In this document: positions 1 to 63,337 of the stretch, piece by piece
Numbering within the stretch: position 1 is the stretch's first letter
Layout: the number at the start of each line of letters is the position of its first letter
Origin: Bacteroidales bacterium
GTDB lineage: Bacteria; Bacteroidota; Bacteroidia; Bacteroidales; UBA932
Assembly: GCA_017934185.1 (NCBI GenBank)
Contig: JAGBJY010000023.1
Span: forward strand, 1-63,337
Length of the DNA: 63,337 bases
Reading direction: 5' to 3'
Notes under the pieces: model-generated
Database searches by the model: none
What the model was told of the DNA's origin: nothing
What the model saw: only the letters and a program-made list of their open reading frames with translations
Position numbers and translations under genes: made by a program

Positions 1-84
1 CTCCGGAAGGGAATGCACTTCCCTCCGCGTCGCTTCGCGACCCTGTCCGGGCAAATGCTCCGGGAAGCGCATTCCCTTCCGGAG
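1..84 (-). repeat. Variable-arm hairpin repeat (family R1), copy 1
   Basis: Two 23-nt arms (1-23 and 62-84, one mismatch) flank a 38-nt loop (24-61) identical to the loop of the copy inside truA at 19026-19105. The loop contains the small palindrome TCGCTTCGCGA. Read on the minus strand it is part of the DUF3127 open frame and encodes a peptide containing PGAFARTGSRSDAEG. The window edge cuts the element or its gene just beyond the left arm. Confidence 0.9.
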
Positions 85-379
85 CCGGCTCTGTCGTCTG
101 ACCGGCGGGGGCAATGCGCCAAATCTGAAGGTCGTTGTACCAGCGGCCGTTGTATTCGCGGCTTTTGAGGTTGAAGGAAACCTTGATGCGGTCTCCTACC
201 TGGTACTTGTCCATCTCGGCCACCTTGTCCTGCCCCCAGGCCGTGAAACAGGCCTGTGCGGTGAAGTTACCGTCCGGGTACTCCAGAATGAACTCCTGCT
301 TGGCCCAAGTGCCGCGGGCAGAAGTGCCGGACTGTACGCCTAATTTCTGGCGGAGCGTTCCTTCCAGTTCCAATGCCAT
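1..379 (-). CDS. DUF3127 domain protein, C-terminus cut by window edge
   Basis: The minus-strand frame begins MALELEGTLRQKLGVQSGTS at 379 and runs off the left edge with no stop. The pattern (QSGTSARGTWAKQEFILE, ACFTAWGQDKV, VGDRIKVSFNLKSREYNGRW) is that of DUF3127, a small OB-fold-like protein common in Bacteroidota and sometimes placed near single-stranded-DNA functions; its biochemical role is not established. The conserved domain ends near residue 90 (IWRIAP). From about residue 99 the frame enters the R1 hairpin repeat, so the tail is repeat-derived. It starts 4 nt after the FKBP stop codon and is probably co-transcribed with it. Family assignment is confident; function is not. Confidence 0.85.
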   Translation of the reverse strand, partial: MALELEGTLRQKLGVQSGTSARGTWAKQEFILEYPDGNFTAQACFTAWGQDKVAEMDKYQVGDRIKVSFNLKSREYNGRWYNDLQIWRIAPAGQTTEPAPEGNALPGAFARTGSRSDAEGSAFPSG

Positions 380-383
380 AAAC

Positions 384-1127
384 TTAGTTCTCCTTCTCTA
401 CAAAAGGACGTACCTCCAGGAGGTCCACGTCAAAGATAAGGGTGGAGTTGGTGCCGATGTTGCGGGGACCGCGCTGGCCATAAGCCAGTTCTGCAGGGAT
501 TACGAGGGTAATCTTACCGCCTTCGCCCACAAGCTTCATGCCCTCGGTCCAGCCGCGGATAACGCGGTTCAGAGGGAATTCGATGCCGTCGTTCTTGTCA
601 AACTCAGTGCCGTCGATGAGGGTACCGCGATAGTTCACCTTCACAGTGTCACGGTCGCTTACGGCGTGGTTCTCGTTACCGGAATCGGCAATGAGATAAA
701 CGATACCGCTGGCGGTGGAGTCGGCGCTGTTCTTCTCATAGAACTCCTTGCGGAACTTGTCACCTTTCTCCTTGTTCAGGGCGCCTTCATAAGCGGTGCG
801 CTTGCCCAGGAACTCATTGATAATCATGTTCATGTCGCTGGGGTCAATCTTGAACTGCTTTACAAAAGCGGAGTCCATGGGCTGGCCTTCCTTGGCGTTG
901 AGGGCATCGTTCAGACCCTTCTTGAGCTGAGCCATGTCAAGGTCGCCGAAGCCGTTCTGGGTAATGACCAGACCGAAATTGACACCCAGCAGGTAAGACA
1001 CGGTATCTACCTGACCATTTGTGGGAAGGAGACTCTGAACGGCCTTGGAACCTTCCACCTTGTTGTTGCCGCAAGCCACCATGAGAAGGGCGGCCGATGC
1101 GATGGCAATGTTTCTTAAAAGTTTCAT
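384..1127 (-). CDS. FKBP-type peptidyl-prolyl isomerase lipoprotein
   Basis: Catalyses cis-trans isomerisation of prolyl bonds and is likely a folding helper outside the cytoplasm. The N-terminus MKLLRNIAIASAALLMVACG is a lipoprotein signal with a Cys at the lipobox. Residues about 35-140 match the FKBP N-terminal dimerisation region (VSYLLGVNFG). The FKBP fold occupies the last 100 residues: YRGTLIDGTEFDKN, VIRGWTEGMKLVGEGGK, IPAELAYGQRG, STLIFDVDLLEV. At 247 residues it has FkpA/Mip architecture. I chose the ATG at 1127; an in-frame GTG lies two codons upstream. A TAnnTTTG box at 1205-1212 faces it, and DUF3127 follows after 4 nt. Confidence 0.93.
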   Translation of the reverse strand: MKLLRNIAIASAALLMVACGNNKVEGSKAVQSLLPTNGQVDTVSYLLGVNFGLVITQNGFGDLDMAQLKKGLNDALNAKEGQPMDSAFVKQFKIDPSDMNMIINEFLGKRTAYEGALNKEKGDKFRKEFYEKNSADSTASGIVYLIADSGNENHAVSDRDTVKVNYRGTLIDGTEFDKNDGIEFPLNRVIRGWTEGMKLVGEGGKITLVIPAELAYGQRGPRNIGTNSTLIFDVDLLEVRPFVEKEN

Positions 1128-1157
1128 ATACACTTGTTTTTAATGTTTTGGCTTTTG

Positions 1158-1188
1158 TCAAAAGGTCGCTTATGCGACGGCCTTTTTC
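1158..1188. repeat. Imperfect hairpin, possible fragment of R1 family
   Basis: AAAAGGTCGC, loop TTAT, and GCGACGGCCTTTT form a hairpin with a 3-nt bulge in the divergent FKBP/recQ spacer. TCGCTTATGCG plus CGGC also occurs at the right end of the R1-like copy at 40514-40594, so it may be a decayed relative. It lies 5' to both flanking genes, so a terminator role for either is unlikely. Confidence 0.4.
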
Positions 1189-1204
1189 CGAATCGTTCAA
1201 TCTG

Positions 1205-1212
1205 CAAAAATA
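1205..1212 (-). promoter_or_regulatory. TAnnTTTG -7 box for FKBP gene
   Basis: Minus-strand TATTTTTG fits the Bacteroides sigma-ABfr -7 consensus, 78 nt upstream of the FKBP ATG. The hairpin at 1158-1188 would lie in the 5' leader. Confidence 0.45.
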
Positions 1213-1335
1213 GTAATTTTTTTTTGCATTGCCTAAAATATCGGCCCGCCTTAAAAAATTATCACGCTTTAAGGCCGATAGATTTGGAAATGTCAGTGAT
1301 TTTCAGTATATTCACGGAAAACTATAGAAACTCTT

Positions 1336-3537
1336 ATGGCCTTAGATTCCTCCATCCTGCAAGACAAACTGAAGACTTTCTTCGGTTGGACCGCTTTCAA
1401 AGGAGACCAACTGGACATCATCCGCCATCTGACCGATGGCAAAAATGCCTTTGTGCTGATGCCCACAGGAGGAGGCAAATCCCTCTGCTACCAGCTTCCG
1501 GCGCTGGTTATGGAAGGGACAGCCATTGTCATATCTCCGCTGATAGCCCTCATGAAGAACCAGGTGGATGCCATCCGCGGCTTCGAAGCCGGAGACAGCG
1601 GCATTGCCCATTTCCTGAACTCGTCCCTGAGCCGCGCCCAAATCCAGGAAGTGCAGGAAGACTTGCTCAGGGGGGCTACCAAGCTGCTGTATGTGGCCCC
1701 GGAATCGCTTACCAAGGAAGAAAACATTGCCCTCCTGAAAGAAGTGAAGATTTCCTTCTACGCCGTGGACGAAGCCCACTGCATCTCAGAATGGGGCCAC
1801 GACTTCCGCCCGGAGTACCGGAAAATCCGTTCCATCATCGAGGAAATCCAGCCGGCCCCGGTCATTGCCCTTACGGCCACCGCCACCCCAAAGGTCCAGA
1901 GCGACATCCTCAAAAACCTGCACATCCAGGACGCCAAGGTGTTCAAGAGTTCCTTCAACCGTCCCAATCTATACTATGAGGTGCGGGACAAAGTGGAGCC
2001 GGAAAAAGACATCATCCGCTTCATCCGCCAGAATCCCGGCAAGAGCGGCATCATCTATTGCCTCAGCCGCAAAAAAGTGGAGGAACTGGCCCAGATGCTG
2101 GTCATCAACGGCATCAAGGCGCTCCCCTACCACGCCGGACTGGATGCCAAAACCCGCGCAGAGAATCAGGACAAGTTCCTGATGGAAGAAATTGATGTCA
2201 TCGTGGCCACCATTGCCTTCGGCATGGGCATTGACAAGCCGGATGTGCGCTTTGTCATCCACTACGACATTCCCAAGAGCATAGAGGGTTACTACCAGGA
2301 AACCGGCCGGGCGGGCCGTGACGGGCAGGAAGGCCAGTGCATCACCTATTACAGCTACAAGGACATCCAGAAACTGGAGAAATTCATGCAGGGGAAGCCG
2401 GTGGCAGAGCAGGAAATCGGCAAACAACTGCTAAAAGAAACCGTTGCCTACGCCGAATCCAGCCAGTGCCGCCGCAAACTGCTGCTCAATTACTTCGGAG
2501 AAGATTACCTGGCCGATAATTGCGGGGCCTGCGACAACTGCCTGCATCCCAAAGCGCGCTTTGACGGCCACGAGGAGCTTTGCATGGTCATTGAACTCAT
2601 TGAGTCCCTGCCGGAGCACTTCAAACTGGAGCATCTTTCCAGCATCCTTGCGGGTGTTACCAATGCCATCATCAAGTCTTACAACCACGACACGCTGCCG
2701 CTGTTCGGTGCCGGAAAAGACCACGACACCCGTTTTTGGTGCGCGGTCATCCATCAGGGCCTTATCCTGCATTATCTGGACAAAGACATTGAAAACTACG
2801 GACTTATCTTCGTCACAGAGGAGGGCCGGAAGTTCTACGAACACCCGCACGAAGTGATGCTGGTAGAAGACCGCACCTTCTCCGAAGGAGAGGACGAGGA
2901 CGAGGAGGACAGCCCTGCCGCCGTCCATGGCGGTGGCGGCGGAGACCCGGTGCTGCTGTCCATGCTCAAGGACCTCCGCAAGGACGTTGCCCGCAAACTG
3001 AAGCTCCAGCCCTGGGTTATCTTCTCGGATCCTTCCCTGGAAGACATGACCATCCTGTATCCCCTCACGCTCAAGGAACTCTCGGAGAAATGCCAGGGCG
3101 TGGGCGAAGGAAAAGCCCGGAAATTCGGTCAGGCTTTCGTAGACCTCATTGCCAAATACGTGGAGGAGAATGAGATAGAGCGACCCGACGACTTTGTGGT
3201 GAAGTCGGTGGCCCCGAGGAGCGGCAACAAAGTGTACATCATCCAGTCCATCGACCGGAAGCTGGACCTGAGGGACATTGCATCGGCCCGGAGCCTGGAA
3301 ATGGATGAGCTCCTGACGGAAATTGAGGCCATCGTTTCCAGCGGCACCAAAATCAACCTCAACTATTATATAGACGAGGAACTGGACCCCGAAGTGGTGG
3401 ACGAAATCTACGACTGGTTCAAGGAGGAAGCCACCTCCGATTCCCTGGAGGAAGCCATTCAAGCCTTGGGGGCCGATTACGAAGACCGGGAGATACGGCT
3501 GGTACGCATCAAGTTCTTAAGCGAAGTGGTGAATTGA
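1336..3537 (+). CDS. recQ: ATP-dependent DNA helicase RecQ
   Basis: A 3'-5' DNA helicase of recombination and fork repair. The 733 residues are full length. Helicase motifs run in order: Walker A PTGGGKS at 43-49, DEAHCISEWGHDFRPEY (motif II plus RecQ aromatic loop) near 144, ALTATATP, SFNRPNLYYE, YHAGLD, and VATIAFGMGIDKPDVR followed by YYQETGRAGRDG. The RecQ zinc site is visible as QCRR then CGACDNC near 395-420. A winged-helix region follows, then an HRDC-type domain and a C-terminal tail. An acidic stretch (SEGEDEDEED) plus a glycine run links helicase core and C-terminus. Transcribed away from the FKBP gene; no strong TAnnTTTG box was seen before its ATG. Confidence 0.97.
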   Translation: MALDSSILQDKLKTFFGWTAFKGDQLDIIRHLTDGKNAFVLMPTGGGKSLCYQLPALVMEGTAIVISPLIALMKNQVDAIRGFEAGDSGIAHFLNSSLSRAQIQEVQEDLLRGATKLLYVAPESLTKEENIALLKEVKISFYAVDEAHCISEWGHDFRPEYRKIRSIIEEIQPAPVIALTATATPKVQSDILKNLHIQDAKVFKSSFNRPNLYYEVRDKVEPEKDIIRFIRQNPGKSGIIYCLSRKKVEELAQMLVINGIKALPYHAGLDAKTRAENQDKFLMEEIDVIVATIAFGMGIDKPDVRFVIHYDIPKSIEGYYQETGRAGRDGQEGQCITYYSYKDIQKLEKFMQGKPVAEQEIGKQLLKETVAYAESSQCRRKLLLNYFGEDYLADNCGACDNCLHPKARFDGHEELCMVIELIESLPEHFKLEHLSSILAGVTNAIIKSYNHDTLPLFGAGKDHDTRFWCAVIHQGLILHYLDKDIENYGLIFVTEEGRKFYEHPHEVMLVEDRTFSEGEDEDEEDSPAAVHGGGGGDPVLLSMLKDLRKDVARKLKLQPWVIFSDPSLEDMTILYPLTLKELSEKCQGVGEGKARKFGQAFVDLIAKYVEENEIERPDDFVVKSVAPRSGNKVYIIQSIDRKLDLRDIASARSLEMDELLTEIEAIVSSGTKINLNYYIDEELDPEVVDEIYDWFKEEATSDSLEEAIQALGADYEDREIRLVRIKFLSEVVN

Positions 3538-3555
3538 CATTCATCACTTTTTTTG

Positions 3556-3563
3556 TACCTTTG
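3556..3563 (+). promoter_or_regulatory. TAnnTTTG -7 box (TACCTTTG)
   Basis: TACCTTTG lies 20 nt before the ATG of the small membrane protein heading the dnaG-metG run; a TTGACA-like stretch about 20 nt upstream could serve as the distal element. Confidence 0.6.
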
Positions 3564-3583
3564 TAAACTAATGTAGTGACGCT

Positions 3584-3862
3584 ATGAATCTGGCTTTTAA
3601 TAACAGGTGGATCCGTATTATCAAGGACGTGCTGTTTTTCGGCATCGCCATTTGGCTGGTAACGCGCAAATCCTGGCTTACGGTCTTTGCAGGGGTGCTG
3701 GCGGCCTACTGGTACGGCCGCGACGCCTATTACCAGCTCAAAGCCCTGTGGCAGGAAAAGACCTTCAAGCCGCAGGAGCCTGAGGAAACCCGGGAGAACA
3801 AGGCCCCCATTATCACCGAGAATCTCGCCGATGCCAAAGAAGTAGATTACGAGAAAGAATGA
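3584..3862 (+). CDS. Small membrane protein of unknown function preceding dnaG
   Basis: 92 residues. A basic N-terminus (NNRWIRIIKD) is followed by a hydrophobic region at about 14-45 (VLFFGIAIWLVTRKSWLTVFAGVLAAYW) that can form one or two short membrane segments, then a charged cytoplasmic-type tail rich in Glu and Lys. I recognise no domain. Its stop overlaps the dnaG start (ATGA at 3859-3862), so translation is probably coupled, and it has its own TACCTTTG box. No function can be inferred beyond co-expression with the primase. Confidence 0.75.
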   Translation: MNLAFNNRWIRIIKDVLFFGIAIWLVTRKSWLTVFAGVLAAYWYGRDAYYQLKALWQEKTFKPQEPEETRENKAPIITENLADAKEVDYEKE

Positions 3863-5838
3863 TTCCCAAGCAGACGGTAGACCTGATTCTGGACACCGCC
3901 CGCGTAGAAGAGGTGGTGGGAGACTTCGTGACGCTCAAGCGCCGCGGCGCCAGCTATGTGGCCTGCTGTCCCTTTCACAACGAGAGAACGCCTTCTTTCC
4001 ACGTAACGCCTTCCAAGGGCATCTACAAGTGTTTCGGCTGCGGAAAAGCCGGCAGCGCCGTGGGCTTCGTGATGGAGTACGAGCACATGACCTATCCGGA
4101 AGCCCTCCGATACCTGGCCCGCAAATACAACATAGAGGTAAAAGAAGAGGAGGAAACGGCCGAACAGATTGCCGCCCGTCAGCGCAGCGAAAGCCTGATG
4201 GCCGTGAGCGAGTTTGCGCGGCAGTTTTTCTGTAGTCAACTCAAGGACGGGGAGGGCAAAGCCGTGGGATACCGCTATTACCGGGAACGCAGCATCCAGG
4301 ATGCCACCATTCAGCAGTGGAGCCTGGGCTGGGCCCCCTCGGGAAAAAGCACCCTGGTAGATGCCGCCCGCGCCGCCGGTTACAAGGACGAGTATCTGGT
4401 AGATGCCGGCCTGGCCATCCGCCAGGAAGACGGAACGCTGATTGACAAGTTCCGCGAAAGGGTGATGTTCCCCATCCATTCGGTGAGCGGCCGTGTGATT
4501 GCCTTCAGCGGCAGAACCCTCAAGGCCGATAATCCCGCAAAGTATGTGAACTCGCCGGAAACGGAAATCTACATCAAGAGCCGCAACCTCCTGGGCATCT
4601 ACTTTGCCAAGACCGAGATATCCCGCCAGGACCGCTGCATCCTGGTGGAAGGCAATGTGGACGTGGTGATGATGCATCAGACGGGCATTACCAACGTGGT
4701 GGCCTCCTGCGGCACTTCGCTCACGGAAGAGCAGATTCGCCTGATCAAGAAGTTCACGGAGAACATTACCATCATGTACGACGGGGACAAGGCCGGCCTG
4801 CATGCCGCCATCCGCGCCATCGGCCTCATCCTGAAAGAGGGCATGAACCCGCGGGTGGTGTTCCTTCCGGACGGCGACGACCCCGATTCCTTCTCCCGCA
4901 AGCATACGCTGGATGAGGTGCAGGAATTCATCCGCACGCATGAGAAAGACGGAATCGGCTTCAAAACCGAGCTCCTCCTTGAGGAAGCCGGCGACGACCC
5001 GCTCAAAAAGGCCAATCTCATCAACGAGATTGCAGACACGGTGGCCGATATCCCCGATGCCATCAAGCGGCAGGTGTACGTGGAGACGGTGGCCAGGCAG
5101 TTTGGCATTGATGCCGATATTATTCAGGAGCGGGTACGGAAGACCCGGGAAAACATCCAACGCTCGGCCCGGAGGGATGATGCATTTTCCTCCGCAAAAA
5201 AAATGGCCGATGCGCCGGGAAATGAGCTTTCCCCCGGCGCTTCCCCCGCCTCATCCCCTACCCACCGTACCCTGGCTACCCGCGAGGAACAGATTCTGGA
5301 GCCGTCGGAGAAGGAGCTGCTGGGCTTTATCCTCCGCTACGGGCGTTCGCCGCTCCAGTTTGAGTCGGATTCGGAATTTTATGACCCGGAGGGGACGCAG
5401 ACGGTGGCGGAATTCATTGACGAGGCCCTGGCGGGGGATGACATTCATTTTGCCAATACAGCCTACGAGGCTTGCTACCAGGCCTATTTCGCCCTGTACG
5501 ACACGGGGCTGGAGCAGGATGCCATTGTGCTGGCCCTCCTGAACGGGGAAGACCGCACTGTGGCCGGCGTGGCCGGAGACCTTTCCACCCAGAAGTACGA
5601 ACTCACGGTGCACAACTTCTCCGAGGCCCTTACCACCACAGACTCGTGGCTGGTCACCTTCGTTCCCCGGGCCATCCTGGTCTACCACGACAAGCGCATC
5701 CAGGCGCAGCAGGCCGATATCCGCCGCCAGATGGCATCGGCCTCCTCCCCGGAAGAAACGGTGCAGCCGATGACCCGCCTGGGAAAACTCAACGAACTCA
5801 AAAAGACAATCAATATCAAACTTGGAAGATTGAAATGA
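3859..5838 (+). CDS. dnaG: DNA primase
   Basis: Synthesises RNA primers at the replication fork. The 659 residues begin with a CHC2 zinc-binding domain ([12 protein letters not shown] at 36-47, [15 protein letters not shown] near 57). The catalytic core contains the TOPRIM signature: [13 protein letters not shown] near 260 and [12 protein letters not shown] near 305, supplying the acidic metal-binding residues. A low-complexity Ser/Pro linker at about 445-475 precedes the helicase-binding C-terminus. The start overlaps the upstream stop (ATGA), and the stop overlaps the metG start, so all three genes form one tight transcription unit. Confidence 0.97.
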
Positions 5839-8009
5839 TGACTGAGCACAAAAGAACCCTTGTTACCTGCGCGCTTCCCTATGCCAACGGGCCTGTCCAT
5901 ATCGGCCATCTGGCGGGCGCATATATTCCCGGAGATATTTATGTCCGTTATCTGCGCATGCGCGGAGAAGATGTGGTTTTCATCTGCGGCAGCGATGAGC
6001 ACGGCGTTCCCATCACCATCAAAGCCAGAAAAGAGGGCGTGACGCCGCAGGATGTGGTGGACCGCTACCACAAGATAATGAAAGAGGCTTTCATCGGCCT
6101 GGGGATTAATTTTGATATTTATTCCCGCACTTCGTCGCAGGTGCATGCCCAAAACGCCTCCGAGTTTTTCCGCAAGCTCTACGACCAGGACGACTTCATC
6201 ACCCAGGAGAGTGAGCAGCTCTACGACGAGGAGGCCCGGATGTTCCTCACTGACAGGCTCATCGAGGGCACTTGCCCGCATTGCGGCAATCCGCGCGCCT
6301 ACGGCGACCAGTGCGAGAAATGCGGCCGGACCCTGAGCCCGGAGGAACTGCTGGACCCCAAATCCAAACTGAGCGGTTCCACGCCGGTGAAGAAGAAAAC
6401 CAAACACTGGTACCTGCCGCTGGACAAATACGAGCCCTGGCTCCGCGAGTGGATTCTGGAGCAGCACAAGGAGTGGAAAACCAATGTGTACGGCCAGTGC
6501 AAGAGCTGGCTGGACGGCGGCCTGCTGCCCCGTGCCGTGACCCGAGACCTGGAGTGGGGCGTTCCCGTGCCCGTAGAGGGGGCCGAAGGGAAGGTGCTGT
6601 ATGTGTGGTTTGACGCTCCCATCGGCTATATTTCCAACACCAAGGAATTGCTCCCCCAGAGCTGGGAGAAGTGGTGGAAAGACCCTCAGACGCGCCTGGT
6701 GCATTTCATTGGCAAGGACAACATTGTGTTCCACTGCATTGTATTCCCTTCCATGCTCAAGGCGCACGGCAGCTATGTACTGCCCGACAATGTGCCTTCC
6801 AACGAATTCCTGAACCTGGAAGGGGACAAGATTTCCACCTCCCGCGGCTGGGCCGTATGGGTGGACGAATATGAGAAGGATTTCCCCGGCGAGGAGGATG
6901 TGCTGCGGTATGTGCTCACCGCCAATGCCCCCGAAACCAAGGACAATGACTTTACCTGGAGGGATTTCCAGAGCCGCAACAACAGTGAGCTGGTGGCCGT
7001 TTTCGGGAATTTCGTGAACCGGGCCGTGGTGCTCACACACAAGTATTTCGGGGGCGCCGTGCCGGCCAACCTCAAACCGGAAGCCATTGACCGTGAGACG
7101 CTTGACTCCATCAAGCCCTGCCGCGAAGCCCTGGAGAAATACATCGAATCCTTCCATTTCCGCGAGGCCCTGAAGGAAGCCATGAACATGGCGCGCATCG
7201 GCAACAAGTACATCTCCGACATGGAGCCCTGGAAAGTGGCCAAGACGGATATGGACCGCACGGCCAGCATCCTGAACACCTGCCTGCAAATCTGCGCCAA
7301 CCTGGCCATTGCCTTTGAGCCGTTTACGCCTTTCAGCGCCGAGAAGCTGCGCAGCATCCTGCGCGTGGGCATAGACGCCGGCCGGGACTACCGCAAGGGC
7401 GAAGGCACTCCCACCGTAAACTTCTTCAAGGAGGACGAAGGCAAGGCTGTGCACACGAAACCCTCTACAGAAAGCCTCGTGCTGAACTGGGCGCAACTGG
7501 GCGCAGCAGAAATCCTGCCGGAAGGTCATGAGCTGGGCGAAGCCGTGCTGCTGTTCCGCAAGATAGAGGACACCGAAATTGAGGCCCAGATGGCAAAGCT
7601 GGAGGCCATCAAGGCCGCCCGTGAAGCCGAGGAAGCCGCCAGGGCCGCCGAAGAAGCCGCCAAGAAAGTGGAGCCACAGAAAGCCGAAGTCACTTTTGAG
7701 CAGTTTGGCGCCATGGACATCCGCACCGCCACCGTACTGGCCGCAGAGCGGGTTCCCAAAACCGATAAACTCCTGAAACTCACCATCGACATCGGCATAG
7801 ACCAGCGCACTATCGTCTCCGGCATTGCGCACTACTACAGCCCGGAAGACATGGTGGGGAAACAAATCTGCATCCTCGCCAACCTGGCGCCCCGCACCAT
7901 CCGCGGCATCGAGTCCAAGGGCATGATTCTCATGGCCAAGCAGGGCGACGGCAAAATGCGCCTGATCACGCCGCAGGAAGCGGCGACGAACGGCGCCATC
8001 ATCGGCTAA
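5835..8009 (+). CDS. metG: Methionyl-tRNA synthetase with C-terminal tRNA-binding domain
   Basis: Charges tRNA-Met. The class I HIGH motif is VHIGH in [14 protein letters not shown] near residue 20, and the KMSKS equivalent is KISTSRG near 335. Two CxxC knuckles ([11 protein letters not shown] and CEKCGR) at about 147-165 form the zinc site. The anticodon-binding helical region is followed by an Ala/Glu coiled linker ([20 protein letters not shown]) near 590-620 and an EMAP-II/Trbp111-like domain ([18 protein letters not shown] to the end). The protein has 724 residues. I chose the ATG at 5835, overlapping the dnaG stop; a second ATG follows at once. It ends 4 bp from the convergent SPFH gene. 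Confidence 0.96.
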
Positions 8010-8013
8010 ACTG

Positions 8014-8859
8014 CTATTTGGTCAGGTTGATGAACGGCAGGGCGTTGGAGCCGTTGTAGGTGGGCAGTTTGCCGTCCCATTTCTCAATGGCATATTGCTG
8101 TACCAGCAGGGAGTTCAGGGAAGCGGCCACCACGCGGTTGTAATAGGCCTCGCCGTCGCCCTGGATGCGCTGGGCCTCGGCCTCACCTTTGGCCTTGGCA
8201 ATGGCAATCTTGGCTTCTGCCTCGGCCTCTTTCACCTTGTTCTCCGCCTTGAGGGCGTTCTGCACCGCCTCGTTTTTGGCATTGATGGCGGCGGTGAGGG
8301 ATGCCGGCGGGTCTATCTTGGTGGTGAACTCCCGCACAATGAAGCCTTCCTGGTTCATGGATTCGTCCAGGCGGGCCCGCACTTCATTCTCGAACTTGGC
8401 GCGGTTGGCCATAAGTTCATCCGAAGTGTAGTTGTTGGCGCAGGTGCGGTATGCTTCAAAGATACAGGTGTTGATGTAGCCCATCTCCAGCTCCCGCACC
8501 GGTTTTCGGTACTTCACAAAGATATCCACTGCCTTGGATTCGTCTATCTGATAGGCCAGGGTGGGGGTCATGGAGAAGATGGCCGCATCCTTGGGGTTCA
8601 CGGTAAACGGTTCATAAGTAACACGCTGGATATAAGTGGGATACTCGAAGATACTCTCTGTGATGGGGTTGTACCACACCCAGCCGCGGCAGGTTCCTTC
8701 CACGCCGCCCTTCAGGGATGCGTTGGAACTCCACTTCTTGAACTTGATACCCACGGACGCAGAGTCAATGGTGGTGCAGCAGGAGGAGAGGACAAAGATG
8801 GTAATCACGGTTACAAAAAGGGCAATCCAGGTGGATTTGGCCAAAACTTGCTTTTTCAT
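8014..8859 (-). CDS. SPFH/prohibitin-family lipoprotein
   Basis: 281 residues. The N-terminus has a hydrophobic segment ending LSSCC, consistent with a lipoprotein signal or a membrane anchor. The middle (about 40-190) reads as an SPFH/band-7 domain: VGIKFKKW, VTYEPFTVNPKDAAIF, YQIDESKAVDIFVKYRK, and the conserved FIVREFTTKIDPP. An Ala/Glu/Lys coiled coil (AENKVKEAEAEAKIAIAKAKG) follows, as in prohibitins and HflK/C, where it drives oligomerisation into membrane microdomain scaffolds. The cellular role here is unknown. It is convergent with metG across 4 bp and divergent from sstT, with a TATATTTG box at 8877-8884. Confidence 0.85.
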   Translation of the reverse strand: MKKQVLAKSTWIALFVTVITIFVLSSCCTTIDSASVGIKFKKWSSNASLKGGVEGTCRGWVWYNPITESIFEYPTYIQRVTYEPFTVNPKDAAIFSMTPTLAYQIDESKAVDIFVKYRKPVRELEMGYINTCIFEAYRTCANNYTSDELMANRAKFENEVRARLDESMNQEGFIVREFTTKIDPPASLTAAINAKNEAVQNALKAENKVKEAEAEAKIAIAKAKGEAEAQRIQGDGEAYYNRVVAASLNSLLVQQYAIEKWDGKLPTYNGSNALPFINLTK

Positions 8860-8876
8860 ATAGCTTCAAATTTTCT

Positions 8877-8884
8877 CAAATATA
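8877..8884 (-). promoter_or_regulatory. TAnnTTTG -7 box for SPFH gene
   Basis: Minus-strand TATATTTG lies 17 nt before the SPFH ATG. It sits 11 nt from the opposing TATCTTTG box for sstT, so the two promoters are back to back. Confidence 0.65.
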
Positions 8885-8895
8885 CGAATTTTCCT

Positions 8896-8903
8896 TATCT
8901 TTG
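8896..8903 (+). promoter_or_regulatory. TAnnTTTG -7 box for sstT
   Basis: TATCTTTG lies 15 nt before the ATG at 8919. A longer upstream start would fall inside this box, which supports the ATG at 8919. Confidence 0.65.
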
Positions 8904-8918
8904 AGAAAAATCCTTCGT

Positions 8919-10139
8919 ATGAGTAAAGTTGCAAGCCTGTTGAAGAAGTGGTCGGAGACTTCCCTGGTGCTCCGCATTCTGGGCGGCCTGGTGATTGGCG
9001 CCGTGCTGGGGCTGTTGGCTCCGTCCTGGCAGGGCATAGGCATTCTGGGAACCATCTTCGTGAGCGCCCTCAAGGCTATTGCTCCGGTGCTGGTGGCCGT
9101 TTTGGTGGCGGCCTCCATTGCCAAAGCGCACGGCGGGCTGGGGCCCCGTTTCCGCACGGTGATCCTGCTTTACCTCGTGAGTACCCTCACTGCCGCCCTC
9201 ACGGCCGTAGTGGGCAGCACCCTTTTCCCCATCAAACTGCAACTGAGGGACCTGGCCCAAGGCAGCGCCCCCAGCGCCCTCACGGATGTATTCACGAACC
9301 TCCTGAACAACATGGTTACCAATCCCTTGGCTTCCATCTCAACGGCCAACTATATTGGCATCCTCTTCTGGGCCATCCTGATAGGTCTGGGGCTCAAGTT
9401 AGCCGCATCTCCCGGCACCATCAAAGTGGTGTCTGATTTGGCCGACGTCATTACCCTGCTGGTGAAATGGATTATCCAGTTCGCGCCTTTCGGCATCCTG
9501 GGCCTGGTGTTCTCTGCCGTGGCGGAAAGCGGCCTGGAAGTGTTCACCGTTTATGGAAAGCTGGTACTGCTCCTTGTGGGCTGCATGCTCTTTAACACGC
9601 TCATTTTCAACCCGCTGCTCTCTTACCTCGCCATGCACCGGAACCCTTATCCGCTGCTGTGGCAGTGCCTGAAAGAAAGCGGCTTGCAGGCGTTTTTCAC
9701 GCGTTCATCGGCCGCCAATATTCCTATTAATATGGCGCTATGCAAGAAAATAGGGCTGGACGAAGACTTTTACTCCGTGAGCATTCCGCTGGGCGCCACC
9801 ATCAACATGGACGGTGCGGCGGTGACCATTACCGTAATGACCATGGCGGTGGCCCATACCGTGGGCGTGGAGGTGGGCTTTTTCACGGCCATCCTCCTGA
9901 GCATCATCGCCACCCTGGGGGCCTGCGGGGCTTCCGGCGTGGCAGGCGGCTCGCTGCTGCTGATTCCCATGGCCTGCTCGTTCCTGGGTATCGGCAACGA
10001 TGTGGCCATGCAGGCCGTGGCCGTGGGGTTTATCATCGGCGTAATCCAGGATTCCGTGGAAACGGCGCTCAACTCCAGCGGCGACGTCTTCTTTGCCGCC
10101 ACGGCGGAGTACTGCGACCGAAGAAGAAAAAAGTATTAG
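8919..10139 (+). CDS. sstT: Serine/threonine:sodium symporter SstT
   Basis: A DAACS-family transporter importing serine and threonine with sodium across the inner membrane. The 406 residues carry about eight hydrophobic segments. Family signatures are visible: TNPLASISTANYIGILFWA, the hairpin serines in FTRSSAANIPINMALCKK, the sodium-site NMDGAA, and QDSVETALNSSGDVFFAATAE near the end. Start chosen at the ATG after the TATCTTTG box. The 3' end overlaps convergent miaA by 4 bp. Serine uptake sits within 3 kb of the serine-synthesis operon, though they are not co-transcribed. Confidence 0.93.
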   Translation: MSKVASLLKKWSETSLVLRILGGLVIGAVLGLLAPSWQGIGILGTIFVSALKAIAPVLVAVLVAASIAKAHGGLGPRFRTVILLYLVSTLTAALTAVVGSTLFPIKLQLRDLAQGSAPSALTDVFTNLLNNMVTNPLASISTANYIGILFWAILIGLGLKLAASPGTIKVVSDLADVITLLVKWIIQFAPFGILGLVFSAVAESGLEVFTVYGKLVLLLVGCMLFNTLIFNPLLSYLAMHRNPYPLLWQCLKESGLQAFFTRSSAANIPINMALCKKIGLDEDFYSVSIPLGATINMDGAAVTITVMTMAVAHTVGVEVGFFTAILLSIIATLGACGASGVAGGSLLLIPMACSFLGIGNDVAMQAVAVGFIIGVIQDSVETALNSSGDVFFAATAEYCDRRRKKY

Positions 10140-10996
10140 GCCGATATCCAGCGAATGCTGCTGTCCCGGCGCCACCAGGTGAGCTGGCGCTTGGCGTAGT
10201 GGCGGGTAGAAGCCTGGATGTGGCGCACGGTAGTGTCCAGGTCGTACTTTCCGTCAAAATACTCGAACATTTCCCGGTAACCCACGGTTTGCAGGGCGGG
10301 GAGCTCACGATACGGGAGCATGGCGCGGGCTTCGGCCTCCAGACCATCGGCCATCATCTGTTCCACCCGGGCATTGATGCGCTCATAAAGCTGCTCCCGG
10401 GGCCTTTCCAGGCCTGTTTTCACTATCTCGAAGTCCCGCTTTTTGAAACTGCGGGTCTTGAAGGAGGAGAAGGGCTCGCCGGTGTAAAGGCACACCTCCA
10501 GGGCCCGGATTACGCGCTGGGGATTGCTAAGGTCTAGTTCCTGGAAAGAAACAGGGTCCAGTTCCTTGAGCTGCTGGGCCAGCACCTCCACACCTTCGTC
10601 CCGTAGGCATTCCATCAGGTGCTCGCGCATTTGCAGGGGCACTTCCGGAAAGTCGTCCAGGCCGTAGCAGAAGGCGTCTATGTACAGCATGGAGCCCCCG
10701 CACATCACAAGGGTTTCATGCCCCTCGGAAAAAAGGCGGTTCACCAGATCCAGCGCCTCCGCCTCATAGATGCCCGCCGTGTAGTTCCGGGTGATGGGAA
10801 TGCTGCGGATAAAGTAGTGCCGGACGGCGGCCAATTCTTCATCAGAAGGCACCGCCGTGCCAATTTTCAGTTCTTGGAATATTTGCCGGGAATCACAGGA
10901 GATAACGGGAGAGCCCACCTCAAGGGCACGCCGGATGGCATAGGCGCTTTTGCCTACGGCTGTGGGGCCGAGTATGATTTCTACGCGGCGGCTCAC
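10136..10996 (-). CDS. miaA: tRNA dimethylallyltransferase
   Basis: Transfers a dimethylallyl group to A37 of tRNAs reading U-starting codons. The 286 residues contain the P-loop LGPTAVGKS near 9-17, SCDSRQIF (prenyl acceptor region), GGSMLYIDAFCYGLDDFP, and the insertion plus core helices including VGYREMFEYFDG and ASTRHYAKRQLTWWRRD near the C-terminus, which is the family's closing signature. Its start overlaps the stop of the upstream pRiA4b-like gene (ATGA near 10993), so the two are coupled. Confidence 0.96.
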   Translation of the reverse strand: MSRRVEIILGPTAVGKSAYAIRRALEVGSPVISCDSRQIFQELKIGTAVPSDEELAAVRHYFIRSIPITRNYTAGIYEAEALDLVNRLFSEGHETLVMCGGSMLYIDAFCYGLDDFPEVPLQMREHLMECLRDEGVEVLAQQLKELDPVSFQELDLSNPQRVIRALEVCLYTGEPFSSFKTRSFKKRDFEIVKTGLERPREQLYERINARVEQMMADGLEAEARAMLPYRELPALQTVGYREMFEYFDGKYDLDTTVRHIQASTRHYAKRQLTWWRRDSSIRWISA

Positions 10997-11532
10997 TCCC
11001 CTGATTCGTCGAAAATTTCGGCACCGTCCTCATCGGCCTCTTCCTCCTCCTCATCGTCGAAGTCTTCGTCGTCATCGAGGTCTTCCTCTTCTCCGGGCAG
11101 GTGGCGCTGCTTTTCCGGAAGGTCCTCAAAGGCCACGTAACCGTTCTCGAACTCAATGGGATTGGGGCCTTTGGACTCTACAAGGACGGGTAGGCCCGCA
11201 CGTCCGGGCGCGGAGTCTTCCTCGATGGAGATATTGACACTCTTCTTATTGGTGACATCGTAGAAATAGACGAATTTGGCGCTCCCGTCCGCTACGGCGG
11301 CGTCCAGGCTGATGCGGTCTACTGTGCCGCTGCCCAGGTCAAAGAGGGCATAGCGGGCCACCACCTCATCGGCGCTGCTCAGTGCCTTGAACAGAATCTG
11401 CTGATCCTGAGGGAATTCCAAATCGGCCCTAATCTGTTTGTGCAGGGCATACAGCGTGGTGTCACCGCTGCAGCGGTATATTCTGAAGAAACCCTTGATA
11501 CCCGCAAGGGTAACGGTAAGTTTATAGTTCAT
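10993..11532 (-). CDS. pRiA4b ORF-3-like protein with acidic tail
   Basis: 179 residues starting MNYKLTVTLAGIKGFFRIYR. The pattern ...LAGIKGFFRIYRCSGDTTLYALHK followed by FPQDQQILFKAL resembles the Bacteroidota branch of the plasmid pRiA4b ORF-3 family, whose function is unknown. The last 35 residues are almost wholly acidic (EEEDLDDDEDFDDEEEEE), suggesting electrostatic binding to a basic partner. The ATG at 11532 was preferred because a TATCTTTG box lies 23 nt upstream and longer starts would run through it. Coupled to miaA by an ATGA overlap. Confidence 0.72.
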   Translation of the reverse strand: MNYKLTVTLAGIKGFFRIYRCSGDTTLYALHKQIRADLEFPQDQQILFKALSSADEVVARYALFDLGSGTVDRISLDAAVADGSAKFVYFYDVTNKKSVNISIEEDSAPGRAGLPVLVESKGPNPIEFENGYVAFEDLPEKQRHLPGEEEDLDDDEDFDDEEEEEADEDGAEIFDESGE

Positions 11533-11555
11533 ATTGCATTTCTCGATTGCCATAC

Positions 11556-11563
11556 CAAAGATA
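11556..11563 (-). promoter_or_regulatory. TAnnTTTG -7 box
   Basis: Minus-strand TATCTTTG lies 23 nt before the start of the pRiA4b-like gene, which leads into miaA. Confidence 0.6.
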
Positions 11564-11602
11564 CTGCTTTTTTCGCGTTCCATAGCAAAAAATTGCATAA
11601 AA

Positions 11603-12220
11603 ATGACTACATTCGTAAGCGTGAAAGCATTTGACGAGTATAAAAGCATCGCCGCCCCTTCCCAAGGGCTTTTCAAGGACAATGGTTCGCGTTTCATTGC
11701 GCTGGCCTATCCGGTGGAGACGGAGGAGGAGGTGCGCGGCATCGTGGCCGGGCTGAGGAAGGAGTACCACGACGCCCGCCACCACTGCTATGCTTATCGG
11801 CTTGGCCACAAAGGGGACCTTTGGCGCGCCTCCGACGACGGTGAGCCCTCCGGCAGCGCCGGCCGTCCCATTCTGGGACAGATGGACTCCCTGGGCCTGA
11901 GCGACGTCCTGGTAGTGGTGGTGCGCTATTTCGGCGGCATCAAGCTGGGGATTCCGGGGCTCATCCGGGCCTACAAAACTTCCACGGCCGATGCCCTCTC
12001 CAAGGCCACTGTGGTAGAGAAAATTGCCGGGCAGAACTTCCGCGTCCGCTTTGGCTACGGCGCCATGAACGCCGTGATGAAGGTGCTCAAGGAGATGGAA
12101 CTTCCGCAGAAGGAGCAAAACTTTGGAGAAAGCTGTTCGCTGGTGGTGCGCGTGCGCCTGTCGGCCATAGACAGTTTTCGGGAAAAGCTTGCCGATATTG
12201 CCGATTTAGAAGAATTGTAG
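11603..12220 (+). CDS. YigZ/IMPACT family protein
   Basis: 205 residues. The UPF0029/IMPACT N-terminal domain is plain: SRFIALAYPVETEEEVRGIV, YHDARHHCYAYRLG, SDDGEPSGSAGRPILGQM, and VVVVRYFGGIKLGIPGLIRAY. The C-terminal 80 residues form the companion DUF1949-type domain. Homologues are implicated in translation or stress responses, but the exact role is unsettled. I chose the ATG at 11603 (MTTFVSVKAFDEYKS), removing a weak N-terminal extension. Divergent from the pRiA4b-miaA pair. Confidence 0.9.
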   Translation: MTTFVSVKAFDEYKSIAAPSQGLFKDNGSRFIALAYPVETEEEVRGIVAGLRKEYHDARHHCYAYRLGHKGDLWRASDDGEPSGSAGRPILGQMDSLGLSDVLVVVVRYFGGIKLGIPGLIRAYKTSTADALSKATVVEKIAGQNFRVRFGYGAMNAVMKVLKEMELPQKEQNFGESCSLVVRVRLSAIDSFREKLADIADLEEL

Positions 12221-12286
12221 GTTTTTTCAATAATAATTCTTAACTTTCGAAAATAAACTTTTGACAATTTATAACACCATAAAACT

Positions 12287-13363
12287 ATGTCCAAAAAAGT
12301 GCATGTTTTCAATGCCGGTCCTTGCCTGCTGCCGCAGGTAGCCATCGACAACGCCATCGCCGCCCTGAAGGATTTCAGCGGCACCGGAATCTCCGTCTTG
12401 TCCATCAGCCACCGTACCAAGGAGTGGGACGCCGTGATGGATGAATGCCGCGCCTTGTGGCGTGAGCTCCTGAACATTCCGGACACCCATGAGGTTGTGT
12501 TCCTGGGAGGAGGCGCTTCCCTGCAGTTCCTCTATGTGGCCATGAACTACCTGGAGAAGAAGGCCGCCTATCTGGACACCGGCGTCTGGGCCCACAAAGC
12601 CCTCAAGGAAGCCCAGGGTATCGGCGAGGCCACGGCCATCGCCTCTTCCAAAGACAAGAACTACACCTACATCCCCAAGGGGTTTGAGATTCCCGCAGAC
12701 TTGGATTACCTGCACATTACCACCAACAACACCATCTACGGCACCGAAATCAAGGAAGACATGGACTGCCCCTGCCCGCTCATTGCCGACATGTCCTCCG
12801 ACATCATGTCCCGTCCCGTAGACGTCAGCAAGTACGACCTTATTTACGGTGGCGCCCAGAAGAACGTGGGCCCCGCCGGCGTTATCTTCGCCATCATCCG
12901 CAAGGAGTCACTGGGCCGCGTGAGCCGCTACATCCCCACCATGCTGGACTACCGCACCCACATTGACAAACTTTCCATGTTCAACACGCCTCCCGTCTTC
13001 AACATCTTCGTGATGAACGAGACCCTCAAGTGGATCAAGAGCATGGGCGGCGTAGCGGCCATCCAGAAGATCAATCAGAAGAAGGCCGACCTGCTTTACA
13101 GCGAGATTGACCGCAACAGCCTGTTCGTGGGTACCGCTGCCAAGGAAGACCGTTCGCTTATGAACGTGTGCTTTGTGATGGCGCCCGGCAAGGAAGACCT
13201 CCAGGACGAATTCTTTGCCTTTGCCAAGGAACGCGGCATGGTGGGCATCAAGGGCCACCGCAGCGTAGGCGGTTTCCGCGCCTCCCTGTACAATGCCTGC
13301 ACCGTGGAAGACGTCCAGGCCCTGGTAGACTGCATGCAAGAATTTGAAAACCTCAAGAAGTAA
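12287..13363 (+). CDS. serC: Phosphoserine aminotransferase
   Basis: Converts 3-phosphohydroxypyruvate plus glutamate to phosphoserine, the second step of serine synthesis. The 358 residues are typical. Visible signatures: [19 protein letters not shown] at the start, [37 protein letters not shown], the substrate loop [11 protein letters not shown], and the PLP-lysine region [13 protein letters not shown] (Lys near residue 190). The stop shares its last base with the start of serA, so the two are tightly coupled. Confidence 0.97.
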
Positions 13364-14283
13364 TGAAAGTTTTATTAGCCACCCAAAAGCCTTTTGCCGC
13401 CGCGGCGGTAAAAGGCATCACCGATATCCTGGAGGCCGCCGGCCATGAGGTAGCAAAGCTTGAAAAATATGCAGCGCAGGCCGATTTCGTTGCCGCCGTG
13501 GCCGATGCCGAGGCCCTTATCATCCGCTCCGACAAAGTGACGGAGGAAGTGATGGCCGCCGCCCCCAAACTGAAGATTGTGGTGCGTGCCGGCGCCGGCT
13601 TTGACAATGTGGACCTCGCCGCCGCCACCGCCCGCGGGATTGTGGTCATGAACACCCCCGGACAGAACTCCAACGCCGTGGCCGAACTGGCCCTGGGCCT
13701 CATGATTTTCATGGCCCGCACCCAGTTCACCCCTGCCACCGGTTCCGAGCTTCAGGGCAAGCGTCTGGGCGTCCAGGCCTACGGCAATGTGGGCCGCCTG
13801 GTGGGCCAGAAGGCCAAGGCCCTGGGCATGGAAATCTGCGCCCTGGACCCCTTCCTCACCGACGAGCAGATTGTCGCCGGCGGCGCCGCTCCCATCCACT
13901 CCGTGGAAGAGCTGTATGCTGCCTCCGACTACCTCTCCATCCACATCCCGGCCCTGCCTTCCACTATTAAGTCCATCGGCTATGAACTTATCACAAAAAT
14001 GCCCAAGGGGGCTACGCTGGTAAACACCGCCCGTAAGGAAGTCATTGACGAGGAAGGCCTGCTGAAGGCCCTGGAAGAGCGCGAAGACCTCAAATATGTC
14101 ACCGATGTGATGCCGGACAATTATGCCCTCCTGCAGGAGAAGTTCGGCGCCCGCGTATTCGCCACGCCCAAGAAGATGGGTGCCCAGACGGCCGAAGCCA
14201 ACGTGAACGCCGGCCTTGCCGCCGCCCGCCAGATTGTAGATTTCTTTGCTACCGGCAACCGTAAATTCCAAGTGAACAAGTAA
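13363..14283 (+). CDS. serA: D-3-phosphoglycerate dehydrogenase, short form
   Basis: Oxidises 3-phosphoglycerate, the first step of serine synthesis. 306 residues, without the ACT regulatory domain of longer SerA enzymes, so serine feedback through ACT is not expected. The N-terminal substrate domain ends near 100 (VVRAGAGFDNVDLAAATARG). The NAD Rossmann motif is GVQAYGNVGRLVGQKA near 130. NTARKEVIDEEGLLKAL and the following VTDVMPDN belong to the catalytic region. Lies between serC (1-bp overlap) and the DUF1015 gene (2-bp gap). Confidence 0.94.
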   Translation: MKVLLATQKPFAAAAVKGITDILEAAGHEVAKLEKYAAQADFVAAVADAEALIIRSDKVTEEVMAAAPKLKIVVRAGAGFDNVDLAAATARGIVVMNTPGQNSNAVAELALGLMIFMARTQFTPATGSELQGKRLGVQAYGNVGRLVGQKAKALGMEICALDPFLTDEQIVAGGAAPIHSVEELYAASDYLSIHIPALPSTIKSIGYELITKMPKGATLVNTARKEVIDEEGLLKALEEREDLKYVTDVMPDNYALLQEKFGARVFATPKKMGAQTAEANVNAGLAAARQIVDFFATGNRKFQVNK

Positions 14284-14285
14284 TT

Positions 14286-15548
14286 ATGGTACGAGTAAAA
14301 CCCTTTGCGGCCATTCGCCCGCCCAAAGACCTGGTAACGGAAGTTGCCGCCCCCCCGTATGATGTCCTGAACAGCGAGGAAGCCCTGGCCATGGCCGGTG
14401 AAAAGAGCCTCCTGCACATCACCAAGCCCGAAATTGACTTCAGCCCCATTGCCGGGGAGCATGAGCAGCGCACCTATGACCGGGCCGTTGCCAACTTCAA
14501 GGCCTGGAAGGAAAAAGGCTGGCTGGTGCAGGATGAGAAAGAGAAATACTATGTGTACGCCCAGACCATGGGTAAGCGTACGCAGTACGGTCTGGTCCTG
14601 TGCGCCCATACGGACGACTATGCCTCCGGCGTTATCAAGAAGCATGAGCTCACCCGCAAGGACAAGGAAGACGACCGCATGGTGCATGTACGCATCCAGA
14701 ACGCCAACATCGAGCCGGTCTTCTTTGCCTACAAAGACAACGAGGAGCTCAACGCCATTGTGGCCAAGGCCGCTGCCGGCAAGCCTGAATACAAGTTTGT
14801 GGACGAGAACAAGTTCACCCACACCTTCTGGGTCATTGACGACGACGCCACCATTGCCCGCATCACGGAAATCTTCACCCACGACATTGATGCCTTTTAT
14901 GTGGCCGATGGTCACCACCGCACCGCCGCTGCCGCCCGCGTGGGCGCAGAAAAGAAGGAGCAGAATCCTGCCCACACCGGGAACGAGGAGTACAACTTCT
15001 TCATGGCCGTGTGCTTCCCCGAGAGCCACCTTGCCATCATTGACTACAACCGTGTGGTCAAAGACCTGAACGGTCTCACGGAGCAGGAACTCCTGAAGGC
15101 CCTGGAAGAGGACTTTGAGGTTACGCTTGCCACTAAACCGCGCTGCGGCCGTCCTGCCAAACCGTACAGCCCCACAGGCTTACACAACTTCTCCATGTAC
15201 CTGGGCAAGAACTGGTACAGCCTCACCGCCAAGCCCGGCCGCTACGACGATGCCGACCCTATTGGCGTACTGGATGTCACCGTCCTTTCCAATCTTGTAC
15301 TGGATAAGCTGCTGGGCATCAAGGACCTGCGCACCGACAAGCGCATTGACTTCGTGGGCGGCATCAGAGGCCTTGGAGAACTGGCCCGCCGCGTAGATTC
15401 CGGAGAAATGAAAGTAGCCTTTGCCCTCTATCCGGTGTCCATGGAGCAGCTCATCCGCATTGCCGATACCGGCAACATCATGCCTCCCAAGACCACCTGG
15501 TTCGAGCCCAAGCTCCGCAGCGGTTTAGCCATCCACAGCCTGCAATAG
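14286..15548 (+). CDS. DUF1015 family protein of the serine operon
   Basis: 420 residues beginning MVRVKPFAAIRPPKDLVTEV, with APPYDVLNSEEA, the family hallmark YVADGHHRTAAAARVG near 205, and DFVGGIRGLGELARRVDSG near 355. DUF1015 proteins repeatedly follow serA/serC in Bacteroidales and Clostridia. Their reaction is unproven, though kinase-like roles acting on serine have been proposed for related proteins. It starts 2 bp after serA. Its last 24 bp overlap the 3' end of the opposing TrmH-type gene. No serB is visible in this window. Confidence 0.88.
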   Translation: MVRVKPFAAIRPPKDLVTEVAAPPYDVLNSEEALAMAGEKSLLHITKPEIDFSPIAGEHEQRTYDRAVANFKAWKEKGWLVQDEKEKYYVYAQTMGKRTQYGLVLCAHTDDYASGVIKKHELTRKDKEDDRMVHVRIQNANIEPVFFAYKDNEELNAIVAKAAAGKPEYKFVDENKFTHTFWVIDDDATIARITEIFTHDIDAFYVADGHHRTAAAARVGAEKKEQNPAHTGNEEYNFFMAVCFPESHLAIIDYNRVVKDLNGLTEQELLKALEEDFEVTLATKPRCGRPAKPYSPTGLHNFSMYLGKNWYSLTAKPGRYDDADPIGVLDVTVLSNLVLDKLLGIKDLRTDKRIDFVGGIRGLGELARRVDSGEMKVAFALYPVSMEQLIRIADTGNIMPPKTTWFEPKLRSGLAIHSLQ

Positions 15549-16064
15549 GCCCCACAGCACCACGCCCACGCTTACGGAAACGTTGAGCGAGTGCTTGGTA
15601 CCCTGTTGGGGTATCTCCAAAGCAAAGTTGGCGGCGTCCACAACCGATTGTTGGACGCCGTCAACTTCGTTTCCGAAGATAAGGGCGTACTTCCCTCCGG
15701 GCGTGCGGCGGAAAGCATCCAGCTTCACGGAATGAACGGTCTGTTCCACGGCAATGACGGTGTAGCCATCGGCCCGGAGGCGGTGGACCAGGGCCACCAC
15801 ATCGGCCACGTGTTCGGAGGGAACCACTTCTTCGGCGCCCAGGGCTACTTTGCGCAGCTCCGGAGAGGGTGGGACGGGGCAGATGCCGCCAAGATAGATT
15901 TTGTCTACGCCGAAGGCATCGGCCGTACGGAAGGCCGAGCCTACGTTGTGGGCGCTGCGCACATTGTCCAGCACCAGCACGATGCCGGAAGAAGGACGCT
16001 CCGTGATATACTGCTCCGGAGTAAGGCGTCCCAGTTCAATATTGAGAAGTTTTCTGTCTTTCAC
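15525..16064 (-). CDS. TrmH/SpoU-family RNA 2'-O-methyltransferase
   Basis: SPOUT-fold methyltransferase of tRNA or rRNA ribose. Motif 1 is [20 protein letters not shown], motif 2 [11 protein letters not shown], and motif 3 [21 protein letters not shown], which together form the trefoil knot binding S-adenosylmethionine. I set the start at the GTG at 16064 ([11 protein letters not shown]): a TACCTTTG box at 16069-16076 ends 4 nt before it, and the longer ATG at 16112 would lie upstream of that promoter. That gives 179 residues. Its 3' end overlaps the DUF1015 gene by 24 bp. The exact RNA target cannot be told. Confidence 0.9.
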
Positions 16065-16068
16065 ACTG

Positions 16069-16076
16069 CAAAGGTA
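16069..16076 (-). promoter_or_regulatory. TAnnTTTG -7 box deciding a GTG start
   Basis: Minus-strand TACCTTTG ends 4 nt before the GTG at 16064, implying a leaderless mRNA for the TrmH-type gene. The opposing glyA box starts 12 nt away. Confidence 0.6.
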
Positions 16077-16088
16077 AGAGAAATTATT

Positions 16089-16096
16089 TATCTTTG
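16089..16096 (+). promoter_or_regulatory. TAnnTTTG -7 box for glyA
   Basis: TATCTTTG lies 28 nt before the glyA ATG and is back to back with the promoter of the TrmH-type gene. Confidence 0.65.
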
Positions 16097-16124
16097 TAGA
16101 ATAGAATACCATCTAACCACATAT

Positions 16125-17468
16125 ATGAAAAAAGACACTCAGCTTTTTGATTTGATCAAGAAGGAACAGGAGCGGCAGAGCGCCGGCCTGGAACTCATTG
16201 CTTCCGAGAATTATGTAACGGACGAAGTGCTCGCCGCCATGGGCTCCGTCTGCACCAACAAATACGCCGAGGGCTACCCCGGCAAACGCTATTACGGCGG
16301 CTGCGAGGTGGTGGACCAGATTGAGCAGCTGGCCATCGACCGCCTGTGTGCCCTGTATGACGCCGAATATGCCAATGTCCAGCCGCACTCCGGCGCCCAG
16401 GCCAATATGGCCGTGACCATGGCCATCCTCAGGCCCGGCGACACCTTCATGGGACTGGACCTGTCCATGGGCGGTCACCTCACCCACGGCTCGCCCGTGA
16501 ATGCTTCCGGCATCCTCTACCATCCCGTAGCGTATGGCCTCAATCCTGAAACCGGGCGCGTAGACTACGACGAGATGGAGCGCAAGGCCCTGGAATGCAA
16601 GCCCAAGCTCATTATCGGCGGTGCATCGGCCTACTCCCGCGAATGGGACTATGAGCGCATGAGGGCCATCGCCGACAAAGTGGGCGCCATCCTCTGGATT
16701 GACATGGCCCACACCGCCGGCCTCATTGCCGCCGGGCTCCTCAAAAATCCCGTCAAATATGCGCACATCGTCACTTCCACCACCCACAAGACCCTGCGCG
16801 GACCGCGCGGCGGCATTATCCTGATGGGCAAGGACTTTGACAACCCCTGGGGCCTCACCACCCCTAAGGGCGAGGTGAAGAAGATGAGCGCCATCCTCAA
16901 TTCCAGCGTCTTCCCTGGCATCCAGGGCGGTCCGCTGGAGCATGTGATTGCGGCCAAGGCCGTTGCCTTCTGGGAGGCGGACCAGCCGGAATACAGGGAG
17001 TATCAGCAGCAGGTGGTCTGCAATGCCGCGGCCCTGTGCCGGGCTTTTGTGGACAGCGGCTACAAGATTATCTCCGGCGGCACTGACAACCACCTCATGC
17101 TCATTGACTTACGCACCAAATTCCCCAACCTGAGCGGCCGCGTGGCAGAGAAGGAACTGGTAAGGGCCGATATCACGGTGAACAAGAACATGGTGCCCTT
17201 CGACATCCGCAGCGCCTTTGCCACCTCCGGCCTTCGCGTGGGCACCCCGGCCATCACTTCCCGCGGCTTTGAGGAGAAGGACATGGCAGAAATCGCCGAT
17301 CTCATTGACACGGTGCTCGCATCGGCCCATACCCACGTGGACGCCCTGACCGCCAAGGAGCCCACCGAGGCCCAGCTGGCCGAACGCATTGCCCATAAAC
17401 TGGTCCTGGACGAAGTCCGGCGCAAAGTACACGCCATGACTTCCGACCGTCCCCTCAACCGTTATTAG
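16125..17468 (+). CDS. glyA: Serine hydroxymethyltransferase
   Basis: Converts serine and tetrahydrofolate to glycine and methylene-tetrahydrofolate, the main source of one-carbon units. 447 residues from [18 protein letters not shown]. Signatures: [61 protein letters not shown], and the PLP-lysine segment [16 protein letters not shown] (Lys near 230). The C-terminal domain is intact. It follows the serC-serA operon in the same direction with its own promoter, so serine synthesis and use are adjacent but separately controlled. Confidence 0.97.
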
Positions 17469-17471
17469 CTT

Positions 17472-18797
17472 ATGAAACGAACCCTCCTCTTTGCGGCCAG
17501 CCTGGCCCTGATGCTTGCCTGCCAGCCCGCGCAGCAACCCGGCACTACGCCCCTGAAACCCCCGACCACGCCCACGACGCCCTCCACCCCGGAAGGCAAC
17601 GTCTCCGTAACCGTTACCACCCTGGACGCCAACTCCGTTACCGACGCCTCCGCTACGCTCAGCGGCAGTTATACCGGAGCTCCGGCAGGCGGTGTGTACG
17701 ACCGCGGCGTGTACTTTGGCACCTCGGCCGGCAGCCTCACCAAGGAAACCGGCCTGAACAGCAGCACGGCCACTTCCGGCAGCTTCAGCGTGGTGCTCAC
17801 GGAACTGAGCGCGGAAACCACCTACTATTACAAAGCCTACGTAACCGTCCTGGATGCCTCTGCCAATACCTACGTAGAGTTCACCGGCCAGGTCAAGAGT
17901 TTCACCACCAAGGCCCTCACCACCGGCACCACCCTCCTGGGTTATCACCAGGGTTACGAGGTGCCTGCCATTGCCTTCCTGGATGGAACGGGGCAGTGGG
18001 AATCCGGTCAGGAAACACCGGCACAGAACAACAGTGGCAGTTTTATTGGTGAAAACCAGGACAACGTATGGTTCAAGAGCTACACTACCAACGACAAGCA
18101 GGTGGTAGTCACCCATACCTTCCAATCCGGCGGAAAACGCGTCCGCAACTGGACGGGGCTCATTGACAAAGACAAGCAGGGCCCGCTCTGGATTGCCTTT
18201 GTGATGCATGGCGGTCTCTATCCCAGAAACAGTGTAGGCCGCTATGACCGCTGGACCCAGGATCCGGCCGTTCCCGGGGACTGGCAGCGGAGCCTGGCCA
18301 GTTCTACCCACAGCCGCGGCCACTTTGTGGCTTCCGACTACCGTCAGAACAGCGTTGACGCCAACTCACAGACCTTCTATTACACCAACCAGGCGCTACA
18401 GTGGCAGAACGGCTTCAACAGCGGTATCTGGAGTTCCCTGGAAAGCGCCGTAGTAAGCAATACTCCCAGCGGGAGCGATTCTCTTTATGTTGTAGTGGGC
18501 GTTTTGTACGAGAATCCCAACAACTACCAGACCCCCAACTCCGGCGGAGCACAGGTGCTGGCGCCCAGCCATTTCTACAAACTGCTCATGAAGTGCAGCT
18601 TTGGCAGCAACGGCACCATGACGGCCGCCAAGGGATGCGCCTACTTATTTGAGAATAAGAGCTATAGCGGCTCTGCCTACAGCAGCTATATCACCAGCAT
18701 TGACGCCGTAGAGCAGCGCGCCGGCTTTGACTTCTTTGCCAACGTGCCCAAGTCCCTGCAAGACGCCGCCGAGGCGCAGACCAGCGCCATCTGGTAA
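17472..18797 (+). CDS. Secreted DNA/RNA non-specific endonuclease lipoprotein
   Basis: 441 residues. The N-terminus MKRTLLFAASLALMLACQ ends in a lipobox Cys and is followed by a Pro/Thr linker. Residues about 45-140 look like a fibronectin-type sandwich (RGVYFGTSAGSLTKE, LSAETTYYYKAYVT). The C-terminal 270 residues carry the NUC1/EndoG-type core: HSRGHFVASDYRQN holds the catalytic His, and NSQTFYYTNQALQWQNGFN the metal-binding Asn region. The usual Asp before RGH is Ser here. Likely surface-anchored for nucleic-acid scavenging. Starts 3 bp after glyA and may be read through from it. Confidence 0.8.
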   Translation: MKRTLLFAASLALMLACQPAQQPGTTPLKPPTTPTTPSTPEGNVSVTVTTLDANSVTDASATLSGSYTGAPAGGVYDRGVYFGTSAGSLTKETGLNSSTATSGSFSVVLTELSAETTYYYKAYVTVLDASANTYVEFTGQVKSFTTKALTTGTTLLGYHQGYEVPAIAFLDGTGQWESGQETPAQNNSGSFIGENQDNVWFKSYTTNDKQVVVTHTFQSGGKRVRNWTGLIDKDKQGPLWIAFVMHGGLYPRNSVGRYDRWTQDPAVPGDWQRSLASSTHSRGHFVASDYRQNSVDANSQTFYYTNQALQWQNGFNSGIWSSLESAVVSNTPSGSDSLYVVVGVLYENPNNYQTPNSGGAQVLAPSHFYKLLMKCSFGSNGTMTAAKGCAYLFENKSYSGSAYSSYITSIDAVEQRAGFDFFANVPKSLQDAAEAQTSAIW

Positions 18798-18823
18798 AAT
18801 CTGGAGGGATCGACGGCAAGAAA

Positions 18824-19669
18824 TCAGTATCGCACGGCGTTCAGGAACAGCGCATGGCCGGGAACGGACTCACCGGCATCGGAGCGGGTTCCGGAGGCGA
18901 TGAGTTGTGCGATCCACTCCGGACTGTGCTTGCCGCGGCCCACTTCTATGAGCGACCCCACGGTGGCGCGCACCATGTTCCTGAGGAAACGGTCGGCCGC
19001 TATGCGGAAGTACCAATAATCACCACCGGAAGGAAGGGCCTGTCCCTCCGCGTCGCTTCGCGACCCTGTCCGGGCAAATGCTCCGGGACAGGCCCTTCCT
19101 TCCGGCTCCCGCATCACGGAAAGATGACTGGGCGTATAGGGTGCCCAAAAGGCGTCGTAGACCGTGCAGATGGAGGTTTTGTTGTCGCCGCCGGTCTTTT
19201 CAAAGCAGGAAAAGTCGTGGGTGCCCAGGAGGTACTGACAGGCCCGGTTCATGGCGTCAAAATCCAGGCCCGGATAGCCGCAAAGCCAGGAATAGCCCCT
19301 GACAAAAGGGTCTTTCACCCTGTGAATGAAGTAGGTATACTCGCGGCGCGTGGCGCTGAAGCGGGAGTGCATATCATCGGCCACCGGAAAGACCGAATGA
19401 ACGGCCACGCTGCGGGGTAGGATGGCATTTAATTTGTAGGTAAAGTCGGATGCCTCGAAGGGAAGCGGAGCGTCCGTGTCAAAGTGGGCTATATAGCCCG
19501 CGGCATGTACCCCGGTATCGGTGCGGCCGGCACCGGTAATGGCCACAGGATGGCCCAGCAGACGGGAAAGGGCTGCTTCCACACTGGCTTGCACGGAGGG
19601 AGAATGAGGCTGGATTTGCCAGCCGCAGAACTCAGCTCCGTCATAAGAGAGGCATAGGAAATAACGCAT
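18824..19669 (-). CDS. truA: tRNA pseudouridine(38-40) synthase TruA with in-frame repeat insertion
   Basis: Isomerises uridines 38-40 in tRNA anticodon arms. The catalytic Asp is in GAGRTDTGVHAAGY near 52, and FSATRREYTYFIH and HDFSCFEKTGGDNKTSICTV follow the family order, as does YWYFRIAADRFLRNMVRATV. Between the strands ending SHLSVMRE and GDYWYF lies an extra peptide of about 27 residues (about 189-215) made entirely by the R1 hairpin repeat (19026-19105). The frame is kept open on both sides, so the enzyme is probably still made. The ATG at 19669 was chosen; a TACATTTG box ends 6 nt upstream. Confidence 0.94.
   Translation of the reverse strand: MRYFLCLSYDGAEFCGWQIQPHSPSVQASVEAALSRLLGHPVAITGAGRTDTGVHAAGYIAHFDTDAPLPFEASDFTYKLNAILPRSVAVHSVFPVADDMHSRFSATRREYTYFIHRVKDPFVRGYSWLCGYPGLDFDAMNRACQYLLGTHDFSCFEKTGGDNKTSICTVYDAFWAPYTPSHLSVMREPEGRACPGAFARTGSRSDAEGQALPSGGDYWYFRIAADRFLRNMVRATVGSLIEVGRGKHSPEWIAQLIASGTRSDAGESVPGHALFLNAVRY
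19026..19105 (-). repeat. Variable-arm hairpin repeat (family R1), copy 2, inside truA
   Basis: Perfect 21-nt arms (19026-19046 and 19085-19105) flank a 38-nt loop (19047-19084) identical to the loop of copy 1 at 24-61. The arms differ from copy 1 after the shared CCGGAAGG yet still pair perfectly with each other. It lies in the same orientation relative to its host gene, and in the same frame, as copy 1. Confidence 0.95.
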
Positions 19670-19675
19670 AGTATG

Positions 19676-19683
19676 CAAATGTA
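19676..19683 (-). promoter_or_regulatory. TAnnTTTG -7 box for truA
   Basis: Minus-strand TACATTTG ends 6 nt before the truA ATG, in the 23-bp spacer between truA and moxR. Confidence 0.55.
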
Positions 19684-19692
19684 GTAAAATAT

Positions 19693-20685
19693 ATGGAAAG
19701 CGTAAACATTCGCGAGCTCAACGAGAGAATTCAAAAGGAAAGTTCCTTCGTAGACCTCCTTACCCTGGAAATGGGAAAAGTGATTGTGGGACAGAAGCAC
19801 CTGGTGGACAACCTCCTCATCGGCCTCCTGAGCGGTGGCCACATCCTGCTGGAAGGCGTACCGGGCCTTGCCAAAACCCTGGCCATCAACACTTTGTCGC
19901 AGGCCGTAGATGCGCGCTTCAACCGCATCCAGTTCACACCGGACCTGCTCCCCGCCGACGTAGTGGGCACCCTCATCTACTCCCAGAAGAACGAAAGCTT
20001 CGAGGTGCACAAAGGCCCCATCTTCGCCAACTTTGTCCTGGCCGATGAAATTAACCGTTCCCCGGCCAAGGTCCAGAGCGCCCTGCTGGAAGCCATGCAG
20101 GAGCATCAGGTAACCATCGGCGACCAAACTTACAAGCTGCCGGAGCCGTTCCTGGTAATGGCCACCCAGAACCCCATTGAACAGGAAGGCACCTATCCCC
20201 TTCCGGAAGCCCAGGTAGACCGTTTCATGCTCAAGGTGGTGGTCTCCTATCCCAAGAAGGACGAGGAGCGCCAGATTATCCGGATGAATGGCAGCGGAGT
20301 GTTCCCCAAGGCCCAGGCCGTGGTGAAGCCTGAAGACATTGTCCGGGCCCGCGAAGTGGTGCGCGACGTGTACATGGACGAGAAAATCGAGCGCTACATT
20401 GTGGACATTGTGTACGCCACCCGTACGCCCGAAGAATACGGCCTCAAGGAACTCAAGAGCTTCATTTCCTACGGCGCATCGCCCCGTGCCAGCATCTCCC
20501 TCTCCATGGCGGCCAAGGCCTATGCCTTCATCAAGCGCCGCGGCTACGTGATTCCGGAAGACGTGCGGGCTGTCTGCAACGAGGTGCTGCGGCACCGCAT
20601 CGGCCTCACGTATGAAGCCGAAGCCGAGAATGTCACGCCCGAACAGATTATCGAGAAAATCATCAACGCCGTTATCGTTCCTTAA
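19693..20685 (+). CDS. moxR: MoxR-family AAA+ ATPase heading the Bat operon
   Basis: 330 residues. Walker A is GVPGLAKT near 59, Walker B FVLADEINR near 117, sensor 1 VMATQNPIEQEGTYPLPEAQ, then a lid domain with FISYGASPRASISLSMAAKA. MoxR ATPases act as chaperones that mature or activate VWA-domain partners, and the following genes encode exactly such partners. The stop shares one base with the next start. It begins only 23 bp from divergent truA, and no clear plus-strand TAnnTTTG box was seen there. Confidence 0.95.
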   Translation: MESVNIRELNERIQKESSFVDLLTLEMGKVIVGQKHLVDNLLIGLLSGGHILLEGVPGLAKTLAINTLSQAVDARFNRIQFTPDLLPADVVGTLIYSQKNESFEVHKGPIFANFVLADEINRSPAKVQSALLEAMQEHQVTIGDQTYKLPEPFLVMATQNPIEQEGTYPLPEAQVDRFMLKVVVSYPKKDEERQIIRMNGSGVFPKAQAVVKPEDIVRAREVVRDVYMDEKIERYIVDIVYATRTPEEYGLKELKSFISYGASPRASISLSMAAKAYAFIKRRGYVIPEDVRAVCNEVLRHRIGLTYEAEAENVTPEQIIEKIINAVIVP

Positions 20686-21566
20686 TGACACCTGAGGAAC
20701 TCATAAAGAAAGTCCGCAAGATTGAGATTAAGACCAAAGCGCTTAGTCATCAAATCTTTGCCGGTGAATACCATTCTGCGTTCAAGGGGCGCGGCATGGC
20801 GTTCAGCGAGGTGCGCGAGTACCAGTGGGGCGACGACGTGCGCAACATGGACTGGAACGTAACCGCCCGCATGAGCGCCCCGTATGTGAAGGTATTCGAG
20901 GAAGAGCGCGAACTCACCGTGGTGCTTCTGGTGGACATTTCCCGCAGCGGCCTTTTTGGCACCATCGGCAAAACCAAACGGGAACAAATTGCCGAAATTG
21001 CCGCCACGCTCGCTTTCAGCGCCATCCTCAACAACGACAAAGTGGGCTGCATCCTCTTCAGCGACCGCGTAGAGAAGTTCATTCCACCGGCCAAAGGGCG
21101 CACGCATTTCCTGCACATCATCCGGGAAATCCTGGAGTATGAGCCGGAATCGGACGGCACCGACATTGGAGAGGCACTCCGCTTCCTCACCGGCGCCATC
21201 AAGAAAAAATGCACCGCCTTCCTCCTCAGCGACATGCTGGACACGGAGGCCGATGGTGCCCCGCGCTACGAACAGGCCCTGAAAGTGTCCGTGAACCGGC
21301 ACGACCTTTCCGTCATCCGCATCAGCGACCCGCGCGAAAAAACCCTTCCCAACGTGGGCCTGGTGAACGCCAAAGATGCCGAGACAGGCGCTTCCCGCTG
21401 GATTAACACGGCCTCCCGCAGCGTCCGGGACGCCTACGCCGGGTGGTTCCGCAGTTCCACCGACCAGGCCAACCGCCTCTTCCTCAAGTACCAGATAGAC
21501 CACGTGGACATTGGCACCGACGAGGATTATGTGCGCAGCCTCATGGCTTTATTCCACAGAAGATGA
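20685..21566 (+). CDS. DUF58 domain protein of the Bat operon
   Basis: 293 residues, soluble, without membrane segments. The DUF58 signature is FKGRGMAFSEVREYQWGDD followed by RNMDWNVTARMSAPYVKVFE. A degenerate VWA-like region holds LLVDISRSGLFGT (MIDAS-type DxSxS) near 85. It normally accompanies MoxR as a presumed ATPase substrate or adaptor. Coupled upstream (1-bp overlap) and downstream (ATGA at 21563). Confidence 0.9.
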   Translation: MTPEELIKKVRKIEIKTKALSHQIFAGEYHSAFKGRGMAFSEVREYQWGDDVRNMDWNVTARMSAPYVKVFEEERELTVVLLVDISRSGLFGTIGKTKREQIAEIAATLAFSAILNNDKVGCILFSDRVEKFIPPAKGRTHFLHIIREILEYEPESDGTDIGEALRFLTGAIKKKCTAFLLSDMLDTEADGAPRYEQALKVSVNRHDLSVIRISDPREKTLPNVGLVNAKDAETGASRWINTASRSVRDAYAGWFRSSTDQANRLFLKYQIDHVDIGTDEDYVRSLMALFHRR

Positions 21567-22525
21567 AAGGAAAACTCATCATAACAGCCCTGCTGCTTCC
21601 CACCCTGGCCATGGCCGAAGGCCTGCGCAAAGAGGCGGGACAGGCGTTTTTGGAACCGCTCCAGCAGCGGGACTCCATCCTCATAGCCGACCAGCTCCGC
21701 TACGGGGTGGAGCTCAAAGACGTGCAGGACGGCACTCCCCTGGCCCTGCCGGAATTCAAGATTGAAGGGGAAACACCCCTGAAACTGGTGCGAAGTTGGC
21801 AGCTGGACTCCGTGCGCGTTTCCCACCGGAAAGAAATTCCCGCCCGCTACGACATCCGGGCCTCCCTGGTGCTCACCGCCTTTATGGGCGGCACCTATGA
21901 GCTGCCGGACATTCCGGTGCTTCTGAGTGGGGACACCCTGGTTTTCAAGGCCGTGGAGCCCGTTGTGGTTACGGAACTTCCCGTGGACATGGAGTCTTTC
22001 CAGCCGCACGACATCAAGCCGCAGGTGAAATTCCCCTATACCCTCAAGGAACTCTTCCCCTGGATTTACGGCATCAGCCTGGGACTCATGATGATAGCGG
22101 CCCTGGTGCTGTGGCTGCTGTACCGTGAAAAGAAAGTCAAAGAGGAAGTGAGCCATGAGCCCGCCCATATCCGGGCGCTACGGAAGCTGGACCAGTACCG
22201 CGGCGACAAATTCTGGAAACCGGAGCAGCAGAAAGGCTTCTATTCCGGCGTAACGGACGCCCTGCGCGAGTATATAGCCGCCCGCTACGGTGTGGGGGCC
22301 ATGGAAATGACCACGGCCGAAATCTTTGACGACCTCAAGGGCAGCGACATCCCTCCGGAACTGTACCAGGAGATGAAAGCGCTCTTTGAGCGGGCCGATT
22401 TTGTGAAATTTGCCAAATACACTGCCTCAGACGAGGACAACGCCAAGGTGCTGCCCGGCGCCGTGCGCTTTGTAACGGCAACATACGAACAGGAGATTGC
22501 CGGTCAGGCCGGCAATGACGAATAA
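21563..22525 (+). CDS. Bat-operon membrane protein with DUF4381-like C-terminus
   Basis: 320 residues. A signal peptide (MKGKLIITALLLPTLAMAEG) leads to a beta-rich periplasmic domain, one transmembrane segment near 170-195 (LFPWIYGISLGLMMIAALVLWLLY), and a cytoplasmic domain of about 115 residues (ALRKLDQYRGDKFWKPEQ, TDALREYIAARYG) resembling DUF4381 proteins of MoxR/VWA operons. Its exact role is unknown. The final residues EIAGQAGNDE and the stop codon come from a short repeat (22494-22546), so the native C-terminus may have been replaced. Confidence 0.78.
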   Translation: MKGKLIITALLLPTLAMAEGLRKEAGQAFLEPLQQRDSILIADQLRYGVELKDVQDGTPLALPEFKIEGETPLKLVRSWQLDSVRVSHRKEIPARYDIRASLVLTAFMGGTYELPDIPVLLSGDTLVFKAVEPVVVTELPVDMESFQPHDIKPQVKFPYTLKELFPWIYGISLGLMMIAALVLWLLYREKKVKEEVSHEPAHIRALRKLDQYRGDKFWKPEQQKGFYSGVTDALREYIAARYGVGAMEMTTAEIFDDLKGSDIPPELYQEMKALFERADFVKFAKYTASDEDNAKVLPGAVRFVTATYEQEIAGQAGNDE

Positions 22526-22546
22526 TTGTGCCGGCAATGACGAATA
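22494..22546 (+). repeat. Short hairpin repeat forming the 3' end of the DUF4381-like gene
   Basis: ATTGCCGG (22496-22503) pairs with CCGGCAAT (22509-22516). The 17-mer GCCGGCAATGACGAATA occurs twice (22508-22524 and 22530-22546). The repeat encodes the last residues and stop of the upstream gene and fills the spacer up to the batA start at 22550. Confidence 0.85.
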
Positions 22547-22549
22547 GTT

Positions 22550-23533
22550 ATGTACTTTGAGTATCCATATCTTCTTTGGCTGCTGGCAGTTCCGGCCCTG
22601 CTGGTGCTGCGCTACCTGTACATTGAGCTGAAGGACCGTCGGCCGCACCTCAGGGTATCGGCCCTGGAAGCGTGGAAGGCAGGCGGCCGAAGCATTTGGG
22701 AAATCCTCCGGCACCTTCCGTTTGTGCTGCGCATGGCCGCCCTGGTGCTTCTCATTGTGGCCATTGCCCGTCCCCGCTCCTCTTCCCAGGTGGAGAAGGT
22801 GGATACGGAGGGCATCGACATCATCTTCACCATGGACGTCTCCACCAGTATGCTGGCGCGGGACTTTACCCCGGACCGCTTATCGGCCGCCAAGGACATT
22901 GCCATCGAGTTCATTGCCCAGCGGCCCTCGGACCGCATGGGGATTGTGGTGTTTGCCGGCGAGAGCTACACGCAGTGCCCCCTTACCACCGACCGTGCTA
23001 CGCTGATCAACCTCATGAAGGAGGTGCAGACCGACCTCATTGAAGACGGCACGGCCATCGGCAACGGACTGGCAACCGCCGTGGCCCGCCTCAAGGATTC
23101 CGACGCCAAAAGCCGCGTGGTGATACTGCTCACCGACGGCGTGAACAACATGGGAGAGATAGACCCGGGCATGGCCACGGAAATCGCAAAAACCTATGGC
23201 ATAAGGGTTTACACCATTGGTGTTGGCGCCAAAGGAACGGCCCCCTACCCGGTGCAGACCCCCTGGGGCATTGAACTCCAGAACATTCCCGTAGAGATTG
23301 ACGAGCCCCTGCTGCAAGGCATAGCCCAGGGCACGGGCGGCCGATATTTCCGCGCCACGGACAATACCAAACTCTCGGAGATTTACGGGGAAATCGGCCA
23401 GATGGAAAAGACCCGCACCAGCGTGGATTCCTTCCCCGTTTACAAAGACCTTTATAAGAATTACGCCCTGGCAGCCCTGGTGTGCCTGCTGCTGGAACTT
23501 GTCCTTTTGGCACTCATGAGGAGGTTACCATAA
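22550..23533 (+). CDS. batA: VWA-domain membrane protein BatA
   Basis: 327 residues. N-terminal membrane segments (YLLWLLAVPALLVLRYLY and VLRMAALVLLIVAIARP) precede a VWA domain with MIDAS motif FTMDVSTSMLARDFTPDR near 93, VVFAGESYTQCPLTTDR, TAIGNGLATAV, and LLTDGVNNMG. A C-terminal membrane helix (YALAALVCLLLELVLLALM) closes the protein. Bat proteins were linked to aerotolerance in Bacteroides fragilis; the molecular mechanism is unsettled. The stop shares one base with the batB start. Confidence 0.93.
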   Translation: MYFEYPYLLWLLAVPALLVLRYLYIELKDRRPHLRVSALEAWKAGGRSIWEILRHLPFVLRMAALVLLIVAIARPRSSSQVEKVDTEGIDIIFTMDVSTSMLARDFTPDRLSAAKDIAIEFIAQRPSDRMGIVVFAGESYTQCPLTTDRATLINLMKEVQTDLIEDGTAIGNGLATAVARLKDSDAKSRVVILLTDGVNNMGEIDPGMATEIAKTYGIRVYTIGVGAKGTAPYPVQTPWGIELQNIPVEIDEPLLQGIAQGTGGRYFRATDNTKLSEIYGEIGQMEKTRTSVDSFPVYKDLYKNYALAALVCLLLELVLLALMRRLP

Positions 23534-24537
23534 TGTTGATGTTTGCCGATTACAGGTTCCTGTACCTGCTCCTGCTGATTCCGCTGTTCCTGCTGGGATA
23601 CGCCCTGCTGCGCTATGCGCGCAGCCGCCGGGTGAAAGCCCTGGGCGACCCTGCGCTGGTAGAGGCTCTCATGCCTTCCCGCTCCCGCTCCAAAGGCTGG
23701 GTGCGCATGGTGCTCTGGTGCCTGGCCTTTGCCTTCTTCGTAGTGGGCCTGGCCCGCCCCAGAACCGGGGCCAAACTCTCCGAAAGGACCACCAAGGGGG
23801 CCGAAATTATTGTGGCCCTGGACGTTTCCAATTCCATGCTGGCGCAGGATTACTCCCCCAACCGCCTGGAACGGGCCAAACTCTCCATCTCCCGCCTTAC
23901 GGACAAACTGCAGGACGACCGCATCGGCCTGGTGATTTTTGCCGGAACTTCTTTTGTGCAGCTGCCGGTGACCACCGATTACGTGAGCGCCAAGATGTTC
24001 CTCTCCAGCATAGACACCGGTTCCATTCCGGTGCAGGGCACGGCCATAGGAGATGCTATCCGGCTCTGTATCAAGAGTTTCAGCGCCCAGAGCGAAAAGA
24101 GCCGCGTGATTGTGGTCATCTCTGACGGTGAAAACCATGAGGACGACCCTGTGGAGGCCGCCAAACAGGCCGCCGAACTGGGCATCAAAGTGTACACCAT
24201 TGGCGTAGGTTCCTCGGAAGGCCAGCCCATTCCCATGGACGGAGGCCTGCTCAGGGACTCCAGCGGTGAGATTGTGGTCACGCGCCTGGATGAGGATACC
24301 CTCCGGCAAGTGGCCAAAGCCGGCGGCGGCGCCTACATCCATGCCGGCGGCGAGGAATTCGGCCTGAATCCCATCATAGACGATATCCGCCGCATGGAGG
24401 ACGAGGAGTTTGGCAGCATCGTGTTCGAAGAATACGACGAGCAGTACATGTACTTCTTCGGGATTGCCCTGCTGCTGTTTGTGATTGAAATGCTCATCGG
24501 CGAGCGAAAACCCCGCCGCAAACTGTTTGAGGTATGA
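23533..24537 (+). CDS. batB: VWA-domain membrane protein BatB
   Basis: 334 residues starting MLMFADYRFLYLLLL. Same plan as BatA: two N-terminal hydrophobic segments, a VWA domain with MIDAS VALDVSNSMLAQDYSPNR near 94, LVIFAGTSFVQLPVTTDY, GTAIGDAIRLC and VISDGENHEDDP, then a C-terminal helix (MYFFGIALLLFVIEMLI). BatA and BatB are presumed to form a membrane complex. The start was set where it overlaps the batA stop by one base. The stop overlaps batC (ATGA). Confidence 0.93.
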   Translation: MLMFADYRFLYLLLLIPLFLLGYALLRYARSRRVKALGDPALVEALMPSRSRSKGWVRMVLWCLAFAFFVVGLARPRTGAKLSERTTKGAEIIVALDVSNSMLAQDYSPNRLERAKLSISRLTDKLQDDRIGLVIFAGTSFVQLPVTTDYVSAKMFLSSIDTGSIPVQGTAIGDAIRLCIKSFSAQSEKSRVIVVISDGENHEDDPVEAAKQAAELGIKVYTIGVGSSEGQPIPMDGGLLRDSSGEIVVTRLDEDTLRQVAKAGGGAYIHAGGEEFGLNPIIDDIRRMEDEEFGSIVFEEYDEQYMYFFGIALLLFVIEMLIGERKPRRKLFEV

Positions 24538-25241
24538 GGAAGATTGGATTACTGACACTACTGATACTCAGCTGCTTAAGCGCCCATGGCCAAAAGGCCG
24601 ACCTTCGCCGCGGCAATCGCCAGTTCAAAAAGGAAAAATACCAGGAGGCCGATATCAGCTACCGCAAAGGCCTGATGCAGGACACCACTTCCGTGGCGGC
24701 CAAGTACAACCTTGCCAACAATCTGTACCGGCAGGAAAACTATGACGAGGCCGCCAAAATCCTGGACAGCGCCAAGGAGGCGGCTCCCGCCGAAGCCTTC
24801 GCGCCGGATTACTACTTCAACCGCGGGGACGTGGCCATGGCCAAGGAAGACTGGCAGGCGGCGGTAGAGGCTTTCCAGGAGTGCCTGCTGCGCACCCCGG
24901 AAGACCTGCAAGCCAAAGAGAACTACATTTATGCCCGCAACAAGCTGATGGAACAGCAACAACAAAACGGCGGCGGTGACGGCAATGACCAGCAGGACCA
25001 GGATCAGGATCAGAACCAAGACCAAAACCAAGACCAGCAGCAGGACCAGGACCAGAATCAGAACCAGAATCAGAACCAGGACCAGCAGCAGAAGGATGAG
25101 CAGCAGGAGCAGCAGCTGAGTCCCCAGCAGGCCCAGCAACTGCTGCAGGCTATCCGCGAAAAGGAGAAACAGACTCAGGAAAAAGTGGACGAGAAGAAGG
25201 CCGCCGCCCTCAAGTCCCGTCAGAAGGATAAGAATTGGTAG
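24534..25241 (+). CDS. batC: TPR protein BatC with long Gln/Asp/Asn-rich tract
   Basis: 235 residues. A signal peptide (MRKIGLLTLLILSCLSAHGQ) precedes TPR-like helices (NRQFKKEKYQEADISYRKGL, KYNLANNLYRQENYDEAAKI, FNRGDVAMAKEDWQAAVEAF). Residues about 140-195 are low complexity built from QD, QN and QQ units (CAGGAC, CAGAAC, CAGCAG codons), followed by a charged helix (LLQAIREKEKQTQEK). Such tracts in BatC homologues vary in length and probably act as a flexible spacer. Three bases separate it from batDE. Confidence 0.9.
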   Translation: MRKIGLLTLLILSCLSAHGQKADLRRGNRQFKKEKYQEADISYRKGLMQDTTSVAAKYNLANNLYRQENYDEAAKILDSAKEAAPAEAFAPDYYFNRGDVAMAKEDWQAAVEAFQECLLRTPEDLQAKENYIYARNKLMEQQQQNGGGDGNDQQDQDQDQNQDQNQDQQQDQDQNQNQNQNQDQQQKDEQQEQQLSPQQAQQLLQAIREKEKQTQEKVDEKKAAALKSRQKDKNW

Positions 25242-25244
25242 TGT

Positions 25245-27866
25245 ATGAAACGACTTATTGCTTGTACAATAGTCTGGATGGTGGCCCTGAGCGCATGGGC
25301 ACAGTCCACCATCCGCGTAGAAGTTCACAATATTGTGGAACAGGGCGAACGCTTCAATGTTGTGTTCGTGGTGGAAGGAGAGCACGCACCCTCCGACTTT
25401 CAGTGGGACCCCGGGGACGATTTCACCCTGGTCTGGGGCCCCCAGAAAGGCTCTTCCACCAGCATCCAGATGGTGAACGGAAAAACCACGCGTTCTTCCC
25501 AGACCTCCTACACCTACATCCTGCAGGCCAAGAAAACCGGCAGCTTTGTCATCCAGCCCGCCACCGCCAAAGTGAAGGGGGCCGAAATCCAATCCCGGGC
25601 AACCTCGGTGCAGGTTGTGGGCGCCGGCAGCAATAGCGGCAGCAACAGCAGCGCCTCCGGCAGCAGCCCTTCCTCCGGCAGCACGGACAGGGCGTCATCG
25701 GCCCAGAGCACAGCCGATGCCGACATTTTCATGCGCCTGAGCCTTAGCCGGAACTCCGTGGTGGTGGGCGAGCCCGTCACCGCCACCCTCAAGATTTATC
25801 ACCGCACCAACCTGGTGGGCTTCGAGAATGCCCGTTTCCCCGCCTTCAACGGCTTTTGGAGCCAGGAGGTGGATACCCCCTCCAACATTGAATTCCAGCG
25901 GGAACAGGTAGACGGCACCATGTACAACAGCGCCGTGCTGCGCCGCTGGGTGCTCATTCCCCAGAAGAGCGGAGACCAGAGCATAGACCCCGCGGAAATT
26001 GTGTGCCTGGTGCAGGTGCAGCGCCGCCGCACGGGCAGCGGGTCCATCTTCGACGACTTTTTCGGGAACGATTATGTGAATGTACGCCAGCGGGTAACCA
26101 CCAAGGCGGCCACCCTCCATGTATCGGCCCTGCCCGCCGGGGCGCCCGCCTCCTTTGGCGGAGGCGTGGGTGATTTCCACGTGTCGGCCCGCCTGAGCAA
26201 GGATTCGCTGAAAACGCACGACGCGGCCTCCCTGCTGGTAACGGTGAGCGGGAAAGGCAATATCGCCCTGCTGGAAGCGCCCAAGCTCAGTTTTCCCCCG
26301 GACTTTGAGGTATACGACGTAAAGACCACGGTGAGTACCGACAAAAGCGGCACCAACGGGTCCAAAACCTTTGAATATCCCTTTATTCCGCGCAGCCCCG
26401 GGGAGTTTGCCATCGGCCCGGTGAAATACAGCTATTACGACGTAAAGCAGCGGCGCTATGAAACGGCCGAGAGCGCTTCCCTGCCGCTGACGGTTGCCCG
26501 TTCGGCCTCCACCGGAACCACGCAGGGGGAAAGCGGGTCCACGCTGGTGGTAGACCGCAAGGGCGTAAAGAACCTGGGTGAAGACATCCGCTTTATCCGC
26601 AGCAAAACCTCGTTCAGTGAGCCGAAAGCTTTCCTGGTGGGGCAGAAGGGCTATTGGCTGGGGCTGCTCCTGATGCTGCTCGCCGGCCTGGGCGTCTGGC
26701 TGGGCCTTAGGAAAGCCGCCGCCCGGCGGGCCGATGTCGCCGGAACCCTCAGCCGCAAGGCCACCCGTCAGGCCCTAAAGCGCCTTTCACAGGCCCGGGA
26801 ATTCCTGCAGAAGAACCTGTACACGGCCTTCTATGAGGAACTTCACCGCAGCCTGCTGGGCTTTGTGGGAGACAAGCTGGGCCTGGACATGGCCGAGCAA
26901 AGCAAGGAAAACATTGCCGCAGCGCTCACGGCACACGGCATATCCGAGGGTGTTGCCGCCGATTTCACCGCCCTGCTGGATGCCTGCGAATTTGCCCGCT
27001 ACGCCCCGGATGCCGGACATGAGGCCATGAATACCCATTACGAGCAGGCCGTCTCGCTCATTACGGCCATTGACGCTTCCATGAAAAAGACTCCCCTTCC
27101 GAAGGCCGCGTTGGCCCTGGCTGCCCTGCTGATGCTGGCTCCCGGCATGGCACGGGCCGCCGAATCCTACCCCGACTCCCTGTGGAAAGCCGGCGTCGAG
27201 GCCTATACGGACGGCAATTTTGCCCAGGCCCTGCAGGATTGGGAAGACGTACGCGCAACGGGCCTCATGTCCAAGGAACTGTACTACAATCTGGGCAACG
27301 CGTACTTCAAGACCGGAGAGATTGCGCCCGCCATTCTCTGGTATGAAAGGGCCCTTCGGCTGGACCCCTCCGACGCAGACGTCCGCTACAACCTGGACTA
27401 TGCGCGCGCCCTCACGCAGGACCGCATTGACGAGATACCGGAAATCTTTTTCGAGCAGTGGGGCCGCGCCCTTTGCTACCTCGTGCCCTCCAATACCTGG
27501 GCGATGATTTCGCTGCTGGCTTTCGGCCTTACGGTGGCACTTGTGCTGCTCTTTCTCCTGGGAAGAAGCGCCGGACGGAGAAGAGTGGGATTTTTCGGGG
27601 CCATCGTGGCACTGATTATCGCCTTCCTGGGCTGGGATTTTGCCCAGTGGCAGCAGAGCGAAGCCCGACGCCAGGACCAGGCCATTGTGATGCGGCCGGT
27701 ATCCTCGGTGAAGAGTTCCCCCTCCGAGAGCAGCGCCAAAGACCTCTTTATCCTGCACGAAGGCACGCGCGTCAAGGTCCTTGACAATGTGTCGGGCTAC
27801 GCCAACATTGAGCTGGCCGACGGCCGCAAGGGCTGGATTCCGGCCAGGGAGATTGAAATTATTTAA
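25245..27866 (+). CDS. batD: Fused BatD-BatE aerotolerance protein
   Basis: 873 residues combining two Bat proteins. Residues 1-20 are a signal peptide. About 20-460 form the BatD beta-sandwich repeats (LKIYHRTNLVGFENARFPAF, VSGKGNIALLEAPKL, FIPRSPGEFAIGPVKYSYY), and 470-490 a membrane helix (GYWLGLLLMLLAGLGVWLGL). A cytoplasmic helical part follows. At residue 613 a second signal-like segment starts (MKKTPLPKAALALAALL), then BatE: TPRs (LYYNLGNAYFKTGEIAPAIL, WYERALRLDPSDADVRYNL), two helices and a C-terminal SH3-like domain. The BatE start Met at 27081 is retained, so independent BatE translation is also possible. A terminator follows. Confidence 0.9.
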   Translation: MKRLIACTIVWMVALSAWAQSTIRVEVHNIVEQGERFNVVFVVEGEHAPSDFQWDPGDDFTLVWGPQKGSSTSIQMVNGKTTRSSQTSYTYILQAKKTGSFVIQPATAKVKGAEIQSRATSVQVVGAGSNSGSNSSASGSSPSSGSTDRASSAQSTADADIFMRLSLSRNSVVVGEPVTATLKIYHRTNLVGFENARFPAFNGFWSQEVDTPSNIEFQREQVDGTMYNSAVLRRWVLIPQKSGDQSIDPAEIVCLVQVQRRRTGSGSIFDDFFGNDYVNVRQRVTTKAATLHVSALPAGAPASFGGGVGDFHVSARLSKDSLKTHDAASLLVTVSGKGNIALLEAPKLSFPPDFEVYDVKTTVSTDKSGTNGSKTFEYPFIPRSPGEFAIGPVKYSYYDVKQRRYETAESASLPLTVARSASTGTTQGESGSTLVVDRKGVKNLGEDIRFIRSKTSFSEPKAFLVGQKGYWLGLLLMLLAGLGVWLGLRKAAARRADVAGTLSRKATRQALKRLSQAREFLQKNLYTAFYEELHRSLLGFVGDKLGLDMAEQSKENIAAALTAHGISEGVAADFTALLDACEFARYAPDAGHEAMNTHYEQAVSLITAIDASMKKTPLPKAALALAALLMLAPGMARAAESYPDSLWKAGVEAYTDGNFAQALQDWEDVRATGLMSKELYYNLGNAYFKTGEIAPAILWYERALRLDPSDADVRYNLDYARALTQDRIDEIPEIFFEQWGRALCYLVPSNTWAMISLLAFGLTVALVLLFLLGRSAGRRRVGFFGAIVALIIAFLGWDFAQWQQSEARRQDQAIVMRPVSSVKSSPSESSAKDLFILHEGTRVKVLDNVSGYANIELADGRKGWIPAREIEII

Positions 27867-27877
27867 ATCTATGATTC

Positions 27878-27904
27878 AAAGCCGTGTTTTTCACGGCTTT
27901 TTTT
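27878..27904 (+). terminator. Rho-independent terminator ending the Bat operon
   Basis: Stem AAAGCCGTG / CACGGCTTT with a TTTTT loop, followed by a run of seven T, begins 11 nt after the batDE stop. The next promoter begins directly behind it. Confidence 0.85.
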
Positions 27905-27905
27905 G

Positions 27906-27913
27906 TACCTTTG
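27906..27913 (+). promoter_or_regulatory. TAnnTTTG -7 box for exbB operon
   Basis: TACCTTTG directly follows the terminator T-run and lies 34 nt before the exbB ATG. Confidence 0.65.
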
Positions 27914-27947
27914 TAGGTTGAACTGAAATAAATAAAAACAAAGATAT

Positions 27948-28676
27948 ATGTTATTCCCTCTTCTTCAGACCGACTCGCTGGAAGCCCTGGCCGAAAGCCT
28001 CAACCAGGCCGCGGAGGCAACACCTGCAGCACAGCCCACAGAAATGACCGAAAGCCTGTGGTCCATGTTCACCATGGGCGGCCCCCTCATGTGGGTGCTT
28101 CTGGCCCTGAGTATCCTGGCCATCTACCTCATCGGCCGCAAATGGTGGGTGCTTAAAAACGCCTCCAAGATTGACCCGCACTTCATGCAGGACATCCGCG
28201 ATTACCTCACGGAAGGCAAGACCAAGAGCGCCATCACCCTGTGCCGCAAGTACGACAACCCCGTTGCGCGCATGATTGAGACCGGTATCGGCCGCATGGG
28301 CCGTCCCATGGCCGATATCCAGAGCGCCATCGAGAACATCGGCAACGTGGAAGTAGCCCGCCTGGAAAAGGGCCTTCCGCTGCTGGCCACCATCGCCGGC
28401 GGTGCCCCCATGATTGGTTTCCTGGGCACCGTGATGGGTATGGTGCAGGCCTTCTTCAACATGAGCAAGGCCGGTAACAACATTGACATCACCCTCCTCA
28501 GCGGCGGTATCTACACGGCCATGCTCACCACCGTGGGCGGCCTCATTGTGGGTATCATCGCCTACTTCGGTTACAACTGGCTCACTTCCAAGGTGAGTGA
28601 CCTAGTGTACAAGATGGAAAGTTCCACCATGGAATTCATTGACATCGTGATCAACGAAACCGCCGAAGAAAAATAG
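27948..28676 (+). CDS. exbB: ExbB/TolQ-family proton channel subunit
   Basis: 242 residues. After an N-terminal polar stretch, the first membrane helix is PLMWVLLALSILAIYLIGRK near 45-65. Helices two and three hold the ExbB/TolQ signature LPLLATIAGGAPMIGFLGTVMGMVQAFF and GGIYTAMLTTVGGLIVGIIAYFG. It forms the pentameric channel that, with ExbD, uses the proton gradient to energise TonB. First gene of exbB-exbD-tonB. Confidence 0.95.
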   Translation: MLFPLLQTDSLEALAESLNQAAEATPAAQPTEMTESLWSMFTMGGPLMWVLLALSILAIYLIGRKWWVLKNASKIDPHFMQDIRDYLTEGKTKSAITLCRKYDNPVARMIETGIGRMGRPMADIQSAIENIGNVEVARLEKGLPLLATIAGGAPMIGFLGTVMGMVQAFFNMSKAGNNIDITLLSGGIYTAMLTTVGGLIVGIIAYFGYNWLTSKVSDLVYKMESSTMEFIDIVINETAEEK

Positions 28677-28679
28677 CCT

Positions 28680-29090
28680 ATGGCACTGAAAAGAAACACC
28701 AAAGTAGACGCGCAGTTCAGCGTATCCAGCATGACGGATATCGTGTTCCTGCTGCTGATCTTCTTCCTGGTCACCTCCACGCTCATCAACCCCAATGCCC
28801 TGAAGCTCCTGCTTCCGAGGAGCACCGGTCAGGTGAACGCCAAGGCCAGCGTGAGCGTGAGCATCAAGGACTGGGGCGACGACACCTACACCTACCATGT
28901 GAACGGTGCCCAGGATCCCCTGTCCTATGAGGCGGTGGAGGACCAGCTCATCGGCCTGCTTTCCCAGGAAGAAGACCCCACTTTCTCCATTTTCTCCGAC
29001 CAGAGCGTTCCGGTGGGAGAAGTGGTACAGATTATGAACATTGCCAAGCGGAATCATTACAAGGTGATTCTGGCAACACAACCCGAATAA
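28680..29090 (+). CDS. exbD: ExbD/TolR-family biopolymer transport protein
   Basis: 136 residues with one N-terminal membrane helix preceded by the proton-carrying Asp (VSSMTDIVFLLLIFFLVTST). The periplasmic domain follows (LLPRSTGQVNAKASVSVSI, SDQSVPVGEVVQIMNIAKRN, with the YKVILAT strand at the end). It starts 3 nt after exbB and is followed by tonB after 6 nt. Confidence 0.94.
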   Translation: MALKRNTKVDAQFSVSSMTDIVFLLLIFFLVTSTLINPNALKLLLPRSTGQVNAKASVSVSIKDWGDDTYTYHVNGAQDPLSYEAVEDQLIGLLSQEEDPTFSIFSDQSVPVGEVVQIMNIAKRNHYKVILATQPE

Positions 29091-29096
29091 CGCAGC

Positions 29097-29885
29097 ATGC
29101 AGCCTTACCAGCGCACCCAGGAAAAACGCGAGAAAAACGCCAATGTAAGCGGCCTTCTGCTTACATTGGGCGTGCACGCCGCTGCGCTGGTGGTCCTCCT
29201 TACCAGCGGGCTCAAGTACCTGGATCCGCCGCCCCCGGAAAGGACTTCGCTCCTGATAGAGTTTGAAGAGGAAGCACCTCAGGCAAGGCCGCTTGAGACC
29301 CGGATTGGCCGGCAGCCCCAGGCCGAGGAAATTGACGTGGAAAAGCCGGTGGAACTGGTGCAGAAGGCGGAGTCACCGCATGTGAGCGACAAACCCAATG
29401 TAACCCCGGCCACCAAGCCGGACGCCCACGGGGATGTGGAAGTGCCCACGCCCAAGGTGGAAGAGCCCAAGCTGGATCCCCGGGCCTCCTTCCCCGGCAT
29501 GAGCCCCAAGGACAACAGTGCCACCACGCCGCACAGCGCTTCGGAGGCATCCGAAGGCTTCAAGGCCGGCCAGCCCGACGGCAACACCAAGGAAGGCAAG
29601 ACGGAAGGCAGCGCCAACGCCCATGTCAAGGGCCGTAATGTGGTGGGCTCCCTGCCCAAACCCTCCTACGGGACACAGGCACAGGGCACCGTGGTAGTGC
29701 AAGTGAAGGTGGACCAGTACGGCAACGTAACGGAAGCCATTCCCGGTGCGGAAGGCACCACGGTCACGGACAAGAATCTGTGGAACGCCGCACGTAATGC
29801 CGCCATGAAAACCGTGTTCAACATGGATGCAGGCGCCCCTGCCGTCCAAAGCGGAACCATAACATATATCTTTAAACTGAAATAA
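29097..29885 (+). CDS. tonB: TonB-family energy transducer
   Basis: 262 residues. An N-terminal membrane anchor (VSGLLLTLGVHAAALVVLLT, about 16-38) contains the helix His typical of TonB. A long Pro/Glu/Lys spacer crosses the periplasm. The C-terminal 75 residues match the TonB fold (GTVVVQVKVDQYGNVTEAIP, KNLWNAARNAAMKTVFN, SGTITYIFKL). It couples ExbBD to outer-membrane receptors such as the one at 43935-46097. Nothing notable is visible in the 56-bp gap to rluB. Confidence 0.9.
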   Translation: MQPYQRTQEKREKNANVSGLLLTLGVHAAALVVLLTSGLKYLDPPPPERTSLLIEFEEEAPQARPLETRIGRQPQAEEIDVEKPVELVQKAESPHVSDKPNVTPATKPDAHGDVEVPTPKVEEPKLDPRASFPGMSPKDNSATTPHSASEASEGFKAGQPDGNTKEGKTEGSANAHVKGRNVVGSLPKPSYGTQAQGTVVVQVKVDQYGNVTEAIPGAEGTTVTDKNLWNAARNAAMKTVFNMDAGAPAVQSGTITYIFKLK

Positions 29886-29941
29886 CACGACGTGAGTCGC
29901 CAAGTACAACTATTTTAACGAGCCCGTGAGGGTAAGCATTT

Positions 29942-31069
29942 ATGGAAGACATCAAAAAAGGTACGCGTAAACGTATCACCAGAAGGCCTGCAGAAGGCCA
30001 TGCAGAAAAAGTAGATTATTCAACCAGCCGCAGTTTCGACTCCGATGAGCGGCCGGCCCGCCGTTACGGCGACCGGCGTTCCCCTTCCGGTGGGCAGCAC
30101 CGCAGCAGTACCGGCAGCGAGCATCGCTCCTCCTACGGCCGTTCCCGCCAGGAAGGCGCCTATCGGCCCGAAGGCGAACGCCGCTCATACGGCGGTGAAA
30201 AGCCCCGCAGAAGCGGCTACGGCAAGCCCACCGGCCGCAAGCCCTACAACAAACACAGCGAGGCCGATGCCGGCATGAACGCCATGCTCCGGCGCAAACC
30301 CCAGGTGAACGGCCGTTACAGCGACGACGACTCGGCCCCCACCGAAATCCAGGAGGTGGTGCGCCTGAACAAGTTCATCGCCAATTCCGGCGTTTGCTCC
30401 CGCAGGGAGGCCGATACCTTCATCCAGAGCGGCGTAGTAACCGTGAACGGCGAAGTGGTAACGGAGCTGGGCACCAAGGTGAATGTACTTACCGACGATG
30501 TTCGCTTCAATGGACAGCGCCTCAAGGGAGAAGAGAAAGTGTACATTGTGATGAACAAGCCCAAGGGTTATGTGACCACCGCCAGCGACCCTCACGCGGA
30601 AAAGACCGTGATGGACCTGCTGAAGGGATGCCCCACCCGCGTTTTCCCCGTGGGACGCCTGGACAAGAACACCACCGGCGTGCTGATGTTCACCAATGAC
30701 GGCGAGATGGCCGAACATCTCACCCACCCTTCTTACAACAAGAAAAAGATTTACCAGGTGGTGCTGGACGCCCCGCTCACCGAGGAAGACCAGCAGAAGA
30801 TCCTTGCCGGAATTGAGCTCAGCGACGGCGTGGTGGCGGCCGATGAACTGGAGTTCATTGACGCCCACGACCACCGCCAGCTGGGCATTGAGATTCACTC
30901 CGGCAAGAACCGTATCGTGCGCCGCATTTTCGAGTCCCTTGGCTACGAAGTACGGGCCCTGGACCGCGTCTATTTTGCCGGCCTTACCAAGAAAGGCCTC
31001 AAGAAGAGCGACTGGCGTTACCTCACCGAAGGAGAGGTGAACATCCTAAAGATGGGAGCATACGTATAA
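29942..31069 (+). CDS. rluB: Large-subunit rRNA pseudouridine synthase (RluB/RsuA family)
   Basis: 375 residues. The first 135 are a low-complexity basic extension rich in Arg, Ser, Gly and Tyr (GYGKPTGRKPYNKHSEADAG), common in Bacteroidota homologues and probably RNA binding. An S4 domain follows (LNKFIANSGVCSRREADTFI), then the synthase core with catalytic Asp in FPVGRLDKNTTGVLMFTNDG and HSGKNRIVRRIFESLGYEV. The stop shares one base with the era start. Confidence 0.93.
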   Translation: MEDIKKGTRKRITRRPAEGHAEKVDYSTSRSFDSDERPARRYGDRRSPSGGQHRSSTGSEHRSSYGRSRQEGAYRPEGERRSYGGEKPRRSGYGKPTGRKPYNKHSEADAGMNAMLRRKPQVNGRYSDDDSAPTEIQEVVRLNKFIANSGVCSRREADTFIQSGVVTVNGEVVTELGTKVNVLTDDVRFNGQRLKGEEKVYIVMNKPKGYVTTASDPHAEKTVMDLLKGCPTRVFPVGRLDKNTTGVLMFTNDGEMAEHLTHPSYNKKKIYQVVLDAPLTEEDQQKILAGIELSDGVVAADELEFIDAHDHRQLGIEIHSGKNRIVRRIFESLGYEVRALDRVYFAGLTKKGLKKSDWRYLTEGEVNILKMGAYV

Positions 31070-31950
31070 TGGCGCACAGAGCAGGTTTTGTCAATATCAT
31101 CGGCAATCCCAATGTAGGGAAAAGCACCCTGATGAATGCCCTGGTGGGGGAAAAGCTTTCCATTGTCACCGCCAAGGCGCAGACCACCCGTCACCGCATC
31201 ATGGGGATTGTGAGCGGGGAGGATTACCAGATTGTGTATTCCGACACCCCGGGCATCCTGAAGCCCAATTACCGGCTGCAGGAGAACATGCTGGCCTTTG
31301 TGGACACGGCTATCGGCGACGCCGACATTATCCTCTACGTCACCGACACCGTGGAAAAAGGCGACAAGAACGAGGCCTATATCCAAAAACTCCAGAAGGT
31401 GGACTGCCCCGTAGTGGTGGTCATCAACAAGATTGACCTCTCCTCGCAGGAAAAGGTGGTTCAGCTCATGGGCTGGTGGAAGCAGATGCTCCCTAAGGCC
31501 GAGGTGATTCCGGCATCGGCCCAGGAGAAATTCAACCTGGAGAGCATCCTGGAGGCGGTTTCGTCCCGTTTGCCCGAGGCGCCGGCCTGGTTTGACAAAG
31601 ACCAGTTCACGGACAAGAACCTGCGCTTTTTCGCCTCCGAAATCCTGCGGGAGAAGATTTTCCTCAATTACAGCGAGGAAATCCCCTACTCCTGCCAGGT
31701 GGAAATTGAAGCTTTCCACGAAGGCGAAGACCGCTATGAGATTAGCGCCGTCATCTATGTGATGCGGGATTCCCAGAAAGGAATCATCATCGGCAAAGGC
31801 GGCAGCATGCTCAAAAAAGTGGGCACCGAGGCCCGCATTGAGATGGAAGACTTTTTCCAGAAAAAAGTTTTTTTGAGTACCTTTGTAAAGGTGGACCCGG
31901 ATTGGCGCGAAAACCGCAAGGAGCTCCGCCGCTTCGGATATGAATTTTAA
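31069..31950 (+). CDS. era: GTPase Era
   Basis: Ribosome-assembly GTPase that binds the 3' end of 16S rRNA. 293 residues. G motifs: GNPNVGKST (G1) near 10, SDTPGI (G3) near 60, INKIDL (G4) near 122, and ASAQEKF (G5). The C-terminal KH domain has GKGGSMLKKVGTEARIEME and ends in a short strand. Starts within the rluB stop. A TACCTTTG string inside its 3' end (31878-31885) is noted but unassigned. Confidence 0.96.
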   Translation: MAHRAGFVNIIGNPNVGKSTLMNALVGEKLSIVTAKAQTTRHRIMGIVSGEDYQIVYSDTPGILKPNYRLQENMLAFVDTAIGDADIILYVTDTVEKGDKNEAYIQKLQKVDCPVVVVINKIDLSSQEKVVQLMGWWKQMLPKAEVIPASAQEKFNLESILEAVSSRLPEAPAWFDKDQFTDKNLRFFASEILREKIFLNYSEEIPYSCQVEIEAFHEGEDRYEISAVIYVMRDSQKGIIIGKGGSMLKKVGTEARIEMEDFFQKKVFLSTFVKVDPDWRENRKELRRFGYEF

Positions 31951-31960
31951 ATAATTGAAG

Positions 31961-32024
31961 GGAAGGCTGTCCCCTCCGGGGGGCTTATAAAAAGGCCAAT
32001 GCCCCCCGGAGGGGACAGCCTTCC
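31961..32024. repeat. Perfect 24-bp inverted repeat between era and parC
   Basis: Arms 31961-31984 and 32001-32024 are exact reverse complements, GC-rich (CTCCGGGGGGC / GCCCCCCGGAG at the loop side), with a 16-nt AT-rich loop. It fills most of the 92-bp spacer. It lacks a T-run, so it does not look like a classical terminator. The arms share GGAAGG with R1 arms, but the loop is unrelated. Confidence 0.95.
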
Positions 32025-32042
32025 TGAAAACCATAAGCATCT

Positions 32043-34790
32043 ATGGCAGAAGATTGGGAAGAAATCGAAGGACAGGAAGAGGAAGAACTGGGAGAAGACG
32101 CCGTTGCCAGCGGCAAGTTTGAAAAACTTCTGGGCGACGACAGCAAGCGCTTCAAGCTGTCCGGCATGTTCAAGCAGTGGTATCTGGACTACGCGTCCTA
32201 TACCATCCTGGACCGTGCCGTACCTCATATTGTGGACGGTTTCAAGCCCGTTCAGCGCCGCGTGCTGCATACCATGTTCACCATGGATGACGGCCGATAC
32301 ACCAAGGTGGCCAACATCGTGGGACAGGCCATGCAGTACCATCCGCACGGCGACGCCTCCATCCTGGGCGCCCTGGTAACCCTGGGCCAGAAGGGGCTCC
32401 TCATTGACTGCCAGGGAAACTGGGGTAACATCCTCACCGGCGACTCCAACGCCGCCCCGCGTTACATTGAGGCCCGGCTTTCCAAGTTTGCCAAGGAAGT
32501 GGTCTTTGACCCCAAGGTAACCCCCTGGATGACTTCCTACGACGGCCGCAACCAGGAACCCACGGAACTTCCCGTGCGTTTCCCGCTGCTGCTTGCCCAG
32601 GGCACGGAAGGCATTGCCGCCGGCCTCAGTTCCAGGATTCTGCCCCATAACTTCAACGAGCTCATAGACGCTTCCATCGCCATCCTGAAAGGCCAGCCCT
32701 ATGAGCTGCTGCCGGACTTCCCCACAGGAGGCATCGCCGACTGCTCCAAGTACAACAAGGGCAAGCGCGGCGGCATGGTGAAGGTGCGCGCCCGCATCAA
32801 CAAGGTGGACAAGAGCACCATCACCATCACGGAAATCCCCTTCGGAAAAACCTCCCACGGCATTATTGACAGCATCCTCAAGGCCAAGGACAAGAAAAAA
32901 ATCAATATCAAGAAGATTGAGGACATGACCACCGACAAGGTGGAAATTGTGATTCACCTTCCGGCCGATGTCTCCCCGGACAAGACCATCGATGCCCTCT
33001 ACGCCTTCACCGAGTGCGAATCCAAGATAGCCCCCAACGCCTGTGTAATCCGGGAGAACAAGCCGGTGTTCCTCACGGTGGACGAGATTCTGGAGTACGA
33101 CACCTTCCACACCCGCGACATCCTGGAGGCCGAACTTCAGGTAAAACTGGGAGAGCTGGAAAACGACTGGCACTACAGTTCCCTGGAACGCATCTTCTTC
33201 GAGAACCGCATCTATAAAGTGCTGGAACAGAACCAGATGAGCTGGGAAGAGCAGCTGGAGGACATCATGGCGCAGATGAAGCAGTACGAAGACCTGCTGC
33301 ACCGGGAAATTGTGATGGAAGACATCCTGAAACTGGTAGAGAAGCCGGTGCGCAAGATTTCCAAATTCGACACCAAGGCCCTGGACGAGAAGATTTATGC
33401 CATCGAGGACCAGATGAAGGACATCCGGGACAAACTGGCACATATCACGGATTTCACCATTGACTGGTTCAAAGGCCTCAAGAAGAAATACGGCGCCCAG
33501 TGGCCTCGTCTCACGGAAATCTCTTCGCTGGAAACCATTTCCAGCACCAAGGTGGTGTCCAACAACGCCAAGCTCTACGCCAACATGGCCGAGGGCTTCG
33601 TGGGCATCGGCCTCAAGAGGGACGATGGCGTTCAACTGCTGGGCGAATGCTCCGACCTCAGCGAAATCATTGTCATCGGCAAGGATGGCAAATTCCGCGT
33701 GACCAAGGTCCAGGAAAAGGCTTTCTTCTGGAAAGACCTCCTGTATGCCGGCGTGTTCACCCGCGGTGACGAGCGCACCATCTTCAATGTAATTTACCGC
33801 GACGGCAAGGGCCCGGCCCATTATGCCAAACGCTTCAATATCACCTCGGTAACCCGCGACAAAGATTACGACATCACTACGGGCGCCGAGGGGTCCAAGA
33901 TTCTCTGGTTCACCGTGAACCACAACGGCGAGGCCGAAACCGTACGCATCAACCTCCGTCCCAAGAAGGGGCTTAAAAAGACGCAGCTGGAATGGAATTT
34001 TGCCGGCCTGGCCATCAAAGGCCGCGGCTCCCGGGGCAATCTGGTGACCAAGAACGCCATCGCCAAAATCCAGCTCAAGGCCAAGGGAATCACCACCCTG
34101 GAAGGCAAGGATATCTGGTGGGATCCGGACATCCAACGCCTGAACGAGGAAGGCCGCGGGCAGCTCCTGGGAAAATTCTCCGGGGAGGACCGCGTACTGG
34201 CCATCTTTGCCGACGGCACTTACTACACCACCACCTACGACGTCGTGAACAAGTACCAGGGAGAGGTTGTGCGGATAGAGAAGTTCGACCCTGCGCGCGT
34301 GTACACGGTCCTTTATTGGGACAATGCCGCCAAGGCCTACTACGTAAAGCGTTTCAGCTTCGTGGAAAGCAACAACACACCCGTGCTCTTTATCTCGGAC
34401 ACCCGCGGGTCCCGCCTGGTGGAACTATCGGCCGACCTTCATCCGCAGATTCTTCTCACCTACGGCGGAAAATTCCAGCACAAACAGCCGGAACTCGTTG
34501 ACGCCGAAGAGTTTATTGCCAAGAAAGGCCTCACCGCCAAGGGCAAGAAGTGCTCGGCCATGGACCTCAAGACAGTGGCCTTCGGAGAGCCGCTGGTGAA
34601 AGCCGAAGACCTGGTTGAGCCCTCCGCCCCTGAAATTCCCGACGAAGTGGATGTGGACGAGGAATTCGCCGCCGAACTCCCGGAAGATGAGCCCATCGAG
34701 CAAACCGGCCAGGCCGCAGACCTCCTCAACGGCAGCCCGTCCGACGACGAGCCCCTGGACATGGAAGGCTGGGAACCGACGCTGTTCTAG
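32043..34790 (+). CDS. parC: DNA topoisomerase IV subunit A
   Basis: Decatenates sister chromosomes. 915 residues with an acidic N-terminus (EDWEEIEGQEEEELGED). The breakage-reunion domain has LDYASYTILDRAVPHIVDGF, KPVQRRVLHTM, YHPHGDASILGAL and the catalytic Tyr at about 141 in APRYIEARLSKFA. The GyrA-like C-terminal beta-pinwheel is present but lacks a clear GyrA box. The opening pattern MFKQWYLDYASYTILDRAVP matches Bacteroidota ParC rather than GyrA. No parE is adjacent. The 3' end overlaps recJ by 4 bp, convergent. Confidence 0.92.
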   Translation: MAEDWEEIEGQEEEELGEDAVASGKFEKLLGDDSKRFKLSGMFKQWYLDYASYTILDRAVPHIVDGFKPVQRRVLHTMFTMDDGRYTKVANIVGQAMQYHPHGDASILGALVTLGQKGLLIDCQGNWGNILTGDSNAAPRYIEARLSKFAKEVVFDPKVTPWMTSYDGRNQEPTELPVRFPLLLAQGTEGIAAGLSSRILPHNFNELIDASIAILKGQPYELLPDFPTGGIADCSKYNKGKRGGMVKVRARINKVDKSTITITEIPFGKTSHGIIDSILKAKDKKKINIKKIEDMTTDKVEIVIHLPADVSPDKTIDALYAFTECESKIAPNACVIRENKPVFLTVDEILEYDTFHTRDILEAELQVKLGELENDWHYSSLERIFFENRIYKVLEQNQMSWEEQLEDIMAQMKQYEDLLHREIVMEDILKLVEKPVRKISKFDTKALDEKIYAIEDQMKDIRDKLAHITDFTIDWFKGLKKKYGAQWPRLTEISSLETISSTKVVSNNAKLYANMAEGFVGIGLKRDDGVQLLGECSDLSEIIVIGKDGKFRVTKVQEKAFFWKDLLYAGVFTRGDERTIFNVIYRDGKGPAHYAKRFNITSVTRDKDYDITTGAEGSKILWFTVNHNGEAETVRINLRPKKGLKKTQLEWNFAGLAIKGRGSRGNLVTKNAIAKIQLKAKGITTLEGKDIWWDPDIQRLNEEGRGQLLGKFSGEDRVLAIFADGTYYTTTYDVVNKYQGEVVRIEKFDPARVYTVLYWDNAAKAYYVKRFSFVESNNTPVLFISDTRGSRLVELSADLHPQILLTYGGKFQHKQPELVDAEEFIAKKGLTAKGKKCSAMDLKTVAFGEPLVKAEDLVEPSAPEIPDEVDVDEEFAAELPEDEPIEQTGQAADLLNGSPSDDEPLDMEGWEPTLF

Positions 34791-36526
34791 ATGAGTTCGT
34801 CCCTTTTTCGGATGTCTTTGAGGCGCAGCTGGACGGTAGAAGAGCCGCGGTAGAAATTCTCCACAATGGAATAGCAGACGTCGAAGGGATTGCCGGCTTT
34901 GATGTGCTCATAGTAGGCATCGGCCATATTGAAGCCGATGGCAGCCAGTTGGCGGTAGGGCAGGTTTTCCTGAATGACATCCAGTTTGAGATGTACCCCG
35001 CCCGCGCCCACTTTGCGGCCATTGCCGGCATCGTAGACGTTCTCCGTGAGGAAGACCGGGTTGCTGTTTCCGGGGCCGAAAGGCTGGAACTGCTTGAGGA
35101 TGCGCGTGAATTTGGGCGTAATCTGCGAGAAGTCCAGCTTGGCGTCTATCTCAATGACGGGTTTGGTGTCTTCCTTCCGGATGTATCCGGCAGCAAAGGT
35201 TTCCATGCGGCGGCAGAACTCTTCCAGTTTGTCTTCCCGAAGGGTAAGCCCGGCGGCGTACATGTGTCCGCCGAAGTTCTCCAGTAAATCGGCACAACTT
35301 TCTATGGAGGCGTAAAGGTCGAAGCCCTGGATGCTGCGGGCGCTGCCGGTGATGAAACCGTTGCTCTTGGTGAGCACTACGGTGGGCTTGTAATAGGCTT
35401 CTACCAGGCGGGATGCAACAATGCCCACAACGCCCTTGTTCCAAGTGGGATTATAAACAATGGTGACATGCTCTGAAGCCAAAGCCGTACCGCCGGCCAC
35501 CATTTCCAGGGCTTCCTGGGTGATGGCGCGGTCTATGTCCTTGCGGGCCTGGTTGTTGTCGTTCACCTGCTGACCAATCTTGAAAGCCTGCGTGGCGTTG
35601 GTAGCGGTAAGGAGTTCCACGGCCAAGCGGCCACTTTCCATACGGCCGGCGGCATTGATGCGGGGGCCGATTTTGAACACAATGTCATCGATGCCGATGT
35701 GCCCCGGCTCCAGCTTGGCCAGGTTAATCATGGCCAGGAGCCCCTCGCGGGGGTGCTCGTTCAGCCGTTTGAGGCCGTAATGGGCCAGGATACGGTTCTC
35801 GCCGGTCATGGACACCAGGTCGGAAGCGATGGAAACCACCTGCAAGTCCAGCAGGGGCTCCAACAGGGCGGGGTCCAGCCTGTACTGCTGGATGTACCCC
35901 TGCACCAGTTTGAAGCCTACCCCGCAACCGCAAAGGTCGTCAAAGGGATAGTGGCAGTCTTCGCGCTTGGGATCCAGGATGGCCACAGCCTTGGGAAGTT
36001 CCGCCTCCGGGAGGTGATGGTCGCAGATAATGACCTCAATGCCCTTGGCGCGGGCATACTCCACTTTTTCGATGGCTTTGATGCCACAGTCCAGGGTTAT
36101 TACCAAGGTCACGCCATTGTCTCCGGCCCAGTCCAGCGCCTTGTAAGAGAGGCCGTAACCTTCATCGTAGCGGTCCGGAATGTAGAATTCTACGCGCTGG
36201 GTGAACTGGCGGATGAAGGAATAGACCTGGGCAACAGCGGTGGTGCCGTCTACGTCGTAGTCTCCGTACACCAGAATCTTCTCGCCGCCGGTGATGGCCT
36301 TATGCAGGCGTTCTACGGCCTTGTCCATGTCCTTCATGAGGACAGGATCGTGCAGGGCTTCCAGCTGGGGACGGAAAAAGGCGCGGGCCTGATCGAAAGT
36401 CTCAATGCCGCGCTGGACCAGCAAATTGGCCAGAACCTGGTCCAAGCCAAGTTCTGCCGCCAGTTGCGACGCTTTCTCTGCATCGGCCGGTGCCTTGAGT
36501 TGCCACTGTACTTCCTGCGTGTCCAT
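34787..36526 (-). CDS. recJ: Single-stranded-DNA exonuclease RecJ
   Basis: 5'-3' ssDNA exonuclease in recombination and repair. 579 residues from MDTQEVQWQLKAPADAEKAS. DHH-family motifs: VYGDYDVDGTTAVAQVYSFI near 80, LDCGIKAIEKV, IICDHHLPEAELP near 160, and the DHHA1/RNA-binding part with NFGGHMYAAGLTLRED. The ATG at 36526 was preferred over an upstream in-frame start because a TATCTTTG box ends 7 nt before it. Convergent with parC (4-bp overlap). Confidence 0.95.
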   Translation of the reverse strand: MDTQEVQWQLKAPADAEKASQLAAELGLDQVLANLLVQRGIETFDQARAFFRPQLEALHDPVLMKDMDKAVERLHKAITGGEKILVYGDYDVDGTTAVAQVYSFIRQFTQRVEFYIPDRYDEGYGLSYKALDWAGDNGVTLVITLDCGIKAIEKVEYARAKGIEVIICDHHLPEAELPKAVAILDPKREDCHYPFDDLCGCGVGFKLVQGYIQQYRLDPALLEPLLDLQVVSIASDLVSMTGENRILAHYGLKRLNEHPREGLLAMINLAKLEPGHIGIDDIVFKIGPRINAAGRMESGRLAVELLTATNATQAFKIGQQVNDNNQARKDIDRAITQEALEMVAGGTALASEHVTIVYNPTWNKGVVGIVASRLVEAYYKPTVVLTKSNGFITGSARSIQGFDLYASIESCADLLENFGGHMYAAGLTLREDKLEEFCRRMETFAAGYIRKEDTKPVIEIDAKLDFSQITPKFTRILKQFQPFGPGNSNPVFLTENVYDAGNGRKVGAGGVHLKLDVIQENLPYRQLAAIGFNMADAYYEHIKAGNPFDVCYSIVENFYRGSSTVQLRLKDIRKRDELI

Positions 36527-36533
36527 AGTCTTA

Positions 36534-36541
36534 CAAAGATA
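36534..36541 (-). promoter_or_regulatory. TAnnTTTG -7 box for recJ
   Basis: Minus-strand TATCTTTG ends 7 nt before the recJ ATG, consistent with a nearly leaderless mRNA. Confidence 0.6.
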
Positions 36542-36570
36542 CAAAATCCAAGGCGGAAATGCAAAAAAGA

Positions 36571-37068
36571 CTACAGACAGTCAATGATAATCTCGTCAAC
36601 GATTTCTTCAGGGGTGCAGCCGTCGGTGTCCAGCACAATGTGGGCAGCAGCGCTATAGAGCGGTTCGCGGTCGGCAAGCCGGGCGGCAAGGTGGCCGGTC
36701 GCCAGCGGGCGGCCGGCTGTGTGCCCCTCCAAACGGGCTTCCAGCGTTTCCAGCGTAGCTTTCAGATAGATACAGAGTGTTTTGGACTGCAGGAGTTCTG
36801 CCGAGCCCGGCACCGTGACCGTTCCGCCGCCGAGGGCAAGGACAGCCGTATTTTCTTCATACCTCCGCACCGTTTCTTCCAGCACTTTCTTTTCAAGGCG
36901 GCGGAATCCGGCTTCCCCATCGGCCTCAAAGATAGCGGGGATGCTGCGGCCGGCCTTTTTCTCTATAAGGGTATCCAGGTCCAGGAAAGGGCAGCCCAGG
37001 GCATCGGCCAATAGGGCTCCGACGGTACTTTTACCGCTGCCCATGAATCCGGTGAGTGCTACAAGCAT
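36571..37068 (-). CDS. aroK: Shikimate kinase
   Basis: Phosphorylates shikimate in aromatic amino acid synthesis. 165 residues: P-loop LTGFMGSGKSTVGALLA near 5-20, FLDLDTLIEKKAGRSIPAIF, GEAGFRRLEKKVLEE, and ALGGGTVTVPGSAE, with the lid region GRPLATGHLAARLADREPLY. Full length for the family. It lies 22 bp downstream of the AT-rich lipoprotein gene on the same strand and 44 bp upstream of recJ. Confidence 0.96.
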   Translation of the reverse strand: MLVALTGFMGSGKSTVGALLADALGCPFLDLDTLIEKKAGRSIPAIFEADGEAGFRRLEKKVLEETVRRYEENTAVLALGGGTVTVPGSAELLQSKTLCIYLKATLETLEARLEGHTAGRPLATGHLAARLADREPLYSAAAHIVLDTDGCTPEEIVDEIIIDCL

Positions 37069-37090
37069 ATGCTATTAGATTACTTCACCG

Positions 37091-37525
37091 TCAGTCCAGG
37101 GTCATGTACATATTACATGACCAAGAATTTCGTAAAGACCACTCTGCCCATAAATCTCCAATCTCGCCCTCCCATTCTATCCTTAATCCCTTTTGATTCT
37201 CTAAATAATGTCCCGTAAAAAAAAGATCATTATTTAATAAAATGGATAGGACCTCTTTTTCATAACTGAATTTCATTTCCGGCATATAACTACTATAAGA
37301 AAAACCCGACTGATGATTCTTATAGGTATAGTAAACAACAGCACGGTTATTATTGGGGATTAACGAGAGTTCCATCCAAAAGTAATCTCCGTTTTCTGAA
37401 GATTTATTCCCGGTATATGAATATACAGGAGCAAAATAGCATATGGTCGGATCCTCATCAACTTGTTGTAAAGACTTACAAGAAGACAATAGGACTATTA
37501 TTAAGACAACATGGAAATATTTCAT
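37091..37525 (-). CDS. Hypothetical lipoprotein in an AT-rich island
   Basis: 144 residues: MKYFHVVLIIVLLSSCKSLQ is a lipoprotein signal with a Cys at 16. The remainder is rich in aromatic and hydroxyl residues (YFAPVYSYTGNKSSENGDYF, VVYYTYKNHQSGFSYSSY) and probably beta-stranded. I recognise no family. The gene and its upstream flank to about 37740 are visibly AT-rich, with codons such as AAT, TAT and ATA that neighbours avoid, suggesting acquisition by transfer. The island abuts the R2 repeat composite at 37754. Confidence 0.65.
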   Translation of the reverse strand: MKYFHVVLIIVLLSSCKSLQQVDEDPTICYFAPVYSYTGNKSSENGDYFWMELSLIPNNNRAVVYYTYKNHQSGFSYSSYMPEMKFSYEKEVLSILLNNDLFFTGHYLENQKGLRIEWEGEIGDLWAEWSLRNSWSCNMYMTLD

Positions 37526-37753
37526 ATTCAGTAACTATAAATAGTAGAAGATGGTACAAGGTAATTCGTTATAGTAGAAAGGGCATTACAGGAAACGAAA
37601 CAGATAACGGCTGTCATAAACAATGAAATACTTCTCATAATTTCTTCTCGCTTATTATTATCCACACAAAGATACACTTTCCGTCACAGTTTTGCAATAA
37701 ATTGCTCCTAATTGTTTTCAGCCAACCGAAAAAGTGATGCAGTATTTTTATTG
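37526..37753. other. AT-rich non-coding stretch beside repeat composite
   Basis: Low-GC spacer upstream of the hypothetical lipoprotein. It holds one candidate minus-strand promoter box (37667-37674) and no open frame I can support. Confidence 0.5.
37667..37674 (-). promoter_or_regulatory. Candidate TAnnTTTG -7 box for AT-rich lipoprotein
   Basis: Minus-strand TATCTTTG, 141 nt before the ATG. The distance makes it less certain than the others. Confidence 0.35.
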
Positions 37754-37887
37754 TGCCGCCGATACAGCCATACGCACTGTACGGGCGATTTTGTGGATCG
37801 GCGGCAACGTTTTTGCCGTTTTGGGCCGATTTCCTTGCCGCCGATACAGGAAATCGGCCATATATGCATTCTGCGTGGATCGGCGGC
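37754..37887 (+). repeat. R2 two-unit repeat composite
   Basis: Unit a (37754-37807) and unit b (37835-37887) each run from GCCGCCGATACAG to GGATCGGCGGC and are joined by a 27-nt spacer. The whole is an inverted near-copy of 54172-54307 (a matches f, b matches e, and the spacer matches too). The last base of unit b is the G of the acyltransferase stop codon TAG on the minus strand, where other units have TTGCC in place of TAGCC. Confidence 0.93.
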
Positions 37888-39047
37888 TAGCCCATGAGGT
37901 ATTTGCCGATATGCGGAATGCGCTGGAGAAGGCAGGCGGCCAGCCCTACGAGGGCGAAGCTGCAGAGGGCCGTTCCGAGGATTTGCACGGGAGTGGTCCA
38001 GCCCCCCAGGACACCCTCCGTGCCCAGGCCCAGCCAACTGCGGAAAAAGGCTGATACCGGGGCCAACACCAGCATGTGGCAGAGGTACATGCCGTAACCG
38101 GCCTTGGAAAGCGGGAGAACCAGATGACGGTAGAAAGGAGATTCTTCGCTACGCTCAGAATGACAATGCCGGAAGGCCAGGGTGAGGCCCACGGCGGAGA
38201 GCACCACCGGCAGGCCGCAGAAGGCGATGGCGGCTTCCCAGCCCACGGCAAGGTTCACCGCTCCGGCAATGGGGAAAGTGTCGGAAGAAGCGCTCATCCG
38301 CCCCAGGAAACCGCTGAAAATGGCCAGGAAACCCAGCAGGAAGAGGGTCCAGCCCAGATACCTCACGCTTTTTGTGCATGGAAGAAACTTCCGGATGTAC
38401 AGCCCCACCATAAGATAACCGATGAAGCCGCTCAGGTAGTAGAACGTCCCGTACGGATTCCAGGAGGCTTCGCCCCAAAGCGGGAACTGGGCGGCTGCAG
38501 GAAGGCCATCGGCCGCAAAAATGAGCAGCGGCTGCCCTCCGGCGGCTTCGCGCACAAAAGGCAGGAGCGTGGTCACAAGCCAGATACCCAGATAAACTTC
38601 CAGTTCCCGGCGGGAGACTTTTTCGGCCCAGGGGGAAAGGAGCGGCATCAGGAGATAGATGCCCAGGAGCATATACACAAACCAGAGGTGTCCGGCGGCG
38701 TAGTTGAAGTTAAGAAGCAGGCCCTTCAGGTTGGCCGCCGGTTCTCCCCAGACCAGGGCGTACACCAGCGTCCACACCAGCATGGGGATGAGGATGCGCA
38801 CCGCACGGCGCTTGAAAAAATCGGCCGTAGCGTAGTGCAGCGGGAACTGCAGGTAGCTGGACGCAATGAGGAAAACGGGCACGCAGCACCGTGCCAGGGC
38901 TTCAAAGGCCGATACCCAGTAGGCATCCGTGGCGGTGAGCACCAGCGTTCCGTCACCGCCCAGATAGAACGGTTCCGTGCCGTGCACCACCATTACCAGG
39001 AAACACGCAGTAACCCGCAGAAAGTCAAGCCAAACCTCTCTTGTCAT
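37887..39047 (-). CDS. Acyltransferase-3 family membrane protein with in-frame CHSERSEES insertion
   Basis: 386 residues with about ten hydrophobic segments and the OafA/acyltransferase-3 opening VWLDFLRVTACFLVMVVHGT, where the His is the presumed catalytic residue. Likely O-acylates a surface glycan or lipid; the substrate is unknown. At about 293-303 the frame reads CHSERSEESPF, the translation of a well-known short dispersed repeat (38140-38165), inserted between two membrane helices. The ATG at 39047 overlaps the birA stop (ATGA), so it ends the operon MBL-birA-acyltransferase. Its stop codon sits at the edge of an R2 element. Confidence 0.87.
   Translation of the reverse strand: MTREVWLDFLRVTACFLVMVVHGTEPFYLGGDGTLVLTATDAYWVSAFEALARCCVPVFLIASSYLQFPLHYATADFFKRRAVRILIPMLVWTLVYALVWGEPAANLKGLLLNFNYAAGHLWFVYMLLGIYLLMPLLSPWAEKVSRRELEVYLGIWLVTTLLPFVREAAGGQPLLIFAADGLPAAAQFPLWGEASWNPYGTFYYLSGFIGYLMVGLYIRKFLPCTKSVRYLGWTLFLLGFLAIFSGFLGRMSASSDTFPIAGAVNLAVGWEAAIAFCGLPVVLSAVGLTLAFRHCHSERSEESPFYRHLVLPLSKAGYGMYLCHMLVLAPVSAFFRSWLGLGTEGVLGGWTTPVQILGTALCSFALVGLAACLLQRIPHIGKYLMG
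38140..38165 (-). repeat. Short dispersed repeat R3 inside acyltransferase gene
   Basis: The 26-bp sequence containing ATTCTTCGCT and CGCTCAGAATGACA matches 56025-56050 with one difference. In the gene frame it gives CHSERSEES. Confidence 0.9.
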
Positions 39048-39796
39048 AGCACAAAACTCACTTCTTTGAACCAATAATAACGCATGGGCTTCCCTTCCGA
39101 CTCCAAATCCCAGATGCACAGGCGCCCGTCCGGCTCTACCCCTTGCAGGATTCCCCAGTATTCCTTATCGCGCAGGCAGTCATAGTATCGGCAATTGCGG
39201 TCTTTCCCGTAAAGCTGATGGGAATAGCCGCGGAAAAGGGCAGCCCGCTCCCGCTCATCGAAAATGAGGGGGAACTCTTCTTCAAAAATGCGCAGGAACT
39301 TCTGGAGACAGGTCTCCAGGTCGGTTTCCTTGCCGTAACAGCGCACAAGCGAGGTAGCCATGGCCAGCTGCGGAAACTCCCGCTGGTTGATATTGAGGCC
39401 GATGCCGATCACAGCCGCATCCAGGTTCTCCCCTTTGAGGGTGTTCTCGATGAGCATGCCGCAGATTTTGTGCTTCTGGACATAGATGTCGTTGGGCCAC
39501 TTGATATCGCACCCTACGCCGAAACTTCTGAGGAAAAGGGCTAACGTGTAAGACGTGAGGTACGTGAGCCACATCACATCCTTGGCCGCCAAATCCGGGA
39601 CGCCGTCCTGGCCGAACTTGAGAACAATGCTGAAAGTGAGGTTCTTACCAGGTTCCGAGAACCAGGTATTGCCGCGCTGGCCCCTGCCGGCCGTCTGTTC
39701 CCGGGCCACCAGCACGGTGCCGCCGGGGAAATCCTGAAGATGCCTGAGGGCCTCCGAGTTGGTGGAGTCCAGGGTGTCGTACCAAATTACGTTCAT
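39044..39796 (-). CDS. birA: Biotin--[acetyl-CoA-carboxylase] ligase
   Basis: Attaches biotin to carboxylase carrier domains. 250 residues, ligase-only, without an N-terminal DNA-binding domain, so it is not a repressor. Signatures: YDTLDSTNSEALRHL, REQTAGRGQRGNTWFSEPGK (biotinyl-AMP loop), KWPNDIYVQKHKICGMLIE, and GIGLNINQREFP. The start overlaps the MBL hydrolase stop and its own stop overlaps the acyltransferase start (both ATGA). Confidence 0.95.
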   Translation of the reverse strand: MNVIWYDTLDSTNSEALRHLQDFPGGTVLVAREQTAGRGQRGNTWFSEPGKNLTFSIVLKFGQDGVPDLAAKDVMWLTYLTSYTLALFLRSFGVGCDIKWPNDIYVQKHKICGMLIENTLKGENLDAAVIGIGLNINQREFPQLAMATSLVRCYGKETDLETCLQKFLRIFEEEFPLIFDERERAALFRGYSHQLYGKDRNCRYYDCLRDKEYWGILQGVEPDGRLCIWDLESEGKPMRYYWFKEVSFVL

Positions 39797-40497
39797 AGGG
39801 TCTGAATGGGGATGCCGTCCTGGTTCCACCAATCAGAATCCGGCTCATTGAAGGGTTGAAGAAAGGGGTTGGTGGTGGCCTCCTTGAGGATGGAGGTGGG
39901 ATGGCCGTGTCCGGGGATGACATCGGTGTCGGAGGGCAGGGTAAGCAGTTTTTCCTGAATGGAGCGCATGAGCAGGTCATAGTCCCCGCCGGCAAGGTCT
40001 GTGCGGCCGATGCTGCCGGCAAAAAGGGTATCCCCGCTAATGAGCAGATTGTCATCGGCATAATAAAAACATACGCAGCCGGGGGTATGGCCGGGGGTAT
40101 GGAGCACTTTGCAGGTGGCGCCGGAAAAGCGGAGGACCTGCCCGTCAGCCAGAGGCTCTGAGGGGAACTCATGCTTGAGGAAGTTGAATCCCTGCATGCC
40201 CGGGAAGCCCTTGGTGAGCTCTTCCATGATGTTTTTGTCGGCGGGATGCAGGTACACGGGTACCTGGTAAAGGGCCAGGAGCTTGTTCACGCCCCAGACG
40301 TGGTCAAAATGGCCGTGGGTAAGGAGGATCACCTCCGGCGTAAGCCCATGGGCTTCCATAAAATCAGTGAGTTCCTTGAGGCCGTCCGGCGAAGACATGC
40401 CTGGGTCCACCACCGTGCAAGTGGCGCTGCCATCGGCCCAAAGCACGATGCAATTGGTGCCCAAAGGGTTAAAAGTAAATATTCTGGTGTGTAACAT
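39793..40497 (-). CDS. MBL-fold metallohydrolase, glyoxalase II-like
   Basis: 234 residues. Metal-binding motifs: LLTHGHFDHVWG (HxHxDH) near 75, HTPGHTPGCV near 155, SGDTLFAGSIGRTDL, and PGHGHPTSI near 210. Likely a hydroxyacylglutathione-type or similar thioester hydrolase; the substrate is not determined. I set the start at the ATG at 40497 (MLHTRIFTFNPLGTNC), because the upstream in-frame extension is encoded by the R1-like hairpin. First gene of the minus operon leading to birA. Confidence 0.88.
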   Translation of the reverse strand: MLHTRIFTFNPLGTNCIVLWADGSATCTVVDPGMSSPDGLKELTDFMEAHGLTPEVILLTHGHFDHVWGVNKLLALYQVPVYLHPADKNIMEELTKGFPGMQGFNFLKHEFPSEPLADGQVLRFSGATCKVLHTPGHTPGCVCFYYADDNLLISGDTLFAGSIGRTDLAGGDYDLLMRSIQEKLLTLPSDTDVIPGHGHPTSILKEATTNPFLQPFNEPDSDWWNQDGIPIQTL

Positions 40498-40513
40498 AAT
40501 GGCTTTCGTTTTT

Positions 40514-40594
40514 GAAAAACAAGCCGCCGCAATGCTCCTGTCGCTTTGCGACCCTATTCCGGGCAAAAGTCGCTTATGCGGCGGCTTGTTTTTC
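40514..40594. repeat. Variable-arm hairpin repeat (family R1), diverged copy 3
   Basis: Perfect 18-bp arms (40514-40531 and 40577-40594; AAGCCGCCGCA / TGCGGCGGCTT inside) enclose a 45-nt loop that shares GTCGCTT-GCGACCCT and CCGGGCAAA with copies 1 and 2. The arms are unrelated to theirs. It lies in the divergent spacer between the MBL hydrolase and the first dNK gene. Confidence 0.85.
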
Positions 40595-40619
40595 TTTGCA
40601 AATTTAACAAACTTTTAGT

Positions 40620-40627
40620 TAACTTTG
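40620..40627 (+). promoter_or_regulatory. TAnnTTTG -7 box for first dNK
   Basis: TAACTTTG lies 22 nt before the ATG at 40650 and 25 nt downstream of the R1-like hairpin. Confidence 0.6.
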
Positions 40628-40649
40628 TAGAGTAAAGACCTCGCCTGTT

Positions 40650-41261
40650 ATGCACATAGGAATCGCCGGAAATATTGGAAGCGGAAAAACCACGCTCACA
40701 ACCCTCTTGGCCCGTCACTATGGATGGACCCCAAAGTTTGAATCGGTGACCTACAACCCTTATCTGGAGGACTATTATGCCGATATCAAGCGCTGGTCCT
40801 TCGCCCTGGAGATGTACTTCCTCCAGCAGCGCCTGCACGACGTGCTGGAAATCTCCAAATCCAAGGAGGTGGTAATCCAGGACCGCACCCTTTTCGAGGG
40901 CGTGAACATCTTTGTGGCCAATAACTATGCGCAGGGCAACCTGTCGGAGCGGGACTACAACACCTACATGGACACCTACAATGTAATGATGTCGGTGGTG
41001 AGCCTCCCGGACCTCCTGATTTATCTGAAGAGCAGCATTCCGCATCTGGTGGCCCAAATCCAGAAACGCGGCCGCGACTACGAACAGTCCATCTCCATTG
41101 AATACCTCTCCGGCCTGAACGAGCGCTATGAGCAGTGGATTGCCTCCTACCAGGGAAAACTCATTGAAATTGATGCCGACAACCTGGATTTCCTGAACCG
41201 CCCGGAAGACTTCGCCCTCATAACGGACCGGATAGATGCGGAGTTGTATGGATTGTTTTAA
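40650..41261 (+). CDS. Deoxynucleoside kinase (paralogue 1)
   Basis: Salvages deoxynucleosides to monophosphates. 203 residues: P-loop GIAGNIGSGKTTLTTLLA at 4-21, FESVTYNPYLEDYYADIKRW, and the catalytic QDRTLFEGVNIF near 76. YLKSSIPHLVAQIQKRGRDYE corresponds to the lid arginines, and the C-terminus is typical of dAK/dGK-type enzymes. A second copy follows after 33 bp. Specificity cannot be told, but the related lactobacillary pair splits dAdo and dGuo. Confidence 0.9.
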   Translation: MHIGIAGNIGSGKTTLTTLLARHYGWTPKFESVTYNPYLEDYYADIKRWSFALEMYFLQQRLHDVLEISKSKEVVIQDRTLFEGVNIFVANNYAQGNLSERDYNTYMDTYNVMMSVVSLPDLLIYLKSSIPHLVAQIQKRGRDYEQSISIEYLSGLNERYEQWIASYQGKLIEIDADNLDFLNRPEDFALITDRIDAELYGLF

Positions 41262-41266
41262 ATGAT

Positions 41267-41274
41267 TATATTTG
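41267..41274 (+). promoter_or_regulatory. TAnnTTTG -7 box between dNK paralogues
   Basis: TATATTTG begins 5 nt after the first dNK stop and lies 20 nt before the second start, suggesting separate control. Confidence 0.55.
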
Positions 41275-41294
41275 TGGATAAATACTTTTAAGTT

Positions 41295-41915
41295 ATGCAT
41301 ATAGCTATTGCCGGTAATATCGGAAGCGGAAAAACCACGCTCACAAAAATGCTCGCCGCCCATTACGGCTGGACGCCCAAGTTTGAGTCGGTAGACTTCA
41401 ACCCTTACCTGGCCGATTTCTACGAAGACATGGAGCGCTGGTCTTTCAACCTCCAGATTTATTTCCTGAACAAACGTTTTCAGGATGTGGTGGAAATCTC
41501 CAAGCACAAGGAAGTGATTATCCAGGACCGCACCATCTACGAGGATGCCCGCATCTTTGCCCCCAACCTGCACGCCATGGGGCTCATGTCCACCCGTGAC
41601 TTTGAGAATTACAGCGACCTCTTCGACCTCATGATGTCGCTGGTGAACCCGCCGGACCTCCTGATTTACCTGCGCTCCAGCATTCCCAACCTCATTGCCC
41701 AAATCCAGAAGCGCGGCCGTGAGTACGAGCGTTCCATCCGCATAGACTATATCACCGGCCTTAACCAGCGCTACGAAGACTGGATCAAGGACTACAAAGC
41801 CCGCCTCCTCATCATTGACGTGGACAACATCAAGTTCGAGAACAATCCGGAGGACTTCCAGTACATCACCGACAAAATTGACGCAGAGCTGTTCGGCCTG
41901 TTTCCCACAGAATAA
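41295..41915 (+). CDS. Deoxynucleoside kinase (paralogue 2)
   Basis: 206 residues, alignable end to end with paralogue 1: AIAGNIGSGKTTLTKMLAAH, FESVDFNPYLADFYEDMERW, QDRTIYEDARIFAPNLHAMG, YLRSSIPNLIAQIQKRGREYE. The segment after QDR differs most (EGVNIFVANNYAQG against EDARIFAPNLHAMG), which in this fold borders the base-binding pocket and suggests different nucleoside preference. Clearly a tandem duplication, with its own promoter box. Confidence 0.9.
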   Translation: MHIAIAGNIGSGKTTLTKMLAAHYGWTPKFESVDFNPYLADFYEDMERWSFNLQIYFLNKRFQDVVEISKHKEVIIQDRTIYEDARIFAPNLHAMGLMSTRDFENYSDLFDLMMSLVNPPDLLIYLRSSIPNLIAQIQKRGREYERSIRIDYITGLNQRYEDWIKDYKARLLIIDVDNIKFENNPEDFQYITDKIDAELFGLFPTE

Positions 41916-41935
41916 AACACCAAACCTAAACCTTT

Positions 41936-43867
41936 ATGGCAGAAAGAATTACCATTATCGATTTTATCGAAAAGTATACCCGCAAGTATCCCAATCACGT
42001 GTACCTGCGTGAGAAAGTGGACGGGGTATGGAAAGAGATTACCCAGGAGCAGACCCGCCTGGAAGCCTACCGCATCGGCGCCGGCCTCATGTCCCTGGGC
42101 GTGAAGAAAGGCGACAAAATTGCCCTCCTTTCAGAAAGCCGCGCCATGTGGGTGCTCTCAGAAATGGGTGCCCTGTATGCCGGCGCAACGGATGTTCCGC
42201 TGTCCGTGAACCTGGGAGAAGGAAAAGACCTTATTTTCCGCATCAACCACTCTGAGTCCAAGTGGATCCTGGTGTCCGGCAACCACCTGCCCAAGATCCG
42301 CGCCATCCTCTCCGAATGCCCCAATGTGGAAAACGTGATTGTCTTCGACGACACCGCCTTCGACTATGAGAAGCTGGAAGCCAAGGAAATCCGCATGTCG
42401 GAGATCCAGAAAATGGGCGATGAGTTCCTGAAAGCCCACAAGGCCGAATTCGAAGCCCGGTACAAGTCCATCGGTCCGGACGATTATGCCAACATTTCCT
42501 ACACTTCCGGCACTACGGCCGATCCCAAGGGCATCCTCCTCACCCACCGCAACTATACCGCAAATGTGGAGCAGGGCAACTCCGTCATCTCCATCGGCGA
42601 AGGCGACGTCATGCTCATCATCCTGCCGCTGGACCACTGCTTCGCCCACGTGGCCGGCATGTACACCATGATGATTTACGGCGGTTCCATCGGCTTTGTC
42701 CCCATCGGCAAGAACGCCCTGGCAACGCTGCGCAACGTGCCCACCGCCATTGCTGAGGTAAGGCCCCACGTGATGCTTTCCGTGCCGGCCCTGGCCCGCA
42801 ACTTCAAGAAGAACATCGAGGCCGGCATCAAAAAGAAAGGCCCCACCGTGGAGAAACTTTTCAACTTTGCCGTAAAGAACGCAATCGCTTATAACAAAGA
42901 GTATTACAACCGCGGAACGGGCGGTACTTTCTGGAGAAAGCCCCTGGTGGCCCTCTTTGACAAGATTCTGTTCAAGGCCGTGCGCGAAAGCTTCGGCGGC
43001 CGCATGAAGTTCTTCGTGGGCGGCGGCGCCCTCCTGGACATTGAACTGCAGCGCTTCTTCTGCGCCGTGGGCATGCCCATGTTCCAGGGTTACGGCCTCA
43101 CCGAGGCAACCCCCATCATCTGCGCCAACTCCACGGGACACGCCCGCTTCGGCTCTTCCGGCCGCATTGTGAAACCCATGGACTGCGTGATTCTGGATGC
43201 CGATGGCAAGCAGGTTCCCAACGGCACGCGCGGCGAAATTGTGATTCGCGGTGAGAATGTGATGGCCGGCTACTGGAAGAACCCCAAGGCCACGGCCGAC
43301 ACCGTGATTGACGGCTGGCTGCACACCGGCGACATGGGGTACATCTGTCCCGAAGACCCTGATTTCCTGTATGTTGTGGGCCGTTTCAAGAGCCTCCTCA
43401 TCTCCTCTGACGGGGAGAAATACTCCCCGGAAGGCTTCGAAGACAGCATCACCGAAACCTCCAAGTGGATTAGCGCCTGCGTCCTGCACAACAACCAGAA
43501 GCCCTTCTGCGTGGCCCTCTTCGTTCCCGACAAGGCCGCCCTCACGGAAGCCGCCCAGAAGCGCGGACTGGATCCCGCCTCGGAAGCCGGCAAGAAGTAC
43601 ATGCTGGACCTCATCCAGGCCGACGTAGACAGCTACAAGAAAGGCGGCAAGCACGAGGGCATGTTCCCGGAGCGCTGGCTCCCCTCCACCATCGGCCTCT
43701 GCGACGAGGAATTCACCATTGCCAACAAGATGATGAACTCCACCATGAAGATTGTCCGCGGCAAGGTGGAAGAGCACTACGCCGACCTTCTGGACTTCCT
43801 TTATACCGCCGATGGCAAGAACCTCTACAACGAGCGCAACCTCAAGGCGCTTGACAAACAGGCATAA
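41936..43867 (+). CDS. AMP-forming long-chain acyl-CoA synthetase
   Basis: Activates fatty acids to acyl-CoA. 643 residues. Motifs: SYTSGTTADPKGILLTHRNY (P-loop) near 185, PMFQGYGLTEATPIICANS near 380, GEIVIRGENVMAGYWKNP, DGWLHTGDMGYI near 460 and GRFKSLLISSDGEKYSPEGFE near 485, with a C-terminal lid. It belongs to the FadD15/FAA-like group common in Bacteroidota. It follows dNK2 by 20 bp and may be partly read through. Confidence 0.93.
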   Translation: MAERITIIDFIEKYTRKYPNHVYLREKVDGVWKEITQEQTRLEAYRIGAGLMSLGVKKGDKIALLSESRAMWVLSEMGALYAGATDVPLSVNLGEGKDLIFRINHSESKWILVSGNHLPKIRAILSECPNVENVIVFDDTAFDYEKLEAKEIRMSEIQKMGDEFLKAHKAEFEARYKSIGPDDYANISYTSGTTADPKGILLTHRNYTANVEQGNSVISIGEGDVMLIILPLDHCFAHVAGMYTMMIYGGSIGFVPIGKNALATLRNVPTAIAEVRPHVMLSVPALARNFKKNIEAGIKKKGPTVEKLFNFAVKNAIAYNKEYYNRGTGGTFWRKPLVALFDKILFKAVRESFGGRMKFFVGGGALLDIELQRFFCAVGMPMFQGYGLTEATPIICANSTGHARFGSSGRIVKPMDCVILDADGKQVPNGTRGEIVIRGENVMAGYWKNPKATADTVIDGWLHTGDMGYICPEDPDFLYVVGRFKSLLISSDGEKYSPEGFEDSITETSKWISACVLHNNQKPFCVALFVPDKAALTEAAQKRGLDPASEAGKKYMLDLIQADVDSYKKGGKHEGMFPERWLPSTIGLCDEEFTIANKMMNSTMKIVRGKVEEHYADLLDFLYTADGKNLYNERNLKALDKQA

Positions 43868-43918
43868 TTTATCCTAATCAAAGAGCGGTATCTTCTAAAG
43901 ATTCACAGAGGGATAGTG

Positions 43919-43926
43919 TATCTTTG
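43919..43926 (+). promoter_or_regulatory. TAnnTTTG -7 box for TonB-dependent receptor
   Basis: TATCTTTG ends 8 nt before the ATG at 43935. Confidence 0.6.
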
Positions 43927-43934
43927 TCCCCGCG

Positions 43935-46097
43935 ATGCTGGGTGGATTAATCATAGCACTGTCCCTCTTGAAAGCTCCGATTGACACGGTGCTGGTTCCG
44001 GCATTCGCCACAGCGGCCAAGGAGGAGACGCCCGCCGGAGCCGCGGTGACCGCACTCTCGTCCGCGCAGCTCCGCCAGTTCGGCGTAAATAATCCCAAAG
44101 ACCTGCCAGCCCTGGTGCCCGGAATTCATTTGCCGGACTATGGAGCCTCCCTCACGTCCAGCATTTACGTCCGCGGTTTTGGCTCCCGCATGGAGAATCC
44201 GGTGATGGGCCTGTATGTGGACGACTTCCCCATTCTGGACAAGAACAGCTATGACCTGGATTACCTGGACATTGCTTCCATCCGCTTTTTGCACGGGCCT
44301 CAAGGCACGGCATACGGACGAAACGCCTTGTTCGGCGTGCTGTCTGTGCGCACGGAAGCGCCTGCCGGGGAGGAGCGGCTGCGGGCGCGGCTGGAAGGGG
44401 GCCTTGCCCATCACGTACGGGCGCAGCTTTCCTGGCACCACGGCGAACATGCGTTCAGCGCGGGCTATCGGCACGCCAGGGGCTGGTTCCGAAACGAGTA
44501 CAAAGATGCCTGGGCCGACCCCTACAACGGCGGACAGCTGCGCTGGCGCTGGGACCGGCGCCTGTCGGAGCGCTGGCAGATAAGCCATCTCCTGCAGGCA
44601 GGGTTGTCGGCCGAGGGCGGTTTTGCCTATGGGCTTTGGGAGGACGGTGTGCAGCAGCCGGTGCGCTACAACGATGAGGGCAGTTACCGCCGCATCACCG
44701 TCCTGGAAGGCGTCAAGCTGCATTATCAGGGAGAGAAGCTGCAGGTAGACGGCATTGCTTCGCTCCAGTTTCTGGCCGACCGCATGCGCATGGACCAGGA
44801 CTATACGCCCAGCAGCATCTTTACCCTGCAGCAGTCGCAGCTGAGCCCGGGCGCCACCGTGGAAATCATCGCGCGCCCCTCCAAGGTCTACGAGCACTGG
44901 AAGCCGGTGAGCGGCCTGTTTGCCTTCTTCAAATACACGCGCATGGAGGCCCCGGTCCTGTTCAAGCGCGACGGCATCCAAACCCTCATCCTGGACAATG
45001 CGAATAGGGGCATCCCGGAGAGTATCGGCACGCTGGACATCCCCGACACCGCTTTCCCCATCCAAAGCAACTTTGACATTCCCGTCTGGAACGTAGCGCT
45101 TTACCATGAGTCGCACTTCCCGGTGGGGGCCTGGCAGTTTACCGCCGGCCTTCGCCTGGACTACGAAGGCGCAGCCATGACCTATGACTGCACCGCAAGC
45201 CTCAACTACCAGCTTTTGGGCATGATGAGCGCCCCACGCCTTTTCACCGACCGTTATCACGGTACCCTTTCCCATGGCATCCCGGTTTTCCTCCCCAAAC
45301 TCGCGGTCGAGTACCGCGGGCTACCTGATACCAGGATATATACATCGGCCACCAAAGGGTACCGTGCGGGCGGTTTCAATACGCAAATTTTCTCCGACAT
45401 CCTGCAAAACCGCCTCATGAACGGCATGATGGCCGATTTGGGCGTACACCTGGACAGCGGGAGCACCTCCATCGGGGCCGACAGGACGGAATATCAGCCG
45501 GAAGAGGCCTGGAACTTCGAGCTGGGCATCCAGTACCGCCGCGAGGGATTCAGCGCCGGCGCCAATGCGTTTTACATCTCCGCCCTCCGTCAGCAGCTTA
45601 CGGTGTTCCCTCCGGGAATGTCCACGGGCCGCATGATGACCAACGCCGGCAAAAGCCGCAGCTACGGGGTTGAAGCGCAGCTGATGTACCGAAAAGGCGG
45701 ATTCCAGGGCCATGCTTCCTGGGGCTGGAACAATGCCCGTTTCACGGAATATACAGACGGGACGGCCGACTATGCCGGCAAACGCATCCCTTACAGTCCG
45801 GCGCATACCCTCTTTGTCGGCGCCGCTTATCAATGGAGCAAAGTCAGCCTTCAAGCGCACCTGCGCGGGACCGGACCCATTGCATGGAACGAAGAGAATA
45901 CGCGAACGGAGCCTTTTTACCTGACGGTGGGCGCCCGTGCCGGCGTTACGGTGGGACGCATGCTTTTGTATCTTGAAGGGGATAACCTTAGCGGAACGCA
46001 GTACAGGGCCTTTTATTTCAAATCCATGGGCAAGGAGTTTTTCCAATTGGGAAAACCGCTGAGCCTCAAACTGGGAATTCAAATTGACATCATATGA
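43935..46097 (+). CDS. TonB-dependent outer-membrane receptor
   Basis: 720 residues. The plug domain is clear: LRQFGVNNPKDLPALVPGIH, YVRGFGSRMENPVMGLYVDD, SIRFLHGPQGTAYGRNALFG. The remaining 550 residues are alternating beta-strands of a 22-strand barrel ending in LGIQIDII. It lacks the N-terminal carboxypeptidase-like domain of SusC proteins, so it is closer to small-ligand (iron chelate, cobalamin or similar) receptors. The expected signal peptide is short and weak (MLGGLIIALSLLKAPIDTVL). Coupled by ATGA to the next lipoprotein. Confidence 0.87.
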   Translation: MLGGLIIALSLLKAPIDTVLVPAFATAAKEETPAGAAVTALSSAQLRQFGVNNPKDLPALVPGIHLPDYGASLTSSIYVRGFGSRMENPVMGLYVDDFPILDKNSYDLDYLDIASIRFLHGPQGTAYGRNALFGVLSVRTEAPAGEERLRARLEGGLAHHVRAQLSWHHGEHAFSAGYRHARGWFRNEYKDAWADPYNGGQLRWRWDRRLSERWQISHLLQAGLSAEGGFAYGLWEDGVQQPVRYNDEGSYRRITVLEGVKLHYQGEKLQVDGIASLQFLADRMRMDQDYTPSSIFTLQQSQLSPGATVEIIARPSKVYEHWKPVSGLFAFFKYTRMEAPVLFKRDGIQTLILDNANRGIPESIGTLDIPDTAFPIQSNFDIPVWNVALYHESHFPVGAWQFTAGLRLDYEGAAMTYDCTASLNYQLLGMMSAPRLFTDRYHGTLSHGIPVFLPKLAVEYRGLPDTRIYTSATKGYRAGGFNTQIFSDILQNRLMNGMMADLGVHLDSGSTSIGADRTEYQPEEAWNFELGIQYRREGFSAGANAFYISALRQQLTVFPPGMSTGRMMTNAGKSRSYGVEAQLMYRKGGFQGHASWGWNNARFTEYTDGTADYAGKRIPYSPAHTLFVGAAYQWSKVSLQAHLRGTGPIAWNEENTRTEPFYLTVGARAGVTVGRMLLYLEGDNLSGTQYRAFYFKSMGKEFFQLGKPLSLKLGIQIDII

Positions 46098-46534
46098 AAA
46101 AGTTTTTTTGCCTGATAAGCCTCATCGGCCTTATGGCCTGCCAGAAGCCCAGCGCCCCCATCGACTACACCGTGGGCCTTCATTACGTAGGCTCCGTTTG
46201 GGTGGAATACAATGGGGAAACCTATGAAAACAAGGATATTGAGGTGAGCTTCACCCTGTCCGATGACGGGAAATCGGCCGATATCCAGATAAACGGCATC
46301 CGATTTGTGCCCCAGATGCCGGTCACCGTGGACACTGTGCTTCCCGTCACGGTATCCGGCAACGGCGAAGGCTATACCTTCACCGCACACAATGTCTATC
46401 CCCACTCCCCTGCCGGCGCAGAACAGAACAAGTACATCATCAACAACTTAAGCGGGATGGTAAGCGAAGGAATGCTCAGCTTCAGCCTCAAATTCGGCGC
46501 CTATCCCACCAGCTTCACCGGCTTTCCCAAGTAG
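46094..46534 (+). CDS. Calycin-like lipoprotein partner of the receptor
   Basis: 146 residues: MKKFFCLISLIGLMACQK is a lipoprotein signal. The rest alternates short beta-strands (YVGSVWVEYNGETYENKDIE, VSFTLSDDGKSADIQINGI, MLSFSLKFGAYP), the pattern of Bacteroidota calycin-like lipoproteins with an eight-strand barrel. Start overlaps the receptor stop (ATGA), so it is likely a cell-surface partner that binds or delivers the receptor ligand. Family assignment is by pattern only. Confidence 0.65.
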   Translation: MKKFFCLISLIGLMACQKPSAPIDYTVGLHYVGSVWVEYNGETYENKDIEVSFTLSDDGKSADIQINGIRFVPQMPVTVDTVLPVTVSGNGEGYTFTAHNVYPHSPAGAEQNKYIINNLSGMVSEGMLSFSLKFGAYPTSFTGFPK

Positions 46535-46583
46535 CCCTTTCCATTTTTTTGCGGTTTTCCCACGATTATTCCGTGAAAAAGCT

Positions 46584-46591
46584 TACATTTG
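46584..46591 (+). promoter_or_regulatory. TAnnTTTG -7 box, leaderless oxidoreductase
   Basis: TACATTTG ends 3 nt before the first ATG (46595) and 6 nt before the second (46598); transcription should begin at or next to the start codon. Confidence 0.6.
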
Positions 46592-46594
46592 TCT

Positions 46595-47551
46595 ATGATG
46601 AATGTTGGAATAATCGGTGCGGGGCACATCGCCGAAAAGGCGGCCACTACTTTGGCGGCCATGGACGACATGCAGTGCCTGGCCATCGGCTCCCGCAGCC
46701 AGGCCAAGGCCGATGCTTTTGCCGGGCACTTCGGGATTCCCCGGGCCTATGGCTCCTATGCACAGCTTTTGGCCGACCCTGAGGTGGAACTGGTGTACAT
46801 TGCCGTGCCGCACAGTTTTCATTTTCCTGTTACCCGGGACGCCATTCTGGCCGGGAAACACTGCCTGGTGGAGAAATCCTTCATGTTAAGCGCCACAGAG
46901 GCGGCGGGCATCCTGGCCCTGGCGCGGGAAAAGGGCGTGCTGGTGGCAGAGGCCATGTGGCCGCGCTATATGCCTGTGCGCCAGATGGCACTGGACGTGC
47001 TGGGCTCCGGGGTCATCGGCGAGCCCAAGATGCTCAGCGCCTCGCTGGCCTACAATGTTTCCGGAAAGGAGCGTGTCCTGCGGCCGGAACTGGGCGGCGG
47101 CGCCTTGCTGGATTTGGGCGTGTACCTGCTCACGTTCATGCGCATGTACTGCCCTTCCCCGGTACAGAAAATCAACACCACCTGCGTACTGGCCCCCAGC
47201 GGCGTAGACGCTACGGAGCAAATCACGGCACTCCTTGCCGATGGCACCCTTGTGAGCCTGCAGGCCTCGGGCTGGTGCCAGGGCGACAACCAGGGCGTCA
47301 TCGCCGGCACCACCGGTTACCTTGTGTTTGACGACCTTATCAATCCCACCTGTCTGAGGGTGTGCCGGAAGCGCCACATTGTGGAGCGGGAAATCCCTGT
47401 TCCTCCGCAGATTACCGGCTTTGAATACCAATTCCGCGCCTGCCGGGATGCCATCCGCTCAGGCCTTTTGGAAACCCCGCAGATGCCCCACGCCGAAATC
47501 CTTTATGTCCAACACCTCATGGACCGGCTCCGGGGCGAATGGGGCGAATAA
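46595..47551 (+). CDS. Gfo/Idh/MocA-family oxidoreductase
   Basis: 318 residues. The Rossmann motif VGIIGAGHIAEKAATTLAAM is at 4-23, followed by YGSYAQLLADPEVELVYIAV and PHSFHFPVTRDAILAGKHCLVEK, which contains the family's EK(P/S) motif with the catalytic Lys. The C-terminal beta-sheet domain includes GGGALLDLGVYLLTF. Probably an NAD(P)-linked sugar or diol dehydrogenase of the trans-1,2-dihydrobenzene-1,2-diol-dehydrogenase-like group; the substrate is unknown. Fifteen bases separate it from the serine hydrolase. Confidence 0.9.
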   Translation: MMNVGIIGAGHIAEKAATTLAAMDDMQCLAIGSRSQAKADAFAGHFGIPRAYGSYAQLLADPEVELVYIAVPHSFHFPVTRDAILAGKHCLVEKSFMLSATEAAGILALAREKGVLVAEAMWPRYMPVRQMALDVLGSGVIGEPKMLSASLAYNVSGKERVLRPELGGGALLDLGVYLLTFMRMYCPSPVQKINTTCVLAPSGVDATEQITALLADGTLVSLQASGWCQGDNQGVIAGTTGYLVFDDLINPTCLRVCRKRHIVEREIPVPPQITGFEYQFRACRDAIRSGLLETPQMPHAEILYVQHLMDRLRGEWGE

Positions 47552-47565
47552 ACTCTGATTGAAAT

Positions 47566-48873
47566 ATGAAAAAGACCTTATTCCGTGTAATACTGGGAGT
47601 GATTGCCGCCGCTTTGGTGGGCGGCTGCCTGTACCTGAACTCCCTCATGCCCATCATCACCGGCTATGCAGCCAAGAACCTGGCATCGGCCGTCTTCGTA
47701 TCCGAGCGGGATGCCGATGATGTCCAGGCCCTGGACCTGAACTTCTCCTTTATCAAATACACCCGGAACAAGGTGGACTATGAAAGCAAGACCGTCACCA
47801 GCCGCTTCCTCTGGGCCAAATCCGTGGCCGCCTATCGGGAGGGATACGGCGTAACGCTGCTTCGGGGCGCCAAGGAGGCCTCCGCGTATCCCTTGGAGCC
47901 CATGGCCCCCATCCCGGAGCGCCTGGAGCCCGGAGACTCTGCGTTAGCAGCCAGGCTGGAACCGCTGGCCAGAGCTTTTGTGGATGACCATGCCTACAAC
48001 GGAACGCCTTTCGCCTTTGTGGTGCTGCACAAGGGACAGATAGTGGCCGAGCGCTACCGCGAAGGCATCGGCCCCGATACCCGCCTCCTTAGCTGGAGCA
48101 TGGCCAAGAGCTTCACCAATGCCCTGGTGGGCATCATGTCCGGCGACGGCCTCATTGACGTTCAGGCGCCCATGGACATCCCCCAGTGGCAGTCCGATGG
48201 ACGCAAAGCCATCACCCTCAATGATTTAATGCAAATGCTGAGCGGACTGGAGTGGAACGAAAACTACGGCAACCGCTCCGATGTGAACCTGATGCTGCAC
48301 CGGGAAAAAGACATGGGCCTCTTTGCCCTGAACAAACCCCTGGCCTACGAGCCCGGCACCCACTGGTACTATTCCAGCGGCAGCACCAACATTGTAATGC
48401 GGTATCTGCGGGGCAAGTTCTCCTCTGACGAAGCCTTCCTCACTTACATACGGGAGCGCCTTTTCCGCCCCCTGGGCATCTGGAACGCCTGTTTTGAGCC
48501 CGACATGAGCGGCACACCCGTAGGCTCCTCCTATCTGTACGTCACCGCCCGCGACTACGCCCGCTTCGGGGAACTCTACCTGGAAGACGGCTGCGTAGAG
48601 GGAGAGCGCATCCTGCCGGAAGGCTGGGTCCGGTACACCACCACACCGGCCTCTTCCAGCGCAGGAGGCTACGGCGCCTTCTTCTGGCTCAACAGAAACG
48701 GATTCCGGCCCGACGTCCCGGCCGACATGTTCTCCTGCAACGGCCACGACGGCCAGCAGATTTACATCATCCCCTCCAAAGACCTGGTGGTGGTGATTCT
48801 GGGCTACTCCCCCAAGCCGGACCGCGTCATTGATTTCAACGGCCTGCTGCGGGACATCATTGCCGAGCTCTGA
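47566..48873 (+). CDS. Beta-lactamase-fold serine hydrolase
   Basis: 435 residues. An N-terminal membrane helix (LFRVILGVIAAALVGGCLYL) is followed by a leader domain and a class C/serine-hydrolase core. SWSMAKSFTNALVG supplies SxxK near 178, WYYSSGSTNIVMRYL the tyrosine motif, and CNGHDGQQIYIIPSKD the third-strand HxG equivalent of KTG. Related proteins act as esterases, 6-aminohexanoate-dimer hydrolases or peptidases; the substrate here is unknown. The stop is 5 bp before an R2 repeat. Confidence 0.88.
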   Translation: MKKTLFRVILGVIAAALVGGCLYLNSLMPIITGYAAKNLASAVFVSERDADDVQALDLNFSFIKYTRNKVDYESKTVTSRFLWAKSVAAYREGYGVTLLRGAKEASAYPLEPMAPIPERLEPGDSALAARLEPLARAFVDDHAYNGTPFAFVVLHKGQIVAERYREGIGPDTRLLSWSMAKSFTNALVGIMSGDGLIDVQAPMDIPQWQSDGRKAITLNDLMQMLSGLEWNENYGNRSDVNLMLHREKDMGLFALNKPLAYEPGTHWYYSSGSTNIVMRYLRGKFSSDEAFLTYIRERLFRPLGIWNACFEPDMSGTPVGSSYLYVTARDYARFGELYLEDGCVEGERILPEGWVRYTTTPASSSAGGYGAFFWLNRNGFRPDVPADMFSCNGHDGQQIYIIPSKDLVVVILGYSPKPDRVIDFNGLLRDIIAEL

Positions 48874-48878
48874 CTGTC

Positions 48879-48933
48879 TTGCCGCCGATACAGCTGCACG
48901 CTCTCTACGGGCGTTTTCGCGGATCGGCGGCAA
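48879..48933 (+). repeat. R2 repeat, single unit c
   Basis: TTGCCGCCGATACAG at 48879-48893 through GGATCGGCGGCAA ending at 48933. It is the reverse complement of unit f at 54254-54307 with almost no differences. Immediately followed by a gene fragment. Confidence 0.92.
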
Positions 48934-49027
48934 AGACATCGATGCTTGTTTCGCCGCCCTTGAAGAAGTGAAAAACTTCGACGAAGACTACGAAAAGACA
49001 TGGTTCGATAAAACCTACGGCGTATGA
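48934..49027 (+). pseudogene. C-terminal remnant of an unidentified gene
   Basis: In the frame ending TGA at 49025-49027 the peptide reads ALEEVKNFDEDYEKTWFDKT then YGV. It has gene-like composition but no start codon: the upstream part of the frame is the R2 repeat. Its stop overlaps the ATG of the next fragment (ATGA), the arrangement of genuine operon neighbours, so the body of this gene was apparently lost with the repeat at the breakpoint. Family not recognised. Confidence 0.55.
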
Positions 49028-49131
49028 CAAATAATCTCATCACCATCATCCCCGATGTGCACGGGCGGCCCTTCTGGAAAAGTGCCCTACAGAACCTCGG
49101 CCGGAGCTGCCACAAGAACCAGATAGTATGA
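49024..49131 (+). pseudogene. Truncated N-terminus of a metallophosphatase
   Basis: 35 codons: MTNNLITIIPDVHGRPFWKS then ALQN, the opening of a calcineurin-like phosphoesterase (first metal motif DVHGR), after which similarity stops and a TGA ends the frame at 49131. A full enzyme would have some 200 further residues with GDxxD and GNHE motifs, which are absent. It is translationally coupled to the preceding remnant and is almost certainly non-functional. Confidence 0.65.
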
Positions 49132-49195
49132 GGAAGAACCCTTCCTTTCCACCTTGGGGGACATCTTGCAGGCCTTCTTTTCGCAAAAAGATTCG

Positions 49196-49203
49196 TATCT
49201 TTG
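49196..49203 (+). promoter_or_regulatory. TAnnTTTG -7 box for DUF4230 pair
   Basis: TATCTTTG ends 4 nt before the ATG at 49208, suggesting a leaderless mRNA. Confidence 0.6.
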
Positions 49204-49207
49204 TCTG

Positions 49208-49783
49208 ATGATGAAAGGGCGCCTTCATACAGTCTCCGTGATACTCCTTCTCTGCATCCTCACGCTCATGCAGGGCTGCTCCCGCGGTGGAAGCGATAAG
49301 GCTCTGAGGCAGGAGATTGAGTCCATCACGTCCATGAAGGAGCTAGGCCTTGTTGAGTACCGGGTCCGTAAAATCATCAAGGCGGACGACCAGGGGGAAT
49401 GGTATAAGATTGGTGACCGGAAAATCCTTCTCAGCTGCACGGCCTACCTGAAGGCGGGAGTGGACCTTTCCTCTTTCAGCGCTGAGGACATCTCCGTTGA
49501 CCGCTCCGAGAAGAAGATTACCGTCACGCTCCCCCACGCCCGGCTCCTTTCCCTCAGTATCCCTCCTTCGGAAATCCGTCAGGAGTTCGACCAGGTGACT
49601 CTTCTTCGCTCGGAGTTCTCCGCGAAGGAGAGAAACGCCCTGCTCCGGCAAGGGGAGAGACAGATCCGCGCCAGCGTCCCCTCCCTCGGCATCCTCCCGA
49701 AGGCAGAAGAGAACGCCCGTAAGTTCTTCGAGTCCACCTTCTACGGGATGGGATTCACAACTGTAGAGGTAGTCTTTCAATGA
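49208..49783 (+). CDS. DUF4230 lipoprotein (paralogue A)
   Basis: 191 residues: MMKGRLHTVSVILLLCILTL then MQGC form a lipoprotein signal. The body fits DUF4230: LGLVEYRVRKIIKADD, KILLSCTAYLKAGVDLSSFS, and SEKKITVTLPHARLLSLSIP, with a C-terminal helix and strand (ARKFFESTFYGMGFTTVEVV). The function of DUF4230 is unknown. The start was set by the TATCTTTG box 4 nt upstream. Its stop overlaps paralogue B (ATGA). It lies just past gene debris, so the pair may belong to an inserted segment. Confidence 0.78.
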   Translation: MMKGRLHTVSVILLLCILTLMQGCSRGGSDKALRQEIESITSMKELGLVEYRVRKIIKADDQGEWYKIGDRKILLSCTAYLKAGVDLSSFSAEDISVDRSEKKITVTLPHARLLSLSIPPSEIRQEFDQVTLLRSEFSAKERNALLRQGERQIRASVPSLGILPKAEENARKFFESTFYGMGFTTVEVVFQ

Positions 49784-50463
49784 GTGGGGAGATGGAAAGA
49801 AAGAGAATCACACTGTCTGTCGGGCCATCGGTGTTCCTGCTGGTGGGAGTGCTCCTTGCGGGGTTTTTTCTTGTCAGCAGCTTGGAGAAGAAAAAGAAAA
49901 AGGAACTCACCATTGATAACACCGCCCTTATCACGACGAGGATCCGCGATCTTGGAGAGATGACGACAGCCTGCTATTATGACGAGATCGTCCTGACCGG
50001 CTCGAAGAAGAACGCCTTCTCCGAGTCTACGCTGGGCTCCCTCGTTAGGGACGGCTTCGGGAAAGACGTGGACGACCATCTTGCCATCATTGCGAAGGGG
50101 ACCGTCAGGGCGGGAATCGATTTGAGGAAGATGGAAACGGAGAGTGTCCGCTTCTCCGGCGACACGGCTATCCTCCGTCTTCCCAGCCCCGAGTACCTGG
50201 ACGTCATCGTCAATCCCTCCGACTTCGAGGTCTTCGCGGAAAGCGGGAGATGGGGCCAGGGAGAGGTATCAAGGCTCCAGGATAAGGCCCGGGAACGGCT
50301 CATCTCGGAAGCGGACTACGTGGGGCTCAAGAGGACGGCCTATGAGGGAGCCATGGAAGCCATATCGGACCTCCTGAAAGCGTGCGGGGTCTCATACATA
50401 CGCTTTGACCATCCGGCCTTCTACTTCCCGATGCCGGGAACGGAGGCGTTGTATAAACGATGA
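49780..50463 (+). CDS. DUF4230 membrane protein (paralogue B)
   Basis: 227 residues. A basic N-terminus and one membrane helix (VGPSVFLLVGVLLAGFFLVS, about 14-33) are followed by a lysine run and a DUF4230-like body: LGEMTTACYYDEIVLTG, AIIAKGTVRAGIDLRKMETE and AILRLPSPEYLDVIVNPSDF. The order of strands parallels paralogue A, so the two may form a hetero-oligomer, one lipid-anchored and one membrane-spanning. No known function. Downstream lies a half R2 repeat. Confidence 0.75.
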   Translation: MSGEMERKRITLSVGPSVFLLVGVLLAGFFLVSSLEKKKKKELTIDNTALITTRIRDLGEMTTACYYDEIVLTGSKKNAFSESTLGSLVRDGFGKDVDDHLAIIAKGTVRAGIDLRKMETESVRFSGDTAILRLPSPEYLDVIVNPSDFEVFAESGRWGQGEVSRLQDKARERLISEADYVGLKRTAYEGAMEAISDLLKACGVSYIRFDHPAFYFPMPGTEALYKR

Positions 50464-50554
50464 CTCTTGAGCCGAAAACCCAGATTCATATCTATGGAAC
50501 TTATCTGCTAAGAATAACTGTCTGGTATTGTAGCCAGGCCTCCGGTGCGTGCGC

Positions 50555-50587
50555 TTGCCGCCGATACAGACAATCGGCCTTCTGTGA
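50555..50587 (+). repeat. R2 half-element d
   Basis: TTGCCGCCGATACAG followed by ACAATCGGCCTTCTGTG matches the first 33 nt of unit e (reverse of 54172-54225), then diverges. The second inverted end is missing. Confidence 0.85.
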
Positions 50588-50648
50588 CTGCGGCATCATC
50601 TATCTGCAGAGCGGCGCCCCCCGCCTGGCCTACCAGCGGGTGCTGTAG
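50588..50648 (+). pseudogene. Possible C-terminal gene remnant beside half R2
   Basis: The frame ending TAG at 50648 reads GIIYLQSGAPRLAYQRVL, which looks protein-like. It has no start codon; the frame upstream runs into the half R2 element. Too short to identify; listed because the debris beside unit c has the same layout. Confidence 0.25.
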
Positions 50649-50673
50649 CCCCCCCCTCAGCTTCAGCGTAGAC

Positions 50674-50701
50674 ATAAAATCCCCATTTCTAGGGATTTTA
50701 T
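50674..50701. repeat. Perfect 10-bp inverted repeat upstream of ICMT-like gene
   Basis: ATAAAATCCC (50674-50683) and GGGATTTTAT (50692-50701) enclose an 8-nt loop, 18 nt upstream of the -7 box at 50719. It could be an operator for the downstream gene or a weak bidirectional terminator. Confidence 0.6.
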
Positions 50702-50718
50702 ATTCGACAGGCATCGTA

Positions 50719-50726
50719 TATTTTTG
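50719..50726 (+). promoter_or_regulatory. TAnnTTTG -7 box for ICMT-like gene
   Basis: TATTTTTG ends 5 nt before the ATG at 50732; the leader would be almost absent. Confidence 0.55.
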
Positions 50727-50731
50727 CATCT

Positions 50732-51298
50732 ATGGAAAACTTATCTTTTTTTACTACCTGGCAACCCACGCTTGGGGGCGCCTGGATTCCCGCAGTAGCT
50801 ATGGTGCTTGTCCAGTTTATTTGTATGGCCCTTTTCAAGGAAGGCGGCCGACGGGCGGTCGATACTTCGTGGTATGACGCAAAGACCAAAAAGTACGCCC
50901 AATGGAACAGCATTTTCCAAGTTGTGGTCATTCTCCTTGCCATCTTTATCCCCTTTAAATTCGGCACACCCTGGTTCACCGCCGGGGCTATTGTTTACGT
51001 AGTGGCCTTTGTGCTTTTTATGTGGTCGTTCTACTCTTACGGTACCGCCGACCGTGACAAACTCATCACCAAGGGGATATACAAGTATTCCCGCAACCCT
51101 ATGTATGCTGTGTTTACGCTTGCAATGGTCGGCATTATCATTGCCGCAGCATCGCTTTGGCTTCTGCTAGCTATGATTCCCTACTGTTGGGCTATGCACG
51201 GTGTCATTCTGGGAGAGGAACGCTATTGTGAACAAACCTATGGCGACGCCTACCGTGAATACAAAAAACAAGTGCCGCGTTATTTCCTGTTTTTCTAA
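50732..51298 (+). CDS. Isoprenylcysteine carboxyl methyltransferase-like membrane protein
   Basis: 188 residues with four or five hydrophobic segments. The C-terminal half has the ICMT/PEMT signature: LITKGIYKYSRNPMYAVFTL, then GEERYCEQTYGDAYREYKKQ and VPRYFLFF at the end. Bacterial members are S-adenosylmethionine-dependent methyltransferases of lipids or small hydrophobic substrates; none is assigned here. Slightly more AT-rich than its neighbours. A palindrome and a TATTTTTG box precede it. Confidence 0.85.
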   Translation: MENLSFFTTWQPTLGGAWIPAVAMVLVQFICMALFKEGGRRAVDTSWYDAKTKKYAQWNSIFQVVVILLAIFIPFKFGTPWFTAGAIVYVVAFVLFMWSFYSYGTADRDKLITKGIYKYSRNPMYAVFTLAMVGIIIAAASLWLLLAMIPYCWAMHGVILGEERYCEQTYGDAYREYKKQVPRYFLFF

Positions 51299-51355
51299 AA
51301 ACATCAACGAACTCGGCCCATATTTGTGTTGAGGGGTAAATTCCCGAATTCTTCG

Positions 51356-51363
51356 TATCTTTG
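51356..51363 (+). promoter_or_regulatory. TAnnTTTG -7 box for uvrA
   Basis: TATCTTTG ends 6 nt before the ATG at 51370. An out-of-frame ATG at 51365 gives a short peptide only. Confidence 0.6.
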
Positions 51364-51369
51364 TATGCT

Positions 51370-54162
51370 ATGGCTAAGAAAGAGTACATTCAGGTGCGGG
51401 GAGCGCGGGCCAACAACCTGCAAAATATCAGTGTGGACATTCCCCGCGGGGAGTTTGTGGTAGTGACGGGGCTCAGCGGCAGCGGCAAGAGTTCGCTGGC
51501 GTTCGACACCATTTATGCCGAGGGGCAGCGCCGCTACATGGACACCCTTTCCACTTATGCCAAGCACTTCATGGGTATTCTGGAAAAGCCTGAGGTAGAA
51601 GAGATTACGGGCCTGAGTCCCATCATTGCCATTGAGCAGAAGACCACCGGCAACAATCCCCGTTCCACGGTGGGCACCATCACGGAAATCTACGACTTTC
51701 TGCGCTTGCTGTACGCCAAGGGTTCCCGGGCCTATTCTCCGGAAACCGGCCATGAGATGGTGCGTTATACGGATGCCCAGATTGTGGACCTGATTATGAG
51801 CAGCTATGCCGGGCGCAAGTGTTACCTGCTGGCTCCGTTAGTGAGAGGCCGCAAGGGCCATTACCGGGAGCTTTTTGAGCAGATGCGAAAGCGGGGCTAC
51901 ACCGAAATCCGCATCGACGGAGAGCTCCGGGAGCTTCAAGAGGTGGATGCCCTGGACCGTTACAAACCGCATTTCATCGAACTGGTGGTAGACCGCCTCA
52001 AGCCGGAAGCGGGGGATGACCGGCGCGTCCGGGAGTCCGTGGGGCGGGCCATCGGCATCGGCAAAGGCTCTGTGGCTATTCTGGACAGCGAAAGCGGAAA
52101 GCTTTCCCACTATTCCAAGCATTTGGTAGACCCCGAGAGCGGTCTTTCCCTGCAGGAGCCGCAGCCGCACAGTTTCTCCTTCAATTCGCCGCAAGGGTAC
52201 TGCCCGCACTGCAAGGGCCTGGGCAGCATTGTGGATGTAAACCTGGACGCCATCATCCCGGACCGCAGCAAGAGTGTGGCCGATGGTGCCATCGTCCCGC
52301 TTGGGAAGGTGCGGGAGAACCGCAAGTCTGACATCATCCGTTCCATTGCCAGAAAGTACAATTTCAGCCTCTACGACCCCATTGCCGCCATCCCGGATGA
52401 GGCTGTGAGCCTGCTGGTCTATGGCTCCGAAGACCTTTTCCGCGTGGGGGAAGGCAATCTTTCGGAAATGGAGAGCTGGGACGGGGTCATTGACAATATC
52501 GAAGACACGGTGGTGTGCCCGGTGTGTAACGGCACCCGCCTCAATGCGGAAGCCCTTTGCTTCAAAGTGGATGGAAAAACCATCCCGGAAGTGGCTGCCA
52601 TGGAAATTTCAGAGCTCCGCCGCTGGCTGGACGCCATCCCTGAAGGCTTCACGGAAAGGGAGAAAAACGTGTCCCGTGATATCCTGAAAGAGCTCCGGGA
52701 AAGGGTGCAGTTCATGCTGGACGTAGGACTGGATTACCTGTCGCTGGACCGCCCCACCGCGTCCCTTTCCGGAGGCGAAAGCCAGCGCATCCGCCTGGCA
52801 ACGCAAATTGGCTCCCGCCTGGTGAACGTGCTATACATTCTGGACGAGCCTTCCATCGGCCTGCATCAAAAAGACAACCGCAAACTCATCAATTCCCTCA
52901 AGGCCCTCCGGGACGAAGGCAACTCCGTAATGGTGGTGGAACACGATGCAGAGACCATGTTCAGCGCCGACTGGCTGGTGGACGTGGGCCCAGGTGCCGG
53001 TGAAAACGGCGGCCGCATCTGTCTCTCCGCCCCGCTGGACAACCTTTTGAGAGGCAAGAGAATGGATGCCGATACCGCTGCCCATGCCGTGAAAGGCAGC
53101 TCTGTGACGCTGGACTACCTGAAGGGTAAGCTGGCCATAGAGGTGCCGTCGGCCCGAAGGCCCGGTAACGGGAAGTTCCTGACGCTCAAGGGCGCCACGG
53201 GGAATAACCTCAAGAGCGTGGATGTTTCGTTCCCGCTGGGCTGCCTCATTGGTGTGGCCGGTCTCTCCGGCTCTGGCAAGAGTTCCCTGGTGAACGAAAC
53301 CCTCATGCCCATCCTGAAGCAGAAGTTTTACCGTTCCAAGGAGCGCCCGCTGCCTTACCAAAGCATTGAGGGAGTGGAGTTTATCGACAAACTCATAGAG
53401 ATTGACCAAAGCCCTATCGGCCGTACGCCCCGCTCCAATCCGGCCACTTTCACCGCGGTTTTCAACGACATCCGCCAGCTTTTTGAGGAAACGCAGGATG
53501 CCAAAGTGCGCGGTTTCAAGGCCGGCCGCTTCTCCTTTAACGTAGCCGGGGGCCGATGCGAAGAGTGCAAGGGCGCCGGCATCAAGGTCATAGAGATGAA
53601 CTTCCTGCCGTCGGTGCACGTGGCCTGCGAGGCCTGCGGCGGCAAGCGCTACAAAGAAGACACCCTGGCCGTTCGCTACAAGGGAAAAAACATCAACGAC
53701 GTGCTGGAAATGCCCATCAGCGAGGCCTATGAATTCTTTAAGCCCATCCCTAAGATTGCATCCAAACTGAAGGCGCTGGTAGACGTAGGTCTGGGGTACA
53801 TCCATTTGGGGCAAAGCGCCGTCACCCTGTCCGGCGGCGAAAGCCAGCGCATGAAACTGGCGGCCGAACTGTCCCGCCCCTCCACCGGCAAAACCCTCTA
53901 CATCCTGGACGAACCCACCACCGGCCTGCACTTCGAAGACATCAAAGTGCTGCTGGGCGTGCTCCAGCGCCTGGTGGATGCGGGCAATACCGTCATCATC
54001 ATCGAGCACAACCTGGACGTCCTGAAGAGCGTGGACTATCTATTTGACATGGGCCCCGAAGGCGGCCGCCGCGGCGGCAGAATTGTGGCCCAGGGTACTC
54101 CCGAGCAACTCTCCGATGACCCTGCCTCCGTCACCGGACCTTTCCTTCGCGAAGTGCTATAG
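51370..54162 (+). CDS. uvrA: Excinuclease ABC subunit A
   Basis: DNA-damage recognition ATPase of nucleotide excision repair. 930 residues. The two ABC modules have Walker A VTGLSGSGKSSLAFDTIYAE near 33 and GVAGLSGSGKSSLVNETLMP near 635, signatures SLSGGESQRIRLATQIGS and TLSGGESQRMKLAAELSRPS, and Walker B YILDEPSIGLH and YILDEPTTGLH. Zinc sites are CPHCKGLG, CPVCNGTRL and CEECKGAGI with CEACGGKRY. It ends 9 bp before an R2 composite, convergent with the uridine-kinase-like gene. Confidence 0.97.
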   Translation: MAKKEYIQVRGARANNLQNISVDIPRGEFVVVTGLSGSGKSSLAFDTIYAEGQRRYMDTLSTYAKHFMGILEKPEVEEITGLSPIIAIEQKTTGNNPRSTVGTITEIYDFLRLLYAKGSRAYSPETGHEMVRYTDAQIVDLIMSSYAGRKCYLLAPLVRGRKGHYRELFEQMRKRGYTEIRIDGELRELQEVDALDRYKPHFIELVVDRLKPEAGDDRRVRESVGRAIGIGKGSVAILDSESGKLSHYSKHLVDPESGLSLQEPQPHSFSFNSPQGYCPHCKGLGSIVDVNLDAIIPDRSKSVADGAIVPLGKVRENRKSDIIRSIARKYNFSLYDPIAAIPDEAVSLLVYGSEDLFRVGEGNLSEMESWDGVIDNIEDTVVCPVCNGTRLNAEALCFKVDGKTIPEVAAMEISELRRWLDAIPEGFTEREKNVSRDILKELRERVQFMLDVGLDYLSLDRPTASLSGGESQRIRLATQIGSRLVNVLYILDEPSIGLHQKDNRKLINSLKALRDEGNSVMVVEHDAETMFSADWLVDVGPGAGENGGRICLSAPLDNLLRGKRMDADTAAHAVKGSSVTLDYLKGKLAIEVPSARRPGNGKFLTLKGATGNNLKSVDVSFPLGCLIGVAGLSGSGKSSLVNETLMPILKQKFYRSKERPLPYQSIEGVEFIDKLIEIDQSPIGRTPRSNPATFTAVFNDIRQLFEETQDAKVRGFKAGRFSFNVAGGRCEECKGAGIKVIEMNFLPSVHVACEACGGKRYKEDTLAVRYKGKNINDVLEMPISEAYEFFKPIPKIASKLKALVDVGLGYIHLGQSAVTLSGGESQRMKLAAELSRPSTGKTLYILDEPTTGLHFEDIKVLLGVLQRLVDAGNTVIIIEHNLDVLKSVDYLFDMGPEGGRRGGRIVAQGTPEQLSDDPASVTGPFLREVL

Positions 54163-54171
54163 CCAGGCTCT

Positions 54172-54307
54172 TTGCCGCCGATCCACGCAGAATGCACAGA
54201 AGGCCGATTGTCTGTATCGGCGGCAGGGAAATCGGCCCAAAACGCCAAAAACGTTGCCGCCGATCCGCGAAAACGCCCGTAGAGAGCGTGCAGCTGTATC
54301 GGCGGCA
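54172..54307 (-). repeat. R2 two-unit repeat composite (inverted copy of 37754-37887)
   Basis: Unit e (54172-54225) and unit f (54254-54307) run from TTGCCGCCGATCC to CTGTATCGGCGGCA and are separated by a 28-nt spacer whose reverse complement matches the 37808-37834 spacer with one substitution. It sits between the convergent ends of uvrA and the uridine-kinase-like gene. Confidence 0.94.
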
Positions 54308-54347
54308 GCATTACCAGTGCCTCTGCAGCGGCGGAGCCGGCCCGGGG

Positions 54348-56021
54348 CTACAGCGTCTGCCCGCCGATGAACTCCCGCAGAATGCTGGTGGGCGGAATGG
54401 CCGCAATCTCCTGCGGCTGCAGGGGTACAATGTAGGAGAGGAACTTAATGAGGCGCACGGACTCGGCGTAGGCCGGGGAGGAGGGCTGGATGCGGCGCAG
54501 GAGCGGCTCGGCATAATAGCGCAGCATGGGCAGCTCGTAGAGCAGGGCGCTGTTGAACTGCGTATCGGCATTTTCCTGGAAGGGAAAGATGTACTTCCCT
54601 TCCCCGCGGCGCACCGAAGGCCAGCGGAGGATGGTTTCCTCGGGCGTGATGCCCCGTACGCGGTTGTCCCGCACCATGCGGCGCAGCAGGCGGTTGTCCG
54701 TGGTGGAAATGCAGCAGTTCTCGTCCAGCTTCAGCGAAGTGAGGGCCGATGCATAAATGCGGTAGATGCGCGTAGGATCCACCGAAGGCACCATGGCCGG
54801 ATCCAGGGCGTGGATGCCTTCCATCACCAGGATATCGTTCTCTTCCAAGTGCATCATCTTGCCCTCGAAGAAAGGTCTCCCCTGCTTGAAATCGTAGCGC
54901 GGCAGTTCCACTTCCCCGCCCGAGAGGAGCGTATTCAGATGCTCTCCCAGCAGCGCCAGGTCCATGGCCTCCAGGGCCTCGAAGTCGTAGTTTCCGTCCT
55001 CGTCCACCGGGGTGCGTTCCCGCTCCACAAAATAATTGTCCAGCTCTATCACCTTTGGATTGAGTCCCAGCACTTTACACTGCTGTGCCACCCTGAGGGC
55101 CGAGGAGGTTTTCCCGCTGGAAGAAGGTCCGGCCAGGAAAACAATCTTCACGCGGTCACGGGCGGCGAAAATCTTATCGGCCACCTCGGCATAGGCTCGT
55201 TCCTGCCGGGCTTCGCAGAGGTTGATCAGCTGCACCGCTCCCCCGCTGAGAAGCCGCTCATTCAGGGCCCCCACACTCACAATGCCCGTGGTCTTGCACC
55301 ACTTGCCATACTCTTTGAGCGTGGAAGTGAACTTGATTTGCTTGGTACGGGCCAGGGGGCGGGTGATGTCCTCGTCCGAAGGATACTGCAGGCAGAATCC
55401 GTGATGGAAAGGCATCAGTTCAAACACCTTCAGATGAGCGGTAGAGGGCACCAGCGGGCCGTAGAAAGTATCGGCCACCCCGTCCAGGAAATACACCGTG
55501 TGGAAGTAACGGCCCACGGAATGCAACACGCCGGCCTTCAGGGGCTGATGCTGGGCCATGAAAATGGCTTCTGCCTCCGTGGTGGGCATCTTTTCGTGCG
55601 TAAAAGGCAGGTCCAGGGACACCAGGCGGCGCATTTCTTCCTTCAGTTGCCTGATTTCATCGTCGGTGATGCGGCAAGCGCGGAACTTGCAGTACAGGCC
55701 GCTGGGCAGCGAGTGGTTGATTTTGAAAATCTTGTCCGGGAACAGGGAACGCACGGCCCGCTGCGCCAGGAAACTGAGCGAACGGATGTAGGTGCGGCGT
55801 CCCTCCGGATGGTTATAGCCGATAAACTCTACCTGGTGCGGGTTGAAAAGCTGGGTGTCCAGCGGTTTCAGTTCGTTGTCCACCAGGGCCGCCAGCACCG
55901 GATACTCCTTGCCGGTTTTGGGGTCCTTTACGGCCTCGGGGGCAAAAGAGGCCAGCGTAGCGCCCATGGGGAGCAGGTGCTGCCCCCCGTCGTTGACGCA
56001 GAAAATACTTACTTGGTTCAT
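54348..56021 (-). CDS. Uridine kinase-like protein with ThrRS-like N-terminal region
   Basis: 557 residues. The N-terminal 200 resemble the TGS/second additional domain of threonyl-tRNA synthetase (INHSLPSGLYCKF, VGRYFHTVYFLDG). The C-terminal half is a P-loop kinase: FLAGPSSSGKTSSALRVAQQ near 297, VIELDNYFVERERTPVDEDG, YDFKQGRPFFEGKMMHLEEN and LVMEGIHALDP, as in uridine kinase/phosphoribulokinase proteins. This two-part architecture is frequent in Bacteroidales and annotated as nucleoside kinase. It lies directly after GH97 with only a repeat (R3) in the 32-bp gap. Confidence 0.88.
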   Translation of the reverse strand: MNQVSIFCVNDGGQHLLPMGATLASFAPEAVKDPKTGKEYPVLAALVDNELKPLDTQLFNPHQVEFIGYNHPEGRRTYIRSLSFLAQRAVRSLFPDKIFKINHSLPSGLYCKFRACRITDDEIRQLKEEMRRLVSLDLPFTHEKMPTTEAEAIFMAQHQPLKAGVLHSVGRYFHTVYFLDGVADTFYGPLVPSTAHLKVFELMPFHHGFCLQYPSDEDITRPLARTKQIKFTSTLKEYGKWCKTTGIVSVGALNERLLSGGAVQLINLCEARQERAYAEVADKIFAARDRVKIVFLAGPSSSGKTSSALRVAQQCKVLGLNPKVIELDNYFVERERTPVDEDGNYDFEALEAMDLALLGEHLNTLLSGGEVELPRYDFKQGRPFFEGKMMHLEENDILVMEGIHALDPAMVPSVDPTRIYRIYASALTSLKLDENCCISTTDNRLLRRMVRDNRVRGITPEETILRWPSVRRGEGKYIFPFQENADTQFNSALLYELPMLRYYAEPLLRRIQPSSPAYAESVRLIKFLSYIVPLQPQEIAAIPPTSILREFIGGQTL

Positions 56022-56024
56022 AGA

Positions 56025-56050
56025 GATTCTTCGCTTCGCTCAGAATGACA
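56025..56050 (-). repeat. Short dispersed repeat R3 in GH97/kinase spacer
   Basis: The 26-bp repeat containing ATTCTTCGCTTCGCTCAGAA fills most of the 32-bp gap between the GH97 stop and the kinase start; the near-identical copy at 38140-38165 lies inside a gene. Confidence 0.9.
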
Positions 56051-56053
56051 GGT

Positions 56054-58249
56054 TTACTTGGAGCGGAGGGTTAAGCCGAAACCGCCGCTACGGGCCATTT
56101 TCACCGTGAGGGTATCGGCCGATGTCACTTCGCTCTTGGTAATGGTATAAGCCTGGGGCTTGGCAGCATAATCGGCATCCGGGGCATCGGCATAAAGAGT
56201 GGCTTCATACACTACGCCCGGCGTGAGGAAATCCAAAGCGAACGAGGTTTCATGGGCGTTTTCGCCCGATACGCCCCCCACGTACCACACATCGTGCATG
56301 CGGCCGCCGGCATACACGAAGTCGTACGCGCCGGAGGTGCCGCTCAGACGACCGGAATTGAGCGTGGAAAGCTTGGGATGCCGGGCCGCTACAATGTACT
56401 CGCCGGGTTCGGCCTCCAGATACAGGCTCTTATCCCAGTCTACGGCCACATCTTTGATGAACTGGAAGGCGTCCATGAAGCGGGCGTAATTCTCCGGAAG
56501 GTCGGCGGCCATCTGCAGCGGGCTGTAGAAGGTTACGTACAGGCCCAGCTGGTTGCCGATGGTATGGCGCATCTTACCCTCCTGGCCGGGGGCCGTAACC
56601 GACATGTCGGGTTCAAAGATGCCGGGCGTATAGTCCATGGGGCCGCCTTGCAGACGGGTAAAGGGCAGAATGCTGGTATGACCGGGATTGATGGCGCTGC
56701 GGAACTCCGTTCCCATGGCACTCTCGTTGCCAATCATGTTGGGCCAGGTTCGGCATAATCCGGTAGGACGCACCGCCTCGTGGGCGTTCACCATGATATG
56801 ATGCTTTGCGGCCTCCACAATGGCATGGTGATAATGGCCGATGATGGGCTGGCTGTAGTGATGTTCACCGAAGGGGATGATGGGACCCACATAGCCGCTC
56901 TTCACCGCATTGTAACCATACTGGTTCATCAGGGTATAGGCCCGCTCCATCCAGCGCTCGTAATTGAGGGTGGAAGAGGAGCTCTCGTGGTGCATGATGA
57001 GGCGGATGCCCTTCTCATGCGCATAGGCATTCAGGGCCGGCAGGTCAAAGTCCGGATAAGGGGTAATGAAGTCAAAGACAAAGTCTTTCTGGTGGCCGTA
57101 CCAGTCTTCCCAGCCTTCGTTCCAACCTTCAATGAGAAGGGCGTCAAAGCCGTTTTCGGCGGCAAAGTCTATGTAGCGGCGCACATTCTCGTTGTTGGCA
57201 CCATGCCTGCCGTGCGGAGTAGCTTTTGCATAATCGGTAACGCCCAGCTGCACAGAAGGATAATCGCGGGTATAGGACCACGTGGTCTTTCCGGTAATCA
57301 TCTCCCACCACACGCCCATGTACTTCACGGGATGAATCCAGGACACATCTTCCAGGGCGCAGGGGTCGTTCAGGTTCAGAATGAGGCGGGAAGCGAGCAC
57401 GTCCGTGGCCTTGTCGCACACCATCACCGTGCGCCAGGGCGTGAGGCAAGGCGCCTGCAAACGGGCTTTCACCCCCTCGGCATCCGGGGTAAGGGCGGTA
57501 CGGAAAACAAAGTGTTTGTCGTCCAGGTCCAGATTGGTGGTGGAGTAATCCAGCACGCGGGCCTCGTGGAGGTTGATGTACAGGCCTTCGTCGGTCTTCA
57601 GTTGCAGGGCAGTCTGCACCGCCGTGGGGGAAATAAAGGATTGGGAAGCGTTGAAAGGCCGATTGCTGCCGCTAAGGCCACGGATTTCCGACAAACGGGA
57701 GCGGGTGTAATTGTACTCCTGGGTGTCGTAGTCACCGCTGATCCACCAGGCCGTATGGTCCCCTGTCAGGGCAAATTCCGTGCACTCCTCCTTCACTTTG
57801 AAATAAGTGAGCTTGTTCTCCAGCGGGAACTCATAACGGAAACCCAGCCCTTCGTCATAGAGGCGGAAACGGACGTTCATATTGACACCATCTTCCCTGC
57901 CCAGACTCACAAGCACTTCATTGTAATGGTTGCGGATACTGGCTTCTTCGCCCCAGACGGGCTCCCAGGTTTCATCCTCGGTGTTGAAAGCCGTTCTGGT
58001 GAGGGAAAAGCCGTCCAGCAGGTCTTCCTGGTCCAGCAGGTCGAAACCCAGACGGGAAGGCAGAATCACCTCTTTTCCGTCCCGGCTCAGGGCATACTGG
58101 GGAACGCCGCCATCGGCCAAAAAGAATTTCAGTTCCATTTTTCCGTCCGGGCTGCGGAGGGAAAGGGCATCAGAGGGGACCTGCGGGGACTTGGCCGTGC
58201 AGGCAAGAAGAAGGAGGGCCGAAGCCCCCCATATCAAAAGGTTACGCAT
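56054..58249 (-). CDS. susB: GH97 alpha-glucosidase (SusB-like)
   Basis: Releases glucose from malto-oligosaccharides, by inversion in SusB. 731 residues with lipoprotein signal MRNLLIWGASALLLLAC. An N-terminal beta-sandwich (SPDGKMELKFFLADGG, NEVLVSLGREDGVNMNVRFR) precedes the TIM barrel (WIHPVKYMGVWWEMITGK, DALLIEGWNEGWEDWYG, GYNAVKSGYVGPI). The SusB catalytic glutamates correspond to VNAHEAVRPTGLCRTWPN and MIGNESAMGTEF, both present, arguing for the inverting subgroup. A C-terminal sheet domain ends the protein. 4 bp from the GH13 gene upstream. Confidence 0.94.
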   Translation of the reverse strand: MRNLLIWGASALLLLACTAKSPQVPSDALSLRSPDGKMELKFFLADGGVPQYALSRDGKEVILPSRLGFDLLDQEDLLDGFSLTRTAFNTEDETWEPVWGEEASIRNHYNEVLVSLGREDGVNMNVRFRLYDEGLGFRYEFPLENKLTYFKVKEECTEFALTGDHTAWWISGDYDTQEYNYTRSRLSEIRGLSGSNRPFNASQSFISPTAVQTALQLKTDEGLYINLHEARVLDYSTTNLDLDDKHFVFRTALTPDAEGVKARLQAPCLTPWRTVMVCDKATDVLASRLILNLNDPCALEDVSWIHPVKYMGVWWEMITGKTTWSYTRDYPSVQLGVTDYAKATPHGRHGANNENVRRYIDFAAENGFDALLIEGWNEGWEDWYGHQKDFVFDFITPYPDFDLPALNAYAHEKGIRLIMHHESSSSTLNYERWMERAYTLMNQYGYNAVKSGYVGPIIPFGEHHYSQPIIGHYHHAIVEAAKHHIMVNAHEAVRPTGLCRTWPNMIGNESAMGTEFRSAINPGHTSILPFTRLQGGPMDYTPGIFEPDMSVTAPGQEGKMRHTIGNQLGLYVTFYSPLQMAADLPENYARFMDAFQFIKDVAVDWDKSLYLEAEPGEYIVAARHPKLSTLNSGRLSGTSGAYDFVYAGGRMHDVWYVGGVSGENAHETSFALDFLTPGVVYEATLYADAPDADYAAKPQAYTITKSEVTSADTLTVKMARSGGFGLTLRSK

Positions 58250-58253
58250 ATTT

Positions 58254-59678
58254 TTATTTCACTAAGACCACGTACTGGCCGGGGGCAAGGGTAATGGAGG
58301 TTTCGCCGCTCACAAGGGTCTCGGCAAAGATGTTTTTGTACTGGCCGTCCAGAGGGAGGGCAACAGTGGCAGGCTCTGCTTCCAGGTTCTTGAAAGGCTG
58401 GGCAGCCACGGCACCCTGGGGACGGTTGTCATTGGCATCGGCCACCACCTCGGGGGCCTCCTGCGGCTGTGCAGTGCCGAAATTGGCCAGGACGATGACC
58501 TTGTTGCCCTCCACTTCGCGGGAGAAGGCCACCACGCCGTCGGGGGCTTCCAGCCAGGCAATGTCGCCGCCACGCTCACCGGCAGCAAGGGCCTTGTTCC
58601 GGTGCCTGAGTTCCACCAGCTTTTTCCAGAAAACGGTATACTCATTGGGACTCCAGTCCGTGATGGGATCCTTCTCAAAGAAGGCCAGGCGGCGGCTCAG
58701 GCCGATTTCCTGTCCGGTGTAAATGAGCGGCTGGCTGCCGGGGAGGGTGAAGCAGAGCACGGCGCAGGCATTCGCGGCAGCGCCCTCACGCTCGAACTCG
58801 GTGCCGCTCCAGGAGTTCTCGTCGTGGTTGGAAGTAAAGGTAAGGCGGAAGGCGGGCTTGCCGAAACGTTTGAGGTCACGCTCAACGTATTCCTGCAAGT
58901 CTCCCACGGTTTTGCTTCCCTGGGCCAGGCTGTTCAGCAGGTGATGCAGTTCCCAGGCGTAATTGGCGTCGAAGGTCTCCGCAGGGTCGGCCAAGTTGTC
59001 GCGCTCGGCCTCGGCCAGAAGGTAAATCTCCGGATAATCGGCATTCATCTTGGGGAGGATGCCCTTCCAGAATTCGGCGGGGACTTCACCGGCGGCGTCG
59101 CAGCGGAAGCCGTCCACGCCCTTTTCCAGCCAGAAACGCATGGCGTCGTCCTGGGCCCACCACACTTCCTCGTTCTCGTAGTTGAGGGAACGGGTGTCGG
59201 TCCAGTCATATTCCCAGATGGCATTGCCCTGGGCGTCGCGCTCATAGAACTCGGCAGGCTTCTCACGCATCCACACATTGTCCGGGGCGGTTTGGTTGGC
59301 TACCCAGTCCAGGATGACCTTGAACCCCATCCTGTGGGCCGATGCAAGGAGCTGCTCAAATTCCTCCATGGTGCCGAACTCCGGGTTCACGGCCTTGTAG
59401 TTGGAAATGGCATAATAGGAGCCCAAGGAGCCCTTTCGGCCCTCTGTTCCAATTTCATACATGGGCATGAGCCAGAGCACGTCCACACCGAGGTCCCTCA
59501 GGCGGGGAAGCTGTTTCTCCACACCGGCGAAAGTGCCTTCCGGGGAGAACTGGCGAATGTTCACTTCATATACTACGGAGTCATAGGTCCACTCCGGATG
59601 AAGGGAACTCTCTTTCTTGCTGCAACCCATGAGCATCAGGGCCAGGGCAGCTACGGTCATCAATTTCAGGGTTTTCAT
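58254..59678 (-). CDS. GH13 alpha-amylase lipoprotein
   Basis: 474 residues: MKTLKLMTVAALALMLMGCS is a lipoprotein signal. The GH13 barrel motifs are region I VILDWVANQ, region II GFRCDAAGEVP (nucleophile Asp), region III LLAEAERDN (acid Glu) and region IV FTSNHDENSW. A C-terminal domain with beta-strands (VIVLANFGT, ITLAPGQYVVLVK) follows. Shorter than SusA neopullulanase and lacking the starch-binding insert of SusG, so probably acts on oligosaccharides in the periplasm or at the surface. Third of four glycosidases in the operon. Confidence 0.93.
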   Translation of the reverse strand: MKTLKLMTVAALALMLMGCSKKESSLHPEWTYDSVVYEVNIRQFSPEGTFAGVEKQLPRLRDLGVDVLWLMPMYEIGTEGRKGSLGSYYAISNYKAVNPEFGTMEEFEQLLASAHRMGFKVILDWVANQTAPDNVWMREKPAEFYERDAQGNAIWEYDWTDTRSLNYENEEVWWAQDDAMRFWLEKGVDGFRCDAAGEVPAEFWKGILPKMNADYPEIYLLAEAERDNLADPAETFDANYAWELHHLLNSLAQGSKTVGDLQEYVERDLKRFGKPAFRLTFTSNHDENSWSGTEFEREGAAANACAVLCFTLPGSQPLIYTGQEIGLSRRLAFFEKDPITDWSPNEYTVFWKKLVELRHRNKALAAGERGGDIAWLEAPDGVVAFSREVEGNKVIVLANFGTAQPQEAPEVVADANDNRPQGAVAAQPFKNLEAEPATVALPLDGQYKNIFAETLVSGETSITLAPGQYVVLVK

Positions 59679-59731
59679 AATCAGTACATTTCAATCCTCT
59701 AATTTACGGAAAAGCGCAGGGAAAAGCAAAC

Positions 59732-60913
59732 TCAATCGGAAAAAGCGTCCAGGATGGCCGACGGCCGGCCATTGGAGGAAAAGGCGGCCTGGTTGTAGCT
59801 GCCCCAGGTTTCCCGCTTGCCCGTGTACCGGTAGATGGCATCGGCATCTTTATATACGGCCGGGACCCAACCGCCATACACCTCCGGTTCCCAGTAGAAA
59901 ATGCCGGCACAGCCGTTGGTCTTCTTCAACTCTGACATAAAAGATTTCAGCAGGTCTGCTGATCCCGATAAGGAAGGTTGCACTCCCACCTCCGATACAA
60001 TAACCGGCACTCCATAGGCGGAGGCAGCAGTCTTGATATACGCGAGGGCGTAGCTGTTAACCTGTGCCGGCGAAAGACTTACCTCACTACTGCCTATCCA
60101 CATCTTGCTGGTGTTCTGGGGGTAGTGCGAGAAGGCAATCATATCAAACTTGGCGCCTTTTGCCTTAAAGTCATCCAGCCACATGGGGTTGCCGTAGGAA
60201 GCACTTAAATAAGCGTTATCCAAATGAGGCATCACATTAGCGGACGGATAAACAGCCTTGGCAGCATCGTAACCGGCATTGTATAACTTGACGAAGTTCG
60301 TCAGATTGATCTGACCGTTTGCCCATACCGCATCTCCAGAGGGAGACAGCATGCCGTTACGGGTTTCGTTGCCGATTTGCACCCACGCAACCGTTACGCC
60401 GGCCGTTTTCAGGGCCTGCAGCACCTCGGTAGTATGGGCCGATACATGCTCACACATTTTGGTAAGGTCGGAAACATCGGCCTTCCAATCTTCCGGAACC
60501 TGCTGGCGGGAAGGGTCGGCGAAAAAGTCGCTGTAATGGAAATCCACCATGAGCGACATCCCGGCCGATTGCACCCGCCCCGCCAGGGCCACAACGTCCT
60601 CCTTTCCACTCCAGCCCTGATACGGCTTCACCCATACGCGCAGACGGATGGCGTTCATCCCGCAGTCCTTGAGCACCGTGAGAATATCGGCCTGGGTGCC
60701 GTCTTTCTTGTAGAACTTGATGCCGGCCGATTCCATCTCCGTGACCCAGCTGATGTCGGCGCCTTTGGCGAAGGCGGGTGTCTGAACGGCGGGAGTGACA
60801 GGCGTGGTGGGAGTGGGGTCTACGGGGCCCGGATCCACCGCAGGCGGCGTGTCTGTTCCGCCGCAGGACCAAAGGGCTGCAGCGGCCATTAGCGCATCGA
60901 TAAAGCGATTCAT
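59732..60913 (-). CDS. GH53 endo-beta-1,4-galactanase lipoprotein
   Basis: Cleaves beta-1,4-galactan, as in arabinogalactan or pectin side chains. 393 residues. MNRFIDALMAAAALWSCGGT ends in a lipobox Cys, then a Pro/Thr linker. The barrel opens with FAKGADISWVTEMESAG and NAIRLRVWVKPYQGWSGKED. Catalytic glutamates are in WVQIGNETRNGML (acid/base) and VIVSEVGVQP (nucleophile); FHYSDFFADPSRQQVPEDW is a family hallmark. The ATG at 60913 was chosen for its signal sequence. Placement inside a starch-type operon is unusual. Confidence 0.92.
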   Translation of the reverse strand: MNRFIDALMAAAALWSCGGTDTPPAVDPGPVDPTPTTPVTPAVQTPAFAKGADISWVTEMESAGIKFYKKDGTQADILTVLKDCGMNAIRLRVWVKPYQGWSGKEDVVALAGRVQSAGMSLMVDFHYSDFFADPSRQQVPEDWKADVSDLTKMCEHVSAHTTEVLQALKTAGVTVAWVQIGNETRNGMLSPSGDAVWANGQINLTNFVKLYNAGYDAAKAVYPSANVMPHLDNAYLSASYGNPMWLDDFKAKGAKFDMIAFSHYPQNTSKMWIGSSEVSLSPAQVNSYALAYIKTAASAYGVPVIVSEVGVQPSLSGSADLLKSFMSELKKTNGCAGIFYWEPEVYGGWVPAVYKDADAIYRYTGKRETWGSYNQAAFSSNGRPSAILDAFSD

Positions 60914-60923
60914 AGTCAGGTGT

Positions 60924-63194
60924 TTAGAGTTCAAAGACAACGGAAGAGTTGGGGCCGAGTATGAGGCGGCCGTTCTTGGTGGAGGCCGTACCCAACAAGG
61001 CAACGGGTTTGTCCATGGAGTCGCTCACACTGACTTCCCTCTGGGCCGATGCCACGTTGTGGATTACCAGAAGCTTCTGGCTGCCGGAGGTCATGTACCA
61101 GGCGGCGATAGCGGCATCCGAGATACTGGTGGTGGACATTTCACCGCTCGCCAACGCCGGATAGGTGTTACGCAGGCGGCTCCAAGTCTTATAGACATTC
61201 AGAAGGGAATTCTCATCGGCCGACTGGGTCTCGACGGAAATGCTTCCCTTGAGCATGGCATTGTCCACTTTGTTGTTCACACCGTTTTTGGCCACTTTGG
61301 TCGCGGCGGCATCCCAGACGATAGGGGCACGAACATATTCATCCCCATTGTTCTGATTGCCCCAATAACCCAATTCTTCGCCCTGATAAATATACGGCTT
61401 CTCGGGGGTGGTAAGAAGGATGGCCGCTGCCTGCTTCTCTTTCTCCAGGCTCTGGCCAAGACTGCTGGCAAATCTCATCTGGTCATGGTTGGACAAGAAG
61501 AAGGAAGTGATGGCATCCGAGCGGATGGCCTTATGCTCACTGACATATTGGGAAATAGTAGACACGAAGTCGCCTACGTTGCGGTCATTTAAAACCGACT
61601 GCAATTTATATCCGTAATCAAATTCAAAACAGGACGGAAGTCCTTTGTAATAATCTTTTTCGCCGCCTCGCTGAGGATACTTTACCGGATTGTTAGGCTC
61701 TCCATTATGACCCCCATCGCACCAGGTCTCCCCTACCATAAAAATATTCTCAGAGTGCTTTTGCTTATAGTAATTATTTACAGCTTGATACCATTGATCC
61801 AGGAAACGTTGATTCGCTTTAAGCTGGGCCTGATAAATCCAAATAACCGCATCAAGACGGAATCCGGCGACACCCATATCCACCCATTTTTTTGCAGACT
61901 CCACGGTTGCCTTGAACGCAGGAGAATTCTCACATTCAGCGTAATTTCCATAGTTCAGGTCCGGCATAGACTGGTCAAAACTAGCGAAATACTTATAGGC
62001 CGTTCCAAAAACGATATTCCCAACCTTATCATTGTCAGCATTCGTATACAACTGATAAGGCGTCCCAAAGGCGATGGGTCCCGAAGAAGAGGATGCCCCG
62101 TATTTACTACCCGAGCTCCAATCGTTCTTGCTGCAAACCAAGAAGCCCCAGTCCGTACTGATATCAATAGTCAGCTCGTAGATATTGGTAGCTGTCTTTT
62201 TCATCCCTTTGAAAGAGCCACAGTAAATATACCAATCCGAGGTAGACGCCGGAGTATCCACGGCAGCATCGGATTTTGTTACGGTAATGCGCTTGGTGCT
62301 GCTGTCCAGGACGAAATGGAGCCGGCCATTATAACCGGCATCGCCTCCGGCAAGATCATGCCAGTCTCCCATACCGGCATCGGTTCCGCCGCCATAGTTG
62401 TCTACAAGTCCGGCCGACACATCGGCCAAATAATTGGTAGAAATGACATAATAGTCTTTATAGTCACTATTAACAGGGTCGGACAAAACGCTTTTGAACC
62501 AGGCATTGTTTTTCCCACTATGGTTCAATACATAATCCATATAAATCTTGATTCCCTTAGCGTCTGCGGCATCAATAAGATTTTTGAAATCCGTTTCCGT
62601 ACCGTATAGAGGATTGAGGGAGAAATAGTCATTCACATCATAGGCATGATATGAATTGGTAGGATGCGCCGGACTGAGCCAGAGGGCTGTTACTCCCAAT
62701 GCATCCAGATAATCCAGATGTTCCTGGATACCCTTGAAATCTCCTACACCGTCTCCGTCGGAGTCCGCGAAACTGTAAATAAGCAGTTGGTAAGTGGTTG
62801 AGGCTCGTTTGACACCATCGAAACTTGGTGTTTTCAAGGCCAAAGAGGCGGAGCCCTGACTCACAGATACAGTTCCCTTACCATTACCGCTCACAGCAAT
62901 GCTTCCCGTTCTTGGGTTACTGCCGGAATAGTCGTCAACCGTCACTGAAAACGAGCCGTTGCCGCTTCCGGAAGTAGGATTGACATGCATCCATGAGGCC
63001 GATGGCTGCGCCGTCCAGTTGCCTGAACTTTTCACACTTACATACTTTGTTGTTTTGTCCGCGTTTTCAAAAGACAGTTCAGAGGGGCTCACACTAAACG
63101 TAACTGTCTCTTCCCCTCCGTTTTCTGAAGGGGACTCGATTGTTTTGCAAGACACTGCCGCCAAAAGCAGCAGAATGGGGAGTATTTTTTTCAT
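60924..63194 (-). CDS. SusG-like GH13 alpha-amylase with N-terminal BACON domain
   Basis: 756 residues, lipoprotein signal MKKILPILLLLAAVSCK. Residues about 30-115 are a BACON domain (TFSVSPSELSFENADKTTKY, WTAQPSASWMHVNPTSGSGN, GTVSVSQG). The GH13 catalytic part follows: IYMDYVLNHSG (I), GFRLDAVIWI (II, nucleophile), FMVGETWCDGG (III) and FFLSNHDQMRFA (IV). An inserted segment of about 120 residues (HFVLDSSTKRITVTKSDAAV, FKGMKKTATNIYELTIDIS) between barrel elements resembles the starch-binding CBM58 insertion of SusG. The middle (about 61.6-62.8 kb) is more AT-rich than the rest. Confidence 0.9.
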   Translation of the reverse strand: MKKILPILLLLAAVSCKTIESPSENGGEETVTFSVSPSELSFENADKTTKYVSVKSSGNWTAQPSASWMHVNPTSGSGNGSFSVTVDDYSGSNPRTGSIAVSGNGKGTVSVSQGSASLALKTPSFDGVKRASTTYQLLIYSFADSDGDGVGDFKGIQEHLDYLDALGVTALWLSPAHPTNSYHAYDVNDYFSLNPLYGTETDFKNLIDAADAKGIKIYMDYVLNHSGKNNAWFKSVLSDPVNSDYKDYYVISTNYLADVSAGLVDNYGGGTDAGMGDWHDLAGGDAGYNGRLHFVLDSSTKRITVTKSDAAVDTPASTSDWYIYCGSFKGMKKTATNIYELTIDISTDWGFLVCSKNDWSSGSKYGASSSSGPIAFGTPYQLYTNADNDKVGNIVFGTAYKYFASFDQSMPDLNYGNYAECENSPAFKATVESAKKWVDMGVAGFRLDAVIWIYQAQLKANQRFLDQWYQAVNNYYKQKHSENIFMVGETWCDGGHNGEPNNPVKYPQRGGEKDYYKGLPSCFEFDYGYKLQSVLNDRNVGDFVSTISQYVSEHKAIRSDAITSFFLSNHDQMRFASSLGQSLEKEKQAAAILLTTPEKPYIYQGEELGYWGNQNNGDEYVRAPIVWDAAATKVAKNGVNNKVDNAMLKGSISVETQSADENSLLNVYKTWSRLRNTYPALASGEMSTTSISDAAIAAWYMTSGSQKLLVIHNVASAQREVSVSDSMDKPVALLGTASTKNGRLILGPNSSVVFEL

Positions 63195-63221
63195 AATACT
63201 ACTGATGCGATAAATTTTGGT

Positions 63222-63337
63222 TTAAAAGTTTAATTCAAGTTCATTGACATTTTGATTTTGAGTGTGCGTGACTGGAACATCCAGCAGTTCACGGATATCG
63301 GTCTTGGTAAGAAGCGAGGCTTCTATGACTTTTGAGA
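63222..63337 (-). CDS. C-terminal end of an unidentified gene heading into the starch operon
   Basis: The minus-strand frame from 63335 to the TAA at 63222-63224 reads SKVIEASLLTKTDIRELLDV and ends NVNELELNF. It is open to the window edge and lies 27 bp upstream of the SusG-like amylase, so it is probably in the same operon. In sus loci this position holds a surface glycan-binding protein (SusE/SusF), but the 37 visible residues are not enough to assign a family. Confidence 0.5.
   Translation of the reverse strand, partial: SKVIEASLLTKTDIRELLDVPVTHTQNQNVNELELNF

What the first reader, a model, noticed from the sequence alone, without database searches (positions are those of the whole stretch)
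1..19105. Hairpin repeat inserted in frame in two unrelated genes, encoding the same peptide
Copies at 1-84 (DUF3127 gene tail) and 19026-19105 (inside truA) are in the same orientation and the same reading frame of their host genes and both give PGAFARTGSRSDAEG. In truA it adds about 27 residues between two conserved segments with no loss of frame (80 bp plus 1 bp of context). This resembles the Rickettsia palindromic elements that insert in coding sequences, but in a Bacteroidota genome. Frame and strand are read directly from the sequence; selection for a tolerated peptide is inference.
Basis: partly seen in the sequence, partly recalled or inferred. Interest (0 to 1): 0.85.

Follow-up and report, generated by a model that had tools for sequence, protein, structure and literature searches.

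The report
Two-way hairpin inserts in bacterial genes
A gut bacterium and some of its relatives carry small DNA hairpins inside ordinary protein genes; the fixed centre of the hairpin seems to be turned round in place during evolution and gives a tolerable linker peptide in either direction.

Summary
Window 1-84 and 19026-19105 share an identical 38-nt core between unlike but self-complementary arms, read in the same frame of DUF3127 and truA. The genome has 19 such copies; 38 of 330 genus genomes searched have matches. I compared 143 copies.

(1) Core and arms follow different rules: within genomes cores differ by 2%, arms by 45%, yet arms pair (all 19 own-genome copies: 15-18 of 18 positions). 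(2) In genes the core starts at codon position 1 in 95 of 98 copies, in BOTH orientations, giving SASLRDPVRANAP- or GAFARTGSRSDAE-type peptides. (3) 20 of 25 sites shared between species hold both orientations; flipped pairs have more similar arms than different sites do, some nearly identical. So the loop probably inverts in place.

Likely cause, inferred: template switching across the hairpin, which inverts a loop and equalises arms. What inserts the element is unknown; 18 REP-transposase loci examined are not flanked by it. The truA loop also receives other palindrome families. It works like Rickettsia palindromic elements but fails some defining features: a new variant of a known kind.

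The parts
1..84 (+). Class A hairpin element, copy 1 (at the contig end), in the 3' tail of the DUF3127 gene
24..61 (+). 38-nt constant core of copy 1 (minus orientation relative to its host gene)
2..379 (-). Host gene of copy 1, DUF3127 protein (PF11325 over residues 4-89); 3' end not in the contig
19026..19105 (+). Class A hairpin element, copy 2, inside truA
19026..19046 (+). Private left arm of copy 2 (21 nt, perfectly complementary to 19085-19105)
19047..19084 (+). 38-nt constant core of copy 2; in TruA it reads GAFARTGSRSDAE
19085..19105 (+). Private right arm of copy 2
18824..19678 (-). Host gene truA (tRNA pseudouridine synthase A); the listed TTG start is followed by an ATG at the fourth codon
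40514..40594 (+). Class B relative: variant core in terminator-like private arms (GAAAAACAAGCCGCCGCA ... TGCGGCGGCTTGTTTTTC); its place between genes is my reading, not tested

Best explanation
A family of small non-autonomous hairpin elements (54-102 bp as measured, median 82) has spread through part of a genus of gut Bacteroidales and is kept mostly where it lies in frame in a tolerant protein loop, linker or tail. Each copy is a constant 38-nt core between two private arms that pair with each other. In genes the core begins at codon position 1 in either orientation, so the protein gains a peptide of the type SASLRDPVRANAP or GAFARTGSRSDAE flanked by arm-coded, E/G/D/S/P-rich residues. After insertion, replication switches template across the hairpin: one arm is recopied from the other, so mutations come to sit in both arms, and the core between them is inverted without change of length or frame. 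The core is held nearly invariant by a nucleotide-level constraint that does not depend on coding direction, most simply recognition by an unknown trans-acting factor that also moves the element. Shown: family, anatomy, in-frame use, phase bias, covariation, opposite orientations at shared sites, with near-identical private arms in the best cases. Inferred: in-place inversion as the event, template switching as its cause, protein-level selection for the phase, recognition of the core, mobility.
For: 19 class A copies in the genome; 143 compared copies from 38 genomes (genomes joined by equal contig lengths). Within-genome divergence: core 2.1%, left arm 45% (488 pairs). Paired arm positions: 15-18 of 18 in all 19 own-genome copies; 93.1% over the 143, against 52.4% when arms of different copies are combined (the 143 were chosen for having arms, so 93.1% is biased upward). 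Core pairs covary: positions 8/16 C-G in 106 and T-A in 36 of 143; positions 4/35 G-C in 130 and A-T in 11 of 143. In-frame copies: 95 of 98 in phase 0, 57 plus and 41 minus; before the arm filter 107 of 113. Same-site pairs of different genomes: 61 of 121 opposite; mean arm similarity of the opposite pairs 0.655, against 0.518 for different sites. Opposite pairs by flank amino-acid identity: 1 of 11 (>=95%), 3 of 12, 15 of 19, 20 of 42, 21 of 33. Examples: metG loci L026 (minus) and L073/L266 (plus) share CGGCAGGAGAAGACTCCTGC, which in the fetched loci occurs exactly only at this site; L161/L325 with 98% identical flanks. A second family in truA does the same: L184 against L170/L172/L185, same arms over 27 bp or so, core inverted. 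Coordinated arm changes exceed single-arm changes in the four lower identity bins (531 to 151), not in the closest bin (8 to 15). The core is more conserved than flanking coding DNA in 121 of 121 same-site pairs. Template switching is reported to equalise arms and invert spacers (PMC8604942, PMC8794818; passages).
Against: No strain-level or read-level flip was seen; all comparisons are between species. Reported template-switch inversions have short spacers (2-5 substitutions in yeast genes, loops up to 7-8 nt in rRNA), far below 38 nt. The rise of orientation differences with divergence is suggestive only (110 of 2000 permutations reach it). Of 61 opposite pairs only 7 exceed the 99th percentile of arm similarity, so some shared sites may be separate insertions. 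Pairs within a site are not independent. About seven copies with a class A core have poor arms (L082, L121, L158, L292, L303, L337, L344) and were dropped by the arm filter, so arms are not always kept. No mobilising enzyme was found, and target duplications were not measured. 41 of the 143 copies were not scored as in frame (another 4 were too near an end), though the crude score also misses truA itself.
Confidence: 0.68

Rival explanations
1. No inversion: the element enters a limited set of tolerant loops again and again, in random orientation, and same-site copies are independent.
For: The truA loop holds several unrelated palindrome families in different species; most matches shown at truA and at the prephenate dehydrogenase site break at the insert; the median opposite same-site pair has arm similarity of only 0.67.
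Against: Some flipped pairs share private arms beyond what is seen between sites (4 of 61 reach or exceed the maximum of 2162 different-site opposite pairs, 7 exceed the 99th percentile); arms are more alike at the same site in 67 of 86 genome pairs; the closest relatives mostly agree in orientation (10 of 11 and 9 of 12 pairs).
Confidence: 0.15
2. A dedicated recombinase inverts the core as a miniature phase-variable inverton.
For: Constant core, inverted-repeat borders and both orientations are what an inverton shows; gut Bacteroidia have invertons linked to invertases (PMC11892184, passages).
Against: The borders (arms) differ between sites, whereas a recombinase would be expected to need a constant site; 38 bp is very short for two duplex crossover sites to synapse (general knowledge); another core in truA inverts too. 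No recombinase gene was searched for.
Confidence: 0.1
3. Core homing: the core is repeatedly replaced in existing hairpins by copies from elsewhere, in random orientation.
For: Cores follow the genome more than the site (same genome 0.9-1.0 differences, same site 2.0-2.5, neither 3.1 per 38 nt); classes B and C hold the core in quite other arms.
Against: In close relatives with two core types (G422, G508, G511) the core is much more alike at the same site than between sites (0-0.25 against 1.3-1.6 differences), and the flipped pair L161/L325 there has identical cores; in the 85-90% bin 15 flipped pairs differ less in the core than 4 unflipped ones (0.87 against 2.25).
Confidence: 0.1
4. The elements are REP/BIME-type repeats moved by a RAYT (TnpA-REP) transposase.
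For: Y1_Tnp matches are common in the genus (23 of 30 genomes); TnpA-REP subclass 2.4 has REPs inserted in frame in its own gene (PMC6006769, passage).
Against: 18 distinct Y1_Tnp loci were checked (one below the curated cut-off): several have other hairpins nearby, none is flanked by this core; the only cores in these stretches lie 3.5 and 4.3 kb away in cysS-like and polA genes. Y1_Tnp occurs in 11 of 13 genomes with and 12 of 17 without the element. The GTAG/CGTC foot was not looked for systematically.
Confidence: 0.07
5. Assembly artefact: perfect arms let a short-k assembler write the loop in either direction.
For: The named genomes are mostly titled as metagenome assemblies and the own genome is a 62-contig draft; arms of 20-30 bp can equal small k-mers.
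Against: Elements of about 80 nt are spanned by ordinary reads; an artefact would flip the closest pairs as often as distant ones, but 1 of 11 pairs at >=95% identity differ; arm covariation and phase bias are untouched.
Confidence: 0.05

Closest known systems
Rickettsia palindromic elements (RPE) and Wolbachia palindromic elements
   Same: Dispersed palindromes inserted in frame in unrelated conserved genes, several families, possible hot sites (PMC2229807, PMC10969869, PMC3767692; passages only).
   Different: Other phylum; 54-102 bp instead of about 100-150; only the core is constant while arms are private; both orientations in one codon phase; arms mostly stay paired, whereas RPEs are said to lose repeat identity over time (PMC6649704, passage).
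Template-switch arm homogenisation and spacer inversion in short inverted repeats
   Same: Arms equalised, spacer inverted, also inside coding DNA (PMC8604942, PMC8794818; passages).
   Different: Those events concern loops of a few nucleotides in sequences not described there as mobile; here a repeat family with a 38-nt loop is affected at many sites and gives a tolerated peptide both ways.
Hairpin-associated small inversions of chloroplast DNA
   Same: Loop flips between paired stems (search listing only; Kelchner and Wendel 1996 is recalled).
   Different: Mostly non-coding and not a mobile family (recalled).
Coding palindromes of nematomorph mitochondria
   Same: Perfect palindromes kept inside protein genes, template switching proposed (PMC6649704, passages and start of abstract).
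   Different: No constant core mentioned in what I saw; animal mitochondria.
Intragenic invertons of gut bacteria
   Same: Invertible DNA within genes (Chanin et al. 2024, seen only as a reference line in PMC11892184).
   Different: Recombinase-driven and longer (recalled); not a repeat family inside housekeeping genes (recalled).

Membership tests
Rickettsia palindromic elements | In-frame insertion in unrelated protein genes | tested here: met
   98 of 143 copies scored in frame; hosts include truB, rsmH, polA, a formyltransferase and miaA, and truA by direct reading
Rickettsia palindromic elements | Length about 100-150 bp | tested here: not met
   54-102 bp, median 82, in the 143 copies
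Rickettsia palindromic elements | Host in Rickettsia or Wolbachia | tested here: not met
   all 80 titles listed are Bacteroidales or Bacteroidia assemblies (Ca. Cacconaster)
Rickettsia palindromic elements | Sequence relation to RPE families | not tested
   no RPE sequences were compared
Rickettsia palindromic elements | Palindrome arms decay with age | tested here: inconclusive
   all 19 own-genome copies keep 15-18 of 18 pairs although arms differ by 45% within genomes, but about seven class A cores elsewhere have poor arms
REP/RAYT (TnpA-REP) repeats | Cognate RAYT gene flanked by the repeat | tested here: not met
   0 of 18 distinct Y1_Tnp loci; not every Y1_Tnp gene of these genomes was checked
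MITE (classical) | Constant terminal inverted repeats shared with a transposon | tested here: not met
   arms are private: 134 different 18-nt left arms in 143 copies; no parent transposon was searched for
MITE (classical) | Target-site duplication | not tested
   no systematic comparison of empty and filled sites at base level was made
Template-switch inverted repeat | Coordinated changes in both arms | tested here: met
   539 coordinated against 166 single-arm changes in the five bins of same-site pairs, but 8 against 15 in the closest bin
Template-switch inverted repeat | Inversion of the spacer | tested here: met
   61 of 121 same-site pairs opposite, arms conserved in the best pairs; the event is inferred, not observed
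Phase-variable inverton | Both orientations in one strain, recombinase dependent | not testable with these tools
   one genome per species only, no reads
Known structured RNA (Rfam) | Match at the gathering score | tested here: not met
   0 matches in window, L003, L005, L011, L020

The most novel reading that the evidence does not exclude
The core is a genuinely ambidextrous coding cassette: flips happen often enough to keep both peptide isoforms in a population for a score of housekeeping proteins at once (TruA, TruB, RsmH, PolA, formyltransferase, MetRS and others). Its sequence is held by a lineage-specific trans-acting factor that recognises it as a folded DNA hairpin and drives insertion, making a programmed, genome-wide protein-loop variation system without constant recombination sites.
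Probability: 0.15. Interest if true: 0.93.

Novelty: new variant of a known kind. Interest (0 to 1): 0.78.

Why it matters
It extends in-frame palindromic insertion to a Bacteroidota genus and adds a separable anatomy: a fixed loop, private co-evolving arms, and both loop directions coding. Natural replicates (25 shared sites, 38 genomes) make the role of template switching in building and keeping hairpins directly testable, and the unknown mobiliser becomes a defined target. It also warns that covarying stems, usually read as proof of RNA function, can occur where both orientations are used at the same site, so that no single RNA is conserved there.

Tried and rejected
RAYT mobilisation: Y1_Tnp genes are frequent but not linked to the core in the loci checked. 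Known RNA family: no Rfam match. Viral carriage: no exact hit in IMG/VR; the pattern carried the extra base of the window's class B core and would miss class A, so I repeated it with the pattern and again found none. mRNA-level function of a fixed hairpin: unlikely for class A because both orientations occur at the same sites. Strict core homing and pure hot-spot insertion: see rivals. That is absence from these searches of an open-access library, not proof of absence in print. Structure prediction of TruA with the insert was not possible.

Rows dropped before counts: of 205 distinct pattern matches, 143 were kept as class A (arms of at least 8 directly beside the core, core beginning TCC or TCT). 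The 62 dropped are 26 class B, 19 class C, 4 of a GGAGC form, 4 others and 9 with a class A-like core, most of them with displaced, poor or cut arms. Of the 15 dropped copies that scored in frame, 12 were in phase 0. 4 of the 143 were too near an end to score. The first, looser scoring gave 61 of 135 in frame. Copies are counted singly although 83 of 98 lie in 25 shared sites.
Full report
OBSERVATION. The two hairpins are in the window as described. Their 38-nt cores are identical, their arms are not, and each arm pairs with its partner. On the minus strand both give PGAFARTGSRSDAEG in the host frame. The hosts are DUF3127 (PF11325) and TruA (PF01416). The first copy lies in a tail that the contig end cuts off.

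FAMILY. A 32-nt core pattern with up to 3 mismatches has 20 places in the own genome, against 0 for the reversed control; the full class A pattern has 19. Among relatives, 4 of 61 genomes, 15 of 299 family-wide genomes in 2 of 25 genera and 38 of 330 genus genomes have matches, each count including the own genome. No exact match was found in IMG/VR. The genus of the window itself is not named by any search.

ANATOMY. Class A is arm - TCCRCGTYGCTTYGCRACCCWRTMCGGGNAWATGYTYC - arm'. Class B has the same centre with CCTGT...ATGGTC borders, and class C has a second covarying inner stem such as GGGCGC/GCGCCC; both sit in other arms. Four or more T in the last eight bases of the right arm, terminator-like, is seen in 4 of 76 class A, 5 of 22 B and 6 of 13 C copies with arms. 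Class A copies were scored in frame in genes in 51 of 79 cases, class B in 3 of 28 and class C in 2 of 14; a further 14 copies fitted none of the sorting rules, and some in-frame calls of B and C are short frames of doubtful meaning. In 143 class A copies from 38 genomes there are 42 different cores but 134 different 18-nt left arms; within genomes cores differ by 2.1% and arms by 45%. In the own genome the 171 pairs of 19 copies differ on average by 0.21 of 38 core and 7.57 of 18 arm positions, and each copy keeps 15-18 of 18 arm pairs. Over the 143 copies 93.1% of arm positions pair, against 52.4% for mixed arms. The 143 were chosen for having arms: about seven further class A cores with poor arms exist. 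Two core pairs covary: positions 8/16 (one exception in 143) and 4/35 (two exceptions). In 463 kb of the own genome, window included, 10 of 17 strong hairpins hold this core.

CODING. By a codon score of the flanks, 98 of the 143 copies lie in frame in a gene; 95 of the 98 begin the core at codon position 1; of the 98, 57 are in plus and 41 in minus orientation. Without the arm filter it is 107 of 113. Counting sites instead of copies it is 38 of 40: 25 shared sites and 15 singles, the exceptions being L074/L316 and L262. All six readings of the consensus element are free of stops; phase 0 has no cysteine and at most one aromatic residue, the others two or three aromatics. I read the phase bias as selection at the protein level, by inference. 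The crude score fails on some true cases, truA among them. Hosts with Pfam matches include, in the own genome, DUF3127, TruA, TruB, RsmH (MraW), a pterin-binding enzyme, NAD-dependent DNA ligase, prephenate dehydrogenase, a 4Fe-4S protein, DNA polymerase I, a formyltransferase, CitG, a radical SAM protein and an IPP transferase (MiaA), and elsewhere methionyl- and cysteinyl-tRNA synthetases, an M16 peptidase, alpha-2-macroglobulin, a ketoacyl synthase and a Mur ligase. In DNA polymerase I the core (residue 305) lies between the 5'-3' exonuclease (to 273) and the next domain match (from 396).

EMPTY SITES AND OTHER FAMILIES. TruA was found in 120 of 120 genomes, with a break at the insert in most rows shown. 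30 loci were fetched and 26 read through an anchor motif. One of the 30, the own, has class A (L189 ends before the site). The same loop elsewhere holds nothing of note, an arm-like hairpin without core (L168), GTCATTCCCGGCTTGACCGGGAATC or GTCATTTCGAGCGAAGTCGAGAAATC repeats, or a larger family here called T2 with GGCCCCTCCC blocks (nine loci, a tenth flagged by pattern). Relative to E. coli TruA the stretch falls between query residues 165 and 219, outside both aligned parts. At the prephenate dehydrogenase site 104 of 120 genomes have a match, some weak; of 30 loci scanned by pattern 4 have class A, and of 8 printed five hold no such insert (G005, G356, G404, G415, G368), two hold class A and one another palindromic stretch.

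INVERSION. 83 of the 98 in-frame copies fall into 25 sites shared between species; 20 of the 25 show both orientations. Of 121 same-site pairs from different genomes 61 are opposite. Their arms, compared in gene direction, match at 0.655 on average, against 0.518 (sd 0.127) for 2162 different-site opposite pairs; 7 of the 61 exceed the 99th percentile and 4 reach or exceed the maximum. In 86 genome pairs arms are more alike at the same site in 67 and less in 19 (Wilcoxon 5e-9), while the core gains little from being at the same site (2.54 against 2.73 differences, p 0.012; genome pairs are not independent). Opposite pairs rise from 1 of 11 at >=95% flank identity through 3 of 12 and 15 of 19 to 20 of 42 and 21 of 33; a permutation within sites gives 110 of 2000, so the trend alone is weak. 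The strongest cases keep a private arm while the core is reversed: the metG site (L026 against L073 and L266; the exact arm occurs in the fetched loci only there), L161/L325 with 98% flanks, L335/L340 and, less closely, L115/L314. L144/L165 have arms identical over the 18 positions compared, but of a common kind. At truA, T2 copies L170, L172, L185 and L184 share their arms over about 27 bp, with the core reversed in L184 (alignment score 82 reversed, 19 forward, against L185). So inversion is not tied to one core.

ARMS AND CORE OVER TIME. Between same-site copies arm changes are mostly coordinated and still paired: 41:14, 86:18, 216:73 and 188:46 coordinated to single in the four lower identity bins. 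In the closest bin single changes lead (8:15), as would be expected if a change first hits one arm and is copied later. The core is more conserved than flanking coding DNA in 121 of 121 pairs, the arms in only 35; at mean flank identity 0.742 the core is 0.920 and the arms 0.633. Since the core is read in both directions, ordinary codon selection is an unlikely cause; a nucleotide-level constraint is inferred.

MECHANISM. Template switching across a hairpin copies one arm from the other and can invert the spacer. Both outcomes are reported in yeast genes (PMC8604942) and rRNA (PMC8794818), read as passages. It explains private paired arms and flips together, without a recombinase and for unrelated cores. 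It does not explain insertion, nor the fixed core, for which I infer a trans-acting factor. RAYT transposases were the obvious candidate and are not supported: 11 of 13 genomes with and 12 of 17 without the element have Y1_Tnp matches, and 0 of 18 distinct loci are flanked by the core.

COMPARISON. Rickettsia palindromic elements are the nearest in behaviour (passages). REPs inserted in frame in tnpA-REP genes are known (PMC6006769, passage). In eight searches of the paper library I saw no title or abstract beginning that describes this family.

VERDICT. Real, well supported as a family and as an in-frame insert; in-place loop inversion likely; cause inferred. New variant of a known kind.

Noticed in passing
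window 31961-32024; L230:12506-12570; L229:12863-12936: A second constant-loop, private-arm hairpin type: a loop close to ATYGGCCTTTTTWTAA (either strand; in L229 only its first part inside a longer loop) in three unrelated perfect or near-perfect arms.
   Followed up: partly
L167, L170, L172, L176, L183, L184, L185, L190, L194 (truA loop of other species): Family T2 with GGCCCCTCCC blocks, private arms, both orientations, in frame in truA; L184 has a longer core than L170/L172/L185, apparently from an expanded inner hairpin.
   Followed up: partly
L168 (G019 truA loop): A hairpin resembling one arm without any core, GCTCCGGAGGGTGGAGGGATACTCCCTTCCTCCGGAGC, at the insertion site; a possible remnant or precursor.
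   Followed up: no
L171, L173, L174, L175, L177, L178: Short repeats of the GTCATTCCCGGCTTGACCGGGAATC or GTCATTTCGAGCGAAGTCGAGAAATC kind, whole or in part, in frame in the same truA loop; GTCATTCTGAGCG also lies beside class A copies in L003 and L005.
   Followed up: no
L198 / L206 (G000:C39): A Y1_Tnp (RAYT-like) gene between two hairpins with AAAAACAGTAAGCAA, a REPtron-like arrangement unrelated to the core; a further such hairpin at L241:4843.
   Followed up: partly
host genes of class A: Many hosts act on tRNA or translation (TruA, TruB, MiaA, RsmH, formyltransferase, MetRS, CysRS); not tested against the gene background.
   Followed up: no
class A arms, e.g. L010, L026: Single arms are themselves near-palindromes (GGAGAGGCTTCTCC, GGAGAAGACTCC), so three small hairpins could form instead of one long one; read by eye.
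   Followed up: no
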